From Comamonadaceae bacterium PBBC2 (lineage in GTDB: Bacteria; Pseudomonadota; Gammaproteobacteria; Burkholderiales; Burkholderiaceae_C), in assembly GCA_002255935.1 (NCBI GenBank), contig NKIO01000002.1, positions 1 through 64,000 of the forward strand: a DNA stretch of 64,000 nucleotides, given 5' to 3'. The notes under the pieces were generated by a model. It did not search any database, was not told the DNA's origin, and saw only the letters and a list, made by a program, of their open reading frames with translations. Positions 1 through 64,000 of this stretch are shown one piece after another (the stretch's first letter is position 1; each line of letters opens with the position of its first letter). The position numbers and the translations under genes were made by a program.

Positions 1-237
1 ACCGGCCACCAAACCGGCGATGTCCACAAACTCCACAATCGCTGGCACCACGCGCTCGGGCTCCACGATCAGGCTCAACTGGTCCAGACGGGGATCGGGC
101 ACTTCCACCACGCCGGTGTTGGGCTCGATCGTGCAAAAGGGATAGTTTTCAGCCGCGATGCCGGCTTTGGTCAGGGCGTTGAAAAGGGTGGATTTGCCAA
201 CGTTGGGCAAACCCACGATGCCGCATTTGAGGCTCAT
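1..237 (-). CDS. ychF: Redox-regulated ribosome-binding ATPase YchF, N-terminal part
   Basis: Partial gene: only the first 79 codons are inside the window and the rest lies beyond base 1. The translation begins [20 protein letters not shown], which carries the Obg/YchF-type P-loop GLPNVGKS, followed by [16 protein letters not shown] and a DIAGLV segment matching the switch II region of YchF. YchF proteins are cytoplasmic P-loop NTPases of the Obg family that prefer ATP and bind ribosomes. The ATG at 237-235 is the natural start because the family begins with this [16 protein letters not shown] pattern. Residues after the first 79 cannot be judged. Confidence 0.95.
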
Positions 238-442
238 GGAAAAAGTCCTTGTAAATCAATGTTCGCGCCGCTTCGGAAAAACCGAACAACGGTCGCGCGA
301 TGGCCGGTGAGCCAACGTAGGGGCCAAAACCCCGTGCTCTGCGCGATGCGAATGGATCGAGAATGAATGGGCCAGATTGTACTGACCCGTCATCGGTGCC
401 CCAGTAAGCCGCGCCGGCCTCCTCAAGCCAAGCCAGAGGCGG

Positions 443-1786
443 CTATCTTTGCCATTGCAATTGACTGACCTGAAGACTGGCGCTGCGCTTGGATGACTTG
501 GGTTTGGCGGGTGAGTGTTCCATTCGCCCGCCCTCCTCGGCAAGGGCCGATAGCGTGCGCCACTGCCGGGCTTGTTCCACCCAGTAGTCGGACCTGAAGC
601 CGGCAGACGATGCCAGCGTTTTGTGGTTTGCGGAAATGGTGGCCACCATGTTGCGCCCTTCGCCTTGCCAACTGAGCAATGCCATGACCTCGTCTGAAGA
701 GGCCAAGCCGCCCGCTTGCAGCGAAGGCCAAAGCTGAGCGCGCAAGGCTTGGTTCTTTTGCGGCTCCACCCACTCGATCTGACGCTGAATCAACACGGGG
801 GTGCCCGCAGGCAATTGAAGCCGCATCAAAAAGGCCATGTCCGGATTAGACAGCACCACACAGCCATCACTGGCCTCGGGCGGACGGGCAAACGCTTCGC
901 TGGGCGAGCCATGCAACCAGATCCCAGAGCCTGTTTTGCCATCCAAAACATCGGCTTCGTTGGGGTAGTTGAGCGTCAGCGCCCCTGAGCCATACAGATC
1001 AGGCAAGACATGGCCTGGATAGGACTTCTGAATGAAATACACACCCAGAGGGGTTTTGCCATCGCCTTTTTGGAGTTTGCCCACACCACGCTGACCCACC
1101 GACATGTAGGTCTCAAAAATCACTTTCAGGCCTTTGGCGGCTTTCCCACCTTCATTGGCGTTCGCATGCCCCAAGACATACAAACGTGAATGGGCGGCAT
1201 CCACGGCGATGGCATAAGGCACTTTCGCAGACAAATAAGCCAAACCCGCAGGCTCTTTCCCTTGGTATGTGGATGCGTCGGGCCGGTGCAAGCGCAAACG
1301 GGCTTCGTCGTTGAGTTGCTGCAATTTGCGCGTCAACTCTGGGGTCGCCAAATTCGAGGCCACAGGTGCATCCATGGCCTGGCCCGAGGTGAGGCTGAGC
1401 AAATCTGCAAACAACAACTGTCCGAGCTGAAAGTTCGGATACCGCGTGACCAAATCCTGCGCCACGCCCAGTGCCTGAGCGCGCTGGCCTTGCAACAAAA
1501 ACTGGTGGGCCTGCCGCAACAACGACTCCGCATCTGCACTGTTTTCCACATGCTGGTCAGATGACGCATCGAATTGGATGCCCCATGGCAACACTTTGAT
1601 GTCTTTTTGTGGACCGGCCAAGACCTCCCAGCCGACATTCGACAAAAGCCCCAAAGGAATCACAAGGGCCAGACACACCACGGCTTTCCGGGGCCAGGTG
1701 TTCAGACGGATGGCCCCGTAAAACCCATGGACATGGGACAACACCCTGCGCGCGCTCAATTTGAACTTTCGGAAATGATGCGCCAC
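443..1786 (-). CDS. L,D-transpeptidase (YkuD/ErfK-type) with N-terminal membrane anchor
   Basis: Protein of 447 residues. One hydrophobic anchor lies around residues 36-56, followed by a helical region (about 80-130) and a YkuD L,D-transpeptidase domain (about 185-330). The catalytic signature is visible as His292 in LHGSP and Cys309 in SDGCVVL. Such enzymes cross-link peptidoglycan stems or attach proteins to them in the periplasm. The predicted start is GTG at 1786, overlapping the preceding gene by 31 bp; a GTG at 1744, just after that gene's stop, is an alternative. It is last in a minus-strand run with two NTF2-like-domain genes and an mreB remnant, so a cell-wall role is coherent. The exact reaction (3-3 cross-link, Lpp attachment or removal) cannot be told from sequence. 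Confidence 0.85.
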   Translation of the reverse strand: MAHHFRKFKLSARRVLSHVHGFYGAIRLNTWPRKAVVCLALVIPLGLLSNVGWEVLAGPQKDIKVLPWGIQFDASSDQHVENSADAESLLRQAHQFLLQGQRAQALGVAQDLVTRYPNFQLGQLLFADLLSLTSGQAMDAPVASNLATPELTRKLQQLNDEARLRLHRPDASTYQGKEPAGLAYLSAKVPYAIAVDAAHSRLYVLGHANANEGGKAAKGLKVIFETYMSVGQRGVGKLQKGDGKTPLGVYFIQKSYPGHVLPDLYGSGALTLNYPNEADVLDGKTGSGIWLHGSPSEAFARPPEASDGCVVLSNPDMAFLMRLQLPAGTPVLIQRQIEWVEPQKNQALRAQLWPSLQAGGLASSDEVMALLSWQGEGRNMVATISANHKTLASSAGFRSDYWVEQARQWRTLSALAEEGGRMEHSPAKPKSSKRSASLQVSQLQWQR

Positions 1787-2408
1787 TCGCCAGCTTCTCG
1801 TTGCAGGCGCAAGGTTTTGCGCCCGGTCTGACGCAGATGATCGGCCACGTAGATTTGCTCAAAGTGTGCAGTGGCTGTGTCCCCCGTGCGGGTCACTTCA
1901 AGGTCACGAACTTCGTGTGAGATGTTCTTTTTGGAGAGGATTCGCTGGTAACGGGTCTTGATCCATTCTGAGCGGCTTTGATCGCCGCTGGGGACAAAGG
2001 AGCGGGCGTACTGAGCCAAATAGACGCCCATGTCCCGAGAACTCCACGCGGCGCTCCAACGCCCAATGACCTGACGCACTTCCACGTCAAATTCAGAGGG
2101 ACCATCGGCAGCGCCTTGAACTTCTGTGGGCAAGGCGCTCACGATGTCGGCCACCGGTGCAGGCGGCTTGGCAGCCACCTCCGGTGATTTGACCACGGGG
2201 GCAGGCAATGCCTGCGGTGGCTTAGAGAGGATGGTCACACCCGGCGGCTCGATGGGCATTTGCCAAGACCATTCTTCACGGCTGCGCTCTTTGGACAGCG
2301 TGGACCACACCAGCACCACCGACAAGGCGGCCAAGGCAGCCAGCCGCCAAGGGCTTTGCAAAACCCAAGTGATGGCGGCGCTGCGAAACAAATTTCTGGA
2401 ATACATCA

Positions 2409-2409
<1 letters not shown>
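1756..2409 (-). CDS. Membrane-anchored NTF2/Cds6-like domain protein
   Basis: About 217 residues. A single N-terminal transmembrane segment (about residues 18-38) leads to a proline-rich linker and a C-terminal domain of about 110 residues starting near EFDVEVRQVIGRWSAAWSSRD. This domain resembles the SnoaL/NTF2-like module found in some L,D-transpeptidases (Cds6 family). The same module ends the next protein upstream (2409-3497): both have a W-AAW-S/R-K-D opening and an SRS-W...RIL-KK motif, so the two are paralogous. ATG codons at 2409 and 2406 are possible starts; a TTG at 2412 also precedes them. The gene overlaps its upstream neighbour's stop. Probably a periplasmic partner of the L,D-transpeptidase encoded next. 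Confidence 0.75.
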
Positions 2410-5306
<2,897 letters not shown>

Positions 5307-5341
5307 ACACCCCCTGCCTTTTTGACACGGAATCTGCCCAC

Positions 5342-6049
5342 ATGACACTCATTCGCGCACTGACCCTCGCTGTTATCGCGCTGGCCATCAGCCCGGTCTT
5401 CGCCCAGGAAGCCACCATCCGCAAAAGCCTGAGCGAGCGCCTGCCCAACTTGCCCAAGATCGACGAGATCAGCAAAACGCCCATGTACGGCCTGTACGAA
5501 GTGCGCATGGGCAGCGACATCATGTACAGCGATGCCGAGGGCAGCTTCCTGATCCAGGGCAACCTGATCGACGTCAAACAGCGGCGCAACCTGACCGAAG
5601 AGCGCGTCGAAAAACTCTCGGCCATCGCCTTTGACCAACTGCCCCTGAAGAACGCCTTCACGCAAGTGCGTGGCAATGGCAAGCGCAAACTGGTGGTCTT
5701 TGCCGACCCCAACTGCGGCTACTGCAAGCGCTTTGAAAAAGACCTGCAAAAACTCGACAACGTGACCATCCACCACGTGCTCTACCCCATCTTGGGCGAA
5801 GACTCCAAAGTCAAATCCAAAAACATCTGGTGCGCCAAAGACAAGGCCAAAACCTGGAACGACTGGATGATCAATGGCAGCACACCGGCTGTGGCCAGTT
5901 GTGACACCGCAGCAGTCGATGCCAACGTGGAATTTGGCAAGAAATACCGCATCACCGGCACGCCCACCTTGTTCTTTGCCGATGGCACCCGCGTGCCCGG
6001 TGCCGTGCCGATCGCCCAAGTCGAAAAACTCCTGGCGGACATCAAATGA
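5342..6049 (+). CDS. DsbC-family periplasmic thiol:disulfide isomerase
   Basis: About 235 residues from ATG 5342; an upstream ATG at 5303 would add 13 residues and spoil the signal peptide. The N-terminus MTLIRALTLAVIALAISPVFAQ is a clear Sec signal peptide with an A-Q cleavage site. A DsbC/DsbG dimerisation-like region (about 23-90) precedes a thioredoxin fold whose active site is Cys125-Gly-Tyr-Cys128 in FADPNCGYCKRF, the classic CGYC of DsbC. The cis-Pro loop appears as ITGTPTLFFADG. It isomerises wrong disulfides in the periplasm and needs DsbD-type reductant. It shares a 4-bp overlap (ATGA) with the next gene. Confidence 0.9.
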   Translation: MTLIRALTLAVIALAISPVFAQEATIRKSLSERLPNLPKIDEISKTPMYGLYEVRMGSDIMYSDAEGSFLIQGNLIDVKQRRNLTEERVEKLSAIAFDQLPLKNAFTQVRGNGKRKLVVFADPNCGYCKRFEKDLQKLDNVTIHHVLYPILGEDSKVKSKNIWCAKDKAKTWNDWMINGSTPAVASCDTAAVDANVEFGKKYRITGTPTLFFADGTRVPGAVPIAQVEKLLADIK

Positions 6050-6504
6050 ACCCCCTCAAGCACCCCGAAGACCCCACCTGGCGTTTGATTCGTCGCCTGG
6101 GCTTTGCTGGCCTGATCCCTTTCGTGTTTTTGGCCCTGTGCCTGTGGCTGGTGGGGCCTGAGCTTCACCCTTATGTGGCGCTGGCCATGCAAGGCTATGG
6201 CGCGGTGATCGTGTCGTTTTTGGGCGGCATCCATTGGGGCGTGGGCTTTCGCAACGCACTGATCACCCCCCACGCACCACCGATCCATTTCACCTGGGGC
6301 GTGGCCCCATCCATCCTGGCTTGGGTGGGCGTGATGATGCCCGCCTTTGCCGGTCTGCCGCTCTTGGGCTTTGTGTTGATCGGCTGCTACGTGATGGACC
6401 GCCGCACCTGGCCTGCCGCAGGCCTGGCGCCCTGGTTGCCCATGCGATTGCAGTTGACCATTGTGGCCAGCCTGAGTTGCTTCCTGGCCGCTGGAGCGAC
6501 CTGA
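6046..6504 (+). CDS. DUF3429 family integral membrane protein
   Basis: 152 residues with four to five predicted transmembrane stretches (about 20-42, 48-65, 78-100, 103-120, 128-148), including a SFLGGIHWGVGF motif characteristic of DUF3429 proteins. Function unknown. The start overlaps the DsbC stop by 4 bp and the stop lies 4 bp before the M61 peptidase start, so it belongs to the same transcript. Confidence 0.8.
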   Translation: MNPLKHPEDPTWRLIRRLGFAGLIPFVFLALCLWLVGPELHPYVALAMQGYGAVIVSFLGGIHWGVGFRNALITPHAPPIHFTWGVAPSILAWVGVMMPAFAGLPLLGFVLIGCYVMDRRTWPAAGLAPWLPMRLQLTIVASLSCFLAAGAT

Positions 6505-6508
6505 GCCC

Positions 6509-8266
6509 ATGAACGCACTGCACTACGCCGTGGAAGCGGCCGATCTGAACGCCCACCTGTTTCGCGTCACGCTGACCATCCCGCAAGCCGCCGCCGAGCA
6601 AACCGTGTCGCTGCCGGTGTGGATCCCAGGCAGCTACATGGTGCGCGAGTTTGCCAAACACTTGCAAAACCTGCGGGCCCAACAAGGCCGCCGAAAACTG
6701 GCCTGCACACAACAAGACAAATGCACTTGGCGCGTCAGCTGCCGCGCAGGCGAGCCGCTGGTGCTCAGCTACGAGGTTTATGCCTTTGACAACTCGGTGC
6801 GCACCGCTTGGCTGGACAGCCAGCGGGGCTTTTTCAACGGCACCAGCCTGTGCCTGCGCGTGCACGGCCAAGAGCAACACCCCCACCATTTGCAATTGCA
6901 CGCGGTCAAAAGCCAGCCCAAGTGGCAAGCGGCCACAGGCCTGGCACCAGTCAAGGTCGACAAGCACGGCTTTGGCCTGTATGCCGCCGCCGACTACGAC
7001 GAGCTGGTCGACTGCCCGGTGGAGCTGGGCGCCTTCTGGTCAGGCAGCTTCATGGCTTGCGGCATCCCGCACCGCTTTGTGGTGGCCGGCGCCATGCCCT
7101 CCCTCGATGGCGACCGACTGTTGGCCGACACGCAGAAAATCTGCGAAACCGAAATCCGTTTTTGGCACGGCCAAGGCAAATCTGCCGGGCAAAAAGCCCC
7201 GTACAAAAATTATCTGTTCATGCTCAACGCCGTGCACGACGGCTATGGCGGGCTGGAACACCGAAACAGCACCGCACTGATCTGCCAGCGCAGCGACTTG
7301 CCACGCCAAGGCGGCCCCCGCAGCAGCGAGGGCTACACCACGCTGCTGGGCCTGATCAGCCACGAGTATTTCCACACCTGGAACGTCAAGCAGCTGCGCC
7401 CCGATGCCTTCGCCCGCTACGACTACACCCAAGAAAACTACACCCCCCTGCTGTGGTTCTTTGAAGGCTTCACCAGCTACTACGACGACCTGCTGCTGCG
7501 CCGCGCTGGGCTGATCGACGACGCCACGTACCTCAAGCTGCTGAACAAGGCCATCACCCAAGTGCAGCAAACCCCAGGCCGCCATGTGCAGACCGTGGCG
7601 CAAGCCAGCCGTGATGCCTGGGTGAAGTACTACCGTCAGGACGAAAACACCGTCAACGCCACCGTGAGCTACTACACCAAGGGCTCGCTGGTGGCGCTGT
7701 GCCTGGACCTGACTTTGCGCCAGACGGGCCACACGCTCGATGCCGTGATGCGTGGCCTGTACAAGCGCTGCAAGGCGGGCCCCATGCGCGAGCAAGACCT
7801 GCTGGACGAGTTGCAAGCCCAAACCGGCCGCAGCTGGCAAACCGAGATCAGCGCTTGGGTGCACAGCACCGACGAACTGCCAGCGGCCAAATTGCTGGAG
7901 AGCCAAGGCGTTCAGATCCATGTGGCGTTGTCCAGTTTTGGCGACCGCCTGGGCCTGCGCCACAGCGACAGCGCCAGCGGCGTGCAGGTCAAAGCGGTGT
8001 TGCGCGGCAGCGCGGCAGAAGCTGCGGGCTTGGCCGCACGCGACGAATGGTTGGGCATCGAGGTCGGCGCCAAAGGCCAAGGCGGCAGCTGGCGCGTGAA
8101 CAGGCTGTCCGATGTGCCTGAACTCTTGGGCAAAGAGCGCAGGTTCACGGCGCTGGTCTCGCGCGACCGGCAGCTCTTGCGCTTGCCCTTCACTGTGCCG
8201 CAGCAAAGCTCGGTCTGGCGCCTCGAAGCGACCCCAGACCGCACAGCACCCTGGCCCGCAGCCTGA
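6509..8266 (+). CDS. M61-family metallopeptidase (glycyl aminopeptidase-like) with PDZ domain
   Basis: 585 residues, the usual size for the family. The zinc site is HEYFH (His285-Glu286...His289) in LISHEYFHTWNVKQLRPD, with the third ligand Glu319 in FFEGFTSYYDDL. An N-terminal beta-rich domain (about 1-170) precedes the catalytic domain and a PDZ-like segment sits near residues 470-560. M61 enzymes such as Sphingomonas glycyl aminopeptidase cleave N-terminal Gly or Ala. No signal peptide is evident here. It lies 4 bp after the DUF3429 gene and 11 bp before the SbmA-like gene. Confidence 0.9.
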   Translation: MNALHYAVEAADLNAHLFRVTLTIPQAAAEQTVSLPVWIPGSYMVREFAKHLQNLRAQQGRRKLACTQQDKCTWRVSCRAGEPLVLSYEVYAFDNSVRTAWLDSQRGFFNGTSLCLRVHGQEQHPHHLQLHAVKSQPKWQAATGLAPVKVDKHGFGLYAAADYDELVDCPVELGAFWSGSFMACGIPHRFVVAGAMPSLDGDRLLADTQKICETEIRFWHGQGKSAGQKAPYKNYLFMLNAVHDGYGGLEHRNSTALICQRSDLPRQGGPRSSEGYTTLLGLISHEYFHTWNVKQLRPDAFARYDYTQENYTPLLWFFEGFTSYYDDLLLRRAGLIDDATYLKLLNKAITQVQQTPGRHVQTVAQASRDAWVKYYRQDENTVNATVSYYTKGSLVALCLDLTLRQTGHTLDAVMRGLYKRCKAGPMREQDLLDELQAQTGRSWQTEISAWVHSTDELPAAKLLESQGVQIHVALSSFGDRLGLRHSDSASGVQVKAVLRGSAAEAAGLAARDEWLGIEVGAKGQGGSWRVNRLSDVPELLGKERRFTALVSRDRQLLRLPFTVPQQSSVWRLEATPDRTAPWPAA

Positions 8267-8277
8267 AAGGCAACTCC

Positions 8278-9252
8278 ATGTTCCGTGCATTTTTTGGCAG
8301 CAAACGCTGGTGGGTTTGGGCCTGGCTGGGCAGCGCCTTGATCTTGATGGGCACTTGGTACAAGGTGCAGCTGAGTGTGCAGATCAACGATTGGTTTGGC
8401 GCGTTTTACGACTCGGTGCAAAAAGCCCTGAGCCAACCCGGCTCCATCACCGAAGCGAGTTATCTGGGTTTGTTGCTGAGCTTCTTCCAAATCGCTGGCA
8501 TCTTTGTCTTGGTGGCGGTGCTGCAGGAATTCTTGGCCAAGCACTTTGTGTTCCGCTGGCGCACGGCGATGAACGATTTCTACATCGCCCACTGGGACCG
8601 CTTGCGGCAGATCGAAGGCGCTTCTCAACGGGTGCAAGAAGACACCATGCGCTTTGCGCGCTTGATGGAAACCTTGGGTCTGGGCCTGATGGACAGCTTG
8701 CTCACCCTGCTGGCCTTTTTGCCCATTTTGTGGACCCTGTCCGAAAAAGTCACCGCCCTGCCTTGGATCGGTCCAGTGCCGCATTCCTTGGTCTATGTGG
8801 CCTTGCTGTTTGCGATTTTTGGCACGGTGTTGTTGGCCGGTGTGGGCGGCAAATTGCCGGGCCTGGAATACGCCAACCAACGCGTGGAAGCGGCTTACCG
8901 GAAAGAGCTGGTGATCGGCGAAGACGACCCCACACGCGCTGCGCCCCCCACGCTCAAGGACCTGTTCAGGGCGGTGCGCACCAACCACTTTCGCATGTAC
9001 TTCCATTACATGTATTTCGATGCCGCCAAATGGAGCTACCTGCAAGCGGGCGTGCTGGTGCCCTACATTGCACTGGCCCCCAGCATCGTGGCGGGCGCCT
9101 TCACATTGGGGGTGATGGAGCAAATTGCACGGGCGTTTTCCCAAGTGCAAGAGTCCTTCCAGTACCTGGTGCGCAGCTGGTCGAGCATTGTGGAATTGGT
9201 CTCGGTGTTCAAGCGTCTTCGGGCTTTTGAAAAGACTCTGAAGGAAAGCTGA
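8278..9252 (+). CDS. sbmA: SbmA/BacA-type peptide transporter
   Basis: 324 residues, slightly shorter than E. coli SbmA (406). It opens with FRAFFGSKRWWVWAWLGS and contains YKVQLSVQINDWFGAFYD and FRWRTAMNDFYIAHWDRLR, hallmarks of the SbmA/BacA-like family. Six or so hydrophobic segments are visible, without the C-terminal ATPase of the ABCD relatives. SbmA/BacA proteins are proton-driven inner-membrane importers of proline-rich peptides, microcins and bleomycin-like compounds. It is last in its transcript and is followed by a strong terminator at about 9291. Confidence 0.88.
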   Translation: MFRAFFGSKRWWVWAWLGSALILMGTWYKVQLSVQINDWFGAFYDSVQKALSQPGSITEASYLGLLLSFFQIAGIFVLVAVLQEFLAKHFVFRWRTAMNDFYIAHWDRLRQIEGASQRVQEDTMRFARLMETLGLGLMDSLLTLLAFLPILWTLSEKVTALPWIGPVPHSLVYVALLFAIFGTVLLAGVGGKLPGLEYANQRVEAAYRKELVIGEDDPTRAAPPTLKDLFRAVRTNHFRMYFHYMYFDAAKWSYLQAGVLVPYIALAPSIVAGAFTLGVMEQIARAFSQVQESFQYLVRSWSSIVELVSVFKRLRAFEKTLKES

Positions 9253-9290
9253 GTCACGCAACCGTTTTGCACACGGTGATGCGCCTGCAA

Positions 9291-9325
9291 AAAAAACCCC
9301 GACCGGTTGCCCGTCGGGGTTTTTC
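9291..9325. terminator. Bidirectional rho-independent terminator between sbmA and paaK
   Basis: Stem CCCCGAC (9297-9303) pairs with GTCGGGG (9313-9319) around a 9-nt loop. A run of A on the left and TTTTT on the right serve as U-tracts for the two convergent genes. Confidence 0.85.
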
Positions 9326-9342
9326 TTTGAGCGAAACAAGCT

Positions 9343-10644
9343 TTACTTGTTGCGCAGATCCACCACGCGTTTGGCCTTGCCCTGGCTGCGCTCCACGCCG
9401 CCTTCGGCTTTGAGCTCGATGGCCACGCTCGACCCAATGTAGACCTTGATCTCGTGCTGCAGCATCTTGGCGGCGGCGCGGGCTTCGATGCTGTCGGGCG
9501 ACACGCCGGGCTTGGTCTCGACCAGCACCTTCAAGTCGTCCATGGGGCCTTCGCGGGTCAGCACGCACTGGTAGTGCGGGGCCAACTCGGCGCGTTTCAA
9601 GATCAACTCTTCGATCTGGCTGGGGAACACGTTCACGCCACGGATGATCATCATGTCGTCACTGCGGCCGGTGATCTTTTCCATGCGGCGCATGGTGCGG
9701 GCCGTGCCGGGCAACAAGCGCGTCAGATCGCGCGTGCGGTAACGGATGATGGGCAGCGCTTCTTTGGTCAAGCTGGTGAAGACCAACTCGCCCATCTCGC
9801 CGTCGGCCACCGGCTCGCCGGTTTCGGGGTTGATGATCTCGGGGTAGAAGTGGTCTTCCCAAATGGTCGGGCCGTCTTTGGTCTCGATGCATTCGCTGGC
9901 CACGCCCGGGCCCATCACTTCAGACAAGCCGTAGATGTCCACAGCGTCAATGTTCATGCGTTTTTCGATCGCAGCGCGCATGTCGTTGGTCCAAGGCTCG
10001 GCGCCAAAAATGCCGATGCGCAGCGAGCTGGTTTGGGGGTCGATCCCTTGGCGCTCAAACTCATCGGCAATCGCCAACATGTAGCTGGGCGTGACCATGA
10101 TGATGTTGGACTTGAAGTCTTGGATCAATTGCACCTGGCGCTCGGTCTGGCCGCCACCAAAAGGCACCACCGTGAGGCCCAATTTTTCTGCGCCGTAGTG
10201 CGCACCCATGCCACCGGTGAACAGGCCATAACCGTAGCTGATGTGCACCATGTCGCCGGGCTTTGCACCGCCTGCGCGGATGCTGCGGGCCACCACGGTG
10301 GACCAGGTGTCGATGTCACGGGCGGTGTAGCCCACCACTGTGGGTTTGCCGGTGGTGCCGCTCGACGCGTGGATGCGGGCGCAGTTCTCGCGCGGCACGG
10401 CGAACATGCCAAAGGGGTAGCTGTCGCGCAGGTCCGACTTGGTTGTGAATGGGAACTTGGCGATGTCGCTCAGGCTTTTGCAGTCGTCGGGGTGCACGCC
10501 AGCGGCATCGAACTTGGCACGGTACACCGGCGAGTTGGCATAGGCATGCTGCAGGGTTTGCTGCAAGCGCTTGAGCTGCAGGCTGCGCAACTCGTCGATG
10601 CTGGCCTTTTCAATCGGCTCCAGGGGGAAGGCTTTTTGATTCAT
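9343..10644 (-). CDS. paaK: Phenylacetate-CoA ligase
   Basis: 433 residues, the normal length. The AMP-binding P-loop SSGTTGKP lies at about residues 94-101; GAEPWTNDMR, YGLSEVMGPG and a C-terminal ITGRSDDMMIIRGVNVFPSQIE region are characteristic of PaaK. It activates phenylacetate to phenylacetyl-CoA (ATP to AMP + PPi), the entry step of the aerobic hybrid phenylacetate route. It follows paaG and paaI on the minus strand, with 52 bp between paaI and paaK. The ring-epoxidase genes paaABCDE are not in the window, so the pathway is split. Likely controlled by the operator at 11964. Confidence 0.95.
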   Translation of the reverse strand: MNQKAFPLEPIEKASIDELRSLQLKRLQQTLQHAYANSPVYRAKFDAAGVHPDDCKSLSDIAKFPFTTKSDLRDSYPFGMFAVPRENCARIHASSGTTGKPTVVGYTARDIDTWSTVVARSIRAGGAKPGDMVHISYGYGLFTGGMGAHYGAEKLGLTVVPFGGGQTERQVQLIQDFKSNIIMVTPSYMLAIADEFERQGIDPQTSSLRIGIFGAEPWTNDMRAAIEKRMNIDAVDIYGLSEVMGPGVASECIETKDGPTIWEDHFYPEIINPETGEPVADGEMGELVFTSLTKEALPIIRYRTRDLTRLLPGTARTMRRMEKITGRSDDMMIIRGVNVFPSQIEELILKRAELAPHYQCVLTREGPMDDLKVLVETKPGVSPDSIEARAAAKMLQHEIKVYIGSSVAIELKAEGGVERSQGKAKRVVDLRNK

Positions 10645-10696
10645 TCAAACTCCACTTGATTTTTTGGGGACAGCACTCCGATCTGGCCCCACTGAT

Positions 10697-11131
10697 TTAT
10701 TCCGGCACCACAGAGCCGGGGATCTGCGCACTCTTGCCACGGAACATGGCGATGACTTCACCGTTTTGGTTGCTGACCTTCATGTCGTAGATGCCGTGGC
10801 GTCCGCTCAGCGTCTGCTCCAGGCCTTCGCAGGTCAGCACATCGCCGAGCTTGCCGGGCTTCAAAAATTCGATGCTGCACCCGGCGGCCACCGCGTTCTT
10901 GTTGTAACTGTTGCAGGCAAAGGCAAAGGTCGAATCGGCCAGAGTGAAGATGAAGCCGCCGTGGCAAATTTTGTGGCCATTCAGGTGCAATTCTTGGACC
11001 ACCATGCGCATCAGGGCGCGGCCAGGCTCACAGGCCAGCAGCTCCATGCCCATGGTGTCTTTGGAGGCCACGTCCACGGCGAACATGGTCTCGCCCACCA
11101 AGCGGGCCAAGGTGTGTGGATCGCTCATCAT
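10697..11131 (-). CDS. paaI: Hydroxyphenylacetyl-CoA thioesterase PaaI (hotdog fold)
   Basis: 144 residues from ATG 11131. Longer readings into paaG are not credible, because the ATG overlaps the paaG stop as ATGA (4 bp). The hotdog motif GHKICHGGFIFTLADSTFAFACNSY carries the HGG and Asp residues typical of PaaI. The C-terminus has GRHGIYDMKVSNQNGEVIAMFRG. PaaI hydrolyses dead-end (hydroxy)phenylacetyl-CoA thioesters and spares CoA during phenylacetate breakdown. Confidence 0.93.
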   Translation of the reverse strand: MMSDPHTLARLVGETMFAVDVASKDTMGMELLACEPGRALMRMVVQELHLNGHKICHGGFIFTLADSTFAFACNSYNKNAVAAGCSIEFLKPGKLGDVLTCEGLEQTLSGRHGIYDMKVSNQNGEVIAMFRGKSAQIPGSVVPE

Positions 11132-11931
11132 TCGCCTTTGAATTGCGCGGGGCGTTTTTCGAGGAAGGCTTGCACCCCCTCGAAGTAATCGTGTGTGCGG
11201 CCCAAGGCCGATTGGGTATCGCGCTCTTGGTCCAGGTGCTGCGACAGCGTGCGCGTGGTGGCCGACTGCAGCAAAGCGCGTGTGGCCACCAGTGCCTTGG
11301 TGGGCATGCTGGCCAAGCGTTCGGCCATCGCCAAGGCTGCTGCCAAAGCGTCGTCGGCCACATCCCAAATCATGCCCCAGTCTTTGGCTTGCTGAGCGCT
11401 GAGTTTGTCGCCGGTCATGGCCAGGGCCATGGCTCGGGCCAGGCCCAGACGCTCGACCAAGAGCCAGCTGCCACCGGCATCTGGGATCAAACCGATCTTG
11501 CTGAAAGCCTGGATGAAACTGGCACTTGGCGCAGCGATGGCGATGTCACAGGCCATGACCATGGACGCGCCTGCGCCCGCAGCCACGCCGTTGACCGCAG
11601 CGATGGTGGGCATGCGCAGCGACTGCAATCGGCGCGTGCTGGGGTTGAAAGCCTGGTCGATGATGGGGCCCGGGTCGGCACGCTCAACGCGGTTGGGGCC
11701 GGGGGTGAAATCGAAGTCCGACAAATCGGCCCCCGCACAAAAACCGCGCCCTGCGCCGGTGATGACGGCGGCGCGGATGGCGGGGTTGGCTTCGGCTTGG
11801 TCCAGCGCAGCCCACAGGTCGTGGTGCATTTGGCGCGTGAAGCTGTTCAGGGCGGTCGGGCGATTGAGGGTGATCAGGGCCACAGCGCCGCGCTCTTCGT
11901 ACAGCACTGTGGGCAGGGTGGATTCGGTCAT
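11128..11931 (-). CDS. paaG: 2-(1,2-epoxy-1,2-dihydrophenyl)acetyl-CoA isomerase
   Basis: 267 residues of the crotonase fold. ITGAGRGFCAGADLSDFD forms the first oxyanion-hole segment and AAVNGVAAGAGASMVMACD the second; an Asp in IGLIPDAGGSW matches the PaaG catalytic Asp position. PaaG isomerises the ring-epoxide of phenylacetyl-CoA to oxepin-CoA. It is the first gene of the paaG-paaI-paaK transcript, with a 20-bp palindrome 33 bp upstream of its ATG. Confidence 0.93.
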   Translation of the reverse strand: MTESTLPTVLYEERGAVALITLNRPTALNSFTRQMHHDLWAALDQAEANPAIRAAVITGAGRGFCAGADLSDFDFTPGPNRVERADPGPIIDQAFNPSTRRLQSLRMPTIAAVNGVAAGAGASMVMACDIAIAAPSASFIQAFSKIGLIPDAGGSWLLVERLGLARAMALAMTGDKLSAQQAKDWGMIWDVADDALAAALAMAERLASMPTKALVATRALLQSATTRTLSQHLDQERDTQSALGRTHDYFEGVQAFLEKRPAQFKGE

Positions 11932-11963
11932 GGCGTTTCTCCTTAAGCTCAGAATTTACCATT

Positions 11964-11983
11964 AACCGACCGATCGGTTGGTT
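11964..11983. promoter_or_regulatory. Palindromic operator between paaGIK and paaF-like gene (TetR/PaaR-type)
   Basis: Twenty bases with half-sites AACCGACCGA / TCGGTTGGTT, one mismatch from a perfect palindrome, in the divergent intergenic region. ACCGACCG...CGGT sequences are the kind of site bound by TetR-family phenylacetate repressors in beta-proteobacteria (family knowledge). No regulator gene is adjacent. The site is well placed to control both divergent units. Confidence 0.7.
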
Positions 11984-12102
11984 TATGTTTTCCCCTAGAG
12001 TCCTGCGCCTGCGCGCCCATGGCTGCGCCCCGTTTGACAGGCTCTGTGCAGGTGGCTTGGTTATAGTGGCTGCTGAATTTCACATCCCTTTTGGAGAAGT
12101 CC

Positions 12103-12882
12103 GTGAGCCACGAAAACATCGAAGTCCGCACCGAAGGCGGCAAAGTCGGCATCATCACCCTCAACCGCCCCAAAGCACTCAATGCCCTGAACGGCCCCCT
12201 CATGGACGAGCTGGGCGCCGCGCTCAAAGCCTTTGACGCCGACGAAGCGATCGGCTGCATGGTCATCACCGGCAGCGAAAAAGCCTTTGCCGCTGGCGCC
12301 GACATCGCCGCCATGGCCAAGTACAACTTCCACGAGGTCTACAAAAGCGACTTCATCACCCGCAATTGGGAAACCATCCGCACCATCCGCAAGCCCGTGA
12401 TCGCCGCAGTGGCTGGCTTTGCGCTGGGGGGTGGCTGCGAGCTGGCCATGATGTGTGACTTCATCATTGCCGCCGACAACGCCAAGTTCGGCCAACCCGA
12501 AATCAAGATCGGCATCATCCCCGGCGCCGGTGGCACGCAACGCCTGCCCCGTGCTATGGGCAAGTCCAAAGCCATGGACCTGGTGCTGACCGGCCGCATG
12601 ATGGACGCGCAGGAAGCCGAACGCGGCGGCCTGGTCAGCCGCGTGGTGCCACTGGACAAGCTGATGGACGAAGCCCTGGGCGCTGCCCTCATGATTTGTG
12701 GCTACGGCCAGCTGGCCACCATGGCCGCCAAGGAAAGCGTCAACCGCGCCTTTGAAAGCGGTCTGAGCGATGGCGTGATGTTCGAGCGCCGCATTTTCCA
12801 CAGTCTGTTTGCCACCGCCGACCAAAAAGAAGGCATGGACGCCTTCTTGAACAAGCGCCCACCGAACTTTGTGAACGGCTGA
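12103..12882 (+). CDS. paaF: Enoyl-CoA hydratase (PaaF-like)
   Basis: 259 residues from a GTG start at 12103. The start is set by a GGAG ribosome-binding site at 12093-12096, six bases upstream; a longer reading from TTG 12091 would swallow this site. Crotonase motifs include [33 protein letters not shown] with the first catalytic Glu, and [16 protein letters not shown] carrying the Pro-Gly-Ala-Gly-Gly region. It hydrates 2,3-didehydroadipyl-CoA if it is PaaF, or short enoyl-CoAs if it is a general FadB1/Ech. The location opposite paaGIK and the shared operator favour PaaF. The plus-strand -10 is possibly TATAGT near 12063. Confidence 0.85.
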
Positions 12883-12896
12883 GCCCTCGCACCCCC

Positions 12897-12932
12897 AAAA
12901 AAGCCCACCGGCGCAAGCGGGTGGGCTTTTTT
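12897..12932. terminator. Bidirectional rho-independent terminator
   Basis: GCCCACC (12903-12909) pairs with GGTGGGC (12920-12926). It is flanked by A6 on the left and T6 on the right, between the convergent hydratase gene and the small gene at 12959. Confidence 0.9.
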
Positions 12933-12958
12933 GCGGCCTGCATGCAGGCCAAGCAGGT

Positions 12959-13234
12959 TCAAGCTTTGGCTTCGGCTGCGGCTGCGGCTTGCTCGGCCAA
13001 AGCCTTCTTGCGTGCCTCCAACAAGCTTTTCGCTTGGGACAGGCAAATCTCCAGATCTTGAATGGCGATTTCGTAGGCGCCATAGCTGATGGCGATGCTG
13101 CCTTGGTCTTCGAACACCACGCGGCCGTCGTCCTTGACCTCTTTGATGAAACCAATGCACAGGTGAAAGCCGTTGTCGTCCTGGAAAGGCACCAAACGTG
13201 CTTCACGGGTGTTTTGTGGTGCTGCGTCGCTCAT
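12959..13234 (-). CDS. Small conserved-looking protein of unknown function
   Basis: 91 residues, with no family recognised. A predicted beta-rich front half (ARLVPFQDDNGFHLCIGFIKEV) carries two aromatic/hydrophobic strands, and the C-terminal half is a charged Ala-rich helix (ICLSQAKSLLEARKKALAEQ...), possibly a coiled coil. No signal peptide. It has its own terminators: one upstream after tRNA-Met and one downstream shared with the hydratase. Codon use and the acceptable start context support a real gene. Confidence 0.65.
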   Translation of the reverse strand: MSDAAPQNTREARLVPFQDDNGFHLCIGFIKEVKDDGRVVFEDQGSIAISYGAYEIAIQDLEICLSQAKSLLEARKKALAEQAAAAAEAKA

Positions 13235-13263
13235 GACATGTCTCCTGATGGGGGTGAAAAAAC

Positions 13264-13298
13264 CAAAAAGCCCGCAGACTTGCGACTGCGGGCTTTGA
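13264..13298 (-). terminator. Rho-independent terminator of tRNA-Met
   Basis: On the minus strand AAAGCCCGCAG (complement of 13286-13296) pairs with CTGCGGGCTTT (complement of 13267-13277), and T-rich sequence follows. It lies just downstream of the tRNA 3' end. Confidence 0.75.
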
Positions 13299-13301
13299 AT
13301 T

Positions 13302-13378
13302 TGGTGGTGGTACCGGGATTTGAACCTGGGACATCAGCATTATGAATGCTGCGCTCTAACCAGCTGAGCTATACCACC
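13302..13378 (-). tRNA. tRNA-Met (anticodon CAT)
   Basis: A 77-nt cloverleaf on the minus strand. The acceptor arm GGTGGTA pairs with TACCACC. The D arm is GCTCAGCTGGTTAGAGC. The anticodon stem CAGCA/TGCTG encloses the loop TTCATAA, giving anticodon CAT, and the T arm contains GGTTCAAATCCC. The 3' CCA is encoded. The first base pair is G-C, so this is not the initiator type, whose first pair is mismatched. An Ile2 (lysidine) identity cannot be fully excluded, but elongator tRNA-Met is more likely. Confidence 0.93.
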
Positions 13379-13487
13379 GGAAACCGGGTGCTGAATCCAA
13401 TTGTTTTCAGCCAACGACTTGCGCCGTCAAGCCAAAAATTATACACAAAATTTGGTCCGATTCCCCCAGATCGCTAACAATCGGACC

Positions 13488-14315
13488 ATGACCGCCCTCT
13501 CGCACTCACTCCCCACGCCTGCCGACGCAGCCCGTCAAGCCGCCGAGCTGATCTGGGCGCACTGGCAATCTGGCCAAGTCCTGCGCACCTTGCCCGAACA
13601 CTGCCGCCCCCAAACTGTGGCGCAAGGCTATGCCGCGCAGGCCCAACTGGCGGCCGTATCGGGTCGCACCGTGGTGGGCTGGAAAATCGCCGCCACCAGC
13701 AGCAAGGGGCAAGCCCATATCCAAGTCGGCGGCCCGCTGGCTGGAAGGCTGTTGTCGAGTCAGGTGTTTCAAGATGGCGCCACCATTCCCTCAGCGGGCA
13801 ACCGCATGCGGGTGGCAGAGCCTGAATTCGCCTTTGTCATGGGGCAAGACTTGCCGCCCCAGACCGCGCCCTACAGCACCGCACAAGTCATGCAGGCGGT
13901 GGCCGCTTTGCACACTGCGATCGAGGTGCCTGACTCGCGCCTGTCGCCTTTCACCGAAGCCGGTCAAGCGCAGTTGCTGGCCGACAATGCCTGCGCCCGT
14001 CACTTTGTGCTGGGCCCTGCCGCGCCCGAAGTGTGGCGCACACGCGATTTGAGCCAACACAAGGTACACGCCCGCGTGGAGCGACAAGCAAAGCTGCAGG
14101 GCAACGGCGAAGGCATCGGGGCCCAAGTGCTGGGCGACCCGCGCATCGCGCTGACCTGGCTGGCCAACCAGCTGTCGGGCCTGGGCATCACCTTGGCGCA
14201 AGGCCAGGTGGTCACCACGGGCACTTGCATGACGCCCTTGGACATCGAACCGGGCGATGCCGTCATGGCCGATTACGGCGATCTGGGCCGCGTCACGATG
14301 CGCTTTGCGGACTGA
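13488..14315 (+). CDS. 2-keto-4-pentenoate hydratase-like protein (MhpD/FAH fold)
   Basis: 275 residues from ATG 13488; an extension to 13401 would run through non-coding sequence next to the tRNA. The pattern VVGWKIAATSSKGQAHIQVGGPLAGRL, the acidic RVAEPEFAFVMGQDL (metal ligand motif ExE) and TGTCMTPLDIEPGDAVMADYGDLG match the MhpD/XylJ/4-oxalocrotonate-decarboxylase branch of the FAH superfamily. These hydrate 2-hydroxypenta-2,4-dienoates after ring meta-cleavage, or decarboxylate oxalocrotonates. It converges with the MFS gene (23-bp overlap of 3' ends). It is on the opposite strand to the large catabolic block but functionally fits beside it. Confidence 0.85.
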   Translation: MTALSHSLPTPADAARQAAELIWAHWQSGQVLRTLPEHCRPQTVAQGYAAQAQLAAVSGRTVVGWKIAATSSKGQAHIQVGGPLAGRLLSSQVFQDGATIPSAGNRMRVAEPEFAFVMGQDLPPQTAPYSTAQVMQAVAALHTAIEVPDSRLSPFTEAGQAQLLADNACARHFVLGPAAPEVWRTRDLSQHKVHARVERQAKLQGNGEGIGAQVLGDPRIALTWLANQLSGLGITLAQGQVVTTGTCMTPLDIEPGDAVMADYGDLGRVTMRFAD

Positions 14316-15534
14316 TGGATCGCTGCGTCCACCACAACACCAAGCCACTGGCCGTGGCCATGACCATCAAGCCCACAAACCCAGCGCGGTAAGTGCCAAA
14401 CAAGCCCGACAAGGCCCCAAACATGGGCGGCCCCACCACCACGCCCAAAAACGTGAAGGCCAAGGTGCCGCCGGTGGCCATGCTGGCCATGCCCTTCGGC
14501 GCACGGCGGGCCACTTCGGCCAAATAGACGCCGTTCCAACCAATGGCCGAGGCGCCAAAGGTCACCAAGATCACCAACACCACCGCGCGAGGCGTTTCGG
14601 GCGTCAAGAAGGCCGCCGACAGCGCCCCCAAGCCCATCAGGGTGGCCAGCAGCAGCAACATGCGCCGCGCCCCCAGCCACCGATCGGCCACATAGCCCCA
14701 GACAATGCGCCCGCCAATGCCGCCCATTTGGGTGGCGGACAAAACCAAGCCCGCCGCCACCAGGCCGTAGGACAGCTCTGCGTTCAAGAACGTCACCAAG
14801 TAGGTGGTGAGCGACAACTGCACCATCGAGAACATGAACGAACAAGACGCCATGGTCAACAAAGCGCGATGCGCCAAAACCAGCCGAATGGGTTGCACCA
14901 AACTGCCCCACTGGACCTGAACATCGGGCCGGCGATCACTGTCGAGGTCCGCTCGCATGCGCTGCGCGGTCCAAGCGCACAGCACACACACCAGGGCCAC
15001 CGCGCCCAGACTGGCTTGCCAATTCAGGAACAAAAGCAAAGACGGCACCACCGCACCCGCCAGCATGCTGCCCAAGGGCACACCGGTTTGTTTGAGCGAA
15101 AAAACCAAAGACATCTGGTGCGCTGGCGTGGTGCGGGCCAGCAAGTGCGAGCTGGCCGGGGTGATGGGCCCATAGCCCAAGCCAATCAACACAGCCCCCA
15201 CGGCCATCGCCGGAAACCACGGCACGGCGCACAAAAGCAAGCCCAGGGCACACAGCAGCAAGCCCCATTGGCTCACGCGAATGGCCCCCAGCCTGGCCAC
15301 GGTCGCCCCGCCCAACAAGCTGGCCACCATCGCACCGGCATAGGTGACCGAAACATACAACCCCACCAAAGCCGGCGAGACTTGCATGGCCTGTGCCACC
15401 ACGGGGGCCATCACCGGCACCGTCAGCAAGGCCATGGCCACCATGGCCTGGATGACCAGCGCCAACATCAAGGGCCACCAGTTTTTCAAACGTCCAACTC
15501 CTGCAACACAAGCACCGGTCCAACGCCCGCCCAA
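14293..15534 (-). CDS. MFS transporter
   Basis: About 413 residues with 12 hydrophobic segments. Motif A-like sequence GGATVARLGAIRVSQWG follows TM2, GYGPITPASSHLL lies near TM4 and an FSLKQTGVPLGSML signature lies in TM5, as in aromatic-acid/cyanate-type carriers. The listed 5' end is a TTG four bases after the neighbouring gene's stop; internal starts near 15489 or 15468 (ATG) would still retain TM1, so the start is uncertain. It is the last gene of the minus-strand catabolic block and probably imports or exports a pathway acid. Confidence 0.83.
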   Translation of the reverse strand: MGGRWTGACVAGVGRLKNWWPLMLALVIQAMVAMALLTVPVMAPVVAQAMQVSPALVGLYVSVTYAGAMVASLLGGATVARLGAIRVSQWGLLLCALGLLLCAVPWFPAMAVGAVLIGLGYGPITPASSHLLARTTPAHQMSLVFSLKQTGVPLGSMLAGAVVPSLLLFLNWQASLGAVALVCVLCAWTAQRMRADLDSDRRPDVQVQWGSLVQPIRLVLAHRALLTMASCSFMFSMVQLSLTTYLVTFLNAELSYGLVAAGLVLSATQMGGIGGRIVWGYVADRWLGARRMLLLLATLMGLGALSAAFLTPETPRAVVLVILVTFGASAIGWNGVYLAEVARRAPKGMASMATGGTLAFTFLGVVVGPPMFGALSGLFGTYRAGFVGLMVMATASGLVLWWTQRSISPQSAS

Positions 15535-15538
15535 GCGC

Positions 15539-16516
15539 TCAATTGGCTTTCACGCCTGCTTTGATCAACAGCCCACCCAAGGTGTCGATCTCGTTTTTCA
15601 AGTGGGCACGCAAGGCTTCCGGGCGGGCCAAGTCGGCACTCACCGCAGAAATGCCCATGGCCTCCAAACGTTGGCGCACTTCAGGATCGCTGACCGACTT
15701 TTGCAAGGCCGCGGTCAATTTGTCCATCACCGGCTTGGGGGTGCCTTTGGGGGCATAAAGACCAAACGAGATGTTGATCTCAAAACCCTCGACACCGGCC
15801 TCCGACATCGCGGGCACATCGGGCAGCTGTGACAAACGGGTTTTGCCCGCCGATGCCACCGCCTTGATCTTGCCCGTCTTGACCGAAGGCACCGTGCCGG
15901 AGGTCTGGTCACACAGGACATCCACCTGCCCACCCATGAGGTCGGTCAGCGCAGGGCCCGTGCCTTTGTAGGGGATTTCATTGAGCTTCACATTCAGGGC
16001 GTTCATCATCATCAAGCCGCACAGGTGCGAAGCCGAGCCCACACCCGCATGGGCCAAGCTGACCTTGGGGCCATTCGCTTTAACGTGGTCGACAAACTCT
16101 TGCAAATTCTTGACCGGAAAATCGTTGCGCGTGGCAATCAACATCGGCCCACTGGTGGCCCGCCCAATCGGCTCAAAATCATCCACCGGGTGGTAGGGCA
16201 AACTTTTGTACATCGCGGTGTTGGTGGCATGGCTCACATGAATCATCAGCAAGGTGTAGCCATCGGGCTTGGACCGCGCCACTTTGGCGGTGCCGATCGA
16301 GCCCGATGCCCCTGCGGTGTTGTCCACCACAATTTGCTGGCCCAAGTGCTTTTGCATGGCCCCCGCAAACACACGGGTGATGGTGTCGCCCGGACCGCCT
16401 GCGGCATAGGGCATGACCATGGTGATGCTGCGGTTGGGAAAGTCCTGGGCCGGCGCTTGAAAGGCCAGGGCGGCCAACAACCAAGCGCCCCATCGATGGC
16501 AGCTGAAAATGCGCAT
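15539..16516 (-). CDS. Bug/TctC-family tripartite tricarboxylate transporter receptor
   Basis: 325 residues with a signal peptide (MRIFSCHRWGAWLLAALAFQAPAQ). The Bug family pattern is clear: FPNRSITMVMPYAAGGPGDTITR, QQIVVDNTAGASGSIGTAKVARSKPDGYTLLM and LNEIPYKGTGPALTDLMGGQVDVLCDQTSG. These periplasmic proteins bind small carboxylates or related ligands; many are orphans without TctA/TctB, as here. It sits 31 bp downstream of the carboxymuconolactone-decarboxylase-like gene. First of three Bug genes in this block. Confidence 0.92.
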   Translation of the reverse strand: MRIFSCHRWGAWLLAALAFQAPAQDFPNRSITMVMPYAAGGPGDTITRVFAGAMQKHLGQQIVVDNTAGASGSIGTAKVARSKPDGYTLLMIHVSHATNTAMYKSLPYHPVDDFEPIGRATSGPMLIATRNDFPVKNLQEFVDHVKANGPKVSLAHAGVGSASHLCGLMMMNALNVKLNEIPYKGTGPALTDLMGGQVDVLCDQTSGTVPSVKTGKIKAVASAGKTRLSQLPDVPAMSEAGVEGFEINISFGLYAPKGTPKPVMDKLTAALQKSVSDPEVRQRLEAMGISAVSADLARPEALRAHLKNEIDTLGGLLIKAGVKAN

Positions 16517-16547
16517 GAAAGTCTCCGGTGGTTTTTTGATATTCCGT

Positions 16548-17138
16548 TCAGGCCAGCAAGCGCTGGCGAATTTCCAGGGGGCTGAGCACCTCCAGCGGCT
16601 CTGGCCCGCCCCCAGGTATGCCCACCTGCGTGGCGTTCAGCAGCATGGAGACCATCACATAAGTGCCCGACAAAACCGTCAGATCGACCACGGCTTGTTC
16701 CCCCATCTTGTCCACCGCCTCTTGCCACAAGGCATCGGGCACACGGTGGTTCAAAGACAGTTGAACGCAGTAGTCATACACCAAGCGTTCATCCGCTTGC
16801 ATGCTGGCAGGGCGCTGGCATTGCTGCAATTCGCGCATGACCGCATCTGATAAACCGGCCTTGCGTGCAATGGTCTCGTGCGCCCACCATTCGTACTGCG
16901 CATTGGCGATGCGGGCCTGGATCAAGATGGCCAACTCATTGAGCCGTTTGTTGACCGAGGTCTTGAAGCGCAGGTAATCGAGGAAATCAAAGGCCCGACG
17001 CGCCATATCGGGGCTGCGCAGCAAAGCGTTGTAAGGGCCGCCCAAAGCCGCACTGGAGACCTTGAGGATGTCGTCCGCCAAGGGTCGAACCGCATCGGGC
17101 AAAGACGCGTAAGTGATTTGTTCAAGTCGTTCGCTCAT
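16548..17138 (-). CDS. Carboxymuconolactone decarboxylase-family protein
   Basis: 196 residues, all-alpha AhpD/CMD-like fold. The core FKTSVNKRLNELAILIQARIANAQYEWWAHETIARKAGLS resembles the CMD signature with a Glu/His pair, but the AhpD CxxC pair is absent. Many such proteins are 4-carboxymuconolactone decarboxylase relatives of unknown substrate in aromatic or heterocycle catabolism gene clusters. It lies between the FAH-like and Bug genes with gaps of about 31-33 bp. Confidence 0.8.
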   Translation of the reverse strand: MSERLEQITYASLPDAVRPLADDILKVSSAALGGPYNALLRSPDMARRAFDFLDYLRFKTSVNKRLNELAILIQARIANAQYEWWAHETIARKAGLSDAVMRELQQCQRPASMQADERLVYDYCVQLSLNHRVPDALWQEAVDKMGEQAVVDLTVLSGTYVMVSMLLNATQVGIPGGGPEPLEVLSPLEIRQRLLA

Positions 17139-17171
17139 GGCGTCGCTGCGCTCCCAAAAAATGTTTCCATG

Positions 17172-17957
17172 TCAAACGATCTTGACGCTCAGGTTGGGAA
17201 AGCCGTCGACGTGCATCTCGATCACGTCGCCGCGCACCACTGGGCCCACGTTCTCGGGCGTGCCCGCGTAAATGATGTCGCCCGGGAACAACTCAAAAGC
17301 CTCGGACAGTTGCGCGATTTGCTCGGCCACTGACCAGATCATCTGGTTCAGGTTGGCGTTTTGCTTGATGACACCATTGACCTTGAGCCAGATGCTGCCT
17401 TGCTCAAAATGCCCGGACTGCGCCACCTTGCGGATGGCCCCAATCGGGGCGGACTTGTCAAAGCTCTTGCCGATCTCCCAAGGCTTTTTCTGGTCGCCCA
17501 TGCCGCGCTGCAAATCACGCCGCGTCATGTCCAGGCCCAGGGTGTAGCCATAGACATGCTCCAGCGCTTTGTCCTTGGGGATGTTGCGCCCGCCCTTGCC
17601 CAGCACCGCCACCAACTCGGCCTCGTAGTGGTAGTTTTGGGTCAGCGGTGGATAGGGGTGATCGGCCACCGTGCCCGCCTTCACGTACTGGATGGCGTCG
17701 GTGGGTTTTTGGAAAAAGAAAGGCGGCTCGCGCGTCGGGTCCGAGCCCATCTCCCGCGCATGGGCCGCGTAATTGCGACCGATGCAATAGATGCGGCGCA
17801 CCGGAAACATCTCGTCCGAGCCCTCGATGGGGATGTACGTCGCAGGCACCACAAACGGTGTCTTGGGCTGGCTTTGCGCCATGCCCGGCGTGGCGCATCC
17901 GACCACCGCACCGGTGGTCACCAAGGCGGTGCTTTGAAAGAAATGACGGCGGTCCAT
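17172..17957 (-). CDS. Fumarylacetoacetate hydrolase-family protein with Tat signal
   Basis: 261 residues from ATG 17957, which begins MDRRHFFQSTALVTTGAVVG, a twin-arginine (RRHFF) export signal with a possible Cys at position 21. The mature part is an FAH C-terminal-type domain: RIYCIGRNYAAHAREMG, PFFFQKPTDAIQ, YHYEAELVAVLGKGGRNI (metal ExE motif) and PGDIIYAGTPENVGPVVRGD. FAH enzymes (fumarylpyruvate hydrolase, acylpyruvase, HpcE-type) are normally cytoplasmic, so an exported form is odd. A 207-bp gap with a hairpin element separates it from the monooxygenase gene upstream. Confidence 0.85.
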   Translation of the reverse strand: MDRRHFFQSTALVTTGAVVGCATPGMAQSQPKTPFVVPATYIPIEGSDEMFPVRRIYCIGRNYAAHAREMGSDPTREPPFFFQKPTDAIQYVKAGTVADHPYPPLTQNYHYEAELVAVLGKGGRNIPKDKALEHVYGYTLGLDMTRRDLQRGMGDQKKPWEIGKSFDKSAPIGAIRKVAQSGHFEQGSIWLKVNGVIKQNANLNQMIWSVAEQIAQLSEAFELFPGDIIYAGTPENVGPVVRGDVIEMHVDGFPNLSVKIV

Positions 17958-18018
17958 GTCTGTCTCCTCAAGATAAAGCCCAGTAAAATTTGGACTTTGG
18001 TTTTCAGTTGATCCCGTT

Positions 18019-18094
18019 TTGTGGGAGCTTGCCCTGCCAGAGAAAAGCCTGTGCCCCACAAGCAGCCCATCGCCAGCTGGGCTGGCTCCCACAA
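18019..18094. repeat. Palindromic (REP-like) element with 10-bp terminal inverted repeats
   Basis: TTGTGGGAGC (18019-18028) is the exact inverse complement of GCTCCCACAA (18085-18094). An inner hairpin AGCCCA (18064-18069)/TGGGCT (18078-18083) lies inside. It fills the only sizeable gap (207 bp) of the catabolic block, downstream of the flavin monooxygenase and upstream of the FAH-like gene. It may act as an mRNA stabiliser, attenuating hairpin or dispersed repeat. No second copy was noticed in this window. Confidence 0.6.
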
Positions 18095-18164
18095 GGTGAA
18101 AGTTTGACGCATCCAGCCCTCTTCACAAGGCCTGATCCATCCGCTGCGAAAAAAACCACGCCGA

Positions 18165-19433
18165 TCAGGCCTGCGTCTTGAGCGCCTCCAATGAAAAACC
18201 AGCGATTTTTTTGTAGTCATCGGAAATTTGGCGCAACTCGGCTTGGCTGATCACGTCGTCGATGTGCCGGAAAGGCTGGCCACCGGTGAGCTCATCGACC
18301 TTGATGTTGATGAAGTCTGGCGGCGTGGTACGGTTGGTCTGCACCACCTTGGCGGTGATGGGACGGCGCACCGCCTCATAGCGGTGCAGCGCAGGCAAGG
18401 GGTCGGCATCACCCTTGGCCAACTCATCGGCCAAGGTGCGGGCATCGATCAGGGCTTGCGCCGAGCCGTTGGAGCCCCGGGGGTACATGGGATGCGCCGC
18501 ATCACCGAGGAAGGTCACGCGCCCAAAGGTCCATTGGTCGATCGGGTCCTTGTCCACCATGGGGTATTCCAGGATCGAGTCCGCCTGGGCAATCAGTTGG
18601 GGCACATCCAGCCAATCGAAGGTCCAGTCCTTGAACAACTTCAACACGTCTTCGGCGCGGCCCGCACGGTTCCAGTCGTTTTGCGTCACGCCCTCTTCCA
18701 TGCGGATTTCGGCCATCCAGTTGACCAGTTGGTGGCCTTGTGCATCGACTTGGTCCACGATGGGGTAGATCACCATCTTGCCTGTCTCGATCGAGCCGAT
18801 GCGCATATAGGTTTTGCCCGTCAAGATGGGGGCAAAGCGCGTCACGCCGCGCCAGGTGTTGATGCCGGTGAACACCATCTGCTCATCCGGGTAGAACACA
18901 CGGCGCACCGCCGAGTTCACCCCATCCGAGGCGATCAGCACCCGGCTGCGCACAGTGGGGCGATCTTGGCCTTGCGGGTCCTTGAAGGTGATGTCCACAT
19001 GGCCCTCGGCTTGCACCATGCGGTCAAAGCGGCAACCGGTGTGCACATGCTCGGTGCCCAATCGCGCCACAGCGGCGTCGAACAAGATCTTGTGCAACTT
19101 GCCACGGTGGATGCCCACCTCGGGCAAGGGGTAGCCTGCATGGCGGCCCCGCAGCTCGCTGTAGATGAACTGGCCATGGCGATTGAAGAAGGCACTTTCG
19201 TAGTTCTCGATGCCCACCGCTTCGATGGCCGATTGCAAGCCCAAAGCGGCCAGCTCGCGCATGGCGTGGGGCAACAAGGTGATGCCCACGCCCAATTCGC
19301 GCACCTCGGCCACCGCCTCAAACACATGGCAGGGCACGCCCCGCGCATGCAAATGCAGCGCCAGCGCCAGGCCGCCAATGCCGCCACCCACGATGGCGAT
19401 GTCTGCTTGTTGAATGTGCATGTGGTTCATCAT
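18165..19433 (-). CDS. FAD-dependent aromatic-ring monooxygenase (PhzS/salicylate hydroxylase-like)
   Basis: 422 residues from ATG 19433, whose ATG overlaps the preceding Bug stop (ATGA). Class A flavoprotein monooxygenase motifs: IAIVGGGIGGLALALHLHAR (dinucleotide fold), a DG motif in RVLIASDGVNSAVRR, and FLGDAAHPMYPRGSNGSAQALID. The last is close to the PhzS-type flavin oxidoreductases rather than to classical p-hydroxybenzoate hydroxylase. It should use NAD(P)H and O2 to hydroxylate an aromatic or N-heteroaromatic acid. Last gene of the tightly overlapped stretch before the 207-bp gap. Confidence 0.87.
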   Translation of the reverse strand: MMNHMHIQQADIAIVGGGIGGLALALHLHARGVPCHVFEAVAEVRELGVGITLLPHAMRELAALGLQSAIEAVGIENYESAFFNRHGQFIYSELRGRHAGYPLPEVGIHRGKLHKILFDAAVARLGTEHVHTGCRFDRMVQAEGHVDITFKDPQGQDRPTVRSRVLIASDGVNSAVRRVFYPDEQMVFTGINTWRGVTRFAPILTGKTYMRIGSIETGKMVIYPIVDQVDAQGHQLVNWMAEIRMEEGVTQNDWNRAGRAEDVLKLFKDWTFDWLDVPQLIAQADSILEYPMVDKDPIDQWTFGRVTFLGDAAHPMYPRGSNGSAQALIDARTLADELAKGDADPLPALHRYEAVRRPITAKVVQTNRTTPPDFINIKVDELTGGQPFRHIDDVISQAELRQISDDYKKIAGFSLEALKTQA

Positions 19434-20410
19434 TCCGCCGAAATTTGTTTGGTGCGGATCACCGCGCCCCAACGGGGGTAGTCTTTGGCCACAATGGCCG
19501 CCAATTCAGCCGGTGTGGAGGCCACGGCATCCAGACCGGCTTTGCCCAGCAGTTCCTTGACGTCGGCTTGTCGCAAGATGGCCGACATCTCGGTGTTCAA
19601 ACGGGTGACCACAGCGGCCGGTGTTTTGCTGGGCACAAAGAAGGCATACCAAAGGTCCACGTCGATGCGCTTGACGCCCACTTCTTCAAAAGTGGGCACA
19701 TCGGGCGCCACCGGGTGCCGCTTGGGGCTGCCCAAGGCCAGCGCATTCAAGCGGCCGTTTTTGACAAAGCCCTGCGCAATGTGCACCGGCAAAAAGCCCA
19801 CATTCAACTCGCCTGCCAACAGGTCCTGTGTGTAGCCCGCCGTGCCACGGTAGGGCACGTGCAGCATGAAGGTGTTGGTCTCCAGCTTGAACAGCTCCAT
19901 CGCCATGTGGTGGGGCGTGCCCACGCCGGGCGAGCCAAAGCTGATCGAGCCTGGGCGCGCTTGCACCTGCTTGACCAAATCGGCCACCGATTTGATGCCG
20001 GTTTTCGGGTTGGCCACCATCATCAAAGAACCATAGGCGGCCATCGAAACCGCCGAGAAATCCTTGACCGGATCAAAGCTCACGCTCTTGTACATCTGCG
20101 CGGCCATCAGCATGGTGTTGGCCCCCATCAAGATGGTGTGGCCGTCGGGTGCCGATTTGGCCACCGCATCGGCACCGATGTTGCCGCTGGCACCGGGTTG
20201 GTTTTGCACCACCACCGATTGCCCCAGCCGCTCGGCCAAGCGCGGCGCCACCACGCGAGCGATGGTGTCCATGCCGGTACCCGGCGTGAAGGGCACGATG
20301 ATCTTGAGGGATTGGCTGGGGTAAGTGCCTTGCGCAGACACCCCCAGGCCGAGGGTGCTGAGCATGAGCGCGGCAATGGCCGAGATTTTCTGGCGTTGCG
20401 TGAAGTTCAT
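19430..20410 (-). CDS. Bug/TctC-family solute receptor
   Basis: 326 residues from ATG 20410, beginning MNFTQRQKISAIAALMLSTL, with a signal peptide ending near GVSAQG. A longer reading frame continues upstream into the amidohydrolase gene but is a shadow. Family motifs: LKIIVPFTPGTGMDTIARVV, SVVVQNQPGASGNIGADAVAKS and FMLHVPYRGTAGYTQDLLAGELNVGFLP. Periplasmic receptor of unknown ligand, 22 bp after the amidohydrolase gene. Confidence 0.92.
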   Translation of the reverse strand: MNFTQRQKISAIAALMLSTLGLGVSAQGTYPSQSLKIIVPFTPGTGMDTIARVVAPRLAERLGQSVVVQNQPGASGNIGADAVAKSAPDGHTILMGANTMLMAAQMYKSVSFDPVKDFSAVSMAAYGSLMMVANPKTGIKSVADLVKQVQARPGSISFGSPGVGTPHHMAMELFKLETNTFMLHVPYRGTAGYTQDLLAGELNVGFLPVHIAQGFVKNGRLNALALGSPKRHPVAPDVPTFEEVGVKRIDVDLWYAFFVPSKTPAAVVTRLNTEMSAILRQADVKELLGKAGLDAVASTPAELAAIVAKDYPRWGAVIRTKQISAE

Positions 20411-20432
20411 GAGGGTCTCCTGTCGATGAGAT

Positions 20433-21506
20433 TCAAACGGCTTGGATGGCAGGCGGGATCTTGAACAGCCGCTCAGCGTTGTCCTGGAAGAACGCCTGGC
20501 GCACCTGCGGCGCCATGTCCAACCCTTCCAAAATGCCCACTTCTTCGGGGGCGTATTGGTAGGGGTAGTCCATCGCATACAGCACGCGGTCGGGCCCCAT
20601 GAAGTCTTGCGTGAACTTGAGCGCAGCGCCCCATGCCACACCGCTGTTGGTGATGTGGAAGTTCTCGCGCAGGTAGTCGCTGGGTTTTTTCTTCGTGGGC
20701 TGGATGCTCGGGTAGCGCTTGGACTTGACGGTGGCCGCGTGCATGTAATCGAGCCTGTATGCCCAAAACGGCAAGGCCTCGCCCATGTGACCCAAGATGA
20801 TCTGCAGCTTGGGGAAACGGTCGAACACACCCGAGGTGATCAAACGCAAAGCGTGCAAACCGGTCTCCACGCCAAAACCGTAAATCGCGCCATCCAAACC
20901 CGCTTCGATGAAGTGCTGGATCATGCTGGCCGGCATGGCGTTGGGGTGCAAATAAATCGGCGTGCCCATCGCCTCGGCGGCTTCAAAGATGGGCCAGAAC
21001 TTGGTGTCTGACAAATACTCGCCTTGCGTGTGCGAGTTGATCACCACCGAATGCATGTTCAGCTGGTTCACACCGCGCTGGATTTCTTTGGCGGCAGCGG
21101 CTGGGTCTTGCGGCGCGACCGCGATCATGCCCACCAAGCGATCGGGGTGGCGACGCATGGCCGCCGCCAAGATGTCGTTGGCCACCGGCGCAAACGACAC
21201 CGCCGTGTCTTTGTCCATGATCTGCACGCCAGGCGAGGTCAGGCCGATGACCTGCACATCCACACCCGCTTCGTCCATGTGCTGCAGGCGCAGATCGTCC
21301 AGATCCACCAGGCAACGCATGATGTGCTGCGCCCGTTCGCTGGGGCTGCTCATGTAAAAACCCATCAGGTGTTTGAAGCCCACATCCACATCGCCCTTGG
21401 CCAAGATCTTGTTGTAGATCTCCAGCATCTCAGGTGGCGAGAAGGCCTCTTCGGTGGCAATGCGTCGGTAAGGCCGCTGAGGCAGTGGGATCAAAGTCTT
21501 GCTCAT
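20433..21506 (-). CDS. Amidohydrolase-family decarboxylase (ACMSD / gamma-resorcylate / 5-carboxyvanillate type)
   Basis: 357 residues. The N-terminal RRIATEEAFSPPEML shows the (A/T)xEE variant seen in LigW/gamma-resorcylate decarboxylases in place of HxH. The His in PIYLHPNAMP, the His in IILGHMGEALPFWAYRLDY and the Asp in VLYAMDYPYQYAPEE complete the metal site. These enzymes decarboxylate aromatic carboxylates (or hydrolyse related compounds) without oxygen. The gene overlaps the lyase gene upstream by 4 bp. The decarboxylase subtype is inferred; the substrate is unknown. Confidence 0.85.
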   Translation of the reverse strand: MSKTLIPLPQRPYRRIATEEAFSPPEMLEIYNKILAKGDVDVGFKHLMGFYMSSPSERAQHIMRCLVDLDDLRLQHMDEAGVDVQVIGLTSPGVQIMDKDTAVSFAPVANDILAAAMRRHPDRLVGMIAVAPQDPAAAAKEIQRGVNQLNMHSVVINSHTQGEYLSDTKFWPIFEAAEAMGTPIYLHPNAMPASMIQHFIEAGLDGAIYGFGVETGLHALRLITSGVFDRFPKLQIILGHMGEALPFWAYRLDYMHAATVKSKRYPSIQPTKKKPSDYLRENFHITNSGVAWGAALKFTQDFMGPDRVLYAMDYPYQYAPEEVGILEGLDMAPQVRQAFFQDNAERLFKIPPAIQAV

Positions 21507-22384
21507 GGTGTTTCTCCAGATTCATAGCGCTGGCCCAGTGCCAGTAACTCAGGGGTCTCAATGACGGCGTTCAGGCCATCAAAATCCAGCATCTTGTCTT
21601 GCCAAGGCCGTGTGGTCTGGTGGGTGTGCAAGCTGGCGTAATAGCCTTGCAGCGTGTGCAGCACCGCCCGCGCCGTGCCGCCCGGAAAGATCACGATCTT
21701 GAAACCCCGCGCGCACAACTCGGCCGCGCTTTGCACCGGCGTCTTGCCGCCTTCGACCATGTTGGCCAAGAGCGGCACACGGTGGGCAAACTGGGCGCAG
21801 GCGCGGTTCATTTGTTCGTCTGAACGCAGGGCTTCGATGAACAGCGCATCCACGCCGCACTCCAGATAACGCTCAGCCCGTTCCAGCGCGGCGTCCAGGC
21901 CTTCCACGGCCACCGCATCGGTGCGGGCCAAGATCAAGGTGTTCTTGTCGTGGCGGGCGTCCAGGGCTGCACGCAGCTTGCCCTGCATCTCGCCCACCGG
22001 CACCACGCCTTTGCCGTCCAGATGGCCGCAGCGCTTGGGGAAAGTCTGGTCCTCGATCTGGATCATCGCGGCCCCAGCCCGCTCAAAGTCGCGCACGGTG
22101 CGTTGGGTGTTGAGCGCGTTGCCAAAGCCGGTGTCGGCGTCCACGATCACGGGAATGTTCACCCGGTCGGTGATGTGCGCCAAGGTCTGCGCCACTTCAG
22201 TGGCCGTGGTCAGACCGATGTCCGAGCGGCCCAGGCGCGTGTACGCGATCGATGCGCCTGACAGGTACACGGCTTCAAACCCGGCTTGCTGAGCCACCAG
22301 CGCGGTGAGCGCGTCGTACACACCGGGCGCGAGCAGCGCTTGGCTCTGTTGCAGGCGTTGGGCCAAAGGGTGTGTCTGGCTCAT
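21503..22384 (-). CDS. Isocitrate lyase/PEP mutase-family lyase
   Basis: 293 residues of the alpha/beta-barrel family: APGVYDALTALVAQQAGFEAVYLSG, the metal site DADTGFGNALN, the lyase signature PKRCGHLDGK with the active-site Cys, and ILARTDAVAVEGLDAALERA. The Cys-containing K-R-C-G-H loop points to a C-C lyase (2-methylisocitrate, 2,3-dimethylmalate or oxaloacetate cleaving) rather than a PEP mutase. With the LeuCD-like hydro-lyase in the same operon, cleavage of a substituted malate into pyruvate plus an acid is a reasonable guess. It overlaps both neighbours by 4 bp. Confidence 0.85.
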   Translation of the reverse strand: MSQTHPLAQRLQQSQALLAPGVYDALTALVAQQAGFEAVYLSGASIAYTRLGRSDIGLTTATEVAQTLAHITDRVNIPVIVDADTGFGNALNTQRTVRDFERAGAAMIQIEDQTFPKRCGHLDGKGVVPVGEMQGKLRAALDARHDKNTLILARTDAVAVEGLDAALERAERYLECGVDALFIEALRSDEQMNRACAQFAHRVPLLANMVEGGKTPVQSAAELCARGFKIVIFPGGTARAVLHTLQGYYASLHTHQTTRPWQDKMLDFDGLNAVIETPELLALGQRYESGETP

Positions 22385-23784
22385 GGTGCCGAATCCTTCA
22401 AAAGTTGTTGTGTCGTATGGGCAGCGATGTGGCCACCGGCGATGGCGCTGAGCAAACCATTACCCGACAAATAGCCCCACACCGCTTGCCCCGACACGCC
22501 CCGCGCCGCGCCACCAGCGGCGAGCAAATTGGGCAAGGGCGTGCCGTCTTGTCGCAACACACGGGCTTGCGCGTCGATGTCCAAACCGCCCTGGGTGTGG
22601 AACAAAGCGCCGGTGACCTTGACGGCGTGAAATGGCGCTTGCAGGGCGCGTTGGAAGGTGCGGCCTGTGAGCGTGTCGGTACCCGGCTGCACCGCGTTCA
22701 AGGTCGCTTGCAACACGTCGGGCGGGCAGCCGATCAGTTGCGCCAGTGCCGACGCATCGCCCGCGTGCTGCACCGCGCCGGCGCCTTGGGCCGCCACAAA
22801 ATCCGGAAACCCTTGCGCAAAATTCAAGAGCGCATCGTCGAACACATTCCAAGCCACGCCACCGGGCTGCGCCAGCACATGCACCGCCGCCTCGGAGTAG
22901 CCTTGGGTCTCGTCCTGAAAGCGCTGGCCTTGGGCGTTGATCTGCACACCGCCTTCCATCATCAGCGCCCACGAGATCAAAGCGCCTTGCGGAATGGCCC
23001 AAGAGCCGTGGCCTTGGTACGCGCCCAAGTCGGCCAATCGCGCACCCAGTTGTTGGCCCCAAGCGATGGCACTGCCATCGTTGCCCACATGGCCCGCATA
23101 GGTGGCTTGCGCCATCTCGGGCAGCAGGTCTTGGACCATGGCCGCAGCCCCACCAAAGCCATTACAGGCCAGCAGCACCGCATCGCAGCGGATGCGCTCG
23201 GTCTGGCCATCGGGCCGCACAAAACCCACGCCGTGGATGCGCTGCGCCTCGTCGGCCCACAGCTCGGTCACTTGCGCTTGCGTGAGCACCACCAGGCCTG
23301 CGGCATCGGCCGCTGCTTGCAAGCGGCTCATCAGACCGGCGCCGGTTTTTTCGGGCACGGCGTGCATGCGGTGGGCGCTGTGGCCGGGGTACAAAAAGTT
23401 GTCCAACACCTGCCAAGGCAGGCCGTGGTGAACGGCCAAGGCGTCCATGGCCGGACCAATGGCGCTGGCATAGGCCTGCACCAAATGCGGCGCGGCCTGG
23501 CCGTGCGCTTTGGCTTGGATGTCAGCGGCGAAGGCCTCCACGCTGTCGGTGATGCCTTGCGCCTTTTGCGCTTGCGTGCCAGGCGCAGGCACAAAGCCAG
23601 ACGACAAAGCCGTGGAGCCCGCGGCAAAGGCATCGCGCTCCAGCACCACGCACTCCACGCCCAAGCGGTGCAATGCCAGTGCAGCCGTGAGGCCACAAGC
23701 GCCGGCACCCACAATCACCACCGGCGTGTGGTCATCGGCTTGCAAATCAGCAGCCCGGCGAACTTGCGGCAACGGCGCGTTCAT
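22381..23784 (-). CDS. FAD-dependent dehydrogenase/reductase (fumarate reductase/tricarballylate dehydrogenase-like)
   Basis: 467 residues. The FAD fold begins VVIVGAGACGLTAALALHRLG and the FAD-binding end is NLLAAGGAARGVSG...GYLSGNGLLSAIAGGHIAA, as in soluble flavoproteins of the FrdA/3-ketosteroid-dehydrogenase/tricarballylate-dehydrogenase group. No signal peptide or haem motif is present. It could interconvert a saturated and an alpha,beta-unsaturated carboxylate, feeding or draining the hydro-lyase step. Four bases separate it from the isochorismatase-like gene upstream, and it overlaps the lyase by 4 bp. Confidence 0.85.
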   Translation of the reverse strand: MNAPLPQVRRAADLQADDHTPVVIVGAGACGLTAALALHRLGVECVVLERDAFAAGSTALSSGFVPAPGTQAQKAQGITDSVEAFAADIQAKAHGQAAPHLVQAYASAIGPAMDALAVHHGLPWQVLDNFLYPGHSAHRMHAVPEKTGAGLMSRLQAAADAAGLVVLTQAQVTELWADEAQRIHGVGFVRPDGQTERIRCDAVLLACNGFGGAAAMVQDLLPEMAQATYAGHVGNDGSAIAWGQQLGARLADLGAYQGHGSWAIPQGALISWALMMEGGVQINAQGQRFQDETQGYSEAAVHVLAQPGGVAWNVFDDALLNFAQGFPDFVAAQGAGAVQHAGDASALAQLIGCPPDVLQATLNAVQPGTDTLTGRTFQRALQAPFHAVKVTGALFHTQGGLDIDAQARVLRQDGTPLPNLLAAGGAARGVSGQAVWGYLSGNGLLSAIAGGHIAAHTTQQLLKDSAP

Positions 23785-23788
23785 GGCT

Positions 23789-24391
23789 TCAACCCAATTG
23801 TTTCAAAAAGGTGGCACTGTCCATCACATCGGCCACCGAGCCCATATCGGCCAACGCGGCTTGGTGCGCGGCTTCGCTGAAGGCAGCGCAACCGTCCGAC
23901 AACACAATGGCGTGGTAGTCACGCACATGCGCATCGCGCACCGTGCTCGCCACGCCGCCGTTGGTGACGATGCCGCAGACCACCAGCGTGTCGATGCCCG
24001 ATTTTTTGAGCACCCAGTCGAGCTGCGTGCTGAAGAAGGCCGAATACGCCACCTTGAACACCGACACATCGACCAGCGGTGCGAGCAGGTCCACATTGGC
24101 CTGGCCCCGGCTACCGGGTGCGAAGTCGCCTTGGCGCAAAAACGGCCGGCGCTCTTGGAGGTGCGCCGAGATCATGGGCTCGCCCTGCGCGTTGGGCCAC
24201 AGCGTGAACAAACTGGCCGTGACCAAGCCGCCATGGGCCTTGATGGCACGCGCCACCGGGGCCATGCGTTCGGGCAGCTTCACCGCTTCAGCGCTCAGGG
24301 TGTTGCCCCGGGCATACGCCCCATCGGGCGCCAGAAAATCGTTTTGCAGGTCCACGATGACCATGCCCAATTTCGCGTGTTTCAAGTTCAT
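23789..24391 (-). CDS. Isochorismatase-fold hydrolase lacking the catalytic cysteine
   Basis: 200 residues. Asp in LGMVIVDLQNDFLAPDGAY matches the family catalytic Asp, and VFKVAYSAFFSTQLDWVLKK marks the Lys-bearing region. The loop that normally reads TNxCVxxTxRDA is here GIVTNGGVASTVRDAHVRDY, so the nucleophilic Cys is Gly. Members with Cys are amidases (for example maleamate amidohydrolase, N-carbamoylsarcosine amidase); those without it, such as PhzD/EntB and YecD-like proteins, do not use thiol catalysis. The neighbouring HyuAB genes would suit an amide substrate, but the chemistry here is open. Confidence 0.83.
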   Translation of the reverse strand: MNLKHAKLGMVIVDLQNDFLAPDGAYARGNTLSAEAVKLPERMAPVARAIKAHGGLVTASLFTLWPNAQGEPMISAHLQERRPFLRQGDFAPGSRGQANVDLLAPLVDVSVFKVAYSAFFSTQLDWVLKKSGIDTLVVCGIVTNGGVASTVRDAHVRDYHAIVLSDGCAAFSEAAHQAALADMGSVADVMDSATFLKQLG

Positions 24392-26460
24392 GCGCTGCGC
24401 TCCACCAGCAGGTTGCCCAGTTTGTCCACACGGCCTTCAAAGCCCGGTTCGAGCCACACAGTCGTGTCGGGCTGCTCCAAAATCGCGGGGCCTTGCACCA
24501 CGGTGCCCACGGGCAGGCTCAGGCGTTCGTAGCGCTGTGCGGTCCACCACTGGCCTTGGTGGTACACCTGCTGCTCGCCCACCGGCGCGGTGCGGCCCTC
24601 GCCTTGCGGCGCCAACACGGCCAAATCAAACTTGGGACGCCGCCCGATGCGGGCATAACGCAGGTTCATCACGCGGATCACCGGGCCTTGCAGCACGCGG
24701 CCAAAGGCGTGCTGGTAAGCGGCCTCAAACGCGGCCAGCACACCGGCGGCATTCAATTGTTCGCGCTTCACAGGCACTTGCAGTGTGTGGGTCTGACCCA
24801 TGTAGAGCATGTCAAAGCTGATGACCTCATCCACCTTCACAAAGTTCACACCGGCGGAATCGAGGCGCACTTGGCAAGCTTCGGCCAGGCTGTCCACGCG
24901 CTGGAGCAATGCAGGCCAGGCCACATCGGCCAAGGCCACGTTCAAGGTCTGCACCGCGTCGTGGCGCATGTCGGCCATCACACAGCCCAGCGCTGAGGTC
25001 ACGCCCGGGTAACGCGGCACGATGCCGGTGGTCACGCCCACCTCGCGCATCATGGCGCAGACATGCAGGCCGCCCCCGCCGCCAAAAGGCATGTAAGCGA
25101 ACTGGCGCGGGTCGTGGCCACGCTCGATCGACACCACGCGGATCGCGCCCGCCATTCGGGCATTGGCCACCGTCAAGATCGCCTCGGCTGCGGCCAGCGC
25201 CGTCAAGCCCAAAGGCTCGGCCACATGCTGGGCAATCGCTTGCTCGGACAAGCCCGAGTCGAGCTTTTGCAACAAACCGCCGCCCAAAGGCCGGTCGGCC
25301 GCGATACGGCCCAAGAGCACATTGGCATCGGTCACCGTGGGGCGGGTGTTGCCGCGCCCATAACAGGCCGGGCCGGGAATGCTGCCGGCCGACTCGGGGC
25401 CCACTTGCAGCATGCCGCCGGCATCGACCGAGGCGATCGAGCCGCCACCGGCACCGATGGTCTCGATCTGGATCATGGGCGAGCGCACCACCAAACCAAA
25501 CTCAATCGACGTTTGCGCAGCCAGCGCTGCCTCGCCCGCTGCCACCAAGGACACGTCAAACGACGTGCCGCCGATGTCGCCGGTGATCACATTTTCAAAA
25601 CCCGAAGCACGTGCGATTTCGGCGCAAGCCATCACGCCTGCCGCAGGGCCTGACAGCGCGGTGCGCACCGGCACATCGCACGCCGTCTGGCGCGACATCA
25701 CACCGCCATTGCTTTGCACGATCAACAATTCGCCCCCAAAGCCCTGGGCACGCAGGTCGCCATCGAGGCGCTGCAAATAGCTGCCCACCACGGGCTGCAA
25801 AGCGGCGTTCAGCGTGGCCGTAGAGCAGCGCTCAAATTCGCGGATTTCGGGAAGCACTTCGCTGGCCGACGTCACATAGCTGTTGGGCCAGATCTCGCGC
25901 ACAGCGGCCACGGCGGCTTGTTCGTTGGCGGGGTTGGCGTAGGCGTGCACAAAGAACACACACACCGCCTCGCAGCCTTCGGCCAGGAGGGCGCGGGCTT
26001 GTTCGCGCACCTGATCCAGGTCCACCGGCGTGTGCAACTGGCCATCGGCCAGCACACGCTCGTCCACTTCCAGGCGCCAAGCGCGGGGCACGACCGGGGT
26101 GTAGCTGCCGCGCAGGCCCCAGGTTTGCGGGCGGTCGCGGCGGCGCATTTCCAGCACGTCGCGGAACCCGCGCGTGGTGATGATGCCGGTGCGGGCGATC
26201 TTGCGTTCCAGCAAGGCGTTGGTGCCCACCGTCGTGCCGTGCACGATGGTGGCGATCTCTTGGGCGCCATCGGCACCCGTGTTGCCGGTGACCTTGGCGA
26301 TGCCGTTCATGAAGCCCCGGGCTTCTTCACCCCGGGTCGAGGGCACTTTGACGATGCGGGCCTGGCCGGTTTTTTCGTCCAGCACAAACAGGTCGGTAAA
26401 CGTACCGCCCACGTCCACGCCCACCACCCAATGCGGCTGATTCACTGCTGCCTCGCTCAT
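24388..26460 (-). CDS. hyuA: Hydantoinase/oxoprolinase family, subunit A (ATP-dependent)
   Basis: 690 residues, typical of HyuA/N-methylhydantoinase A. The N-terminal phosphate loop is WVVGVDVGGTFTDLFVLDE; further family motifs are VHGTTVGTNALLERK, SGPAAGVMACAEIARASG, ITGDIGGTSFDVSLV and GAGGGSIASVD. These acetate-kinase-fold subunits spend ATP to activate a lactam, hydantoin or related carbonyl for hydrolysis or carboxylation with the HyuB partner. ATGA overlaps on both sides indicate translational coupling with hyuB. Confidence 0.92.
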   Translation of the reverse strand: MSEAAVNQPHWVVGVDVGGTFTDLFVLDEKTGQARIVKVPSTRGEEARGFMNGIAKVTGNTGADGAQEIATIVHGTTVGTNALLERKIARTGIITTRGFRDVLEMRRRDRPQTWGLRGSYTPVVPRAWRLEVDERVLADGQLHTPVDLDQVREQARALLAEGCEAVCVFFVHAYANPANEQAAVAAVREIWPNSYVTSASEVLPEIREFERCSTATLNAALQPVVGSYLQRLDGDLRAQGFGGELLIVQSNGGVMSRQTACDVPVRTALSGPAAGVMACAEIARASGFENVITGDIGGTSFDVSLVAAGEAALAAQTSIEFGLVVRSPMIQIETIGAGGGSIASVDAGGMLQVGPESAGSIPGPACYGRGNTRPTVTDANVLLGRIAADRPLGGGLLQKLDSGLSEQAIAQHVAEPLGLTALAAAEAILTVANARMAGAIRVVSIERGHDPRQFAYMPFGGGGGLHVCAMMREVGVTTGIVPRYPGVTSALGCVMADMRHDAVQTLNVALADVAWPALLQRVDSLAEACQVRLDSAGVNFVKVDEVISFDMLYMGQTHTLQVPVKREQLNAAGVLAAFEAAYQHAFGRVLQGPVIRVMNLRYARIGRRPKFDLAVLAPQGEGRTAPVGEQQVYHQGQWWTAQRYERLSLPVGTVVQGPAILEQPDTTVWLEPGFEGRVDKLGNLLVERSA

Positions 26461-28142
26461 GCTTTTTCCTTGGTGTAACCCAGTGCGCTGTCTTTGGCAC
26501 GGTCTTGCACAGAGCGTTCAGCGGGTGATCCCCAGCCACCACCGCCCGGCGTTTGCAGGCGCACGCGGTCGCCCTTTTTCAAATGAATGCCCAGCATCTT
26601 GGAGACCATGGGCGGACTCTTCCACTCGCCGTTTTGGCAGTACTCGAACACATTGGGCAAGGCAGGCTGGCCGCCATGGATGCCCTTGGGGGCCGACTTG
26701 CCGCGCTCGCCAAAGATGAAAGCCTCGGCGCTGTCTTCCAGCAATTCGATCTCGTAAATCGCACCCAAGCCGCCCCGGTGCTGGCCATCGCCGCCCGAGC
26801 CGGGGCGCAAGGCCCACTGCGTGAAGCGCACCGGGTAGGCCGCTTCCAAAATTTCCATGGGTGGGATGGTGGCGGTCGAGATCGGCGCGTTGCCGTGCGA
26901 CAAACCATCGCCGTCCGAATGGCCGCCGTGCCCGCCGCCAAAGAAGCTGAACATCACCCAGCGCTGGCCTTTGCGCTTGTCGTCGGTGCGGTGACCGGCG
27001 ATCGACAAGGCGTTGATGGTGCCGTAGGCATGGGCCACGGCCCGCTGCGGATCGGCCAAGGCCGTGGCGCTGAAGATCACATCGATCATGCGCAAGATGG
27101 TTTCGGTGTAGCCGCCCACCGGACGCGGGCGCGAGGCGCTGATGACCAGGCCATCGGGAATGACAAAGTCCACCGCATCGAGCACGCCCGCGTTGGCGGG
27201 CACATCGGGGAACACGTGCTTCAAGGCCACATAACAAGCGGCCACCGCTGTGGCGCGTGAGATGTTCACCGGCCCAGCGCATTGCGCCGAAGTGCGCGAA
27301 AAGTCCAGCGTCAAACGGTCACCGGCCACCGTCATGTCGAGCGCAATGGTGAGCAGCTCGTCTTTCACGCCGTCGTTGTCGAGCACGTCTTCAAAGCTGT
27401 AGCGGCCATCGGGCAGGCTGCTGATGTGCGAGCGCATCAAACGCACAGCGCGTGTGCGCAGCTCCACCAGGGCCTGCGCCACTTTGGCGTCGCCGTATTC
27501 ATCCAGCAGTCCGTCCAAGCGGCGTGCACCCAATTCGAGGGCGGCCAACTGACCGTTCAGGTCGCCCCAGAGGCTGTCGGGCAGGCGGGTGTTGGCGCGC
27601 AAGATGGCCAGCACATCGTCATCGAGCACGCCGCCGCGCAAGATGCGCACCGGCGGAATCTGCACCGCTTCTTGCCAGCACTCGGTGGCCGCCGGGTTGT
27701 AGTTGCCGGGCACCGCGCCGCCCACGTCGTGCCAGTGCGCGGCCGATGCCAAAAAGCAATACAGCTGCCCGTCGCGAAAGCAGGGCTTGACCAGCTTGAA
27801 GTCGTTGGCGTGGGTGCCGCCTTCGTAGGGGTCGTTGAACAACCACACATCGCCGGGCTGCATGCCGCCGCGTTCAGCCGCCACACGCATGGCCGCTCTC
27901 ACGGCAAAAGCCATGGCGCCCACAAACACCGGCAAGCCCGACTTGCCCTGGATCAGGGTGTCGCCGGTGACCGCGTCGTACAAGCCGTGGCAAGCATCGT
28001 GCGCCTCGGCAATGATGGGGTTGAAGGCGCTGCGGTACAGCGTCGCGTCCATCTCGTCGGCGATCTGTTCCAGCCTGCCGCGCAACACGGCCAAGGTGAC
28101 CGGGTCCATGACAGGATCCATCACGGGGTCCATCGGGTTCAT
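26457..28142 (-). CDS. hyuB: Hydantoinase/oxoprolinase family, subunit B
   Basis: About 561 residues from ATG 28142; the sequence before it does not resemble the family. Motifs: DPVTLAVLRGRLEQIADEMDATLYRSAFNPII, DVWLFNDPYEGGTHANDFKLVKP, and the glycine-rich C-terminus LRPGSGGDGQHRGGLG... and LQTPGGGGWGSP. It partners HyuA (next gene, 4-bp overlap). The start carries three near-identical 12-bp units encoding MDPV-MDPV-MDPV, so three ATGs compete and the true first residue is uncertain. The reading frame overlaps the LeuD-like gene upstream by 4 bp. Confidence 0.92.
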   Translation of the reverse strand: MNPMDPVMDPVMDPVTLAVLRGRLEQIADEMDATLYRSAFNPIIAEAHDACHGLYDAVTGDTLIQGKSGLPVFVGAMAFAVRAAMRVAAERGGMQPGDVWLFNDPYEGGTHANDFKLVKPCFRDGQLYCFLASAAHWHDVGGAVPGNYNPAATECWQEAVQIPPVRILRGGVLDDDVLAILRANTRLPDSLWGDLNGQLAALELGARRLDGLLDEYGDAKVAQALVELRTRAVRLMRSHISSLPDGRYSFEDVLDNDGVKDELLTIALDMTVAGDRLTLDFSRTSAQCAGPVNISRATAVAACYVALKHVFPDVPANAGVLDAVDFVIPDGLVISASRPRPVGGYTETILRMIDVIFSATALADPQRAVAHAYGTINALSIAGHRTDDKRKGQRWVMFSFFGGGHGGHSDGDGLSHGNAPISTATIPPMEILEAAYPVRFTQWALRPGSGGDGQHRGGLGAIYEIELLEDSAEAFIFGERGKSAPKGIHGGQPALPNVFEYCQNGEWKSPPMVSKMLGIHLKKGDRVRLQTPGGGGWGSPAERSVQDRAKDSALGYTKEKA

Positions 28143-28642
28143 TGTGAATTCCTTTTTTTGAGCAGTGGCAACAAGCCGCCTGCTTCGACCATGTCCATCA
28201 AAAAACCGGGGATCGCCGCACACACCAAGCGCTGGCCATTGGCGCGCAGCACCTGGGGCGTTTCCCCCTCAAACGTCAAACTCAGCCGCTCGCCTTCTTC
28301 GATTTGCTCAGCCTCGGGGCAGGTGAGCAGCAGCAGCCCGAGGTTGAAGGCATTGCGGAAATACAGACCGCTGTAAGACGGCGCGATCACCGCCGCCACG
28401 CCCAAATGGCGCAGCACGCCAGCGGCTTGTTCGCGCGAAGAGCCGATGCCAAAGTTGGCCCCGGCCACCAGCACATCGCCTTCGCGCACGCCTTGGGCAA
28501 AGTCGGCACGCACCGCTTCTAGGCAGTGCTGACCGATCACATCCAGCCCGTGCTTCATGTAAGCACCGGGCGCCAGGACATCGGTGTCCACATCGGCCCC
28601 CAAGCGCCACACGCGTGCCTGATCGAAACCCACAGCGCTCAT
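28139..28642 (-). CDS. Aconitase-superfamily hydro-lyase small subunit (LeuD/DmdB-like)
   Basis: 167 residues from ATG 28642, which overlaps the large-subunit stop (ATGA). Swivel-domain motifs: DVDTDVLAPGAYMK and GANFGIGSSREQAAGVLRHLGVAAVIAPSYSGLYFRNAFNLGLLLL, equivalent to the substrate-binding SSRE loop of LeuD. With the preceding gene it forms a heterodimeric dehydratase/hydratase. The cluster contains no leucine genes, so isopropylmalate is unlikely to be the substrate; related DmdAB hydrates 2,3-dimethylmaleate in nicotinate fermenters (established family knowledge). Confidence 0.87.
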   Translation of the reverse strand: MSAVGFDQARVWRLGADVDTDVLAPGAYMKHGLDVIGQHCLEAVRADFAQGVREGDVLVAGANFGIGSSREQAAGVLRHLGVAAVIAPSYSGLYFRNAFNLGLLLLTCPEAEQIEEGERLSLTFEGETPQVLRANGQRLVCAAIPGFLMDMVEAGGLLPLLKKRNSQ

Positions 28643-29925
28643 GCCAGCACCTCCCGTGCATCGCTGATGCGCCCGCGCAAGGCCGAAGCCGCGACGGTGT
28701 AGGGCGAAGCCAAATACACGTTCACACTGGCCGGGCCCATGCGGCCCTTGAAATTGCGTGCCGTGCTCGAGATCACAGTGGCCCCTTCCGGGAAGGTCGC
28801 GCCATAGCCCGCGCAAGCGCCACAGCTGTTGGGCAGCACGATGGCGCCTGCGTCTTGCAGGATTTGCATCACGCCTTCTTGGTGCGCTTGGGCTTGGTCG
28901 CGGGCACTGGCCGGCGCCACCATGAGCTGCACGCCCGCGGCCACGCGCTGCCCCTTGAGCACCGAGGCGGCGGCGCGCAGGTCTTCGAGCTTGGCGCCGG
29001 TGCAGGCACCGATGTAGGCAATGCTGGGCAACACGTCTGAAAATTCGGCCACATCGCGCGTGTTGGCCGGGCTGTGCGGTGCCGCCACTTGCGGGCTCAA
29101 ACGCGTGGCATCAAACATGTGCTGCTCGAATTCGGCGTCGTCGTCGGTGAACCATTGCCCGGCACTTTCCAGGTGTTCTGGCGCCACCCCGATCGATCGC
29201 AGATGGTTCAAGGTGGTGGCGTCCGCTGCGATCAAGCCCGCTTGCGCCCCCATCTCGGCGCTCATATTGGACAAAGTCATGCGCTCGGCCATCGACATGG
29301 CTTGCACCGCCGTGCCGGAAAACTCCACCGCTTGGTATTGGCCGCCATTCATGCCAAAGCGGCCGATCATGTGCAGCATCATGTCTTTGGCCGACACACC
29401 GGCTTGCAAGCGGCCATGCCAGTGCATGCGCAAGGTGCGCGGCACCTGCACCCAGATCTGGCCGGTCACACACACGCCCAGCATCTCGGTGGCCCCAATG
29501 CCAAACATGTAGCAACCAAACGCGCCGCCCGTGGGCGAATGCGAGTCACCGCCCACACAGAACATGCCGGGCTTCAAATGCCCGCGCTCGGGCAGCACCA
29601 CATGGCAAATGCCTTCGCTGTCGATGACATGTGGCAGCTGCCACTGTTTGGCGGTGTCGCGGGTGATCTGGATGATCTTTTGCGCATCGGCGTCTTGTGC
29701 GGGCACATAGTGGTCCAGCACCAGCACCACTTTGTTTTTGTCCCAAATGTCCGCACCCAATTCGTCGAGCATGGGCTTGAGGCGCCGAGGACCCGAGGAG
29801 TCGTGGAACATGGCCAAGTCCACGTTGCAAGTGACCACCTCACCCACGGCGACATGGCTGCGCCCGGCGGCGCGGGCAATCAGCTTCTGGGCCAAGGTTT
29901 GCGGCAAAGAAGTGCTGGCGTTCAT
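28639..29925 (-). CDS. Aconitase-superfamily hydro-lyase large subunit (LeuC/DmdA-like)
   Basis: 428 residues, the length of the archaeal/DmdA-type large subunit rather than the 465-470 of proteobacterial LeuC. Three Fe-S cysteines are visible: YIGACTGAKLEDLRAAA and the CxxC in LPNSCGACAGYGATF. HDSSGPRR near residue 41, GICHVVLPERGHLKPGMFCVGGDSHSPTGGAFG and ISSTARNFKGRMGP are family motifs. It should carry a [4Fe-4S] cluster and (de)hydrate a maleate- or malate-type acid. Its start overlaps the Bug gene stop by 4 bp. Confidence 0.88.
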   Translation of the reverse strand: MNASTSLPQTLAQKLIARAAGRSHVAVGEVVTCNVDLAMFHDSSGPRRLKPMLDELGADIWDKNKVVLVLDHYVPAQDADAQKIIQITRDTAKQWQLPHVIDSEGICHVVLPERGHLKPGMFCVGGDSHSPTGGAFGCYMFGIGATEMLGVCVTGQIWVQVPRTLRMHWHGRLQAGVSAKDMMLHMIGRFGMNGGQYQAVEFSGTAVQAMSMAERMTLSNMSAEMGAQAGLIAADATTLNHLRSIGVAPEHLESAGQWFTDDDAEFEQHMFDATRLSPQVAAPHSPANTRDVAEFSDVLPSIAYIGACTGAKLEDLRAAASVLKGQRVAAGVQLMVAPASARDQAQAHQEGVMQILQDAGAIVLPNSCGACAGYGATFPEGATVISSTARNFKGRMGPASVNVYLASPYTVAASALRGRISDAREVLA

Positions 29926-30890
29926 TCGGCTTGGGCTCCTGCATACTGGACCACGGATTTCCAGCGCACGATCTCGTGGCTGACAAAGCGTGCAAATTCT
30001 TCGGGGCTGTTGCCCACGGGGCTGGCCCCTTCGCTCTCGATGCGGCGCTTGACCTGCGCGGTCTGCACGGCCGCGCGGGCGGCATCGGACAAGCTCTTAC
30101 TCAGCTCGGGGCTCATGCGCGCAGGCCCAAACAAACCGAACCAGGCGCTCGACTCGTAACCAGGCAAGCTCTCGCCCATGGCAGGCACCTCCGGGAAAGC
30201 CGCCAGGCGCTTGGCACTGGTCACACCTAAGGCCTTGAGCTTGCCCGCCTTGATGTGCGCCTGCACATTGCCCACGGCGGCAAACATCAAATCCACCTGC
30301 CCAGCCAGCACGTCTTGCACGGCCGGGGCCGTGCCGCGGTAAGGGATGTTCACGATGAACACGCCCGCTTTCATCTTGAATGCGTCCCCCGCCAAATGCA
30401 GCGAGGAACCCATGGCGCCGATGGCAAAGTTCAGCTGGCCGGGCTTGGCTTTGGCCAAGGCGATCAGCTCGGACACATTGTTGGCCGGCAGCTTGGGGTG
30501 CGCCACCAAGACCGAGGGCGATGTGGACACCATGGTCAAAGGCGTGAAGTCTTTGACAGGGTCGAAAGGCAAATGGGGGTACAGCGAGGCGTTGATCGCA
30601 TGGCTGGTGAAACTCATCAGCAAGGTGTTGCCATCGGGCGCGGCCTTGGCCACCGCATCGGCGGCCAGGTTACCGCCCGCACCGGCTTTGTTCTCGACCA
30701 AGATGGTGCGGCCCAGTTGCTGGCCCATCGCTTGCGCCAAGGTCCGGGCCATGGTGTCGGTGGTGCCGCCGGCGGGCGCGCCCACCCAAATGCGGATGGG
30801 CGGCTGCACCTGCGCCCACACGGGCAAACACAGGCTCAGGCCCACCAGAGTGACCCAGCGCATCAGGCAACGCATTGACCCATGCTGCAT
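29922..30890 (-). CDS. Bug/TctC-family solute receptor
   Basis: About 322 residues from ATG 30890; ATGs at 30875 and 30863 are alternatives, and no strong ribosome-binding site discriminates. A longer reading from 30962 would run into livF. The signal peptide MRWVTLVGLSLCLPVWAQ is followed by PIRIWVGAPAGGTTDTMARTLA, TILVENKAGAGGNLAADAVAKAAPDGNTLLM and FIVNIPYRGTAPAVQDVLAGQVDLMFAAVG. Third Bug gene of the block, placed between livF and the hydro-lyase genes. Confidence 0.9.
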   Translation of the reverse strand: MQHGSMRCLMRWVTLVGLSLCLPVWAQVQPPIRIWVGAPAGGTTDTMARTLAQAMGQQLGRTILVENKAGAGGNLAADAVAKAAPDGNTLLMSFTSHAINASLYPHLPFDPVKDFTPLTMVSTSPSVLVAHPKLPANNVSELIALAKAKPGQLNFAIGAMGSSLHLAGDAFKMKAGVFIVNIPYRGTAPAVQDVLAGQVDLMFAAVGNVQAHIKAGKLKALGVTSAKRLAAFPEVPAMGESLPGYESSAWFGLFGPARMSPELSKSLSDAARAAVQTAQVKRRIESEGASPVGNSPEEFARFVSHEIVRWKSVVQYAGAQAE

Positions 30891-30897
30891 GCTGCGC

Positions 30898-31608
30898 TCA
30901 CATGCCCAAATAAGCTTGGCGCAACGTGTCGCTGGCCAGCAGTTCGGCGGGTGTGCCCGCAAAACGGATCGCGCCGTTTTCCATCACATACGCGCGGTCG
31001 GCAATGTCCAGCGACTGGCCCACGTTTTGCTCGACCAGCAAGACCGCCAAGCCCGTGCTGCGCAATTGGGCGATCAGCGCGAACATTTCCTCGACCAAGA
31101 GCGGCGACAAGCCCAGCGACGGCTCGTCCAGGATCAGCAAGCGCGGCTCGGCCATCAGGCCCCGGCCAATGGCCAGCATCTGCTGCTCGCCACCGCTGAG
31201 CGTGCCCGCCAACTGCGTCACGCGCTCTTTCAGGCGCGGGAAGGTCTCGTACACCTTGTCCAGGTTTTGCGCCCGGCGCTCGCGGCCACGGGTGAAGGCG
31301 CCCAGCTCCAGGTTTTCGTGCACGCTCAGGTTGGGGAAGACCTTGCGGCCCTCGGGCACATGGATCAAACCGTGGGCCACCACCTCGCGCGAATGCCAAC
31401 CTGTGATGTCTTGGCCATCGAACTGCACCTGCCCACCCCGTGTGGCCACCAAGCCACTGAGGGTGAGGTTGAGCGTGGTCTTGCCTGCGCCGTTGCTGCC
31501 CAAGAGCGCCACGGTTTCGCCAGGCATGACCTGCAGGTCCACACCGCGCAAAACCTCGACCGCGCCGTAGCCCGATTGCAGGCCCTGCACATTCAACAAC
31601 GCGTTCAT
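30898..31608 (-). CDS. livF: Branched-chain-type ABC transporter ATP-binding protein
   Basis: 236 residues, LivF length. Walker A GSNGAGKTT, signature LSGGEQQM, Walker B LLILDEPSLGLSPLLVEE and switch His in LLVEQNVGQSL. ATPase of an importer whose other parts (livG, livM, livH, substrate-binding gene) follow upstream on the same strand with 4-bp overlaps or a 15-bp gap. Liv-type systems in catabolic clusters often import aromatic or heterocyclic acids or amides rather than branched-chain amino acids. Confidence 0.93.
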   Translation of the reverse strand: MNALLNVQGLQSGYGAVEVLRGVDLQVMPGETVALLGSNGAGKTTLNLTLSGLVATRGGQVQFDGQDITGWHSREVVAHGLIHVPEGRKVFPNLSVHENLELGAFTRGRERRAQNLDKVYETFPRLKERVTQLAGTLSGGEQQMLAIGRGLMAEPRLLILDEPSLGLSPLLVEEMFALIAQLRSTGLAVLLVEQNVGQSLDIADRAYVMENGAIRFAGTPAELLASDTLRQAYLGM

Positions 31609-32381
31609 GGCTGGGCCTCCTGGGCGGCTTGGGCTTGTGCCACGCTCTTTTGCAAACGCTCGGCTGTGCCGTGGCCCAGATAGGCCTCGACCACGGCTTT
31701 GTTGTTCGTCACTTCGGCGGGCGTGCCGTGGGCAATCAATTGCCCTTGCGCCAGCACCCAGACTTCTTGCGCCAAGCTCATCACGGCTTGCATGACGTGC
31801 TCGATCATGAGCACCGTCACACCGCTTTGGGCAATGCTTTGCACCACCGGGATCATCTCGGCAATTTCTTGTGGGTTCAGCCCGGCCAGCACCTCGTCCA
31901 GCAGCAAGAGGCGCGGGCGCGTGGCCAGCGCACGCGCCAGCTCCAGCCGCTTGCGACCCGCCACCGTGAGGTCACTCGCCAATTTGTCCAGCTGGGGCGT
32001 CAGGCCCACTTGGCCCGCCACCGATTCGGCAAACTCAAGGGCTTGCGCACGGCCCGGCAGGTGCAGGTGGGCACCCACGGCAATGTTTTCACGCACCGTC
32101 TGCGCGGCAAAGGGCTGCACGATCTGGAAGGTGCGGGTCAGGCCCATGCGGGCGTTCAGGTGCGGCGCTTGGCCGGTGATGTCTTGATCTGCAAACACCA
32201 CACGACCGGTGTCGGGCACGATGAAGCCCGACATCAGCGCAAACAAGGTCGTCTTGCCTGCGCCGTTGGGGCCGATCAAAGCACTCAGGCGCCCTTCGGT
32301 CACCGACAGGCTGACGTTTTGCACGGCCTTGAGGCCCCCAAAGGATTTGCCCACGCCGTCGATTTGCATCAGCGTGCTCAT
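31605..32381 (-). CDS. livG: Branched-chain-type ABC transporter ATP-binding protein
   Basis: 258 residues, LivG length. Walker A GPNGAGKTTLFALMSGF, the LivG-type TRTFQIVQPF segment, a Walker B region LLLLDEVLAGLNPQE and switch His in MIEHVMQAVM. The signature reads LTVAGRKRLELARAL in place of the usual LSxGQ, a common LivG variant. Overlaps livF and livM by 4 bp each. Confidence 0.93.
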   Translation of the reverse strand: MSTLMQIDGVGKSFGGLKAVQNVSLSVTEGRLSALIGPNGAGKTTLFALMSGFIVPDTGRVVFADQDITGQAPHLNARMGLTRTFQIVQPFAAQTVRENIAVGAHLHLPGRAQALEFAESVAGQVGLTPQLDKLASDLTVAGRKRLELARALATRPRLLLLDEVLAGLNPQEIAEMIPVVQSIAQSGVTVLMIEHVMQAVMSLAQEVWVLAQGQLIAHGTPAEVTNNKAVVEAYLGHGTAERLQKSVAQAQAAQEAQP

Positions 32382-33370
32382 GATTGGCCTCCGTGTTTGT
32401 CGCCTTCAGCGGCCTTGCTGCCGCGCAGCCACTGCAACGGCGTGATGGTGCCCAGGCCCGCAATGCCGCGGGGCAAGAACATCACGATCACGATCAGGAC
32501 CACGCCGTAGATGACCATGTTGATGCCCGGCAATTGACCGAACAAATTGCGCGTGACATCGGCCAAGATGTGCAGACTGACCGCCCCGAGCAGCGGGCCC
32601 CACAAGGTGCCCAGGCCGCCCACGATCGCGCCCACCAAGGCCTCGACCGAGGTGTGCGAGCCAAAGGCAATGCCCGGATCGATGTACTGGAAGACCTGCA
32701 CATAAAACGCGCCGCCAGCGCCCATCAAACCGCCCGACAAAATGGTGGCCACCAACTTGACTTGGAAGGGGTTGACGCCAATCGCGCGGGCTGCGTCTTC
32801 GTTGTCGCGCACCGCTTGCAGATACGCCCCAAAGCGCGAAGCCTTGAGCCAAGCGGTCACGCACAGCGCCAGCGTGACCAGGCCCAGCATCAGCCAAATG
32901 AAACCCGCACGGCTGACAAACTGCATGTTGGCGGCCGATTCCTTGAGCGGCAGCATCAAGCCCACGCCCGCGCCGGTGAAGGGCACCGAGGTGGCCACGA
33001 TGCGAAACACCTCGGCAAAAGCCAACGTGACCAGCGCAAAGTAAGACCCCTTGAGGCCATAGCGGAACGAGGCCGCGCCCACGAAGGCACCCACACCGGC
33101 GGCAAAAGCCATGGCCAGTGGCAAGGCCACCCAGGGGCTCAGGCCCCACTGCATTTGCGCGATGGCCTGCACATACGCGCCCGTGCCAAAAAACAGCGCG
33201 TGTCCGAATGAAAACTGCCCACCAAAACCACCCAGCACGTTCCAGGCTTGCGAGAGCAAACAGGCATACAGCGCGGTCATCACAAAGTTGAGCACCACTC
33301 CCGACTGGGTGAAAAACGGCACGGCCCCGATGACCAAAGCAAACAGCGCGATGCGGCGAAAGTCTTTCAT
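32378..33370 (-). CDS. livM: Branched-chain-type ABC transporter permease
   Basis: 330 residues with about nine hydrophobic segments. LivM signatures: GGFGGQFSFGHALFFGTGAYVQA, AVRDNEDAARAIGVNPFQVKLVATILSG (the EAA-like cytoplasmic loop) and VGAIVGGLGTLWGPLLGA. Inner-membrane channel subunit working with livH. Confidence 0.93.
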   Translation of the reverse strand: MKDFRRIALFALVIGAVPFFTQSGVVLNFVMTALYACLLSQAWNVLGGFGGQFSFGHALFFGTGAYVQAIAQMQWGLSPWVALPLAMAFAAGVGAFVGAASFRYGLKGSYFALVTLAFAEVFRIVATSVPFTGAGVGLMLPLKESAANMQFVSRAGFIWLMLGLVTLALCVTAWLKASRFGAYLQAVRDNEDAARAIGVNPFQVKLVATILSGGLMGAGGAFYVQVFQYIDPGIAFGSHTSVEALVGAIVGGLGTLWGPLLGAVSLHILADVTRNLFGQLPGINMVIYGVVLIVIVMFLPRGIAGLGTITPLQWLRGSKAAEGDKHGGQS

Positions 33371-34239
33371 GCCTTCGCTCCAAAAAAGCCCTGCGGCCTG
33401 AACATCAGCACCACAATGAAAATCACAAAAATACCCACCTGGCCCAGCGACTCACCCAAGAGCAAACCGCCCAGCGACTCCACCACGCCAATGAGCAAAC
33501 CGCCCAGCAAGGCCCCGGCAAAGCTGCCCATGCCGCCCAGCACCACGATGGTGAAAGCCACCAGCACAAAGCCATTGCCCACCTGTGGGTTCACGTAATA
33601 AGCGGGCAACAAAAAGCAGGCTGCTGCGCCCAGACTGGCCAGGCCCAAGCCAAAGCACATGGCGTACACATGGTCCACATCGATGCCCATCAGGCGGGCA
33701 CCTTGCTTTTCCTTGGACACCGCACGGATGGCGCGGCCCAGATCGGTCTTTTGCACGATGAGCAGCAGCGCTGCGGACACCACCAAGGCCCCGGCAAAGG
33801 CCACCAACTTGGGCAAGGCGATGAAGGCCGGGCCGATCTCGACCGTGCTCAAGGTGTAGGCGGTGTCGATGCTGCGTGTGTCCGACTTGAAGAACAACAG
33901 CGCCAAGTTTTCCAGCACGATGGACAAGCCCAGCGTGACCAGCAAAATGTTTTCGTCCTTGCCATGGCTGGCGCGGTTGATGACTCCGCGCTGCAAGGCA
34001 TAGCCCAGCACGAACATGGCAGGCACCATGATCGGCAAGGCCATGTAGGGATCGACCCCGAGCTTTTCCTTGAGCAGGTACACGCCATACAACGCCACCA
34101 TCAAGGCCGCGCCATGCGCGAAATTGATGATGTGCAGCACGCCATAAATCAGCGTCAGGCCCAGCGCAATGAGCGCATACACGGCACCGGTGGTGATGCC
34201 GTTGAGCACGGATGGGAAAAGGATGTTCCAGTCGAGCAT
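33367..34239 (-). CDS. livH: Branched-chain-type ABC transporter permease
   Basis: 290 residues with about eight hydrophobic segments. LivH features: NGITTGAVYALIALGLTLIYGVLHIINFAHGAALMV at the N-terminus, AIRAVSKEKQGARLMGIDVDHVYAMCFGLG in the coupling loop, and FTIVVLGGMGSFAGALLGGLLIG. It overlaps livM by 4 bp and lies 15 bp after the binding-protein gene. Confidence 0.93.
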   Translation of the reverse strand: MLDWNILFPSVLNGITTGAVYALIALGLTLIYGVLHIINFAHGAALMVALYGVYLLKEKLGVDPYMALPIMVPAMFVLGYALQRGVINRASHGKDENILLVTLGLSIVLENLALLFFKSDTRSIDTAYTLSTVEIGPAFIALPKLVAFAGALVVSAALLLIVQKTDLGRAIRAVSKEKQGARLMGIDVDHVYAMCFGLGLASLGAAACFLLPAYYVNPQVGNGFVLVAFTIVVLGGMGSFAGALLGGLLIGVVESLGGLLLGESLGQVGIFVIFIVVLMFRPQGFFGAKA

Positions 34240-34254
34240 CGGGGTCCTTGTGGC

Positions 34255-35457
34255 TTAACCCTTGAGCGGGAAAACCGGTTCCACTTCGCGGTAGTCGCGC
34301 GGCACGATCACCTTGATGTCGCCCTTGTAGACCTGTGTCATCAAAGGCTGTGCGCCGGTGTTCTGGCCGTTCACAAACTGTGTGGGGCCGTAGGGCATGA
34401 TGTGGTTTTCAAACTTGCTCGAAGCCAGCGCGTCGATGATGGCGGCGCGGTCGGGCGACTTGGCGCGCTCGATCGCATCGGCCAGCAGCATCATGGCGGT
34501 GTAGGTCATGAACACTTCGTAGCTGAAGAACTGGCCTTGGGCTTCGACCCGCTTTTTGAGCGCGGCAGAGCGCTTGTCTTTGGGGTTGAACCAGTGGTTG
34601 CAGTCGATGATGCCGTTGGCCGCCTCTGGGAACTCCTTGACGAATTTGTAGCTCGACGCCGCACCACCCAACACCGAATAGATGGCCTTGGGCGTGATCT
34701 TTTGCTGCTGCAAGGTGCGCACCAGCAAGGCGTATTCGTTGTAGTAGTTGGCGGGGATCAAGATGTCGGGGTTGACCTGCTTGATGCGCAGCGCGATGTT
34801 GTTGAAGTCACGCGTGGGGTTGGCGTGCTTGATGATCTCTTTGACCTCGTAGCCATAGCCGGGCAATTCTTTGGCCAGCAAGTTGGCGGTACCTGTGCCA
34901 AACAAAGACTCTTCGTGCACGATCATCACGGTGCGGGCGGGCTTGCCAGCGGCGGTGTTCAGGGCGTGCAGGCTGGCCACGGCGACTTCGGCGCATTTCT
35001 TGTAGCCAGGGCCAAAGCGGAAGGTGTTCTTCAGGCCGCGCTCCACGATCTGGTCGGCCACGCCGACGTCCACCACGTGGGGCAGGTTGTACTTGGCAGC
35101 CGCCTGTGTGGTGGCCAAGCAAATGGCCGAGGCGAAGGCACCGACCACAGCGCTCACACCGGCTTCGTTCATCTTCTCGATTTCGGCAATGCCCGCTTGC
35201 GGGTTGGACTGGGCATCGCCCAGCATGGCTTCGAGCTTGGCGCCACCCAGTGATTTGATGCCGCCGGCCTTGTTGATGTCTTCGATCGCCATTTGCGCCC
35301 CCATGCGGCACTGCTGGCCTGAGTAAGCCAGGGCGCCCGTGACGGGGTGCAAAACACCGATCTTGATGGGCTTGGGTTGTGCCCCTCCCACCAACGGAAA
35401 CGCGAGTGCCGAAGCCGCAGCAGCGGACTGGCCCATGAAATGGCGACGTGTGGTCAT
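34255..35457 (-). CDS. Liv-type ABC transporter periplasmic substrate-binding protein
   Basis: 400 residues, peripla_BP_6 (type I) fold: IKIGVLHPVTGALAYSGQQCRMGAQMAIEDINKAGGI, EKMNEAGVSAVVGAFASAICLATTQAA and VMIVHEESLFGTGTANLLAKEL. The N-terminus MTTRRHFMGQSAAAASALAFP has a twin-arginine motif, so export is probably through Tat. It resembles the amide/urea or aromatic-acid receptor branch more than LivJ/LivK by general pattern, but the ligand cannot be assigned. It is the first structural gene after the GntR regulator (22 bp). Confidence 0.9.
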   Translation of the reverse strand: MTTRRHFMGQSAAAASALAFPLVGGAQPKPIKIGVLHPVTGALAYSGQQCRMGAQMAIEDINKAGGIKSLGGAKLEAMLGDAQSNPQAGIAEIEKMNEAGVSAVVGAFASAICLATTQAAAKYNLPHVVDVGVADQIVERGLKNTFRFGPGYKKCAEVAVASLHALNTAAGKPARTVMIVHEESLFGTGTANLLAKELPGYGYEVKEIIKHANPTRDFNNIALRIKQVNPDILIPANYYNEYALLVRTLQQQKITPKAIYSVLGGAASSYKFVKEFPEAANGIIDCNHWFNPKDKRSAALKKRVEAQGQFFSYEVFMTYTAMMLLADAIERAKSPDRAAIIDALASSKFENHIMPYGPTQFVNGQNTGAQPLMTQVYKGDIKVIVPRDYREVEPVFPLKG

Positions 35458-35479
35458 GGAAACATCCTTTACGTGAAGG

Positions 35480-36283
35480 TCAATGAAAGTTGGCGGACAA
35501 CTCCTGGCTCACCCACACCTTGGCATCGATGCTGCCAACGCGCGACAACTGCATTTGGTATTCGTACCGGTCCGGGCGGTACAAGCCATGCAGCCATTGG
35601 ACGGGACGATCGTCCTCGTCGTAGATCAAGCGCCGCACCGCCAACAAGGCCGATCCGACGGACACATCCAGGTGCTGGGCCATGCCCACATCGGCCAGAC
35701 GGGCCGAAATGGTTTGCTCAGCACGCCCCACCTTGACGCCCGACTCTTCGAGCAGCACCAAGATGGGCTTTTGCATCAGTTCACGTTTGCCAAAGCCCGA
35801 CGAGATGGACTCGGGCACCCAGGTGGTGATGTGCGACAAAGGCCCTTCGGGCGTGCTGCGCACACGCTCGGCCTTTTGCACGGCCGCACCGGCTTGCAGC
35901 TGCAAAGCGGCCGCCACATCCACCGGCGCACGCATGCGCTCGACCGACAAGACCTTGACCTTGGTGCGCAGGCCCATGGTGACCAGGTTCTCCAGCAAGC
36001 CCGTCAGGCGTGCCTGCTGGCCTGTGGCCATGGTGGCCGCCTGCATCTGCACCTCGTTGGCACGCGCCACCACGGGGCGGGTGCCGCGACCGGGCTCGCG
36101 GCTGATCAGGCCTTCTTGCGCCAACTGCGACAAGGCACGGCGCACCGTGACGCGGGCCACACCAAACTGGTCCATCAAAGCCATCTCGCCCGGCAAGCCG
36201 GCATCGAAACGGCCTTCACGCAATTGCTCGCGCAGCACCAGATAAATCTGGTGGTACTTGGGCAAAGGCAAATTGGCATTCAT
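35480..36283 (-). CDS. GntR-family regulator with UTRA ligand domain (HutC type)
   Basis: 267 residues. An N-terminal winged helix (about residues 8-75) with LPGEMALMDQFGVARVTVRRALSQLAQEGLISREPGRGT is textbook GntR. The C-terminal UTRA domain (about 95-255) includes HITTWVPESISS and LLAVRRLIYDEDDRPVQWLHGLYRPDRYEYQM. It likely senses a pathway acid or intermediate and represses the block that follows it in the same direction. Two operator-like sites lie in the 196-bp divergent region towards gnd. Confidence 0.92.
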   Translation of the reverse strand: MNANLPLPKYHQIYLVLREQLREGRFDAGLPGEMALMDQFGVARVTVRRALSQLAQEGLISREPGRGTRPVVARANEVQMQAATMATGQQARLTGLLENLVTMGLRTKVKVLSVERMRAPVDVAAALQLQAGAAVQKAERVRSTPEGPLSHITTWVPESISSGFGKRELMQKPILVLLEESGVKVGRAEQTISARLADVGMAQHLDVSVGSALLAVRRLIYDEDDRPVQWLHGLYRPDRYEYQMQLSRVGSIDAKVWVSQELSANFH

Positions 36284-36308
36284 GGGTTCTATCGTTCATC
36301 AGTCCTAA

Positions 36309-36347
36309 TGTCCTGTCAATAGAACAATCAGGTCCTATCGATAGGAC
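36309..36347. promoter_or_regulatory. Probable GntR operator pair (perfect 16-bp palindrome plus imperfect copy)
   Basis: GTCCTATCGATAGGAC at 36332-36347 is a perfect palindrome. A second imperfect site, TGTCCT...AGAACA at 36309-36326, has its centre 22 bp away, about two helical turns. Both are in the divergent region between the GntR gene and gnd, 26-64 bp upstream of the GntR start. They are candidates for autoregulation and for control of the whole catabolic block. Confidence 0.65.
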
Positions 36348-36479
36348 ATTTCATTGGGGATTTCCCGTAGACGCGATCAACGACAGCGACAGGGTCGGGC
36401 TCTGGGCTGTTGCAAAATCAGGGGCACAAGCCCAACGAAACTTCTACGTTTGGCTGTCTCCTTTCCCTCTAAAGAACAC

Positions 36480-37898
36480 ATGCAAGCAAGCGATATCGGC
36501 CTGGTTGGCCTGGTTGGCCTGGGCGTGATGGGTGAAAACCTGGCCCTGAATCTGGAGCGCAACGGCTTTGCCGTCAGCGGCTTTGATCTGGACGCGGCGC
36601 GGCGTCAAAGTTTTGCCCAGCGCACCCAGGGCCTCAAGGCCCACACTGCCGAGTCATTGGCCCAGCTGGTGGCCAGCCTGCAGGTGCCGCGCCGTGTGTG
36701 GCTGATGGTGCCCGCAGGCGCGCCGGTGGACGCCGTGCTGGCCGAGCTGCGCCCCCTGCTGGCGGCGGGCGATGTGGTCATCGACGGCGGCAACACCTTG
36801 TTCACCGACACCCAGCGGCGCATGGCGGCGCTGGAAGGCTCGGGCATCTTGTATGTGGGCGCCGGTGTGAGCGGCGGCGAAGAAGGCGCCCTGCGCGGCC
36901 CGGCGCTCATGCCCGGCGGCTCGCCCGAGGCCTGGCCGCTTGTGAAACCCCTCTTGCAAGCCATCGCCGCCAAGGCCGACGACGGCCAGCCCTGCTGCGA
37001 CTGGATGGGCCACGGCGGTGCCGGTCACTTTGTGAAGATGGTGCACAACGGCATCGAATACGCCGACATGCAAATGATCTGCGAAGCCTATTTCTTGATG
37101 CAGCAATGCCTGGGCATGAGCGCGGCCGAAATGAGCCCGGTCTTTGCGCACTGGAACGAAGGCGAGCTGGGCAGCTACCTGATCGGCATCACCGCCGACA
37201 TCTTGAAGCAAACCGACCCCGAGACCGGCGACGCTTTGGTCAACGTGATCTTGGACACCGCCGAGCAAAAAGGCACCGGCAAATGGACCAGCCAGATCGC
37301 GCTGGACATGGGCGTGACCGCGCCCACGATTGCCGACGCGGTGTTTGCCCGCACCGTGAGCGCCATCCAGCCCGAGCGCGTGGCTGCGTCCCAAATTTTG
37401 AAAGGCCCTGTGGCCAAGGTGGCGGGCGAGCGCACTGCCGTGCTGCCCAAAATCCAACGCGCTTTGCTGGCCGCCAAGCTGTGCGCCTATGCGCAAGGCT
37501 TTGCGCTGCTCAAAGCCGCTGACCGCGAACACCATTGGGCACTGCCCATGGCCAAGGTGGCCTCGGTCTGGCGTGCGGGCTGCATCATCCGCGCCCACCT
37601 GCTGGAAGACATGCGCCGCGCTTTTGCCGCGAACAACGATTTGCGCAACCTGCTGGTGGACAGCCACTTTGCCAGCGTGATGGCCGACTGCGAGCAAGAC
37701 CTGCGCGAAGTGGTGGCCATGGCCGCGCTGAGCGGCGTGGCCGTGCCCGCCTTCATGAGTGCCCTGGCCTACTACGACGCCTACCGATCCGCCCGCCTGC
37801 CCGCCAACTTGCTGCAAGCGCAGCGCGACTACTTTGGCGCACACACCTACCAGCGCACCGACAAGCCCGGCAAGTTCCACACCCGCTGGGGCAGTTGA
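36480..37898 (+). CDS. gnd: 6-phosphogluconate dehydrogenase, decarboxylating
   Basis: 472 residues from ATG 36480; the upstream extension to 36354 crosses the regulatory region. Motifs: NADP fold GLGVMGENLALNLERNG, VWLMVPAG, DGGNTLFTDT, GAGVSGGEEGALRGPALMPGG, the catalytic GHGGAGHFVKMVHNGIEY and the C-terminal DYFGAHTYQRTD. It oxidises 6-phosphogluconate to ribulose-5-phosphate and CO2 with NADP+. The dinucleotide loop reads IGLVGLVGLGVMG, three residues longer than usual (IGLVGLGVMG), because a 9-bp unit is repeated in tandem near 36500. Confidence 0.95.
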   Translation: MQASDIGLVGLVGLGVMGENLALNLERNGFAVSGFDLDAARRQSFAQRTQGLKAHTAESLAQLVASLQVPRRVWLMVPAGAPVDAVLAELRPLLAAGDVVIDGGNTLFTDTQRRMAALEGSGILYVGAGVSGGEEGALRGPALMPGGSPEAWPLVKPLLQAIAAKADDGQPCCDWMGHGGAGHFVKMVHNGIEYADMQMICEAYFLMQQCLGMSAAEMSPVFAHWNEGELGSYLIGITADILKQTDPETGDALVNVILDTAEQKGTGKWTSQIALDMGVTAPTIADAVFARTVSAIQPERVAASQILKGPVAKVAGERTAVLPKIQRALLAAKLCAYAQGFALLKAADREHHWALPMAKVASVWRAGCIIRAHLLEDMRRAFAANNDLRNLLVDSHFASVMADCEQDLREVVAMAALSGVAVPAFMSALAYYDAYRSARLPANLLQAQRDYFGAHTYQRTDKPGKFHTRWGS

Positions 37899-37940
37899 GG
37901 ACCTCAACCGGCTGATACAGCACTGCTGATCATTGGTTTT

Positions 37941-38015
37941 GTAGGTCGGCAGCTTCAGCTCCGACAGGTGTCCACACCGAAGCCTGAGACGTCGGCGCTA
38001 AAGCGACCGACCTAC
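37941..38015. repeat. Dispersed inverted repeat, copy A (GTAGGTCGG...CCGACCTAC)
   Basis: 75 bp bounded by GTAGGTCGG and its exact complement CCGACCTAC; inner arms GCTTCAGCTCCGAC and GTCGGCGCTAAAGC pair partly. It lies between the convergent 3' ends of gnd and the acyl-CoA synthetase gene. Related copies are at 42456 and 46360. Confidence 0.85.
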
Positions 38016-38082
38016 GGGATCACAGGCCAAAAATTCAAACGTCAACGGGCCGAATCAATAAAGGCCCCAGACTGGCGTCAAC

Positions 38083-39642
38083 TCAGGCGTATCGCACCCG
38101 CAGATCCCGCTTGAGCAATTTGCCGCTCGGGTTCTTGGGCAGTGCGTCGGTGAACACCACGCGCTTGGGGCACTTGAAGCCGGCCATGTGCTGGGCGCAA
38201 TGCGCCATCACCGCCGCCTCGTGCAGCGCCTGCCCGGCCTTGACCACGATCACCGCCGTCACGGCCTCGACCCACTTGGGGTCGGGCAATCCAATCACGG
38301 CGACTTCGCTCACTTGCGGCAGGCGGTAGATCATCTCTTCCACCTCGCGGCTGGCCACGTTTTCGCCGCCGGACTTGATCATGTCCTTCTTGCGGTCCAC
38401 CACGGTGATGTAGCCCTCTTCGTCGATGATGCCGAGGTCTCCGCTGTGGAACCAGTCGCCCTCAAAGGAGGCCTTGGTGCGCTCGTCGTCATGGAAGTAG
38501 CCCAGCATCAAATGCGGCGAGCGGTGCACGATCTCGCCCACCTCGCCCACGGCCACGTCTTGCATGTCGTCGTTGACCACGCGGGTCTCGACATTGCGCA
38601 CCGCCTTGCCGCAGGAGCCGGGTTTGCGCAGTTGGTCGTCGGGGCCAAGCATGGTGGCCAAGGGCGCAATTTCGGTCTGGCCGTACAGGTTCCACAAGCG
38701 CACTTTGGGCAGACGCGCGGCCAGCTCTTTGAGCACCTCGACCGGCATGATGGACGCGCCGTAATAGCCCTTGGCCAATTTGGAAAGCTTGTCGGCATCG
38801 AGCAACGGCGAGCGCAGCAGCGCGATCCACACCGTGGGTGGCGCAAAGAAGCTGGTGATGCCAAACTTTTCGAGCATGGGCAGCAGGTTGTCGGGCGTCG
38901 GCTTGGACGTGATCACGTTGGTGCTGCCCATGTAAATGGCCGGGCCAAAGAACACATCGAGTTGAGCGCAGTGGTACAGCGGCAGCGCGTGCAGGGCCAC
39001 ATCGGCCTCGGCAATTTCGGCGTCGATCACGCAGCTGACGTATTGCCACAGCACCGCATCGTGCGTGAGCTGCGCGCCTTTGGGCGAAGACTCGGTACCG
39101 CTGGTGTAGACGATCTGCGCCACGTCGTAGCTGCCCAGCTGCACATCGGGCAACGCATCGGTGCAGGCGGCCAACGTGTCAAAGCTGTGCATGCCCGCCA
39201 CGGGCTGGCTCGGGTCTTCGGAGGGCAGCCAGATGAATTGCTCAACTTTTGTGTCGAGCTTGCTGGCGGCCTGCGCCAGCTCGGCCAGGCCACTGTCGGT
39301 GGCCAGGGTCTTGGCGCCCGCGTGGCGCAAGATGTAGGCCACCTCTTCGGCCTTGAGCATGAAGTTGATCGGCACCATGACCGCACCCCGACGGGCCAAG
39401 GCGAAACGCAAGGCGCCAAAACCGTGCGAATTGCGGGCCAGCACCGCCACCTTGTCGCCCTCGGCCACGCCGATGCTGGCCAGGCCTGCGGCCAGGCGGC
39501 TCACCAGCGCATCGAACTCGGCATAGGTCCAGGTGGTGGCGCCACACACGATGCCGGTTTTGTGAGGCAGGCGGATCGCCGTGCGGCGCAGGGCATCGGC
39601 AATGGTCTGGCGGCGAACAGCGGGGTGGATGTTGTGGGACAT
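38083..39642 (-). CDS. AMP-dependent acyl-CoA synthetase/ligase
   Basis: 519 residues of the ANL superfamily. P-loop YTSGTESSPKGAQLTHDA (with TSGTESxPKG in place of TSGTTGxPKG), core WNLYGQTEIAPLATML, hinge FHSGDLGIIDEEGYITVVDRKKDMIKSGGENVASREVEEMI, and the catalytic Lys near NPSGKLLKRDLR. It would make an acyl-CoA from a medium/long-chain or branched acid. Acid specificity cannot be read. It faces gnd tail to tail and is divergent from the DUF2889 gene. Confidence 0.88.
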   Translation of the reverse strand: MSHNIHPAVRRQTIADALRRTAIRLPHKTGIVCGATTWTYAEFDALVSRLAAGLASIGVAEGDKVAVLARNSHGFGALRFALARRGAVMVPINFMLKAEEVAYILRHAGAKTLATDSGLAELAQAASKLDTKVEQFIWLPSEDPSQPVAGMHSFDTLAACTDALPDVQLGSYDVAQIVYTSGTESSPKGAQLTHDAVLWQYVSCVIDAEIAEADVALHALPLYHCAQLDVFFGPAIYMGSTNVITSKPTPDNLLPMLEKFGITSFFAPPTVWIALLRSPLLDADKLSKLAKGYYGASIMPVEVLKELAARLPKVRLWNLYGQTEIAPLATMLGPDDQLRKPGSCGKAVRNVETRVVNDDMQDVAVGEVGEIVHRSPHLMLGYFHDDERTKASFEGDWFHSGDLGIIDEEGYITVVDRKKDMIKSGGENVASREVEEMIYRLPQVSEVAVIGLPDPKWVEAVTAVIVVKAGQALHEAAVMAHCAQHMAGFKCPKRVVFTDALPKNPSGKLLKRDLRVRYA

Positions 39643-39663
39643 GGTGCGGGCTCCTGCATCGAT

Positions 39664-40278
39664 ATGATCGGAAGATTGAACACCAGACCCGCGAGAATTC
39701 CATTGGCACTACCCCCAGCATCCCCCCGAAAACTGTCACATACGCGCACCGTGGTTTACAACGGTTATGACCGCGAAGACGGCCTGTGGGACATCGAAGC
39801 CGAACTGACCGACGTGAAAACCTTTGGCTTCAGCGTGCCCAACGAGCGTCCCTTCCCGGCCAATGAGCCGATCCACGGCTTGAAGATCCGCGTCACGCTG
39901 AACAACAAAATGGTCATCCAGGACATCGTCACCGCCATGGACGACATTCCCCACCCCGAATGCGCGGGCGCACCGCACGGCATGCACAAACTGATCGGCC
40001 AAACCATGGGCCCGGGCTGGCGCAAAGTCATCAACGAACACGTGGGCGGCACCGAAGGCTGCACCCACCTGCGAGAACTTTTGTTCAACATGGCGACCGC
40101 CGCCTACCAAACCCTGCCCGCAGGCCAATGGCACCGCCGCGAACAAGCCGGCCAGCCCCAACCCGAAATCACCAAACCGCCCTACCACCTGGGCCAATGC
40201 CACAGCTGGGCCTATGACAGCCCGACGGTGCAAAGGGCTTATCCGATGTTTTTCAAGCCGAAGGTGGTTGGGGAATGA
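39664..40278 (+). CDS. DUF2889 domain protein
   Basis: About 204 residues from ATG 39664; relatives usually begin near the LPPASPRKLSHTRTV segment, so a TTG at 39703 may be the real start. Recognisable family features: HTRTVVYNGYDREDGLWDIEAELTD, CAGAPHGMHKLIGQTMGPGWRK, GGTEGCTHLRELLF and LGQCHSWAYDSP. Conserved His and Cys residues (GCTH, QCHSW) could bind metal. Biochemical function is unknown; in beta-proteobacteria it often neighbours acyl-CoA ligase or aromatic degradation genes, as here. Confidence 0.82.
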   Translation: MIGRLNTRPARIPLALPPASPRKLSHTRTVVYNGYDREDGLWDIEAELTDVKTFGFSVPNERPFPANEPIHGLKIRVTLNNKMVIQDIVTAMDDIPHPECAGAPHGMHKLIGQTMGPGWRKVINEHVGGTEGCTHLRELLFNMATAAYQTLPAGQWHRREQAGQPQPEITKPPYHLGQCHSWAYDSPTVQRAYPMFFKPKVVGE

Positions 40279-40284
40279 CGTGAG

Positions 40285-40296
40285 TTGCATTTGCAA
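40285..40296. promoter_or_regulatory. Inverted repeat at toxin-antitoxin promoter
   Basis: TTGCA-tt-TGCAA, 13 bp before the antitoxin ATG at 40309 and directly upstream of a TACAAT -10-like element (40297-40302). It is a plausible autorepression site for the antitoxin. Confidence 0.4.
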
Positions 40297-40308
40297 TACA
40301 ATTTATCC

Positions 40309-40590
40309 ATGAAAAGTGCCACCATTCCTCCCATCCGAGTGGCCCCAGCGTTCAGGGGCGAAATCGAGAGCGTCCTTGAACAGGGCGAGTCGCTTTCTGA
40401 ATTCGTTGAAAACGCGGTGCGTCAAAGCGTTCTGAAGCGGCAAAATCAAACCGAGTTTGTGCGCCGTGGCATGGCCGCCATTGAAGAAACACAGCGCTTG
40501 GGCAACGGCATTGACGCAGATAAGGTCTTGTCCCAAATTGATGCCAAACTGGCCGCAGCACGCAAGACCCTCGCACAACGCAAACCATGA
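40309..40590 (+). CDS. Antitoxin-like protein (YlcI/YnfO or ParD type)
   Basis: 93 residues from ATG 40309; an earlier in-frame start at 40285 overlaps the promoter. The front part, IPPIRVAPAFRGEIESVLEQGESLSEFVENAVRQSVLKRQ, looks like a ribbon-helix-helix DNA-binding module, and the tail is helical and charged as in toxin-neutralising domains. It overlaps the toxin gene by 4 bp (ATGA). Family call is by pattern and partner. Confidence 0.78.
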   Translation: MKSATIPPIRVAPAFRGEIESVLEQGESLSEFVENAVRQSVLKRQNQTEFVRRGMAAIEETQRLGNGIDADKVLSQIDAKLAAARKTLAQRKP

Positions 40591-40904
40591 ACTTCACAGT
40601 TCGGTTCAGCACAGCTGCCAACGAAGACTTGCAGCGGATTTTTGATTTCCTGATCCAGCGTGAACTCGACAGTCCAACAGGGGATCTGGAAATTCCAGAA
40701 AAAGCGCGCCATGCCATTCATGCTGGCATCGGCCTGTTGCGCACATCGCCGTTCGCATGCCGCAAAGTCGGTGACAGCCCTTTCACACGCGAATTGATCA
40801 TCGCATTTGGCAGCACAGGCTATGTGGCGCTCTTTGAAATCGTCAACGACACCACCGTCATTGTCGGTGCCATTCGCCACCAGCGCGAAGACGACTACCA
40901 CTGA
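40587..40904 (+). CDS. RelE/ParE-family toxin
   Basis: 105 residues. ParE-like layout: VRFSTAANEDLQRIFDFLIQ helix, SPFACRKVGDSPFTRELIIAFGSTGYVALFEI strands and the C-terminal VIVGAIRHQREDDYH, which matches the IRHqREd ending of ParE toxins. ParE members poison DNA gyrase, while RelE members cut mRNA. The ParE end is favoured. Type II pair with the preceding gene. Confidence 0.88.
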   Translation: MNFTVRFSTAANEDLQRIFDFLIQRELDSPTGDLEIPEKARHAIHAGIGLLRTSPFACRKVGDSPFTRELIIAFGSTGYVALFEIVNDTTVIVGAIRHQREDDYH

Positions 40905-40993
40905 GCCGTTCATCAAGGCCATGCTGCCCCTGCGATAATCCCACCTCTCCAGCGCCCCAAGCGCTTCCCCCCAACAGCCTCTGGATCTACACC

Positions 40994-41080
40994 ATGAACC
41001 GCTGCACTCTGGCCCTTCGCGGGCGTGCTTTGCTTTGTCTTGACTTCATCACCTCCCTTGAATCCGTGGAGGCCGCATGA
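40994..41080 (+). CDS. 28-residue upstream ORF overlapping miaB start
   Basis: ATG 40994 to TGA 41080 encodes [20 protein letters not shown] plus eight residues (SLESVEAA), and its TGA overlaps the miaB ATG (ATGA). The 4-bp overlap is the signature of translational coupling. It carries its own in-frame start, but no strong ribosome-binding site is evident before it, while GTGGAGG at 41067-41073 serves miaB. No known peptide recognised. It could be a coupling leader or chance. Confidence 0.35.
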
Positions 41081-42414
41081 GCAAGAAAGTCTTCATCAAA
41101 ACCTTTGGCTGCCAAATGAACGAGTACGACTCGGACAAGATGGCCGATGTGCTGGGCGCGGCCCAGGGCTATGAGCCCACACAAGACGTGGACGAGGCCG
41201 ATTTGATTTTGTTCAACACCTGCTCGGTGCGCGAGAAGGCGCAAGAAAAAGTGTTCAGCGACTTGGGCCGGGTGCAACACCTCAAAGCCAAAGGCGTGCT
41301 GATTGGCGTGGGCGGTTGCGTGGCCAGCCAGGAAGGTGCCGAGATCATCAAGCGTGCGCCTTATGTGGACGTGGTGTTTGGCCCGCAGACCCTGCACCGC
41401 CTGCCCGAGATGCTGGCCGAGCGCGAGCGCAAGCAGCGCCCACAGGTGGACATCAGCTTCCCCGAGATTGAAAAATTCGACCACCTGCCGCCCGCCAAGG
41501 TGGAGGGTGCCACCGCCTTTGTGTCGATCATGGAAGGCTGCAGCAAATACTGCAGCTATTGCGTGGTGCCCTACACCCGTGGCGAAGAGGTCTCTCGCCC
41601 GTTTGACGATGTGCTGGTCGAGGTGGCCGGCCTGGCCGCGCAGGGCGTGAAAGAGATCACCCTGCTGGGCCAGAACGTGAACGCGTACCGGGGCAAGATG
41701 GGCGGCACCGCAGACATTGCCGACTTTGCGCTGCTGCTGGAGTACGTGGCCGACATGCCGGGCATCGAGCGCATCCGTTACGTGACCAGCCACCCCAACG
41801 AGTTCACCCAGCGCCTGATCGACGCCTACGAAAAGATTCCCAAACTGGTGAGCCACTTGCACCTGCCGGTGCAGCACGGTTCGGACCGCATCTTGATGGC
41901 CATGAAGCGTGGGTACACCGCCATGGAATACAAGAGCACGATCCGCAAGCTGCGGGCGATCCGCCCCGATATGTCGCTCAGCAGCGATTTCATCGTGGGC
42001 TTCCCCGGCGAGACCGAGGACGACTTCAACAAGATGATGAAGCTGATCACCGATGTGGGTTTTGACACGAGTTTCAGCTTCATCTTCAGCCCCCGCCCCG
42101 GCACGCCTGCGGCCAACCTGCACGACGACACGCCGCACGAAGTGAAGCTGCGCCGCCTGCACCACCTGCAAGCGACCATCGAAGAAAACGTGCAGCGCAT
42201 AGGCGAGAGCCGCGTGGGCACGGTGCAGCGCATTTTGGTGGAGCGCCCTTCGCGCAAGGACGCCACCGAACTGGCCGGCCGCACCGAGTGCAACCGGGTG
42301 GTCAACTTCCCCGGCGGCCCCAACATGGACCGCCTGATTGGTCAGATGGCCGATGTGCGCATCACCCAAGGCCTGTCGCATTCGCTGCGCGGTGAATTGG
42401 TGATTCGGGATTGA
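41077..42414 (+). CDS. miaB: tRNA-2-methylthio-N6-dimethylallyladenosine synthase
   Basis: 445 residues. N-terminal cluster cysteines Cys12, Cys49 and Cys81; radical-SAM cluster Cys155, Cys159 and Cys162 (CSKYCSYC); [10 protein letters not shown]-type segment [13 protein letters not shown]-terminal TRAM domain around residues 375-440. It methylthiolates A37 of tRNAs reading UNN codons, using two [4Fe-4S] clusters and SAM. A good ribosome-binding site, GGAGG, lies just upstream. The 3' end converges with a repeat element and the cyclotransferase-like gene. Confidence 0.96.
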
Positions 42415-42455
42415 GGCCAACCGACTGCCGGGACTGATGAAACGACCTGCGTTTT

Positions 42456-42525
42456 GTAGGTCGGTGGCTTCAGCCCCGACACAGCACACCGCAAAAGCAT
42501 GTCGGGGCTGAAGCCGCCGACCTAC
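42456..42525. repeat. Dispersed inverted repeat, copy B (near-perfect hairpin)
   Basis: 70 bp. The left arm GTAGGTCGG-TGGCTTCAGCCCCGACA (42456-42481) pairs almost perfectly with the right arm TGTCGGGGCTGAAGCCGCCGACCTAC across an 18-nt loop, with a single mismatch in 26 bp. It is placed between convergent miaB and the cyclotransferase-like gene and could double as a bidirectional terminator, though no T-run follows. Confidence 0.9.
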
Positions 42526-42531
42526 AAGGGA

Positions 42532-42927
42532 TCAGGACTCTCGCCCGACTTCGCGGATGTAGCGGCGGTAGTCGCCATGGGGGATGGCTGTACAGCCTTG
42601 CGCCGCTTGGTTGTACACATAGGTCTGCACTTGCTGGCCTTGCAAAGGGCCGCCGCACACCGTCACCACTTCGCGCCAGTATTGCGATGCGGCGCGGTTG
42701 CCGGGCACCATGTCTTCCACCGCGTCCAACCGGGCCAGGTGCGCGTCGTCGACTTCATACACCTCGCCAGTGACTTGGCCCTCGCCGTGCAGCAGGCCGG
42801 GGTAGCGCCCCAGATCGACCAAGCGGCCCAGCACCTGGGCTGCGCCCAAAAATCGGGCACCGTGCATTTGGGCCTCGAGGCGCAAGCCGGGCATCAAGGT
42901 GCCGTAGATGAATAGAGCGTGTTGCAT
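42532..42927 (-). CDS. Gamma-glutamylcyclotransferase-like (AIG2/YtfP) protein
   Basis: 131 residues with the BtrG/GGCT fold: start FIYGTLMPGLRLEAQM gives the YGTLxxG substrate loop; LDAVEDMVPG carries the probable catalytic Glu; ending TYVYNQAAQG...YRRYI. These proteins cleave gamma-glutamyl amines or peptides to 5-oxoproline, or act in related maturation steps. It is divergent from the Rieske/glutamine-synthetase-like operon, which is notable since that operon may make a gamma-glutamyl amide. Confidence 0.82.
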   Translation of the reverse strand: MQHALFIYGTLMPGLRLEAQMHGARFLGAAQVLGRLVDLGRYPGLLHGEGQVTGEVYEVDDAHLARLDAVEDMVPGNRAASQYWREVVTVCGGPLQGQQVQTYVYNQAAQGCTAIPHGDYRRYIREVGRES

Positions 42928-43109
42928 GGGGCAGATTTTGCTTCAAGGCGCATGCAATGGTTTTTTCAAAATTGACCCGCATCAAACTCTGCGCAGCCTG
43001 TCGCCTGTGGACATCCGTCGCCAAGCCTGCGGTTTAAACTGATTGGTAAGTCAGCCGCGTGCGCCGCTCGGGCGCAGGCGATCAGACATCAGACCGTCCA
43101 GAGGCGCCC

Positions 43110-44501
43110 ATGAAAGCAGAACAAAACGAACTCATCACCCGCATCGGGCCAGGCACGCCTTGCGGCGCGGTGATGCGCCACTACTGGCAGCCCGTGGCGC
43201 TGGTGGACGAGTTCAACCCCGCACTCGATCCGCGCATGGCGATTCGCCCCGTCAAAGCCATGCGCATTTTGGGGCAAGACTTGGTGCTGTTTCGCAACGC
43301 GCTGGGCGACTATGGCTTGCTCGACCGCGACTGCCCGCACCGGGGCGCGGACCTGGCCTATGGCCGTAACGAAGGCGATGGCCTGCGCTGCCCTTTTCAT
43401 GGATGGAAGTTCGATGTGACGGGTCAGTGCATCGAAACGCCTGCCGAGCCCACCGGCAGCACGCTGTGCAAGCGCGTGCGCCAACGCAGCTACCCGATCA
43501 TCGAGCGCAGCGGCATATTGTTTGGCTGGTTTGGCCCCGAAGGCCAGACCCCGCCGCCGCTGCCGGGCATCGACGCTTTCAGCGCCCCGGCCACGCACAC
43601 CTTTGCCTTCAAAGGGCTGTGGCATTGCAACTGGCTGCAGGCCTTTGAGGTGGGCATTGACCCGGCGCACGCTTCGTACCTGCACCGCTTCTTCAATGAC
43701 GAGTCGCTGGAAGGCAGCTATGGTCGCCAGTTTCGCGGCGCGAGCGCGGGCGATGTGCAAGGCGAGCGCTGGCCCATGACGCGGGTGATGCGCGAACTGG
43801 ACCAGCCCGAAATTTCGTTCGAGCCCACCGATGCGGGCATGCGATTGACGGCCCTGCGCCCGATCAACGAGGCGCTGACGCATGTGCGCGTGACGAATGC
43901 GCTGTTCCCGCACACCTTTGTGATTCCGCTGTCCGAGACCATGACCATCACGCAGATGCATGTGCCGGTGGACGACACACACACCTATTGGTATTCGGTG
44001 TTCACCAGCTTTGACGGCCCGGTGGACAAAGAAGCCATGCGCAACCAGCGCCTACCCTCGGTCACGCTGCCCGACTACATCCCTAAAGCGGGCAAGCACA
44101 ACCACTGGGGCTTTAACCCCGAAGAGCAAGTTTCGCGCACCTACTTGGGCATGGGCGAAGACGACATCAATGTGCACGACCAGTGGGCCTGCGAGAGCAT
44201 GGGCGCCATCCAGGACCGCACCCGCGAACACTTAGGCACCAGCGACAAGGTGATCATGGCGAACCGGCGCACACTGCTCAAAGCCATCGAGACGGTGCAA
44301 GCCGGTGGCCTGCCACCCGGCTTTGCGCAAGCGGCTGTGGCCAGCCAGCGCATCGGCCCCGACACGGTGGACGGCATCGCCCCCAGTGATCAGTGGCCGC
44401 AGTGGTGGCGTGAGGCTTGTGATGCCAAGCGCAGCGGCGCACCGTGGGACGCGGCACTGCCTGAGCATGTGGCGACGCCAGCCGACACGAGCGCGGCATG
44501 A
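43110..44501 (+). CDS. Rieske non-haem iron oxygenase, large (alpha) subunit
   Basis: 463 residues from ATG 43110. Rieske ligands Cys75-x-His77 (CPHRGADL) and Cys94-x2-His97 (CPFHGWKF); mononuclear iron site Asp184-x2-His187-x4-His192 in EVGIDPAHASYLHRF. The pattern RHYWQPVALVDEF near the start marks the phthalate-4,5-dioxygenase type (alpha-only oxygenase). It hydroxylates or dealkylates a substrate using electrons from a reductase and, probably, the ferredoxin encoded two genes on. Its stop overlaps the next start (ATGA). No beta subunit and no reductase gene are nearby. Confidence 0.92.
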   Translation: MKAEQNELITRIGPGTPCGAVMRHYWQPVALVDEFNPALDPRMAIRPVKAMRILGQDLVLFRNALGDYGLLDRDCPHRGADLAYGRNEGDGLRCPFHGWKFDVTGQCIETPAEPTGSTLCKRVRQRSYPIIERSGILFGWFGPEGQTPPPLPGIDAFSAPATHTFAFKGLWHCNWLQAFEVGIDPAHASYLHRFFNDESLEGSYGRQFRGASAGDVQGERWPMTRVMRELDQPEISFEPTDAGMRLTALRPINEALTHVRVTNALFPHTFVIPLSETMTITQMHVPVDDTHTYWYSVFTSFDGPVDKEAMRNQRLPSVTLPDYIPKAGKHNHWGFNPEEQVSRTYLGMGEDDINVHDQWACESMGAIQDRTREHLGTSDKVIMANRRTLLKAIETVQAGGLPPGFAQAAVASQRIGPDTVDGIAPSDQWPQWWREACDAKRSGAPWDAALPEHVATPADTSAA

Positions 44502-45976
44502 GCTTCGCTGAACGCTGCGGCTTGCACAGCCGCGAACGTGAAGCCGCTTGCGAGCAGCTGGTGCGACAAGTCGATGCCTCGGGCATCGAGCTGATCCGCC
44601 TGGGCTGGTGCGACCTGCACGGCGTGGTGCGCGGCAAGACCCTCGTGGCTTCGCAACTGCGCAGTGCGCTGTCCAACGGCATCGGCATGGTCAGCACCTT
44701 GCTGCTCAAAGACAGCTCGGACCGCACCGCCTTCAAGGTGTTCGAGCCGGGCATTCAAGAGACCCTGCCCGGCTTTGCCGGGGCCAGCAATTTCACGCTG
44801 ATGCCCGACCCGGCCAGCTGGCATGTGTTGCCTTGGACCGAGAAGACGGGCTGGCTGCAGTGCCAACCCTACTTGGCAGATGGCCGCATCGTGCCACTCG
44901 ATTCACGCCATGTGCTGCAGCAGGCCGTGCAGCGCCTGGCCGATCGCGGCTGGCAAATGCGCTGCGGGCTGGAAATCGAGTTCCACATCTACCGCCTCAA
45001 AGACCCGCTTCACGGGGCAGACCTGAACCCAGACCACGCCGCATGGCCCGGCCCCGCGCCCGAAGTCAGCCTGGTCCACCCGGGCTACAACCTGCTGACC
45101 GAAGCCTGGTTTGACCGGGCCGAAGAGCCTCTGCGCATCGTGCAGCGCACCGCCCAAGCCCTGGGCCTGCCGCTGATTTCGCTCGAAATTGAACTCGGCC
45201 CCAGCCAGGTGGAGGCGGTGTTTGACGTGAGCGATGCGCTCACGGCCGCCGACCACATGGTGCTGTTTCGCAACGCCACGCGCCAGGCCCTGCGCCGCGC
45301 TGGCTACCACGCCACCTTCATGTGCCGGCCGCCGTTTGAACACATCATGTCCAGCGGCTGGCACCTACACCAGTCTCTCTGCGAAGCAAGCACGGGCCGC
45401 AACGTTTTCATGCGGGATTGCGCCGCTCAAGGCGAAGCGCGTGATGCGCGGCAGGTGCTGAGCGATGTGGGCGCAAGCTGGTTGGCCGGACTGCTGGCGC
45501 ATGCTCCGGCGCTCACCGCCCTGTGCACCTCCACCAGCAATGGCTACGGGCGCTTCAGGCCCAACGCCATGGCACCGCAGTCGATCTTGTGGGGCCGTGA
45601 CAACCGGGGCGCGATGCTGCGTGTCATTGGCGCACCCGGCGACAGCGCCACCCGCATTGAAAACCGCTTGGGCGAACCCGCAGCCAACCCCTACCTGTAC
45701 ATGGCCTCGCAAATCCATGCGGGACTCGATGGCGTGGATGCACAACTGCAAGCGCCGCCCGCCACCGAAACGCCCTACTCTGCAGGTGCTGCCACCATCC
45801 CGACCAGTCTGGCCGATGCGGTGCAGGCACTGCAAAGTGATGCAGCGATGTTCCAAGCCATGGGTCAGCCCTTTGTGGACTACTACAGCACCATCAAAAA
45901 GGCCGAGCACCAGCGACTGGTGCAGGCCGAGGACTCGACGGAATTTCACAAGCGTGAATACTTCGGGCGCATTTGA
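44498..45976 (+). CDS. Glutamine synthetase-family ligase (gamma-glutamyl-amine synthetase-like)
   Basis: 492 residues. Beta-grasp N-domain (LIRLGWCDLHGVVRGKTLV), catalytic metal site in RCGLEIEFHIYRL, and family motifs SGWHLHQSL, NGYGRFRPNAMAP and RIENRLGEPAANPYLYMASQI. Class I-like glutamine synthetases of this sort ligate glutamate to amines (PuuA, GlnA3/4, and the aniline and isopropylamine enzymes). Translationally coupled to the Rieske oxygenase gene. A true ammonium-assimilating GlnA is unlikely because the signature differs and the context is catabolic. The amine substrate is unknown. Confidence 0.85.
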   Translation: MSFAERCGLHSREREAACEQLVRQVDASGIELIRLGWCDLHGVVRGKTLVASQLRSALSNGIGMVSTLLLKDSSDRTAFKVFEPGIQETLPGFAGASNFTLMPDPASWHVLPWTEKTGWLQCQPYLADGRIVPLDSRHVLQQAVQRLADRGWQMRCGLEIEFHIYRLKDPLHGADLNPDHAAWPGPAPEVSLVHPGYNLLTEAWFDRAEEPLRIVQRTAQALGLPLISLEIELGPSQVEAVFDVSDALTAADHMVLFRNATRQALRRAGYHATFMCRPPFEHIMSSGWHLHQSLCEASTGRNVFMRDCAAQGEARDARQVLSDVGASWLAGLLAHAPALTALCTSTSNGYGRFRPNAMAPQSILWGRDNRGAMLRVIGAPGDSATRIENRLGEPAANPYLYMASQIHAGLDGVDAQLQAPPATETPYSAGAATIPTSLADAVQALQSDAAMFQAMGQPFVDYYSTIKKAEHQRLVQAEDSTEFHKREYFGRI

Positions 45977-46017
45977 CCCACTTTTGAATCACCCCGCCCT
46001 AGGACGAAGCACTGAAC

Positions 46018-46347
46018 ATGATCACGATCCACCTGCAACCCCACGACCCGACCCAAGCCGCGCACACCCTGCAAGCCCAGCCCGGCCAAAGCCTGATGCA
46101 AGCCGCTGTCGATGCGAATCTGCCCGGCATCCAAGCCGATTGCGGCGGGCTGCTGACCTGCGCCACCTGCCATGTGGTGGTGCAAAGCGATTGGCAAGCC
46201 AAACTGCCGCCGATGAGCAGCGACGAAGACGGCATGCTGGCCTTCACCGCCCAAACCCGTGAGCCGGGCAGCCGCTTGTCGTGTCAGATCGAGATGACCG
46301 AAGAACTGGATGGCCTGCAGGTCACACTGCCCGCAAGCCAGTACTGA
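46018..46347 (+). CDS. [2Fe-2S] ferredoxin (putidaredoxin/ISC-type)
   Basis: 109 residues. Cluster ligands Cys42, Cys48, Cys51 and Cys89 in DCGGLLTCATCHVVV and SRLSCQIEM give the C-x5-C-x2-C-x37-C spacing of adrenodoxin/putidaredoxin-type ferredoxins. No signal peptide. It is the third gene of the Rieske operon, 41 bp after the ligase gene, and should pass electrons to the oxygenase. A reductase is not encoded here. Its stop codon falls inside the first unit of the repeat at 46344. Confidence 0.93.
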   Translation: MITIHLQPHDPTQAAHTLQAQPGQSLMQAAVDANLPGIQADCGGLLTCATCHVVVQSDWQAKLPPMSSDEDGMLAFTAQTREPGSRLSCQIEMTEELDGLQVTLPASQY

Positions 46348-46508
46348 AGAATGTGCGGGGTAGGTCGGCGGCTTCAGCCCCAACATGCAGTCTGCGCAAA
46401 AACCACCAACGTCGGAGCTGAAGAATGTGTGGGGTAGGTCGGTGGCTTTAGCCCCGACATGAGACCTCAGCCAAATCAATAAAGTCGGACCTGAAGGTGC
46501 CGGCCTAC
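46344..46508. repeat. Dispersed inverted repeat, copy C (tandem composite)
   Basis: Two GTAGGTCGG-initiated units start at 46360 and 46434; a 74-bp direct period is marked by CTGAAGAATGTG at 46344 and 46418. The second unit closes with CGGCCTAC at 46508. It shares GGCTTCAGCCCC-type arms with copies A and B. It sits between the convergent ferredoxin and ffh genes and overlaps the ferredoxin stop. Confidence 0.85.
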
Positions 46509-46521
46509 GGGTGCAGGGCCT

Positions 46522-47904
46522 TCAGCGCGGCATGCCGGGGAAGCCGCCGCCGCCCATCATGCCTTTCATGGCGCCCATGCGTTTCATCATTTTCATGAGG
46601 CCACCGCCCTGCATTTTTTTCATCATGTCCTGCATTTGCTCAAACTCTTTGAGCATGCGGTTGACGTCGTGCACCTGAACACCGGCACCTGCGGCAATGC
46701 GGCGCTTGCGGGTGGCCTTGATCAGCTCGGGCTTGCTGCGCTCTTTGGGCGTCATGCTGTGGATGATGCCTTGCTTGCGGGCGATGTCTTTTTCGACCTT
46801 GTCCATGTCCATCGCGCCGGCCTTGGCGGTCAGCTGGCTGGGCAGTTTGTCCATCAGGCTGGACAGGCCACCCATTTGTTTCATCTGCTGGATCTGGGCC
46901 AAAAAGTCGTTCAGGTCGAAGCCGCCACCGCTCTTGACCTTGGCGGCCAGCTTTTGCGCGGCCTCCATGTCCACACCGGCGGTGACTTGTTCTACCAGCG
47001 CGACGATGTCGCCCATGCCCAAGATGCGACCGGCGTGGCGTTCGGCGTCGAACACTTCCAGGCCGTCGATCTTTTCGCTGGTACCGGCAAACTTGATGGG
47101 CGCACCGGTGATCTGGCGCACAGACAATGCCGCACCGCCGCGTGAGTCACCGTCGAGCTTGGTCAGCACGATGCCGGTCAGGGGCAGCGCTTCGCTGAAG
47201 GCTTTGGCGGTGTTGGCCGCATCCTGACCCTGCATGGCGTCGACCACGAACAGGGTTTCCACAGGCTTCAATTCGGCGTGCAAGGCCTTGATCTCGGCCA
47301 TCAGGGCTTCGTCAATCGCCAGGCGACCGGCGGTGTCGACCAGCAGCACGTCAAAGAAGTGCTTTCGGGCATAGTCGATCGCGGCGCGGGCGATGTCGAT
47401 CGGCTTTTGGTCGGGCGAGCTAGGGAACCATTCGGCCCCAGCTTGCGCGGTGACGGTTTTGAGCTGTTCGATGGCGGCGGGGCGGTAAACGTCGCCAGAG
47501 ACCGTGAGCACTTTCTTTTTGCGCTTTTCAATCAGGTGCTTGGCCAGCTTGGCGGTGGTGGTGGTTTTACCCGCACCTTGCAGACCGGCCATCAAGATGA
47601 CGGCGGGCGGCTGCGCGGCCAGGTTGATGTCGGCCACGCCTTCGCCCATGGTGGCGGCCAGCTCGCGGTTGACCACGCCGACCAGGGCCTGGCCCGGTTT
47701 GAGCGAGCCCATGACCTCTTGGCCCAGGGCTTTGTCTTTCACACGGGCGATGAAATCGCGCACCACCGGCAGCGCCACGTCGGCCTCCAGCAAGGCCATG
47801 CGGACCTCGCGCAGCATGTCGGCCACGTTCGATTCGGTGATGCGGGCCTGTCCGCTGATGGTTTTGACGAGGCGGGAAAGTTTGTCGGTCAGGGCGGAGG
47901 CCAT
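46522..47904 (-). CDS. ffh: Signal recognition particle protein
   Basis: 460 residues, standard length. N domain, G domain with LMAGLQGAGKTTTTAKLAKHL (P-loop), DTAGRLAIDEALM (G3), TKLDGDSRGGAALSV (G4) and FAGTSEKIDGLEVF; then the methionine-rich M domain ending in MMKKMQGGGLMKMMKRMGAM. It binds 4.5S RNA and signal peptides and delivers nascent membrane proteins to FtsY. Divergent from ccsA. Confidence 0.97.
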   Translation of the reverse strand: MASALTDKLSRLVKTISGQARITESNVADMLREVRMALLEADVALPVVRDFIARVKDKALGQEVMGSLKPGQALVGVVNRELAATMGEGVADINLAAQPPAVILMAGLQGAGKTTTTAKLAKHLIEKRKKKVLTVSGDVYRPAAIEQLKTVTAQAGAEWFPSSPDQKPIDIARAAIDYARKHFFDVLLVDTAGRLAIDEALMAEIKALHAELKPVETLFVVDAMQGQDAANTAKAFSEALPLTGIVLTKLDGDSRGGAALSVRQITGAPIKFAGTSEKIDGLEVFDAERHAGRILGMGDIVALVEQVTAGVDMEAAQKLAAKVKSGGGFDLNDFLAQIQQMKQMGGLSSLMDKLPSQLTAKAGAMDMDKVEKDIARKQGIIHSMTPKERSKPELIKATRKRRIAAGAGVQVHDVNRMLKEFEQMQDMMKKMQGGGLMKMMKRMGAMKGMMGGGGFPGMPR

Positions 47905-47982
47905 GCGTGCGAATCCAGAAAAACCGGTTCAGCGTGGTGGTGATGCCCCTGTGGCCGCACCTGAAAGGCTAAACTCGGACCC

Positions 47983-48786
47983 ATGATTTTAGCGAGTCCC
48001 CCAATTTGGATGCACCCTGCCGCTGCGGTGGCTGCACTGGCCTATGGCCTGGCGGCGCTCGTGGGCGCGGGCATGAGCGAAGTCAATGCCCGCCGTTTGC
48101 TGGGTCTGGCCTGGGCCGCCCATGCGCTGGCCTTGTTGGGCTTGCTGGCGGGGCCAGTGCGCTTTGGTTTTGCGCCGGCCATGTCGGTCACGGCGTGGCT
48201 GGTGGTCACGGCTTATGTGGTGGAGCGGCAAATCTTCCCGCAGCTCAAGGCGCGTTGGGCCATGGGGGGCCTTGGCGCCGTGGCGGTGGCCATGGCTTGG
48301 TTGTTTCCGGGCACGCTCTTGCATGAGCAGGCTTCGGCTTGGTTGCCTCTGCATTGGGCGCTGGGCCTGTCGGCCTATGGCATGTTTGGCGCCGCCGTGA
48401 TCCACGCCTGGATGATGACGCGCACCGAGCGCAACATCCGTTTGGGCCAAGAGGCCGACAGCGGCTTGCCCTTGCTGACGCTGGAAAAACTCACTTTCCG
48501 TTTTGTGACAGCGGGCTTCATGCTGCTGACGGCCACCTTGGTGGCGGGCTTTTTCTTTGGTGAAACCCTCTATGGCCAGGGCCGCGGCCAATGGCGCTGG
48601 GACCACAAGACGATTTTTGCGCTGCTGTCTTGGCTGACCTTTGCCACGTTGCTCATCGGTCGCAGCCAGTGGGGTTGGCGTGGCCGCCGAGCGGTGCGCG
48701 TGCTGTACATCGGTGCCAGCTTGTTGCTCTTGTCTTATGCCGGTTCGCGTTTTGTGCTCGAGGTCTTGTTGGGGCGTGCGGGATGA
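47983..48786 (+). CDS. ccsA: Inner-membrane cytochrome c biogenesis protein, CcsA/YpjD type
   Basis: 267 residues with eight hydrophobic segments and the cytochrome c assembly (WWD-related) core: EQASAWLPLHWALGLSAYGMFGAAVIHAWMM and LYGQGRGQWRWDHKTIFALLSWLTF, with conserved His residues. YpjD-like members are shorter than haem-handling CcsA and their role is less certain. Overlaps the next gene by 4 bp. Confidence 0.8.
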   Translation: MILASPPIWMHPAAAVAALAYGLAALVGAGMSEVNARRLLGLAWAAHALALLGLLAGPVRFGFAPAMSVTAWLVVTAYVVERQIFPQLKARWAMGGLGAVAVAMAWLFPGTLLHEQASAWLPLHWALGLSAYGMFGAAVIHAWMMTRTERNIRLGQEADSGLPLLTLEKLTFRFVTAGFMLLTATLVAGFFFGETLYGQGRGQWRWDHKTIFALLSWLTFATLLIGRSQWGWRGRRAVRVLYIGASLLLLSYAGSRFVLEVLLGRAG

Positions 48787-49010
48787 AATTCCTCTTTTTG
48801 TTGTTGGTGGTGATGGTCGTGGTCTGGGCCATCAAGCGCGGCCGCAGGAGCCCTTCCGCCCCTCAAGCCCCCCAGTCAGCACCTGCCGAAATGGTGGCCT
48901 GCGCACAATGCGGCATCCATTTGCCACACGCCGAGGCGGTGGCCGGCCAAAAGGGCCTGTACTGCAGCACCGAGCACCGCAGCGCGGCGCAGGACAGCAA
49001 CCCCGCCTGA
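48783..49010 (+). CDS. Small PP0621-family protein with membrane anchor and zinc-ribbon-like Cys motif
   Basis: 75 residues from ATG 48783 (ATGA overlap with ccsA). One N-terminal transmembrane helix (MKFLFLLLVVMVVVWAIKRG), a Pro/Ala linker, then MVACAQCGIHLPHAEAV...LYCSTEH, a CxxC...C/H pattern likely to bind zinc. Family role unknown; the ccsA-PP0621-ampD order is common in this group of bacteria. Confidence 0.8.
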   Translation: MKFLFLLLVVMVVVWAIKRGRRSPSAPQAPQSAPAEMVACAQCGIHLPHAEAVAGQKGLYCSTEHRSAAQDSNPA

Positions 49011-49020
49011 CCGCCTTCGC

Positions 49021-49596
49021 GTGCCGTCCCCCACCTCAATTTGGCAAAACGGCTGGTACAGCCCAGCGCAGCGGCACGACTCACCCAACTTCGGTCCTCG
49101 GCCCGAGGGCGCCAGCATCGACTTGCTGGTGGTGCACTCCATCAGCTTGCCGCCTGGCCAATACGGCGGCAACGAGGTCCAGGCCTTGTTCACCAACCAA
49201 CTGAACTGGGACGCACACCCCTACTTTGAGCAGATACGCGGCCTGGAGGTGTCATCACACTTTTACATTCGGCGCGACGGCGCGCTGCTGCAATTTGTCA
49301 GCTGTGATGACCGGGCCTGGCATGCAGGCCAATCTGCATACCGAGGCCGCAGCAACTGCAATGACGACTCGATTGGCATCGAGCTGGAAGGCCTGGAGGG
49401 CGAGCTGTTTGAGCCGGCCCAATACGCCTGCCTTGCCCGCTTGAGCCAAGCCCTGGCACGGCATTACCCCATTGCCCACATTGCAGGGCATGAACACATT
49501 GCGCCTGGCCGCAAGCAAGACCCCGGCCCCGGATTTGACTGGTCAGTTTTGAAATCTTTGACAAATTTTTCAGATCAGTGTTTTCCCTTGGTTTGA
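49021..49596 (+). CDS. ampD: 1,6-anhydro-N-acetylmuramyl-L-alanine amidase
   Basis: 191 residues from a GTG start at 49021. Amidase_2 domain: LLVVHSISLPPGQYGG (zinc His), SSHFYIRRDGALLQFVSCDDRAWHAGQS, CNDDSIGIELEG and the C-terminal IAGHEHIAPGRKQDPGPGFDW with the second His and the Lys-x-Asp zinc/catalytic region. No signal peptide, as expected of cytosolic AmpD. It cleaves the anhydromuropeptide during cell-wall recycling and thereby affects AmpR signalling. Confidence 0.95.
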   Translation: MPSPTSIWQNGWYSPAQRHDSPNFGPRPEGASIDLLVVHSISLPPGQYGGNEVQALFTNQLNWDAHPYFEQIRGLEVSSHFYIRRDGALLQFVSCDDRAWHAGQSAYRGRSNCNDDSIGIELEGLEGELFEPAQYACLARLSQALARHYPIAHIAGHEHIAPGRKQDPGPGFDWSVLKSLTNFSDQCFPLV

Positions 49597-49881
49597 TGCA
49601 AATTTCACAACACTGAAAAAAATATTTTTCAGCCCCGTTTTGGGCACTGTTCTCTAATTTGGCACTCAGGGCCATGCCGATGGAAATTCCCCCAAGGGCG
49701 TCAATACAAGCCTGCAGCCAACAAACCCCCTCGGAACCCAATGCTGGCCTGACTTTTCTCCAAGAAGTGGCTTGATTTCAAGCTTTCGCGGAACCTGTTT
49801 CAGCACTTGAAAAGCCCAAATAAGTGCCCCGCGCCCCGGATCCCAAGGGCCTTGCCAGAAAAAGCACAGCAGGAGCTCGGT

Positions 49882-49897
49882 ACACTATAGGTAGTGG
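49882..49897. promoter_or_regulatory. NrdR box 1
   Basis: ACACTATAGGTAGTGG resembles the NrdR consensus acaCwAtATaTwGtgt. Its start lies 32 bp before box 2, about three helical turns, the standard pairing. NrdR is the ATP/dATP-sensing repressor of ribonucleotide reductase genes. Confidence 0.8.
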
Positions 49898-49898
49898 C

Positions 49899-49927
49899 TT
49901 GAACGAAGCTTGGACACCAGATATAGT
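49899..49927 (+). promoter_or_regulatory. Probable sigma-70 promoter of nrdAB
   Basis: TTGAAC (49899-49904), a 17-bp spacer, then TATAGT (49922-49927). The -10 lies inside NrdR box 2 and the -35 lies just after box 1, so NrdR binding would block RNA polymerase directly. Confidence 0.7.
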
Positions 49928-49929
49928 GT
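49914..49929. promoter_or_regulatory. NrdR box 2
   Basis: ACACCAGATATAGTGT fits the NrdR-box palindrome with outer ACAC/GTGT arms. Overlaps the probable -10 of the nrdA promoter. Confidence 0.85.
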
Positions 49930-50006
49930 CCCTTACAAATTCTCACAAAAGAGATTTGAACGATTTCAAGCCCTCAAGATCCAACGCCTTGCAACAAACC
50001 AAGAAC

Positions 50007-52934
50007 ATGACCATGCACACCGATCTGAACATCTCCAGTCACACCTCCGGCCTGATGGGCCTGGGCGAAGGCGAGCACAAAACCGTGGCCTCACTGCACG
50101 CTTTGGCCAACTACCAAATCATCCGACGCAATGGCGCGGTGGTGCCTTTTGAGCCCAACAAAATCGCCGTGGCCTTGATGAAAGCCTTCTTGGCTGTTCA
50201 CGGCACCCAGGGCGCCGCTTCGGCCAGCGTGCGCGAAGTGGTGGAAGACCTGACCCAAAACGTGGTGCGCGCCTTGGTGCGCTCGCGTCCAGGCGGCGGC
50301 ACCTTCCACATTGAAGACGTGCAAGACCAGGTCGAACTGGGCCTGATGCGCAGCAGCAACCACGAAGTGGCCCGTGCTTATGTGCTCTACCGCGAGCGCC
50401 GCACACAAGAGCGCGCTCAACAGCAACAACAAGTGGCCGCCGACACCGCCACTGACGAACCCGCTTTGCACGTGATCGATGGCGGTCAGCGCGTGAAGCT
50501 GGATTTGAACTACCTCAAATCCCTGATGGTCAATGCCTGCGCTGGCCTGGGCCAGGACGTGAGCGCCGAGCCGATCGTGGCTGAAACCATGCGCAACCTG
50601 TACGACGGCGTGCCCATGGAAGAGGTGTACAAAGCCTCGATCTTGGCGTCGCGCACCCTGATCGAGAAAGACCCTGACTACACCTACGTCACCGCCCGTT
50701 TGTTGATGCACACCATCGCCAAGGAAATCCTGGGCAAGGAAGTGACCGCCGACCAGCTGGGACAAGCGTACTTGGATTACTTCCCTCAGTTCATCAAAAA
50801 GGGCGTGGACAACGACCTGCTGGATGAAAAGCTCTTGCAGTTTGATCTCAAGCGCCTGGCCGAAGCCCTCAAGCCCGAGCGCGACATGCAGTTCGACTAC
50901 CTGGGTCTGCAAACCCTGTACGACCGCTACTTCCTGCACGTGCGCAAAACCCGCATCGAGATGCCCCAGGCTTTCTTCATGCGCGTGGCCATGGGCCTGT
51001 CGCTCAATGAAATCAACCGCGAAGCCCGCGCCATCGAGTTCTACGAGATCTTGTCCTCGTTCGACTTCATGTCGTCCACACCCACCTTGTTCAACAGCGG
51101 CACCTTGCGCTCGCAGCTGTCCTCTTGCTACTTGACCACGGTGCCCGACGATCTGGACGGCATTTACGAGTCGATCAAGGAAAACGCCCTGCTGTCCAAG
51201 TTTGCCGGCGGTCTGGGCAACGACTGGACCCGTGTGCGCGCCATGGGCTCCCACATCAAGGGCACCAACGGTGAATCGCAAGGCGTGGTGCCTTTCCTCA
51301 AAGTCGTCAACGACACCGCCGTGGCGGTCAACCAAGGCGGCAAGCGCAAGGGCGCGGTCTGCACCTACCTGGAAACCTGGCACCTGGACATCGAAGAGTT
51401 CCTGGAGCTGCGCAAGAACACCGGCGACGACCGCCGCCGCACCCACGACATGAACACGGCCAACTGGATCCCCGATCTGTTCATGCGCCGCGTCATGGAA
51501 AAAGGCGACTGGACCTTGTTCTCGCCTTCGGATGTGCCTGATTTGCACGACCTGTTTGGTCAAGCTTTCGAAAACGCCTATGTGGCTTACGAGCAAAAGG
51601 CCGAGCGCGGCGAAATCCGCCCCAGCAAGAAGATCCCCGCCAATGACCTGTGGCGCAAGATGCTCTCGATGCTGTTCGAAACCGGCCACCCTTGGATCAC
51701 TTTCAAAGATCCTTGCAACGTGCGCTCCCCCCAGCAGCACGCCGGTGTGGTGCACTCGTCCAACCTGTGCACCGAGATCACGCTCAACACCAGCGACACA
51801 GAAACCGCCGTGTGCAATCTGGGCTCGGTCAACTTGTCCAAGCACCTGAAAGACGGCCCCAACGGCAAAGTCATTGACCACGCCAAGCTGCAAAAAACCA
51901 TCACGACCGCCATGCGCATGCTGGACAACGTGATCGACATCAACTACTACGCCGTCAAGAAGGCCCGCGACTCGAACATGCGTCATCGCCCTGTGGGCCT
52001 GGGCCTGATGGCGTTCCAAGATTCGCTGTACGAAATGCGCATCCCCTACGCCTCGCAAGCGGCTGTGGAGTTTGCTGACCAGTCGATGGAAGCGATCTGC
52101 TACTACGCTTATTGGGCTTCGACCGAGTTGGCCAAAGAGCGCGGCCAATACTCGAGCTACAAGGGCTCGCTCTGGGATCGCGGCATCTTGCCGCTGGACA
52201 CCTTGGACCTGCTGGCCCGCGAGCGCGGTGGCTATGTCGAAGTAGACCGCTCCTCCACCCTGGACTGGGACGCGCTGCGCAAGAAAATCGCCCAAGACGG
52301 CATGCGCAACTCCAACTGCGTGGCCATTGCACCCACCGCGACCATCTCCAACATCATCGGCGTGGACGCTTCGATCGAGCCTTGCTTTGGCAACTTGTCG
52401 GTCAAGTCCAACTTGTCGGGCGAATTCACCGTGATCAACGGCTACTTGGTGCGCGACTTGAAGCGCCTGGGCCTGTGGGATGACGTGATGGTCATGGACT
52501 TGAAACACTTTGACGGCTCGCTGCGCCCCATCGACCGCGTGCCACAAGAAATCAAGTCCTTGTACGCCACCGCATTTGAAGTGGAAACCACGTGGTTGGT
52601 TGAGGCTGCCGCACGTCGCCAAAAATGGATCGATCAAGCGCAGTCGCTCAACATCTACATGGCCGGTGCATCGGGCAAGAAACTCGACGACACCTACAAG
52701 CTGGCTTGGTTGCGTGGCCTCAAAACCACCTACTACCTGCGCACATCGAGCGCGACACAAGTGGAGAAATCCACGGTGCAAGCAGGCTCACACAACGCCG
52801 TGTCTTCGGGTATGCCTTCGGGTGGCGTGAGCGCACAAGATGCTGCGCCATCGCATGCACCACTGAGTGCAACACCGGCCACCGATGTTCAATTCACCGC
52901 GATCGACGATGTCGGTTGCGAAGCTTGCCAGTGA
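50007..52934 (+). CDS. nrdA: Class Ia ribonucleoside-diphosphate reductase, alpha subunit
   Basis: About 975 residues from ATG 50007 (ATG 50013 also possible; no clear ribosome-binding site for either). An N-terminal ATP-cone (IIRRNGAVVPFEPNKIAVALMKAF) indicates dATP activity control. The barrel carries SSTPTLFNSGTLRSQLSSCYL, FAGGLGNDWTRVRAMGSHIKG, the NLCTEI active-site strand and APTATISNIIGVDASIEPCF. The C-terminus ends VGCEACQ with the redox CxxC pair. It reduces NDPs to dNDPs. Regulated by the NrdR boxes upstream; nrdB follows after 140 bp. Confidence 0.95.
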   Translation: MTMHTDLNISSHTSGLMGLGEGEHKTVASLHALANYQIIRRNGAVVPFEPNKIAVALMKAFLAVHGTQGAASASVREVVEDLTQNVVRALVRSRPGGGTFHIEDVQDQVELGLMRSSNHEVARAYVLYRERRTQERAQQQQQVAADTATDEPALHVIDGGQRVKLDLNYLKSLMVNACAGLGQDVSAEPIVAETMRNLYDGVPMEEVYKASILASRTLIEKDPDYTYVTARLLMHTIAKEILGKEVTADQLGQAYLDYFPQFIKKGVDNDLLDEKLLQFDLKRLAEALKPERDMQFDYLGLQTLYDRYFLHVRKTRIEMPQAFFMRVAMGLSLNEINREARAIEFYEILSSFDFMSSTPTLFNSGTLRSQLSSCYLTTVPDDLDGIYESIKENALLSKFAGGLGNDWTRVRAMGSHIKGTNGESQGVVPFLKVVNDTAVAVNQGGKRKGAVCTYLETWHLDIEEFLELRKNTGDDRRRTHDMNTANWIPDLFMRRVMEKGDWTLFSPSDVPDLHDLFGQAFENAYVAYEQKAERGEIRPSKKIPANDLWRKMLSMLFETGHPWITFKDPCNVRSPQQHAGVVHSSNLCTEITLNTSDTETAVCNLGSVNLSKHLKDGPNGKVIDHAKLQKTITTAMRMLDNVIDINYYAVKKARDSNMRHRPVGLGLMAFQDSLYEMRIPYASQAAVEFADQSMEAICYYAYWASTELAKERGQYSSYKGSLWDRGILPLDTLDLLARERGGYVEVDRSSTLDWDALRKKIAQDGMRNSNCVAIAPTATISNIIGVDASIEPCFGNLSVKSNLSGEFTVINGYLVRDLKRLGLWDDVMVMDLKHFDGSLRPIDRVPQEIKSLYATAFEVETTWLVEAAARRQKWIDQAQSLNIYMAGASGKKLDDTYKLAWLRGLKTTYYLRTSSATQVEKSTVQAGSHNAVSSGMPSGGVSAQDAAPSHAPLSATPATDVQFTAIDDVGCEACQ

Positions 52935-53074
52935 TGACCACTGCATCGCTGGGCATTTCAAACATGCAAAGCGATGCAATAGAGCAACACTTCGAGGCAT
53001 TGCGCGCGCAGAAAGTGAATCACTGCTTTGCAATTCACGCGCATGCTTTCATAATTTGAGAACTGGAAATTTTT

Positions 53075-54205
53075 ATGTTGTCTTGGGACGATCAAGTTAA
53101 ACCCGCATTGCAGCCTGCAATGCCTCCAATGCCTGGCACGGGTGCAGCCTCTGCAGCGGCTTCGGCGTCTTCCGCTGCCCCAAGCCCACGCCGCATGACC
53201 GCCGCTGACAAGCGCGTCATCAACGGCCAGACCGACGTCAACCAGTTGGTCCCTTTCAAATACAAATGGGCTTGGGAAAAATACCTGGCCACCTGTGCAA
53301 ACCACTGGATGCCACAGGAAGTGAACATGAACCGCGACATCGCCTTGTGGAAAGACCCCAACGGTCTGACCGAGGACGAGCGCCGCATCGTCAAGCGCAA
53401 CCTCGGTTTCTTCGTGACTGCCGACTCGCTGGCGGCCAACAACATCACGCTGGGCACTTACCGCCACATCACCGCGCCCGAGTGCCGCCAGTTCTTGTTG
53501 CGTCAAGCTTTTGAAGAAGCCATCCACACCCACGCCTACCAGTACATCGTTGAATCGCTGGGCCTGGACGAAAGCGAAATCTTCAACGCCTACAACGAAG
53601 TCAAATCCATCCGCGACAAAGACGAGTTCCTGATCCCCTTCATCAGCGCGATCATGGACCCCAACTTTAAAACGGGCACCTTGGAAACCGACCAGACTTT
53701 GCTCAAGTCGCTGATCGTGTTCGCCTGCCTCATGGAAGGCCTGTTCTTCTATGTCGGCTTCACGCAAATCTTGGCCCTGGGTCGTCAAAACAAAATGACG
53801 GGTGCGGCCGAGCAGTACCAATACATCCTGCGCGACGAGTCCATGCACTGCAACTTCGGCATTGATTTGATCAACACCGTGAAGCTGGAGAACCCGCAAC
53901 TGTGGACCGCCGAGTTCAAGGCCGAGATCAAGGCCTTGTTCTTGCAAGCGGTTGAGCTGGAATACCGTTATGCCGAAGACACCATGCCGCGCGGCGTGTT
54001 GGGCATGAACGCCTCCATGTTCAAAGGCTATCTGCGCTACATCGCCAACCGCCGGGCCACTCAAATTGGTCTGGAGCCTTTGTTCCCGAACGAAGAAAAT
54101 CCATTCCCTTGGATGAGCGAAATGATCGACCTGAAGAAAGAACGCAACTTCTTTGAAACCCGGGTCATCGAGTACCAATCTGGCGGGGCCTTGTCTTGGG
54201 ACTGA
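53075..54205 (+). CDS. nrdB: Class Ia ribonucleoside-diphosphate reductase, beta subunit
   Basis: 376 residues, with an Ala/Pro/Ser-rich N-terminal extension (about residues 10-40). Di-iron ligands are visible in [21 protein letters not shown] (Glu, His and the radical Tyr), [12 protein letters not shown] and [12 protein letters not shown] (Glu, His). The tail [17 protein letters not shown] should dock into NrdA. It generates the tyrosyl radical for NrdA. The radical Tyr is present, so this is not an NrdB lacking it. Confidence 0.95.
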
Positions 54206-54397
54206 TCTTCTGAACACCCTTCACATGTCACCCTTCTTCAAGCCACAACGCGTGATCCCTTCGGGGGTTGGGCGGTGTGGCTTTTCCGCGTTCATGGTGT
54301 TGAGGCATGCTTCAGCACCATGGATCGCTTTGTGCAATCCAACAAGCACCAAGCGTTCCCTTTCCGTTGAGTTCTCAACTTGATCAAGGAGAAAATC

Positions 54398-54934
54398 ATG
54401 GCAACTGCAAAAAAAGTAGCGGCAAAAAAAGCTGCTCCCGCTAAGAAGGCCGTCGCGGCCAAAAAACCTGCTGCTAAGAAAGTAGCCGCAGCCAAGAAAC
54501 CCGCTGCCAAAAAAGCAGCACCCGCCAAGAAAGCTGCTCCAGCTAAAAAGGCCGCTCCTAAAACAGTAGCAGCCAAGAAGCCAGCAGCCAAAAAAGCGGC
54601 TCCCGCTAAAAAAGCAGCCGCTCCTAAAAAAGTAGCCGCTAAAAAGCCAGCAGCCAAGAAAGCAGCAGCGCCTAAAGCCGCCGCTCCCAAAAAAGCAGCA
54701 GCTCCTAAAAAAGCCGCCGCTAAAAAGCCTGCTGCCAAGAAAGCCGCTCCAGCCAAAAAGGCCGCTGCCAAGAAAACTGCCGCCAAAAAGCCTGCCGCTA
54801 AAAAGCCCGCAGTGAAGAAAGCAGCCAAAAAGCCTGCCGCCAAGAAAGCTGCCAAAGCACCCGCTGCCCCGGCTGCTCAAACCACTCTGAATCCTCAAGC
54901 TGCGTGGCCGTTTCCTTCGGCCGCCAAGCCCTGA
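54398..54934 (+). CDS. Histone H1-like Lys/Ala/Pro-rich DNA-binding protein
   Basis: 178 residues from ATG 54398, with AAGGAG at 54386-54391 as ribosome-binding site. It is almost entirely built of KKAAPAKKAA/AAKKPAAKK-type repeats of Lys, Ala, Pro and Val, like the C-terminal tail of eukaryotic histone H1, Bordetella BpH1 and AlgP. Such proteins bind and compact DNA and vary in length between strains by repeat slippage. The last ~25 residues (TTLNPQAAWPFPSAAKP) are non-repetitive. Followed by a strong terminator. Confidence 0.92.
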   Translation: MATAKKVAAKKAAPAKKAVAAKKPAAKKVAAAKKPAAKKAAPAKKAAPAKKAAPKTVAAKKPAAKKAAPAKKAAAPKKVAAKKPAAKKAAAPKAAAPKKAAAPKKAAAKKPAAKKAAPAKKAAAKKTAAKKPAAKKPAVKKAAKKPAAKKAAKAPAAPAAQTTLNPQAAWPFPSAAKP

Positions 54935-54956
54935 TTCTGAAGTTAGGCGCTAGCCA

Positions 54957-54992
54957 TAAAGCCCGACACTGGCAACAGTGTTGGGCTTTTTT
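54957..54992. terminator. Strong rho-independent terminator after histone-like gene
   Basis: AAAGCCCGACACTG (54958-54971) pairs with CAGTGTTGGGCTTT (54976-54989) around a GCAA tetraloop; a T-run follows on the plus strand. It lies between convergent genes and may also stop the minus-strand gene at 55005. Confidence 0.9.
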
Positions 54993-55004
54993 CATGGCCA
55001 ATGC

Positions 55005-55886
55005 TCAAGGGTAAAAGCTCAGAACCCGGTAGCCGGTCACCGGTGTTTCGCTGTTGACCAAGATGCGCATCTCACCTTGCCAGACCTGGGCTGGAGCCAA
55101 GGACTGGGGGGCACCCAATTGCGCAGGCAAAAACACGCGCCGCACCACAGGCTTGCCTTGGACATCTTGCAGCGTCAACTCAAGGGCGCTCATCTCCAGT
55201 CTGTGCGTTGTGGTGTTGCGCACAATCCACTTGAGCTCAAAGGCTTCATCGCGCTGAATGAAGCTGGACGTGTCGATCACCAGACCACTGACATCACGCG
55301 CGTGTTCGTGTTCGCAAGCCACCGCACGGCAAAGCCGCTGGAATACGCTTTCAGTCGCAGGAAATTTGTCTGCCAGGTCAAACCGCTGCGTCCAGACCCA
55401 TTGGCCCAAGAGTCCCACAGACAAGGCACCCATCGCCAACACCAACGGCCAGCGGCGCTGCGGCAAGGCCGAACGAATGTCTGTTGCCTCAACCTCTTCG
55501 GGTGAGCTTGCATCCGGCAGTGTGGTGGCCAATTGCGCAATGGCTTTTTCAATCTCTGGCTTGAAGCTCGACAGGGCGTCTTCAAACGAGCTGAGATCGG
55601 CCGCAGCTTCAGATGGCGCCTTGAGCGCCTTGACGTCAGAGCGGTCTTCTCGTTGGAGCAGCACATCGATGTCAAGACGTTCATCAGTGCCGCGTTCATC
55701 TGCAGCGGGCTGCGCACCGGTGATGGGCGCCTGCGACGGCTCCGCAGACCAAGCGAGGATCAAACCCGTGCTGTCAAAAACATGTTGGCATTGGCCACAA
55801 CGCAACCATCCCTTGGCGGCCTTGAGCTGATCAGGCAAGACCTGATAGACCGTGGCGCATTCAGGGCAGCGGGTGATCCAATTCAT
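55005..55886 (-). CDS. Zinc-ribbon and DUF3426 domain membrane protein
   Basis: 293 residues from ATG 55886. N-terminal MJ0042-type zinc ribbon with CPECATVYQV and WLRCGQCQHVF (two CxxC pairs), an acidic linker, one transmembrane helix (PLVLAMGALSVGLLGQWVW) and a C-terminal DUF3426 region containing LVIDTSSFIQRDEAFELKWIVRNTT. Function unknown. It follows prmA closely, as in many beta-proteobacteria. Confidence 0.88.
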   Translation of the reverse strand: MNWITRCPECATVYQVLPDQLKAAKGWLRCGQCQHVFDSTGLILAWSAEPSQAPITGAQPAADERGTDERLDIDVLLQREDRSDVKALKAPSEAAADLSSFEDALSSFKPEIEKAIAQLATTLPDASSPEEVEATDIRSALPQRRWPLVLAMGALSVGLLGQWVWTQRFDLADKFPATESVFQRLCRAVACEHEHARDVSGLVIDTSSFIQRDEAFELKWIVRNTTTHRLEMSALELTLQDVQGKPVVRRVFLPAQLGAPQSLAPAQVWQGEMRILVNSETPVTGYRVLSFYP

Positions 55887-55918
55887 GCCCTGATTGTAGT
55901 CAGGGCCAAGCCAGTGCC

Positions 55919-56815
55919 TCAAGCCGCGCTTGCGGGCTTTTGAGCGGTCATCAAAATCCAGCCGTCTTCCGAATCGGCCACTTCCAACTGCACCCACGGC
56001 GCATAGGCGGCTTTGAGCTCATCGGCTTGGCGCTCCAAAATCCCTGCCAGCACCAAGGCACCGCCGGCGTCGACATGCGAGCACAGCAGCGGCGCCAAGA
56101 CTTTGAGGGGCGTGGCCAAGATGTTGGCCAGGACCGTTTGGTACAGGCCCTGGGCCTGCTCAGGCAAGCCAGCACTCAAGACGACATGGTTGGCCTCGGC
56201 ATTGAGCACCGTCGATGTGACCGCGGCTTCGTCGATGTCCACCGCATCGATGCGGGTGGCACCGTATTTGGCGGCGCCAATGGCCAAAATACCGGAACCA
56301 CAGCCGTAGTCCAGCACCCGCTGGTCTTTGACCTTGTTGCGCGCGATCCAGCGCAGGCACATGCGGGTGGTCGGGTGTGTTCCCGTGCCAAAAGCCAGAC
56401 CGGGGTCCAGACGGATGATCTGTTTGGCTTGGGCAGGCGGCTCGTGCCAAGTGGGCACGATCCAGAACTCGGGCGTCACCTCCACCGGCGCAAACTGGGA
56501 TTGGGTCAAACGCACCCAGTCCTGATCGGCCACCGCTTGGATGCCCAACAAACGGCAGCCCTCGAAAAAGTCTTGTGCCTGCAAAAGGGCCGAGGCCTCT
56601 TGAGCACCGGCTTCCTGGGCGAACAAGGCCACCATGCGGGAACGCTGCCAGCCGTCCTTGGGGGGCGGCATGCCAGGCTCTCCAAACAAAGCCTGCTCAG
56701 CAGGGGTCTGGGCATCGGCGTCTTCGACGGAAACACTCAACGCATCCAGGGCGTCGAGCGCATCGCTCAACACGTCAACCCGATCTTCCGGGCAGAGCAA
56801 GCTCAGTTCAAACAT
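55919..56815 (-). CDS. prmA: Ribosomal protein L11 methyltransferase
   Basis: 298 residues. N-terminal L11-recognition domain, then a SAM fold with LDPGLAFGTGTHPTTRMCLRW, VLDYGCGSGILAIGAAKYGA and the catalytic-loop region QTVLANILATPLKVLAPLL (NxLxxPL). It methylates ribosomal protein L11. Seven bases separate its start from the accC stop, so it is in the accBC transcript. Confidence 0.95.
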   Translation of the reverse strand: MFELSLLCPEDRVDVLSDALDALDALSVSVEDADAQTPAEQALFGEPGMPPPKDGWQRSRMVALFAQEAGAQEASALLQAQDFFEGCRLLGIQAVADQDWVRLTQSQFAPVEVTPEFWIVPTWHEPPAQAKQIIRLDPGLAFGTGTHPTTRMCLRWIARNKVKDQRVLDYGCGSGILAIGAAKYGATRIDAVDIDEAAVTSTVLNAEANHVVLSAGLPEQAQGLYQTVLANILATPLKVLAPLLCSHVDAGGALVLAGILERQADELKAAYAPWVQLEVADSEDGWILMTAQKPASAA

Positions 56816-56822
56816 AAAGGTC

Positions 56823-58172
56823 TCAGCGCTTGTGCTGGCTCAGCCAGTGTTCCAGATAGTGGATGTTGGTGCCACCTTGCATGAACTTGGCATCCACCAT
56901 CAACTCGCGGTGCAGTGGGATGTTGGTGTTGATGCCTTCGATCACGGTCTCGGCCAAAGCGGTCTGCATGCGGGCCAGGGCCTGCTCGCGGGTGTCGCCA
57001 TGGACAATGATCTTGCCGATCATCGAGTCGTAATTCGGGGGCACAAAGTAGTTGTTGTAGGCATGCGAATCCACGCGCACACCCGGGCCGCCGGGCATGT
57101 GCCACGAGGTGATGCGACCGGGCGAGGGCATGAACTTGAAGGGATCTTCCGCGTTCACACGGCATTCAATGGCATGACCACGGATCTCGATCTGCTTTTG
57201 GGTGAAAGGCAGTTTTTCACCAGCAGCCACCATGATCTGCGTCTTGACGATGTCCACGCCAGTGATCCATTCGGTCACGGGGTGCTCGACCTGCACGCGG
57301 GTGTTCATCTCGATGAAATAAAACTCACCGTTTTCGTACAAGAACTCGAAGGTGCCCGCACCGCGGTAACCGATCTTCTTGCAGGCGGCCACACAACGCT
57401 CGCCGATCTTCTCGATCAATTTGCGGGGAATGCCAGGCGCTGGCGCCTCTTCAATCACCTTTTGGTGGCGGCGCTGCATGGAGCAGTCGCGCTCTCCCAG
57501 GTACACCGCGTTCTTGAACTTGTCGGCCAGGATCTGAATTTCGATGTGGCGCGGGTTCTGCAGGAACTTTTCCATGTACACCGCAGGATTGCCAAACGCG
57601 GCACCGGCCTCGGCTTTGGTCATCTGCACCGCATTGATCAGAGCCGCTTCGGTGTGCACCACACGCATGCCTCGGCCACCACCGCCGCCAGCGGCTTTGA
57701 TGATGACGGGATAACCCACGCTCTTGGCGATGCGGCGAATTTGGGCCGGATCGTCGGGCAATTCACCTTCGGAGCCGGGCACGCAGGGCACGCCTGCGCG
57801 GATCATGGCCTGCTTGGCCGAGACCTTGTCGCCCATGATGCGGATCGACTCGGGCGTGGGCCCAATGAACTGGAAGCCGCTTTTCTCAACGCGCTCGGCA
57901 AAATCGGCGTTTTCGCTCAAAAAGCCGTAGCCAGGGTGAATCGCTTCTGCATCGGTCACCTCGGCAGCCGAAATGATGGCCGGCATGTTGAGGTAGCTCA
58001 AGGGCGAGGCCGCAGGGCCAATACAAACCGCTTCTTCAGCCAACTTCACGTATTTGGCTTCTTTATCGGCTTCGGAATACACCATCACCGCTTTGATGCC
58101 CAACTCTCGGCAAGCGCGCTGGATGCGCAGGGCGATCTCTCCGCGGTTGGCGACCAGGATTTTCTTGAACAT
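56823..58172 (-). CDS. accC: Acetyl-CoA carboxylase, biotin carboxylase subunit
   Basis: 449 residues. [19 protein letters not shown] start, ATP-grasp loop [33 protein letters not shown] and [20 protein letters not shown]. It carboxylates biotin on AccB with ATP and bicarbonate, the first half-reaction of malonyl-CoA synthesis. It lies 16 bp after accB. Confidence 0.97.
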
Positions 58173-58188
58173 GAAATCCCCGTTTGGT

Positions 58189-58644
58189 TTATTCGACGAT
58201 GAACAAAGGCTGGCCGTATTCGGTCGCTTGACCGTTTTCGCACAGGATTTGGGTCACGGTGCCGGACTTGTCGGATTCGATCTCGTTGAGGATCTTCATC
58301 GCTTCAATGATGCACAGGGTGTCGCCTTCTTTGACCACCGAGCCGATTTGCACAAAGGGTGCGGCACCCGGGCTGGACGAGCGGTAGAAAGTGCCCACCA
58401 TGGGCGACTTGACGGCGTGACCGGCAGGCGCTGCGGGAGCGGCTGGCGCCTCGGCGGCCGGCGCTGCAGCCACTGCCACGGGGGCTGGTGCTGCGGCCAG
58501 TGGTGCTTGCTGAACCATCACGGGGGCGGCAACGCCCATGCTCTTGACGATGCGAACCTTGCCTTCGGCTTCGGTGATCTCCAATTCAGAGACATTCGAG
58601 TCTGATACCAAATCGATCAGAGTTTTGAGTTTGCGCAAATCCAT
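58189..58644 (-). CDS. accB: Acetyl-CoA carboxylase, biotin carboxyl carrier protein
   Basis: 151 residues. N-terminal [31 protein letters not shown], an Ala/Pro linker, and the biotinyl domain with thumb [19 protein letters not shown] and biotin Lys in [12 protein letters not shown]. Ribosome-binding site GGAGG lies just before the ATG. It starts the accB-accC-prmA transcript. Confidence 0.97.
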
Positions 58645-58799
58645 AGGACCTCCATTGCGTAAGCCAACGTAAGCGCCTGAATTTACACCAATTTTCAGTA
58701 AAAACCCTCAAAAAACCGGCTATTCACCACCAATGCCATAAAAATCGATGCTCAAAACAAGTCTGCGGCAGTGAGCACAGTCAGCTCCAAGGCGCTTGA

Positions 58800-59369
58800 T
58801 CAGGCTTTTGACCAACTCGTTTGCCATTGCGCCAAGTCTTCTGGCGTCAATTGCCCAAGCTTTTGCCGCCAAATGCTGCCATCTGCATTGAAAAACACAC
58901 TGAAAGGCAATCCGCCTGCCGAGTTCCCCAGCGACTTGGCCAGCTCAGTGCCGCCCAAACCAGCCAAGCCCACAGGAAAACCCAGGGGCTGACGAAGCAA
59001 GAACTTTTTGACGGCGCTGGGCTGGTCAATGGCCAAAGCCAGAATTTCAGCCTTTTTCGCAGCATTTTCACGCCAAAAGCGATCCAGCAAAGGCAACTCC
59101 TCGACGCATGGGGGGCACCAGGTCGCCCAGAAATTGACAAGCAAAGGTTTGCCCATGAAATCCTTCATGGGCAAGCTCAAGCCAGTGGGGTCTTCGAAGC
59201 TTTCCGCCCAAAAAGCATGCTGATCAACAGGCCCTGCCGCCTGAGGTGACAAGCGCCACCATGCCAGCCCTGCGCCTGCCAAACCAGCGGCGGCGCCAGC
59301 AGTCCAAAGCCACGCGCGGCGTGAAGAAGTGTGATTTTGATCCATCATGTGGTGATTGTCTTTCATCAT
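58800..59369 (-). CDS. TlpA-family thiol-disulfide oxidoreductase, membrane-anchored
   Basis: 189 residues. Positively charged N-terminus SSRRAWLWTAGAAAGLAGAG with a hydrophobic anchor, then a thioredoxin fold with active site WCPPC in NFWATWCPPCVEELPLL and cis-Pro in GLPFSVFF. Periplasmic reductant, probably for apocytochrome c or other thiol targets. It overlaps the upstream gene's stop by 4 bp. Confidence 0.9.
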   Translation of the reverse strand: MMKDNHHMMDQNHTSSRRAWLWTAGAAAGLAGAGLAWWRLSPQAAGPVDQHAFWAESFEDPTGLSLPMKDFMGKPLLVNFWATWCPPCVEELPLLDRFWRENAAKKAEILALAIDQPSAVKKFLLRQPLGFPVGLAGLGGTELAKSLGNSAGGLPFSVFFNADGSIWRQKLGQLTPEDLAQWQTSWSKA

Positions 59370-59947
59370 GCCAACAATGGCCTCAGCGCTGAGATGTCGC
59401 CGCGTGGCGAACGGCCTCGGGCATCGGGCAACAAAGCGCCGCGCAAGTCGTCCAAGTCATAAATGCGCAGGTGAACGCCAATGTCCTCGCCCAAGCCTGC
59501 GCAATAGCTGTGCAAGCTCAAGACATCGACATCCTCGCCGTGCATGCCACGCACCGTCTGGACTTCATAGCGCAGGTTTTGGTTGATCAATTCAATTTCG
59601 GCCGACTTCGGGTCATCGCAAAACAAGGCCAGATCGATGTCACACAAACGGGTGGCCCACCCCTGCCAGACCGCCCCGCCCAGATGGGGACGAAAAGAGG
59701 TCAGCCGCTCCATCCAGGCCAGGGCATGTTCCCGCAGGGCTTGCAATTCACCAGGCTGGGTGTCTGCGCAAAACAGCGCGATGTAGTCCATGACCTGCGA
59801 TTCCACCTCCTCATTGGAGGGCAAGGCGGTGCGTGAAGGCAGCCCCAACTCTTTGAGCGCGCGGTGTTTGGCGGGGCCAAAGCTCAGCCCCTCTTCCACC
59901 ACCAGCCGCGCGGCCGTGGCCGCGATTTCCAATGCGGTGTCGTTCAT
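59366..59947 (-). CDS. Conserved hypothetical protein, nucleotidyltransferase-like
   Basis: 193 residues from ATG 59947; the reading frame stays open to 61228 but that part is antisense to mpl. The segment GGAVWQGWATRLCDIDLALFCDD resembles the nucleotidyltransferase core (glycine-containing loop then D-x-D), and YDLDDLRGALLPD closes the C-terminus. No family name assigned. It is cotranscribed with the TlpA-like gene (ATGA overlap) and divergent from mpl. Confidence 0.7.
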   Translation of the reverse strand: MNDTALEIAATAARLVVEEGLSFGPAKHRALKELGLPSRTALPSNEEVESQVMDYIALFCADTQPGELQALREHALAWMERLTSFRPHLGGAVWQGWATRLCDIDLALFCDDPKSAEIELINQNLRYEVQTVRGMHGEDVDVLSLHSYCAGLGEDIGVHLRIYDLDDLRGALLPDARGRSPRGDISALRPLLA

Positions 59948-60052
59948 GAGGTGGCATTGTGCCCGCTGGTCCGAACACCCCACATCGGCAAGGGCAGAGA
60001 AAGTCCACACTGGCGACCCATCATCACTGCGCAGCCCCCCTAAAATCAGTGC

Positions 60053-61423
60053 ATGCATATTCATATTTTGGGCATTTGTGGCACCTTCATGGGCGGATTG
60101 GCCGCGCTGGCCCGAGAAGCCGGTCACCGGGTCACCGGTTGTGATGCCGGGGTCTACCCCCCCATGAGCGATCAGCTGAGGGCATTGGGCATCGACCTGA
60201 TTGAAGGCTTTGGCGCCGAACAAATGGCCTTGAAGCCGGACATGTTTGTGATCGGCAACGTGGTCAGCCGCGCCCGACTGCCCGATGGCGCGGCGAAATT
60301 CCCGCTGATGGAAGCGATTTTGGAAGCGGGCGCGCCCTACACCAGCGGTCCGCAATGGCTGTCTGAGCACGTGCTCCAAGGCCAACATGTGCTGGCCGTG
60401 GCCGGCACGCATGGCAAAACCACCACCACGTCGATGCTGACCTGGGTCCTGGAGCAAGCCGGTTTGCAGCCGGGATTTTTGGTGGGCGGCGTGCCTTTGA
60501 ATTTTGGCGTTTCGGCCCGCTTGGGTGGTGGCCGGTATTTTGTGATCGAAGCCGACGAATACGACACGGCTTTCTTCGACAAGCGCAGCAAGTTCGTGCA
60601 CTACCGTCCACGCACAGCCATCCTCAACAATTTGGAATTCGACCACGCCGACATCTTTGACGACCTGACGGCCATCGAACGCCAGTTCCACCATTTGGTG
60701 CGGACCGTGCCCGGCACGGGCCGCGTGGTGGTCAACGGCCTGGAAGAAAGCCTGACCCGAGTGCTGGGCCAAGGCTGCTGGAGCGAACTGCGCAGCTTTG
60801 GCAGCACCGTGAGCGACTTTGTGGCCGAAGGCGACCCTTCCCACTTCAAAGTGCTGCAGGCGGGCAAACCGGTGGCCGAAGTGCAATGGGCCATTGGCGG
60901 CGTGCACAACCAACTCAACGCGCTGGCCACGATTGCTACCGCTGAACACGTGGGTGTCGCGCCAGCCATGGCCGCGCAAGCTCTGGCCACTTTTGAAAAC
61001 GTCAAACGCCGCATGGAAGTGCGCGGCACAGTGAACCACATCACCGTCTACGACGACTTCGCCCACCACCCCACCGCGATCCGCACCACCGTCAACGGCC
61101 TTCGCCGTCAAGTGGGCAGCGCCCGCATCCTGGCGATTTTTGAGCCGCGCAGCAACACCATGAAGCTCGGCACCATGAAGGCCCAACTGCCTTGGAGCCT
61201 GGAAGAAGCCGATTTGGCGTTTTGCCACTCAGGTGGTTTGGGCTGGGATGCGGAAGCAGCTCTTGAGCCCATGGGCGCACGCGCGCAAGTGGGCGCCAAC
61301 ATTGACGAGGTGATTGCGCAAGTGCTGGCGCAAGTGCAACCCGGCGACCACCTGCTGTGCATGAGCAACGGTGGCTTTGGCGGCATCCACGACAAACTGC
61401 TGCAAGCCTTGCAAGCGGGCTGA
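60053..61423 (+). CDS. mpl: UDP-N-acetylmuramate:L-alanyl-gamma-D-glutamyl-meso-diaminopimelate ligase
   Basis: 456 residues, Mpl length. Start MHIHILGICGTFMGGLAALA is the Mpl-specific variant of the Mur-ligase N-motif; ATP loop AVAGTHGKTTTTSMLTWVL; FVIEADEYDTAFFDKRSKF; and VYDDFAHHPTAIRTTV in the C-domain. It reattaches recycled tripeptide to UDP-MurNAc, the partner step to AmpD in wall recycling. Confidence 0.95.
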   Translation: MHIHILGICGTFMGGLAALAREAGHRVTGCDAGVYPPMSDQLRALGIDLIEGFGAEQMALKPDMFVIGNVVSRARLPDGAAKFPLMEAILEAGAPYTSGPQWLSEHVLQGQHVLAVAGTHGKTTTTSMLTWVLEQAGLQPGFLVGGVPLNFGVSARLGGGRYFVIEADEYDTAFFDKRSKFVHYRPRTAILNNLEFDHADIFDDLTAIERQFHHLVRTVPGTGRVVVNGLEESLTRVLGQGCWSELRSFGSTVSDFVAEGDPSHFKVLQAGKPVAEVQWAIGGVHNQLNALATIATAEHVGVAPAMAAQALATFENVKRRMEVRGTVNHITVYDDFAHHPTAIRTTVNGLRRQVGSARILAIFEPRSNTMKLGTMKAQLPWSLEEADLAFCHSGGLGWDAEAALEPMGARAQVGANIDEVIAQVLAQVQPGDHLLCMSNGGFGGIHDKLLQALQAG

Positions 61424-61429
61424 CATCGC

Positions 61430-62314
61430 ATGCCGAACAACAGCCACCGGCGACTGGGTATTGGCCTGGTCACCTTGACCACGCTGATGTTCGCGCTGCT
61501 GGACACCACTGCCAAATGGCTGGTGCTGAGTTTGCCGGTGCTGCAAGTCGTGTGGCTGCGCTTCTTAACGCACTCGCTGTTTTCTTTTGCGGTCTTTGCC
61601 CCCAGCATGGGGCTGTCTCTGGTGCGCTGGCACCAACCCCGGCTGCAACTGCTACGCGGGCTGATGTTGGCCAGCATGACGGGCATGAACTTCTGGGCCC
61701 TGCAATACCTGCAACTGGCCGAAACGGGTGCCATGCAGTTTTCCGTGCCCATCTTGATTGCTGTGCTCTCGGCCTGGTGGCTCGGGGAGAAGCTGGATGT
61801 CCGGCGCTGGGTCGCCATTGCCGCAGGCTTCATGGGCGTGCTGATCATTATCCGACCGGGCAGCCAAGCCTTCCACCCGGCCATTTTGCTGTCGGCGGGC
61901 AATGCCATCTTATATGCCCTGTTCAATCTGCTGACTCGCCGCTTGGCCAGCCAAGAGCATCCGGCCACCATGCAGCTGGCATCGGCCTTGGTGTCCACCG
62001 CCGTCCTCACCCCATTTGCCTTGTGGTCTTGGCAAACCCCCAGCACGGGCTGGCAATGGCTGATGCTGGCACTGGCCGGACTCAGCGGCGGCGCGGGCCA
62101 CTATTTCGCCGCGCAAGCGCACCGCTTTGCCTCAGCCGCCGTGCTCGGGCCATTTCTTTACCAGCAGATCCTCTACATGACGCTGGGCGGCTGGCTGGTC
62201 TTTGACCAGGTGCCCGACCGGGCGGTGTTGCTGGGCGCCACCGTGGTGGTGGCCAGCGGCCTGTACCTGTTGTGGCGCGAGTTCCAAGTCAAGTCAGATT
62301 CTCAACCGGCCTGA
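61430..62314 (+). CDS. DMT-superfamily (EamA) transporter
   Basis: 294 residues with ten hydrophobic segments in two EamA repeats; motifs FLTHSLFSFAVFAPSM, ALQYLQLAETGAMQFSVPILIAVLSAWWLGEKL and the C-terminal AAQAHRFASAAVLGPFLYQQILYMTLGGWLVFDQVPD. Likely a metabolite exporter. Six bases after mpl, so probably cotranscribed. Confidence 0.88.
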   Translation: MPNNSHRRLGIGLVTLTTLMFALLDTTAKWLVLSLPVLQVVWLRFLTHSLFSFAVFAPSMGLSLVRWHQPRLQLLRGLMLASMTGMNFWALQYLQLAETGAMQFSVPILIAVLSAWWLGEKLDVRRWVAIAAGFMGVLIIIRPGSQAFHPAILLSAGNAILYALFNLLTRRLASQEHPATMQLASALVSTAVLTPFALWSWQTPSTGWQWLMLALAGLSGGAGHYFAAQAHRFASAAVLGPFLYQQILYMTLGGWLVFDQVPDRAVLLGATVVVASGLYLLWREFQVKSDSQPA

Positions 62315-62370
62315 TCACCCGTGCACGACTGGGAAGCTGGCCCTCCAGGCAAGTCCCAAGCGAGAGCGCT

Positions 62371-63486
62371 TCAACGCGAGCGGCGCGCCTTCACCGCATC
62401 CGACAGCACCTGCAACACGCCCACGCTGTCGTCCCAGCCAATGCAAGCGTCGGTGATGCTTTGGCCATAGGCCAGCGCGTTCACATCGTCCTTGCCGGGC
62501 GTGAACTTCTGGGCGCCGTCCACGATGTGGCTTTCGACCATGACGCCGAACACTTGGCGTGAGCCACCGCTGATTTGTGAGGCGATGTCTTTGGCCACGT
62601 CAATCTGACGCTCGTGCTTTTTGCTGCTGTTGGCGTGGCTGCAGTCCACCATCAAGGTGGCGGGCAGTTTGGCGGCCTCAAGTTCCTTGCAAGCAGCGGC
62701 CACGCTGTCAGCGTCGTAATTGGGCGCTTTACCACCGCGCAAGATCACATGGCAGTCTTGATTGCCCTGGGTCTGCACGATGGCGACTTGGCCGTTTTTG
62801 TGCACCGACAGAAAGTGGTGGCCACGGGCCGCCGCCTGGATCGCGTCGGTCGCGATCTTGATGTTACCGTCCGTGCCGTTCTTGAAGCCGATGGGCGCCG
62901 ACAGGCCCGAAGCCAGTTCGCGGTGAACCTGGCTCTCGGTGGTGCGGGCACCGATGGCGCCCCAGCTGATCAGGTCACCGATGTACTGGGGTGAGATCAC
63001 GTCCAGGAACTCGCTACCTGCAGGCAAACCTTGGCGGTTGATCTCGATCAGCAACTGGCGCGCAATGCGCAGGCCTTCGTCGATGCGGTAGCTCTCATCG
63101 AGGTAGGGGTCGTTGATCAAGCCTTTCCAGCCCACGGTGGTGCGTGGCTTTTCGAAGTACACGCGCATCACGATCTCCAATGTGCCTGAGTACTTGTCGC
63201 GCAGGGGCTTCAAGCGGCGGGCGTAATCCAGGGCCGCTGCGGGGTCGTGGATCGAGCAAGGGCCAATGATGACCAGCAAGCGGTCATCCTTGCCGTGCAC
63301 GATTTTCTGAATGGATTTGCGCGTTTGGGCGATCAGCGTTTCGGTGGGGGTGCCGGCGATCGGGAAGAAGCGGATCAAATGCTCGGGTGGTGGCAAAACC
63401 GTGATGTCCTTGATGCGTTCGTCATCGGTCTGACCTGTGCGGTCGATGGCTTGGGCATTCCAAGCTTCTGTGTTTTTGGTGGTCAT
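62371..63486 (-). CDS. aroG: 3-deoxy-7-phosphoheptulonate (DAHP) synthase, type I
   Basis: 371 residues. Family motifs: RLLVIIGPCSIHDPAAALDYARRL, KPRTTVGWKGLINDP, SWGAIGARTTESQVHRELASGL, GFKNGTDGNIKIATDAIQAA, LRGGKAPNYD and VDCSHANSSKKHERQ. It condenses PEP and erythrose-4-phosphate, the first step to chorismate. The allosteric class (Phe/Tyr/Trp) is not readable here; the leader peptide upstream suggests control by Phe and/or Tyr charging. Named aroG by convention. Confidence 0.95.
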   Translation of the reverse strand: MTTKNTEAWNAQAIDRTGQTDDERIKDITVLPPPEHLIRFFPIAGTPTETLIAQTRKSIQKIVHGKDDRLLVIIGPCSIHDPAAALDYARRLKPLRDKYSGTLEIVMRVYFEKPRTTVGWKGLINDPYLDESYRIDEGLRIARQLLIEINRQGLPAGSEFLDVISPQYIGDLISWGAIGARTTESQVHRELASGLSAPIGFKNGTDGNIKIATDAIQAAARGHHFLSVHKNGQVAIVQTQGNQDCHVILRGGKAPNYDADSVAAACKELEAAKLPATLMVDCSHANSSKKHERQIDVAKDIASQISGGSRQVFGVMVESHIVDGAQKFTPGKDDVNALAYGQSITDACIGWDDSVGVLQVLSDAVKARRSR

Positions 63487-63514
63487 CGTGGGTTCCTCAG
63501 ATTAAAAATAACAG

Positions 63515-63552
63515 GTGAAAAAAAACCGCCGGGCTTTGGTGCTCCGGCGGTG
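63515..63552 (-). terminator. Attenuator terminator upstream of aroG
   Basis: Read on the minus strand: ACCGCCGG (complement of 63544-63551), an 11-nt loop, CCGGCGGT (complement of 63525-63532), then T8. It sits between the leader peptide stop and the aroG start. The upstream arm can instead pair with CCGGCGG inside the leader ORF (complement of 63593-63599), giving an antiterminator. Confidence 0.88.
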
Positions 63553-63573
63553 TGTGTCGAGATGTTCGGGTGC

Positions 63574-63648
63574 TTATGCGCTCGCCTCTCGTCCGCCGGG
63601 GACTGAGAACCAAAAATAAAAAAAGTAAAAAGCGGTGCGCAAAGACAT
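63574..63648 (-). CDS. Aromatic-rich leader peptide of aroG (24 residues)
   Basis: ATG 63648 to TAA 63574: MSLRTAFYFFYFWFSVPGGR plus EASA. Residues 7-14 are FYFFYFWF, eight consecutive aromatic codons (five Phe, two Tyr, one Trp), just before a segment that competes with the terminator stem. This is the classical layout of ribosome-mediated attenuation: stalling at uncharged Phe/Tyr tRNA frees the antiterminator, and smooth translation covers it. No strong ribosome-binding site is obvious before the ATG. Confidence 0.85.
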   Translation of the reverse strand: MSLRTAFYFFYFWFSVPGGREASA

Positions 63649-63657
63649 GGCATTCAA

Positions 63658-63687
63658 TGTATCACAGCCAAATGACAGTTTCTGACA
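63658..63687 (-). promoter_or_regulatory. Candidate promoter for the aroG leader
   Basis: On the minus strand TGTCAG (63687-63682), an 18-bp spacer, then GATACA (63663-63658) preceded by TGT, an extended -10. Transcription would begin only a few bases before the leader ATG, giving an almost leaderless start, which makes the assignment tentative. Confidence 0.35.
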
Positions 63688-63719
63688 GCCGGCCTTGAGG
63701 ACAAACCCGAACAAGCGCA

Positions 63720-64000
63720 TCAGGCCGTGCCGCCCACCGTGAGGCCATCGATGCGCAGCGTAGGCTGCCCCACGCCCACCGGCACGCTCTGGCCTTCTTT
63801 GCCGCAAGTGCCCACACCCGAGTCAAGTTTCATGTCGTTGCCGATCATGCTGATCTTCTTGAGCGACTCGGGGCCGCTGCCAATCAGCGTCGCGCCCTTG
63901 ACGGGGTATTGGATCTTGCCGTTTTCCACCCAGTAGGCCTGGCTGGCCGAGAACACGAACTTGCCGCTGGTGATGTCCACCTGACCGCCCGCAAAGTTGG
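63720..64000 (-). CDS. tldD: Metalloprotease TldD, C-terminal part
   Basis: Partial: the gene enters from beyond base 64000 and ends at 63720. The visible ~93 codons, [20 protein letters not shown]..., include [21 protein letters not shown], the metal-ligand Cys in [24 protein letters not shown] and end [10 protein letters not shown], which is the conserved TldD C-terminus. TldD pairs with TldE (PmbA) as a periplasm-independent cytosolic protease that processes microcin B17-like peptides and CcdA. Confidence 0.95.

Follow-up and report, generated by a model that had tools for sequence, protein, structure and literature searches.

We identified a conserved gene cluster in DNA of a freshwater Limnohabitans-type bacterium; by the window we mean the whole 64,000-nucleotide stretch analysed. 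Genes g01 to g14 would form a GntR-controlled operon for the uptake and catabolism of a substituted five-membered cyclic imide, a reading of both reactions and substrate to which we assign a probability of about 0.5. The core consists of the GntR regulator, the Liv importer, a DmdAB-type hydratase, HyuBA, g12, g13 and g14; genes g15 to g21 form an accessory tail.

A conserved core and an accessory tail

Twenty-one genes, all on the minus strand, were present within positions 14293 to 36283, and 11 of the 20 junctions were 4-bp overlaps with the chosen starts, in agreement with the original prediction of at least ten. The start was set inside the longest open reading frame for seven genes (g07 at 30890, g09 at 28642, g10 at 28142, g16 at 20410, g17 at 19433, g18 at 17957 and g21 at 15468). 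The widest intergenic gaps were 207 bp (g17/g18) and 70 bp (g20/g21). The core features were as follows:

36331..36348, strand not assigned: second operator-like palindrome, core GTCCTATCGATAGGAC, 22 bp upstream of the proximal one
36309..36326, minus: proximal operator-like palindrome TGTTCTATTGACAGGACA
35480..36283, minus: g01, GntR/UTRA regulator (Pfam)
34255..35457, minus: g02, Liv-type solute-binding protein (Pfam)
33367..34239, minus: g03, LivH permease (Pfam)
32378..33370, minus: g04, LivM permease (Pfam)
31605..32381, minus: g05, LivG ATPase (Pfam)
30898..31608, minus: g06, LivF ATPase (Pfam)
29922..30890, minus: g07, Bug/TctC receptor 1 (Pfam), found in only some relatives
28639..29925, minus: g08, DmdA/LeuC-like hydro-lyase large subunit (Pfam/NCBIfam, alignment)
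28139..28642, minus: g09, DmdB/LeuD-like small subunit (NCBIfam TIGR02087, above cutoff)
26457..28142, minus: g10, HyuB (Pfam)
24388..26460, minus: g11, HyuA (Pfam, solved relatives)
23789..24391, minus: g12, isochorismatase-fold protein with the catalytic cysteine replaced by Gly146 (profile, alignment)
22381..23784, minus: g13, flavoprotein of the fumarate-reductase family (Pfam, solved matches, alignment)
21503..22384, minus: g14, ICL/PEPM-superfamily lyase with a PKRCGH motif (Pfam, profile, alignment)

All 40 loci that escaped truncation at a contig end (45 genome-contig loci minus L016, L022, L037, L053 and L057) carried HyuB, HyuA, g12 and g14 together on one strand; because of this recurrence, the core gene order is not due to chance. 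The loci include records titled Beta-, Alpha- and Gammaproteobacteria, and carriers came from fresh water (Limnohabitans), sea water (Sulfitobacter) and soil (Azospirillum). Genes g08/g09 were present in 34 of the 40, two of the six misses being contig ends, and g13 in 38. The absence of g13 from L050 and L056, from L113, L117 and L119 among the ten plasmid loci examined (out of 31 matching records) and from the L097 listing weighs against the core reading. So does the finding that, of four genomes belonging to the window's genus, two lack g12. A Pfam search of neighbouring genes in relatives yielded no pathway clue.

The GntR gene carries a conserved, putative operator-like site. In all 21 loci compared, from the window, 15 Limnohabitans-like genomes and 5 others of the same family, the proximal palindrome lies at a similar distance from the GntR start, and a genome search found its exact copy only here. 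A promoter scan detected nothing resembling a sigma-70 promoter there, and the promoter was therefore read by eye: the palindrome includes a -35 element, TTGACA (36319-36314), followed after a 17-nt spacer by a candidate -10 element, AACGAT (36296-36291), a pair from which transcription would begin at or close to the g01 ATG. In the window and L122-L135 the second palindrome matched at 11 to 16 of its 16 positions, and it was not found at the corresponding place in L136-L141; no further operator copies were found in the window.

The accessory genes were counted in 27 close relatives, namely those of the 30 rows of L013-L045 holding g14 that had at least 7.2 kb downstream, absence meaning absence inside the fetched stretch:

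20433..21506, minus: g15, LigW-like decarboxylase (6/27)
19430..20410, minus: g16, Bug receptor 2 (Pfam; 11/27)
18165..19433, minus: g17, PhzS-like flavin monooxygenase (10/27)
17172..17957, minus: g18, FAH-family hydrolase (Pfam; 7/27)
16548..17138, minus: g19, CMD-like protein (12/27)
15539..16516, minus: g20, Bug receptor 3 (Pfam; 10/27)
14293..15468, minus: g21, MFS transporter (Pfam; 10/27)

A Pfam scan of all 21 proteins upheld the family names given earlier, with two refined: the 5-carboxyvanillate decarboxylase LigW is far closer to g15 than the ACMSD label proposed for it, and the CMD match of g19 is below threshold (18.4 bits vs a cutoff of 23). The solved relatives of g17, PDB 2rgj and 3c96, are presumably PhzS.

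Residues and relatives of the core enzymes

The pair g08/g09 has the DmdAB/LeuCD-type arrangement of two subunits, with aconitase large and swivel domains, and the [4Fe-4S] cysteines C308, C368 and C371 of g08 were kept in 49 of 49 sequences. A role in leucine biosynthesis was rejected, as the genome has another aconitase-family gene on contig C125 (36% identical to g08 and presumably the host's LeuC) and a third on C22. In relatives the hydratase slot is also taken by other hydro-lyases, LeuCD, MmgE/PrpD and perhaps IlvD. Among the ten plasmid loci, those of Paraburkholderia and Variovorax have DmdAB; the two from Azospirillum, the one from Tistrella and the two from Sulfitobacter, which are divergent, have a LeuC-type pair; and those of Neorhizobium and Roseomonas have MmgE/PrpD, by RefSeq name. 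The Allorhizobium plasmid locus showed just a 37% DmdB-like match at its edge, and in L056 an IlvD/EDD dehydratase adjoins g12. Against the core reading, the MmgE-named proteins gave no NCBIfam match at 1e-8, and L051, L052, L054 and L056 lack a local DmdAB, three of these genomes having matches of at most 43% and one having none anywhere at E <= 1e-30.

Both HyuA and HyuB Pfam domains were found in g10/g11, placing them in the hydantoinase/oxoprolinase superfamily. Among solved proteins, HyuA scored best with N-methylhydantoinase (432 bits), followed by 5-oxoprolinase (397) and carboxylase subunits (up to 290); the closeness to N-methylhydantoinase counts against the core reading. The caprolactamase CapAB was rejected, the HyuAB scores of 523 and 275 of 1000 bits being well under the NCBIfam equivalog cutoffs.

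Amidases of the isochorismatase fold use a catalytic cysteine within an Asp-Lys-Cys triad. The best profile match of g12 was RutB, whose cysteine aligns with Gly146; Asp14 and Lys113 are retained, and glycine stands at the cysteine position in 59 of 59 homologues, so g12 cannot use ordinary cysteine-amidase chemistry. Judged by its residues, g12 is no ordinary amidase; the amide removal originally predicted for it agrees with the gene context, with that chemistry excluded, and the missing cysteine weighs against the core reading. Cys168 of g12 is likewise invariant across the 59 sequences. RefSeq names the cysteine-free g12 type 'cysteine hydrolase'. Five AlphaFold models had a mean pLDDT of 87.6 (g12), 83.4, 75.6, 74.5 and 74.2. 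Genome G034 has g12 without the core HyuAB (best match 35%), which argues against the core reading and shows that g12 is not tied to HyuAB. The lyase step also differs there, g12 and GntR occurring with a LeuCD-like pair, a CoA-transferase and an HMG-CoA-lyase-like enzyme; the Tistrella locus likewise has a CoA-transferase and lacks g14.

In g13, Tyr296 (52/52) and Tyr438 (51/51) align with two fumarate-reductase active-site arginines, which we take to be the catalytic and substrate-binding Arg402 and Arg544 of flavocytochrome c. A fumarate reductase or dicarboxylate dehydrogenase was rejected, as both arginines are replaced. H259 and H396 were kept in 52 of 52 sequences, and the aligned histidines presumably have a substrate role in fumarate reductase. 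These residues point to a carbonyl-type substrate for g13, a protein without a role in the scheme first proposed.

The K(R/K)CGH motif with the catalytic cysteine is present in g14, PKRCGH being invariant in 16 of 16 sequences and in a 52-row alignment. A profile search placed petal death protein first (245 bits). Two results tell against the core reading: methylisocitrate lyases come next in that search, at 231-241 bits, with 2,3-dimethylmalate lyase of solved structure scoring 207, and in a single-sequence search petal death protein came tenth (181 bits, against 194 for the first). The 2-methylisocitrate lyase PrpB of the methylcitrate cycle was rejected (292.5 bits vs an NCBIfam equivalog cutoff of 354.4); bearing on this rejection, apart from g14 itself the genome shows a single match, a stretch of 85 residues (44%) on contig C8.

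Proposed pathway and its alternatives

In the proposed pathway, the Liv importer, plus Bug receptor 1 in some strains, would import the substrate. The flavoprotein g13 would dehydrogenate a substituted succinimide to a maleimide, thereby setting the cis geometry, and HyuAB with ATP would open this to a maleamate. Without a cysteine nucleophile, and probably assisted by the neighbouring carboxylate, g12 would release ammonia and a cis-diacid, which g08/g09 would hydrate to a 2-alkylmalate and g14 would cleave to a 2-oxo acid and a carboxylic acid. That HyuAB opens a ring amide or imide, that a maleate-type diacid results and that this is hydrated by the LeuCD-like pair and cleaved by the lyase had been predicted before; the support for it comes from gene context. 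In favour of the pathway are the joint recurrence of HyuB, HyuA, g12 and g14, the interchange of hydro-lyases in the hydratase slot and the variation of the lyase step, the first rank of petal death protein in the g14 profile search, the loss of the dicarboxylate arginines in g13 and the single exact operator site in the genome. Searches of the open-licence literature found neither the core gene combination, nor a HyuAB-type route for substituted imides, nor biochemistry of the cluster. A more specific and distinctly tentative reading is that bacteria use the cluster to consume the maleimides left at the end of chlorophyll, heme and bilin breakdown, with HyuAB as an ATP-dependent imidase and g12 as a cysteine-free maleamate hydrolase acting by intramolecular catalysis. 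Hematinic acid and ethylmethylmaleimide, each also in its dihydro form, would be the candidate substrates; the former would yield pyruvate and glutarate, and the ethylmethyl form pyruvate and butyrate (or 2-oxobutyrate and propionate).

The original prediction joined all 21 genes in one pathway, in which g15 and g17 would decarboxylate and hydroxylate an aromatic or N-heterocyclic acid, which is opened before HyuAB, hydratase and lyase act. The g14/g15 junction is a 4-bp overlap and the window has no other operator, and the tail is therefore probably co-transcribed here; g16 and g17 also recur in 11 and 10 of the 27 relatives. The single pathway is nevertheless improbable: no tail gene exceeds 12 of the 27 relatives and none of these has all seven, tail genes (at least 40% identity) are absent in L023, L042, L043 and L044 and in all ten of L046-L052 and L054-L056, and Pfam identified none of the 21 proteins as a ring-cleavage dioxygenase. 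The relatives thus divide the block, the core staying linked and g15-g21 not, and the aromatic start is not supported, the LigW, monooxygenase and FAH genes being accessory. The tail would be a separate, strain-variable unit that may supply aromatic acids or just share the promoter.

The scores of HyuA with N-methylhydantoinase and of g12 with RutB would suit a hydantoin- or pyrimidine-type route, in which HyuAB would cleave a hydantoin-like ring and g12 would take off the carbamoyl group like RutB or N-carbamoylsarcosine amidohydrolase, but this is unlikely given Gly146 at the RutB cysteine, and it leaves no role for the conserved hydratase and malate-type lyase. True isochorismatases, to our knowledge, also lack the cysteine, so that g12, with its Asp14 and Lys113, could instead use acid catalysis to hydrolyse an enamine or vinyl ether, HyuAB opening a lactam, g13 making the enamine and the diacid coming from elsewhere; we consider this rather unlikely, as the keto or aldehyde product would not suit a cis-diacid hydratase, and the G034 gene set also speaks against it. 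Least credible by far is HyuAB as an ATP-dependent carboxylase in a cluster assimilating a ketone or small acid: the family contains acetone and acetophenone carboxylases, but just two subunits occur here and the carboxylase-subunit scores fall below those of N-methylhydantoinase and 5-oxoprolinase.

If the cyclic imide reading is true, nitrogen and carbon would be recovered from substituted imides by a pathway common to Limnohabitans, Sulfitobacter and Azospirillum, with testable roles for a HyuAB clade, a cysteine-free member of the cysteine-hydrolase fold and a flavoprotein family. Were the substrates tetrapyrrole maleimides, it would bear on the fate of pigment end-products in sunlit waters.

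Comparison with known systems

The fold of g12 is common to the ureidoacrylate amidohydrolase RutB and the maleamate amidohydrolase NicF (which we take PDB 3uao to be), with Asp and Lys kept, whereas Gly146 stands in g12 in place of the cysteine. N-methylhydantoinase, 5-oxoprolinase and caprolactamase belong to the same two-subunit family as g10/g11, which differ in being a clade that accompanies g12 and g14. Flavocytochrome c fumarate reductase and urocanate reductase are the best solved matches of g13; the two aligned histidines are retained, whereas both aligned active-site arginines are tyrosines in g13. The carnation petal death protein (PDB 1zlp), whose substrates are alkylmalates, shares with g14 an EGGKTP stretch where PrpB has EFGATP, although it is a plant enzyme. 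Nicotinate fermentation in Eubacterium barkeri ends with the dimethylmaleate hydratase DmdAB and 2,3-dimethylmalate lyase. That ending resembles the scheme proposed for the present cluster: a cis-diacid is hydrated by a two-subunit enzyme of the aconitase type, and a lyase of the ICL/PEPM superfamily splits the product into a 2-oxo acid and an acid; here, unlike in E. barkeri, the hydratase/lyase pair is accompanied by HyuAB, g12, the flavoprotein and a Liv importer.

Conserved core and variable tail of the gene block

The window corresponds to contig C61 of a 3.7-Mb assembly in 144 contigs. As first noted, all 21 genes of the block (g01 to g21) were present between 36283 and 14293, every one on the minus strand. 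At least ten 4-bp overlaps had been noted, and 11 of the 20 junctions showed one, a count that rests on starts chosen for the genes and not on the longest ORFs throughout. The family assignments agreed with Pfam and NCBIfam, apart from g15, labelled ACMSD and found to be LigW-like, and g19, which was weakly CMD-like. Two plus-strand ORFs point towards the operon's 3' end: an enoyl-CoA hydratase (12091-12882) and a second FAH-like ORF (13401-14315). Elsewhere in the window, the gene for a Rieske oxygenase whose C-terminal domain is of LigXa type (43059-44501, +) overlaps by 4 bp a glutamine-synthetase-like gene (44498-45976, +); the two may form a catabolic pair for amines or aromatics.

All 21 genes were mapped in 45 named loci with a homologue of g12, the isochorismatase-fold protein, using up to 10 kb of flank per side. 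The g12 identity was 90-98% in 31 of the 45, most of them titled Limnohabitans or Comamonadaceae. Among the 40 loci free of contig-end cuts, HyuB, HyuA, g12 and the lyase g14 were all found in every one, the flavoprotein g13 in 38, and the DmdAB-type hydratase pair g08 and g09 in 34, with two of the six misses at contig ends. The tail genes g15 to g21 were counted in 27 close relatives, all with 7.2 kb or more of sequence downstream, and each gene was found in a minority (g15, 6; g16, 11; g17, 10; g18, 7; g19, 12; g20, 10; g21, 10); none of the 27 carried all seven, and four carried no tail gene whatever. Tail genes were also absent from ten more distant loci (L046-L052 and L054-L056), some of them short stretches. 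Because the core is kept and the tail is patchy among relatives, the single 21-gene pathway first proposed is not supported: core and tail are separate modules, and the tail was appended in this strain.

The core is patchy even within the genus (g12 in two of four members searched). At E <= 1e-30, g12 was detected in 10 of 299 genomes of the family, including the window's own, and HyuA at E <= 1e-150 in 21 of 398 genomes of the phylum. HyuA was at least 60% identical in eight phylum genomes, the window's own included, and in each of the other seven g12 and g14 lie on the same stretch as HyuA. Neither was seen in L098 and L099, the two loci read of 16 HyuA matches at 43-49%. The core copy in L018 (CALQKH020000003.1), titled an Akkermansia muciniphila bin, is of Limnohabitans type (g12, 96%), and the bin is probably mis-named or contaminated.

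Thirty-one plasmid records carried g12. Ten were compared, and all ten kept HyuB, HyuA and g12, with glycine at the g12 cysteine position; g14 was kept in nine and g13 in seven. The hydro-lyase varied among the ten: DmdAB fills the slot in Paraburkholderia and Variovorax, and a LeuC-type pair sharing 34-37% identity with g08 was found in two Azospirillum (after the flavoprotein), two Sulfitobacter (divergent) and Tistrella. The Neorhizobium and Roseomonas loci have a protein named MmgE/PrpD by RefSeq that gave no NCBIfam match at 1e-8, and the sole hydro-lyase trace in Allorhizobium was an edge match to DmdB. In Tistrella, where g14 is missing, there are a CoA-transferase and an acyl-CoA dehydrogenase. 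Among the more distant loci outside these ten, L056 has an IlvD/EDD-type dehydratase after g12. Such replacements, like the gene set of the genome G034 described below, are predicted if a malate-type acid is formed by hydration and then cleaved. Against this, four loci have no local DmdAB; one of their genomes had no match at E <= 1e-30, and the other three hold matches of at most 43%. One relative's genome (G034, locus L090) has g12 and GntR without the core HyuAB (best match 35%), beside a flavin monooxygenase, an arylmalonate-decarboxylase (Amdase)/racemase-like protein, a porin, an HMG-CoA-lyase-like enzyme, a CoA-transferase and a LeuCD-like pair, and is perhaps a variant pathway to the same intermediate.

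Putative operator and promoter of g01

One operator-like element was located upstream of the GntR gene g01:

36309-36326, upstream of g01: palindrome TGTTCTATTGACAGGACA, with the -35 box at its centre

The spacing from the -35 box to AACGAT was 17 nt. Because this -10-like box sits only 7 nt ahead of the GntR ATG (36283-36296), the transcript may be leaderless. The palindrome was matched at 12-14 of 16 positions, 39-46 nt ahead of the start, in 21/21 loci (the window, 15 Limnohabitans-like and 5 same-family loci), and the best score in nine more distant loci was 9-11. The exact consensus occurred once in the genome; with up to three mismatches there were five strand matches, three of them within the g01 promoter, and six for the reversed control. 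One regulator with one putative site fits the data, and we infer that transcription runs on into the tail.

Active sites of the core enzymes

Asp14 and Lys113 of g12 were conserved in 59/59 sequences, and the position of the cysteine, where that of RutB aligns, was Gly146 in 59/59. Because the catalytic cysteine position is glycine throughout, g12 is, judged by its sequence, not a cysteine amidase. Its AlphaFold model had a mean pLDDT of 87.6. Disubstituted maleamates shed their amine with the assistance of the neighbouring carboxylate, and such a loss could make a nucleophile in g12 unnecessary; alternatively, the invariant Cys168 may stand in for it, or g12 may act as a true isochorismatase. 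RefSeq labels the homologues in L112, L114, L115, L116, L120 and L121 'cysteine hydrolase' despite the glycine.

Two fumarate reductase histidines are kept in g13 as H259 and H396, and both arginines are tyrosine in every g13 sequence covering them; the Neorhizobium motif, GYLGGN, retains the tyrosine. The replacement of both arginines suggests a carbonyl or imide substrate, not a dicarboxylate. In g14, the motif PKRCGH was invariant, and the score fell under the PrpB equivalog cutoff.

Proposed chemistry and known systems

The core enzymes would in turn dehydrogenate the ring, hydrolyse the imide, release ammonia, add water and, at the lyase, cleave the hydrated product. This imide route would explain the cis-specific hydratase as its next step and would employ every core enzyme. 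According to PMC10343206, heme oxidation ends in hematinic acid and methylvinylmaleimide, and in senescent leaves chlorophyll a yields hematinic acid; PMC8669743 describes degradation of tetrapyrrole pigments to maleimides. The sequence itself names no substrate, and our guess is maleimides from tetrapyrrole oxidation. A search of open-licence papers for this set of genes or for such a pathway returned nothing relevant.

The nicotinate fermentation of Eubacterium barkeri served for comparison, as did petal death protein with its substrates. Petal death protein was the top profile match of g14; methylisocitrate lyases scored only a little less and 2,3-dimethylmalate lyase lower still. In the single-sequence search petal death protein ranked tenth.
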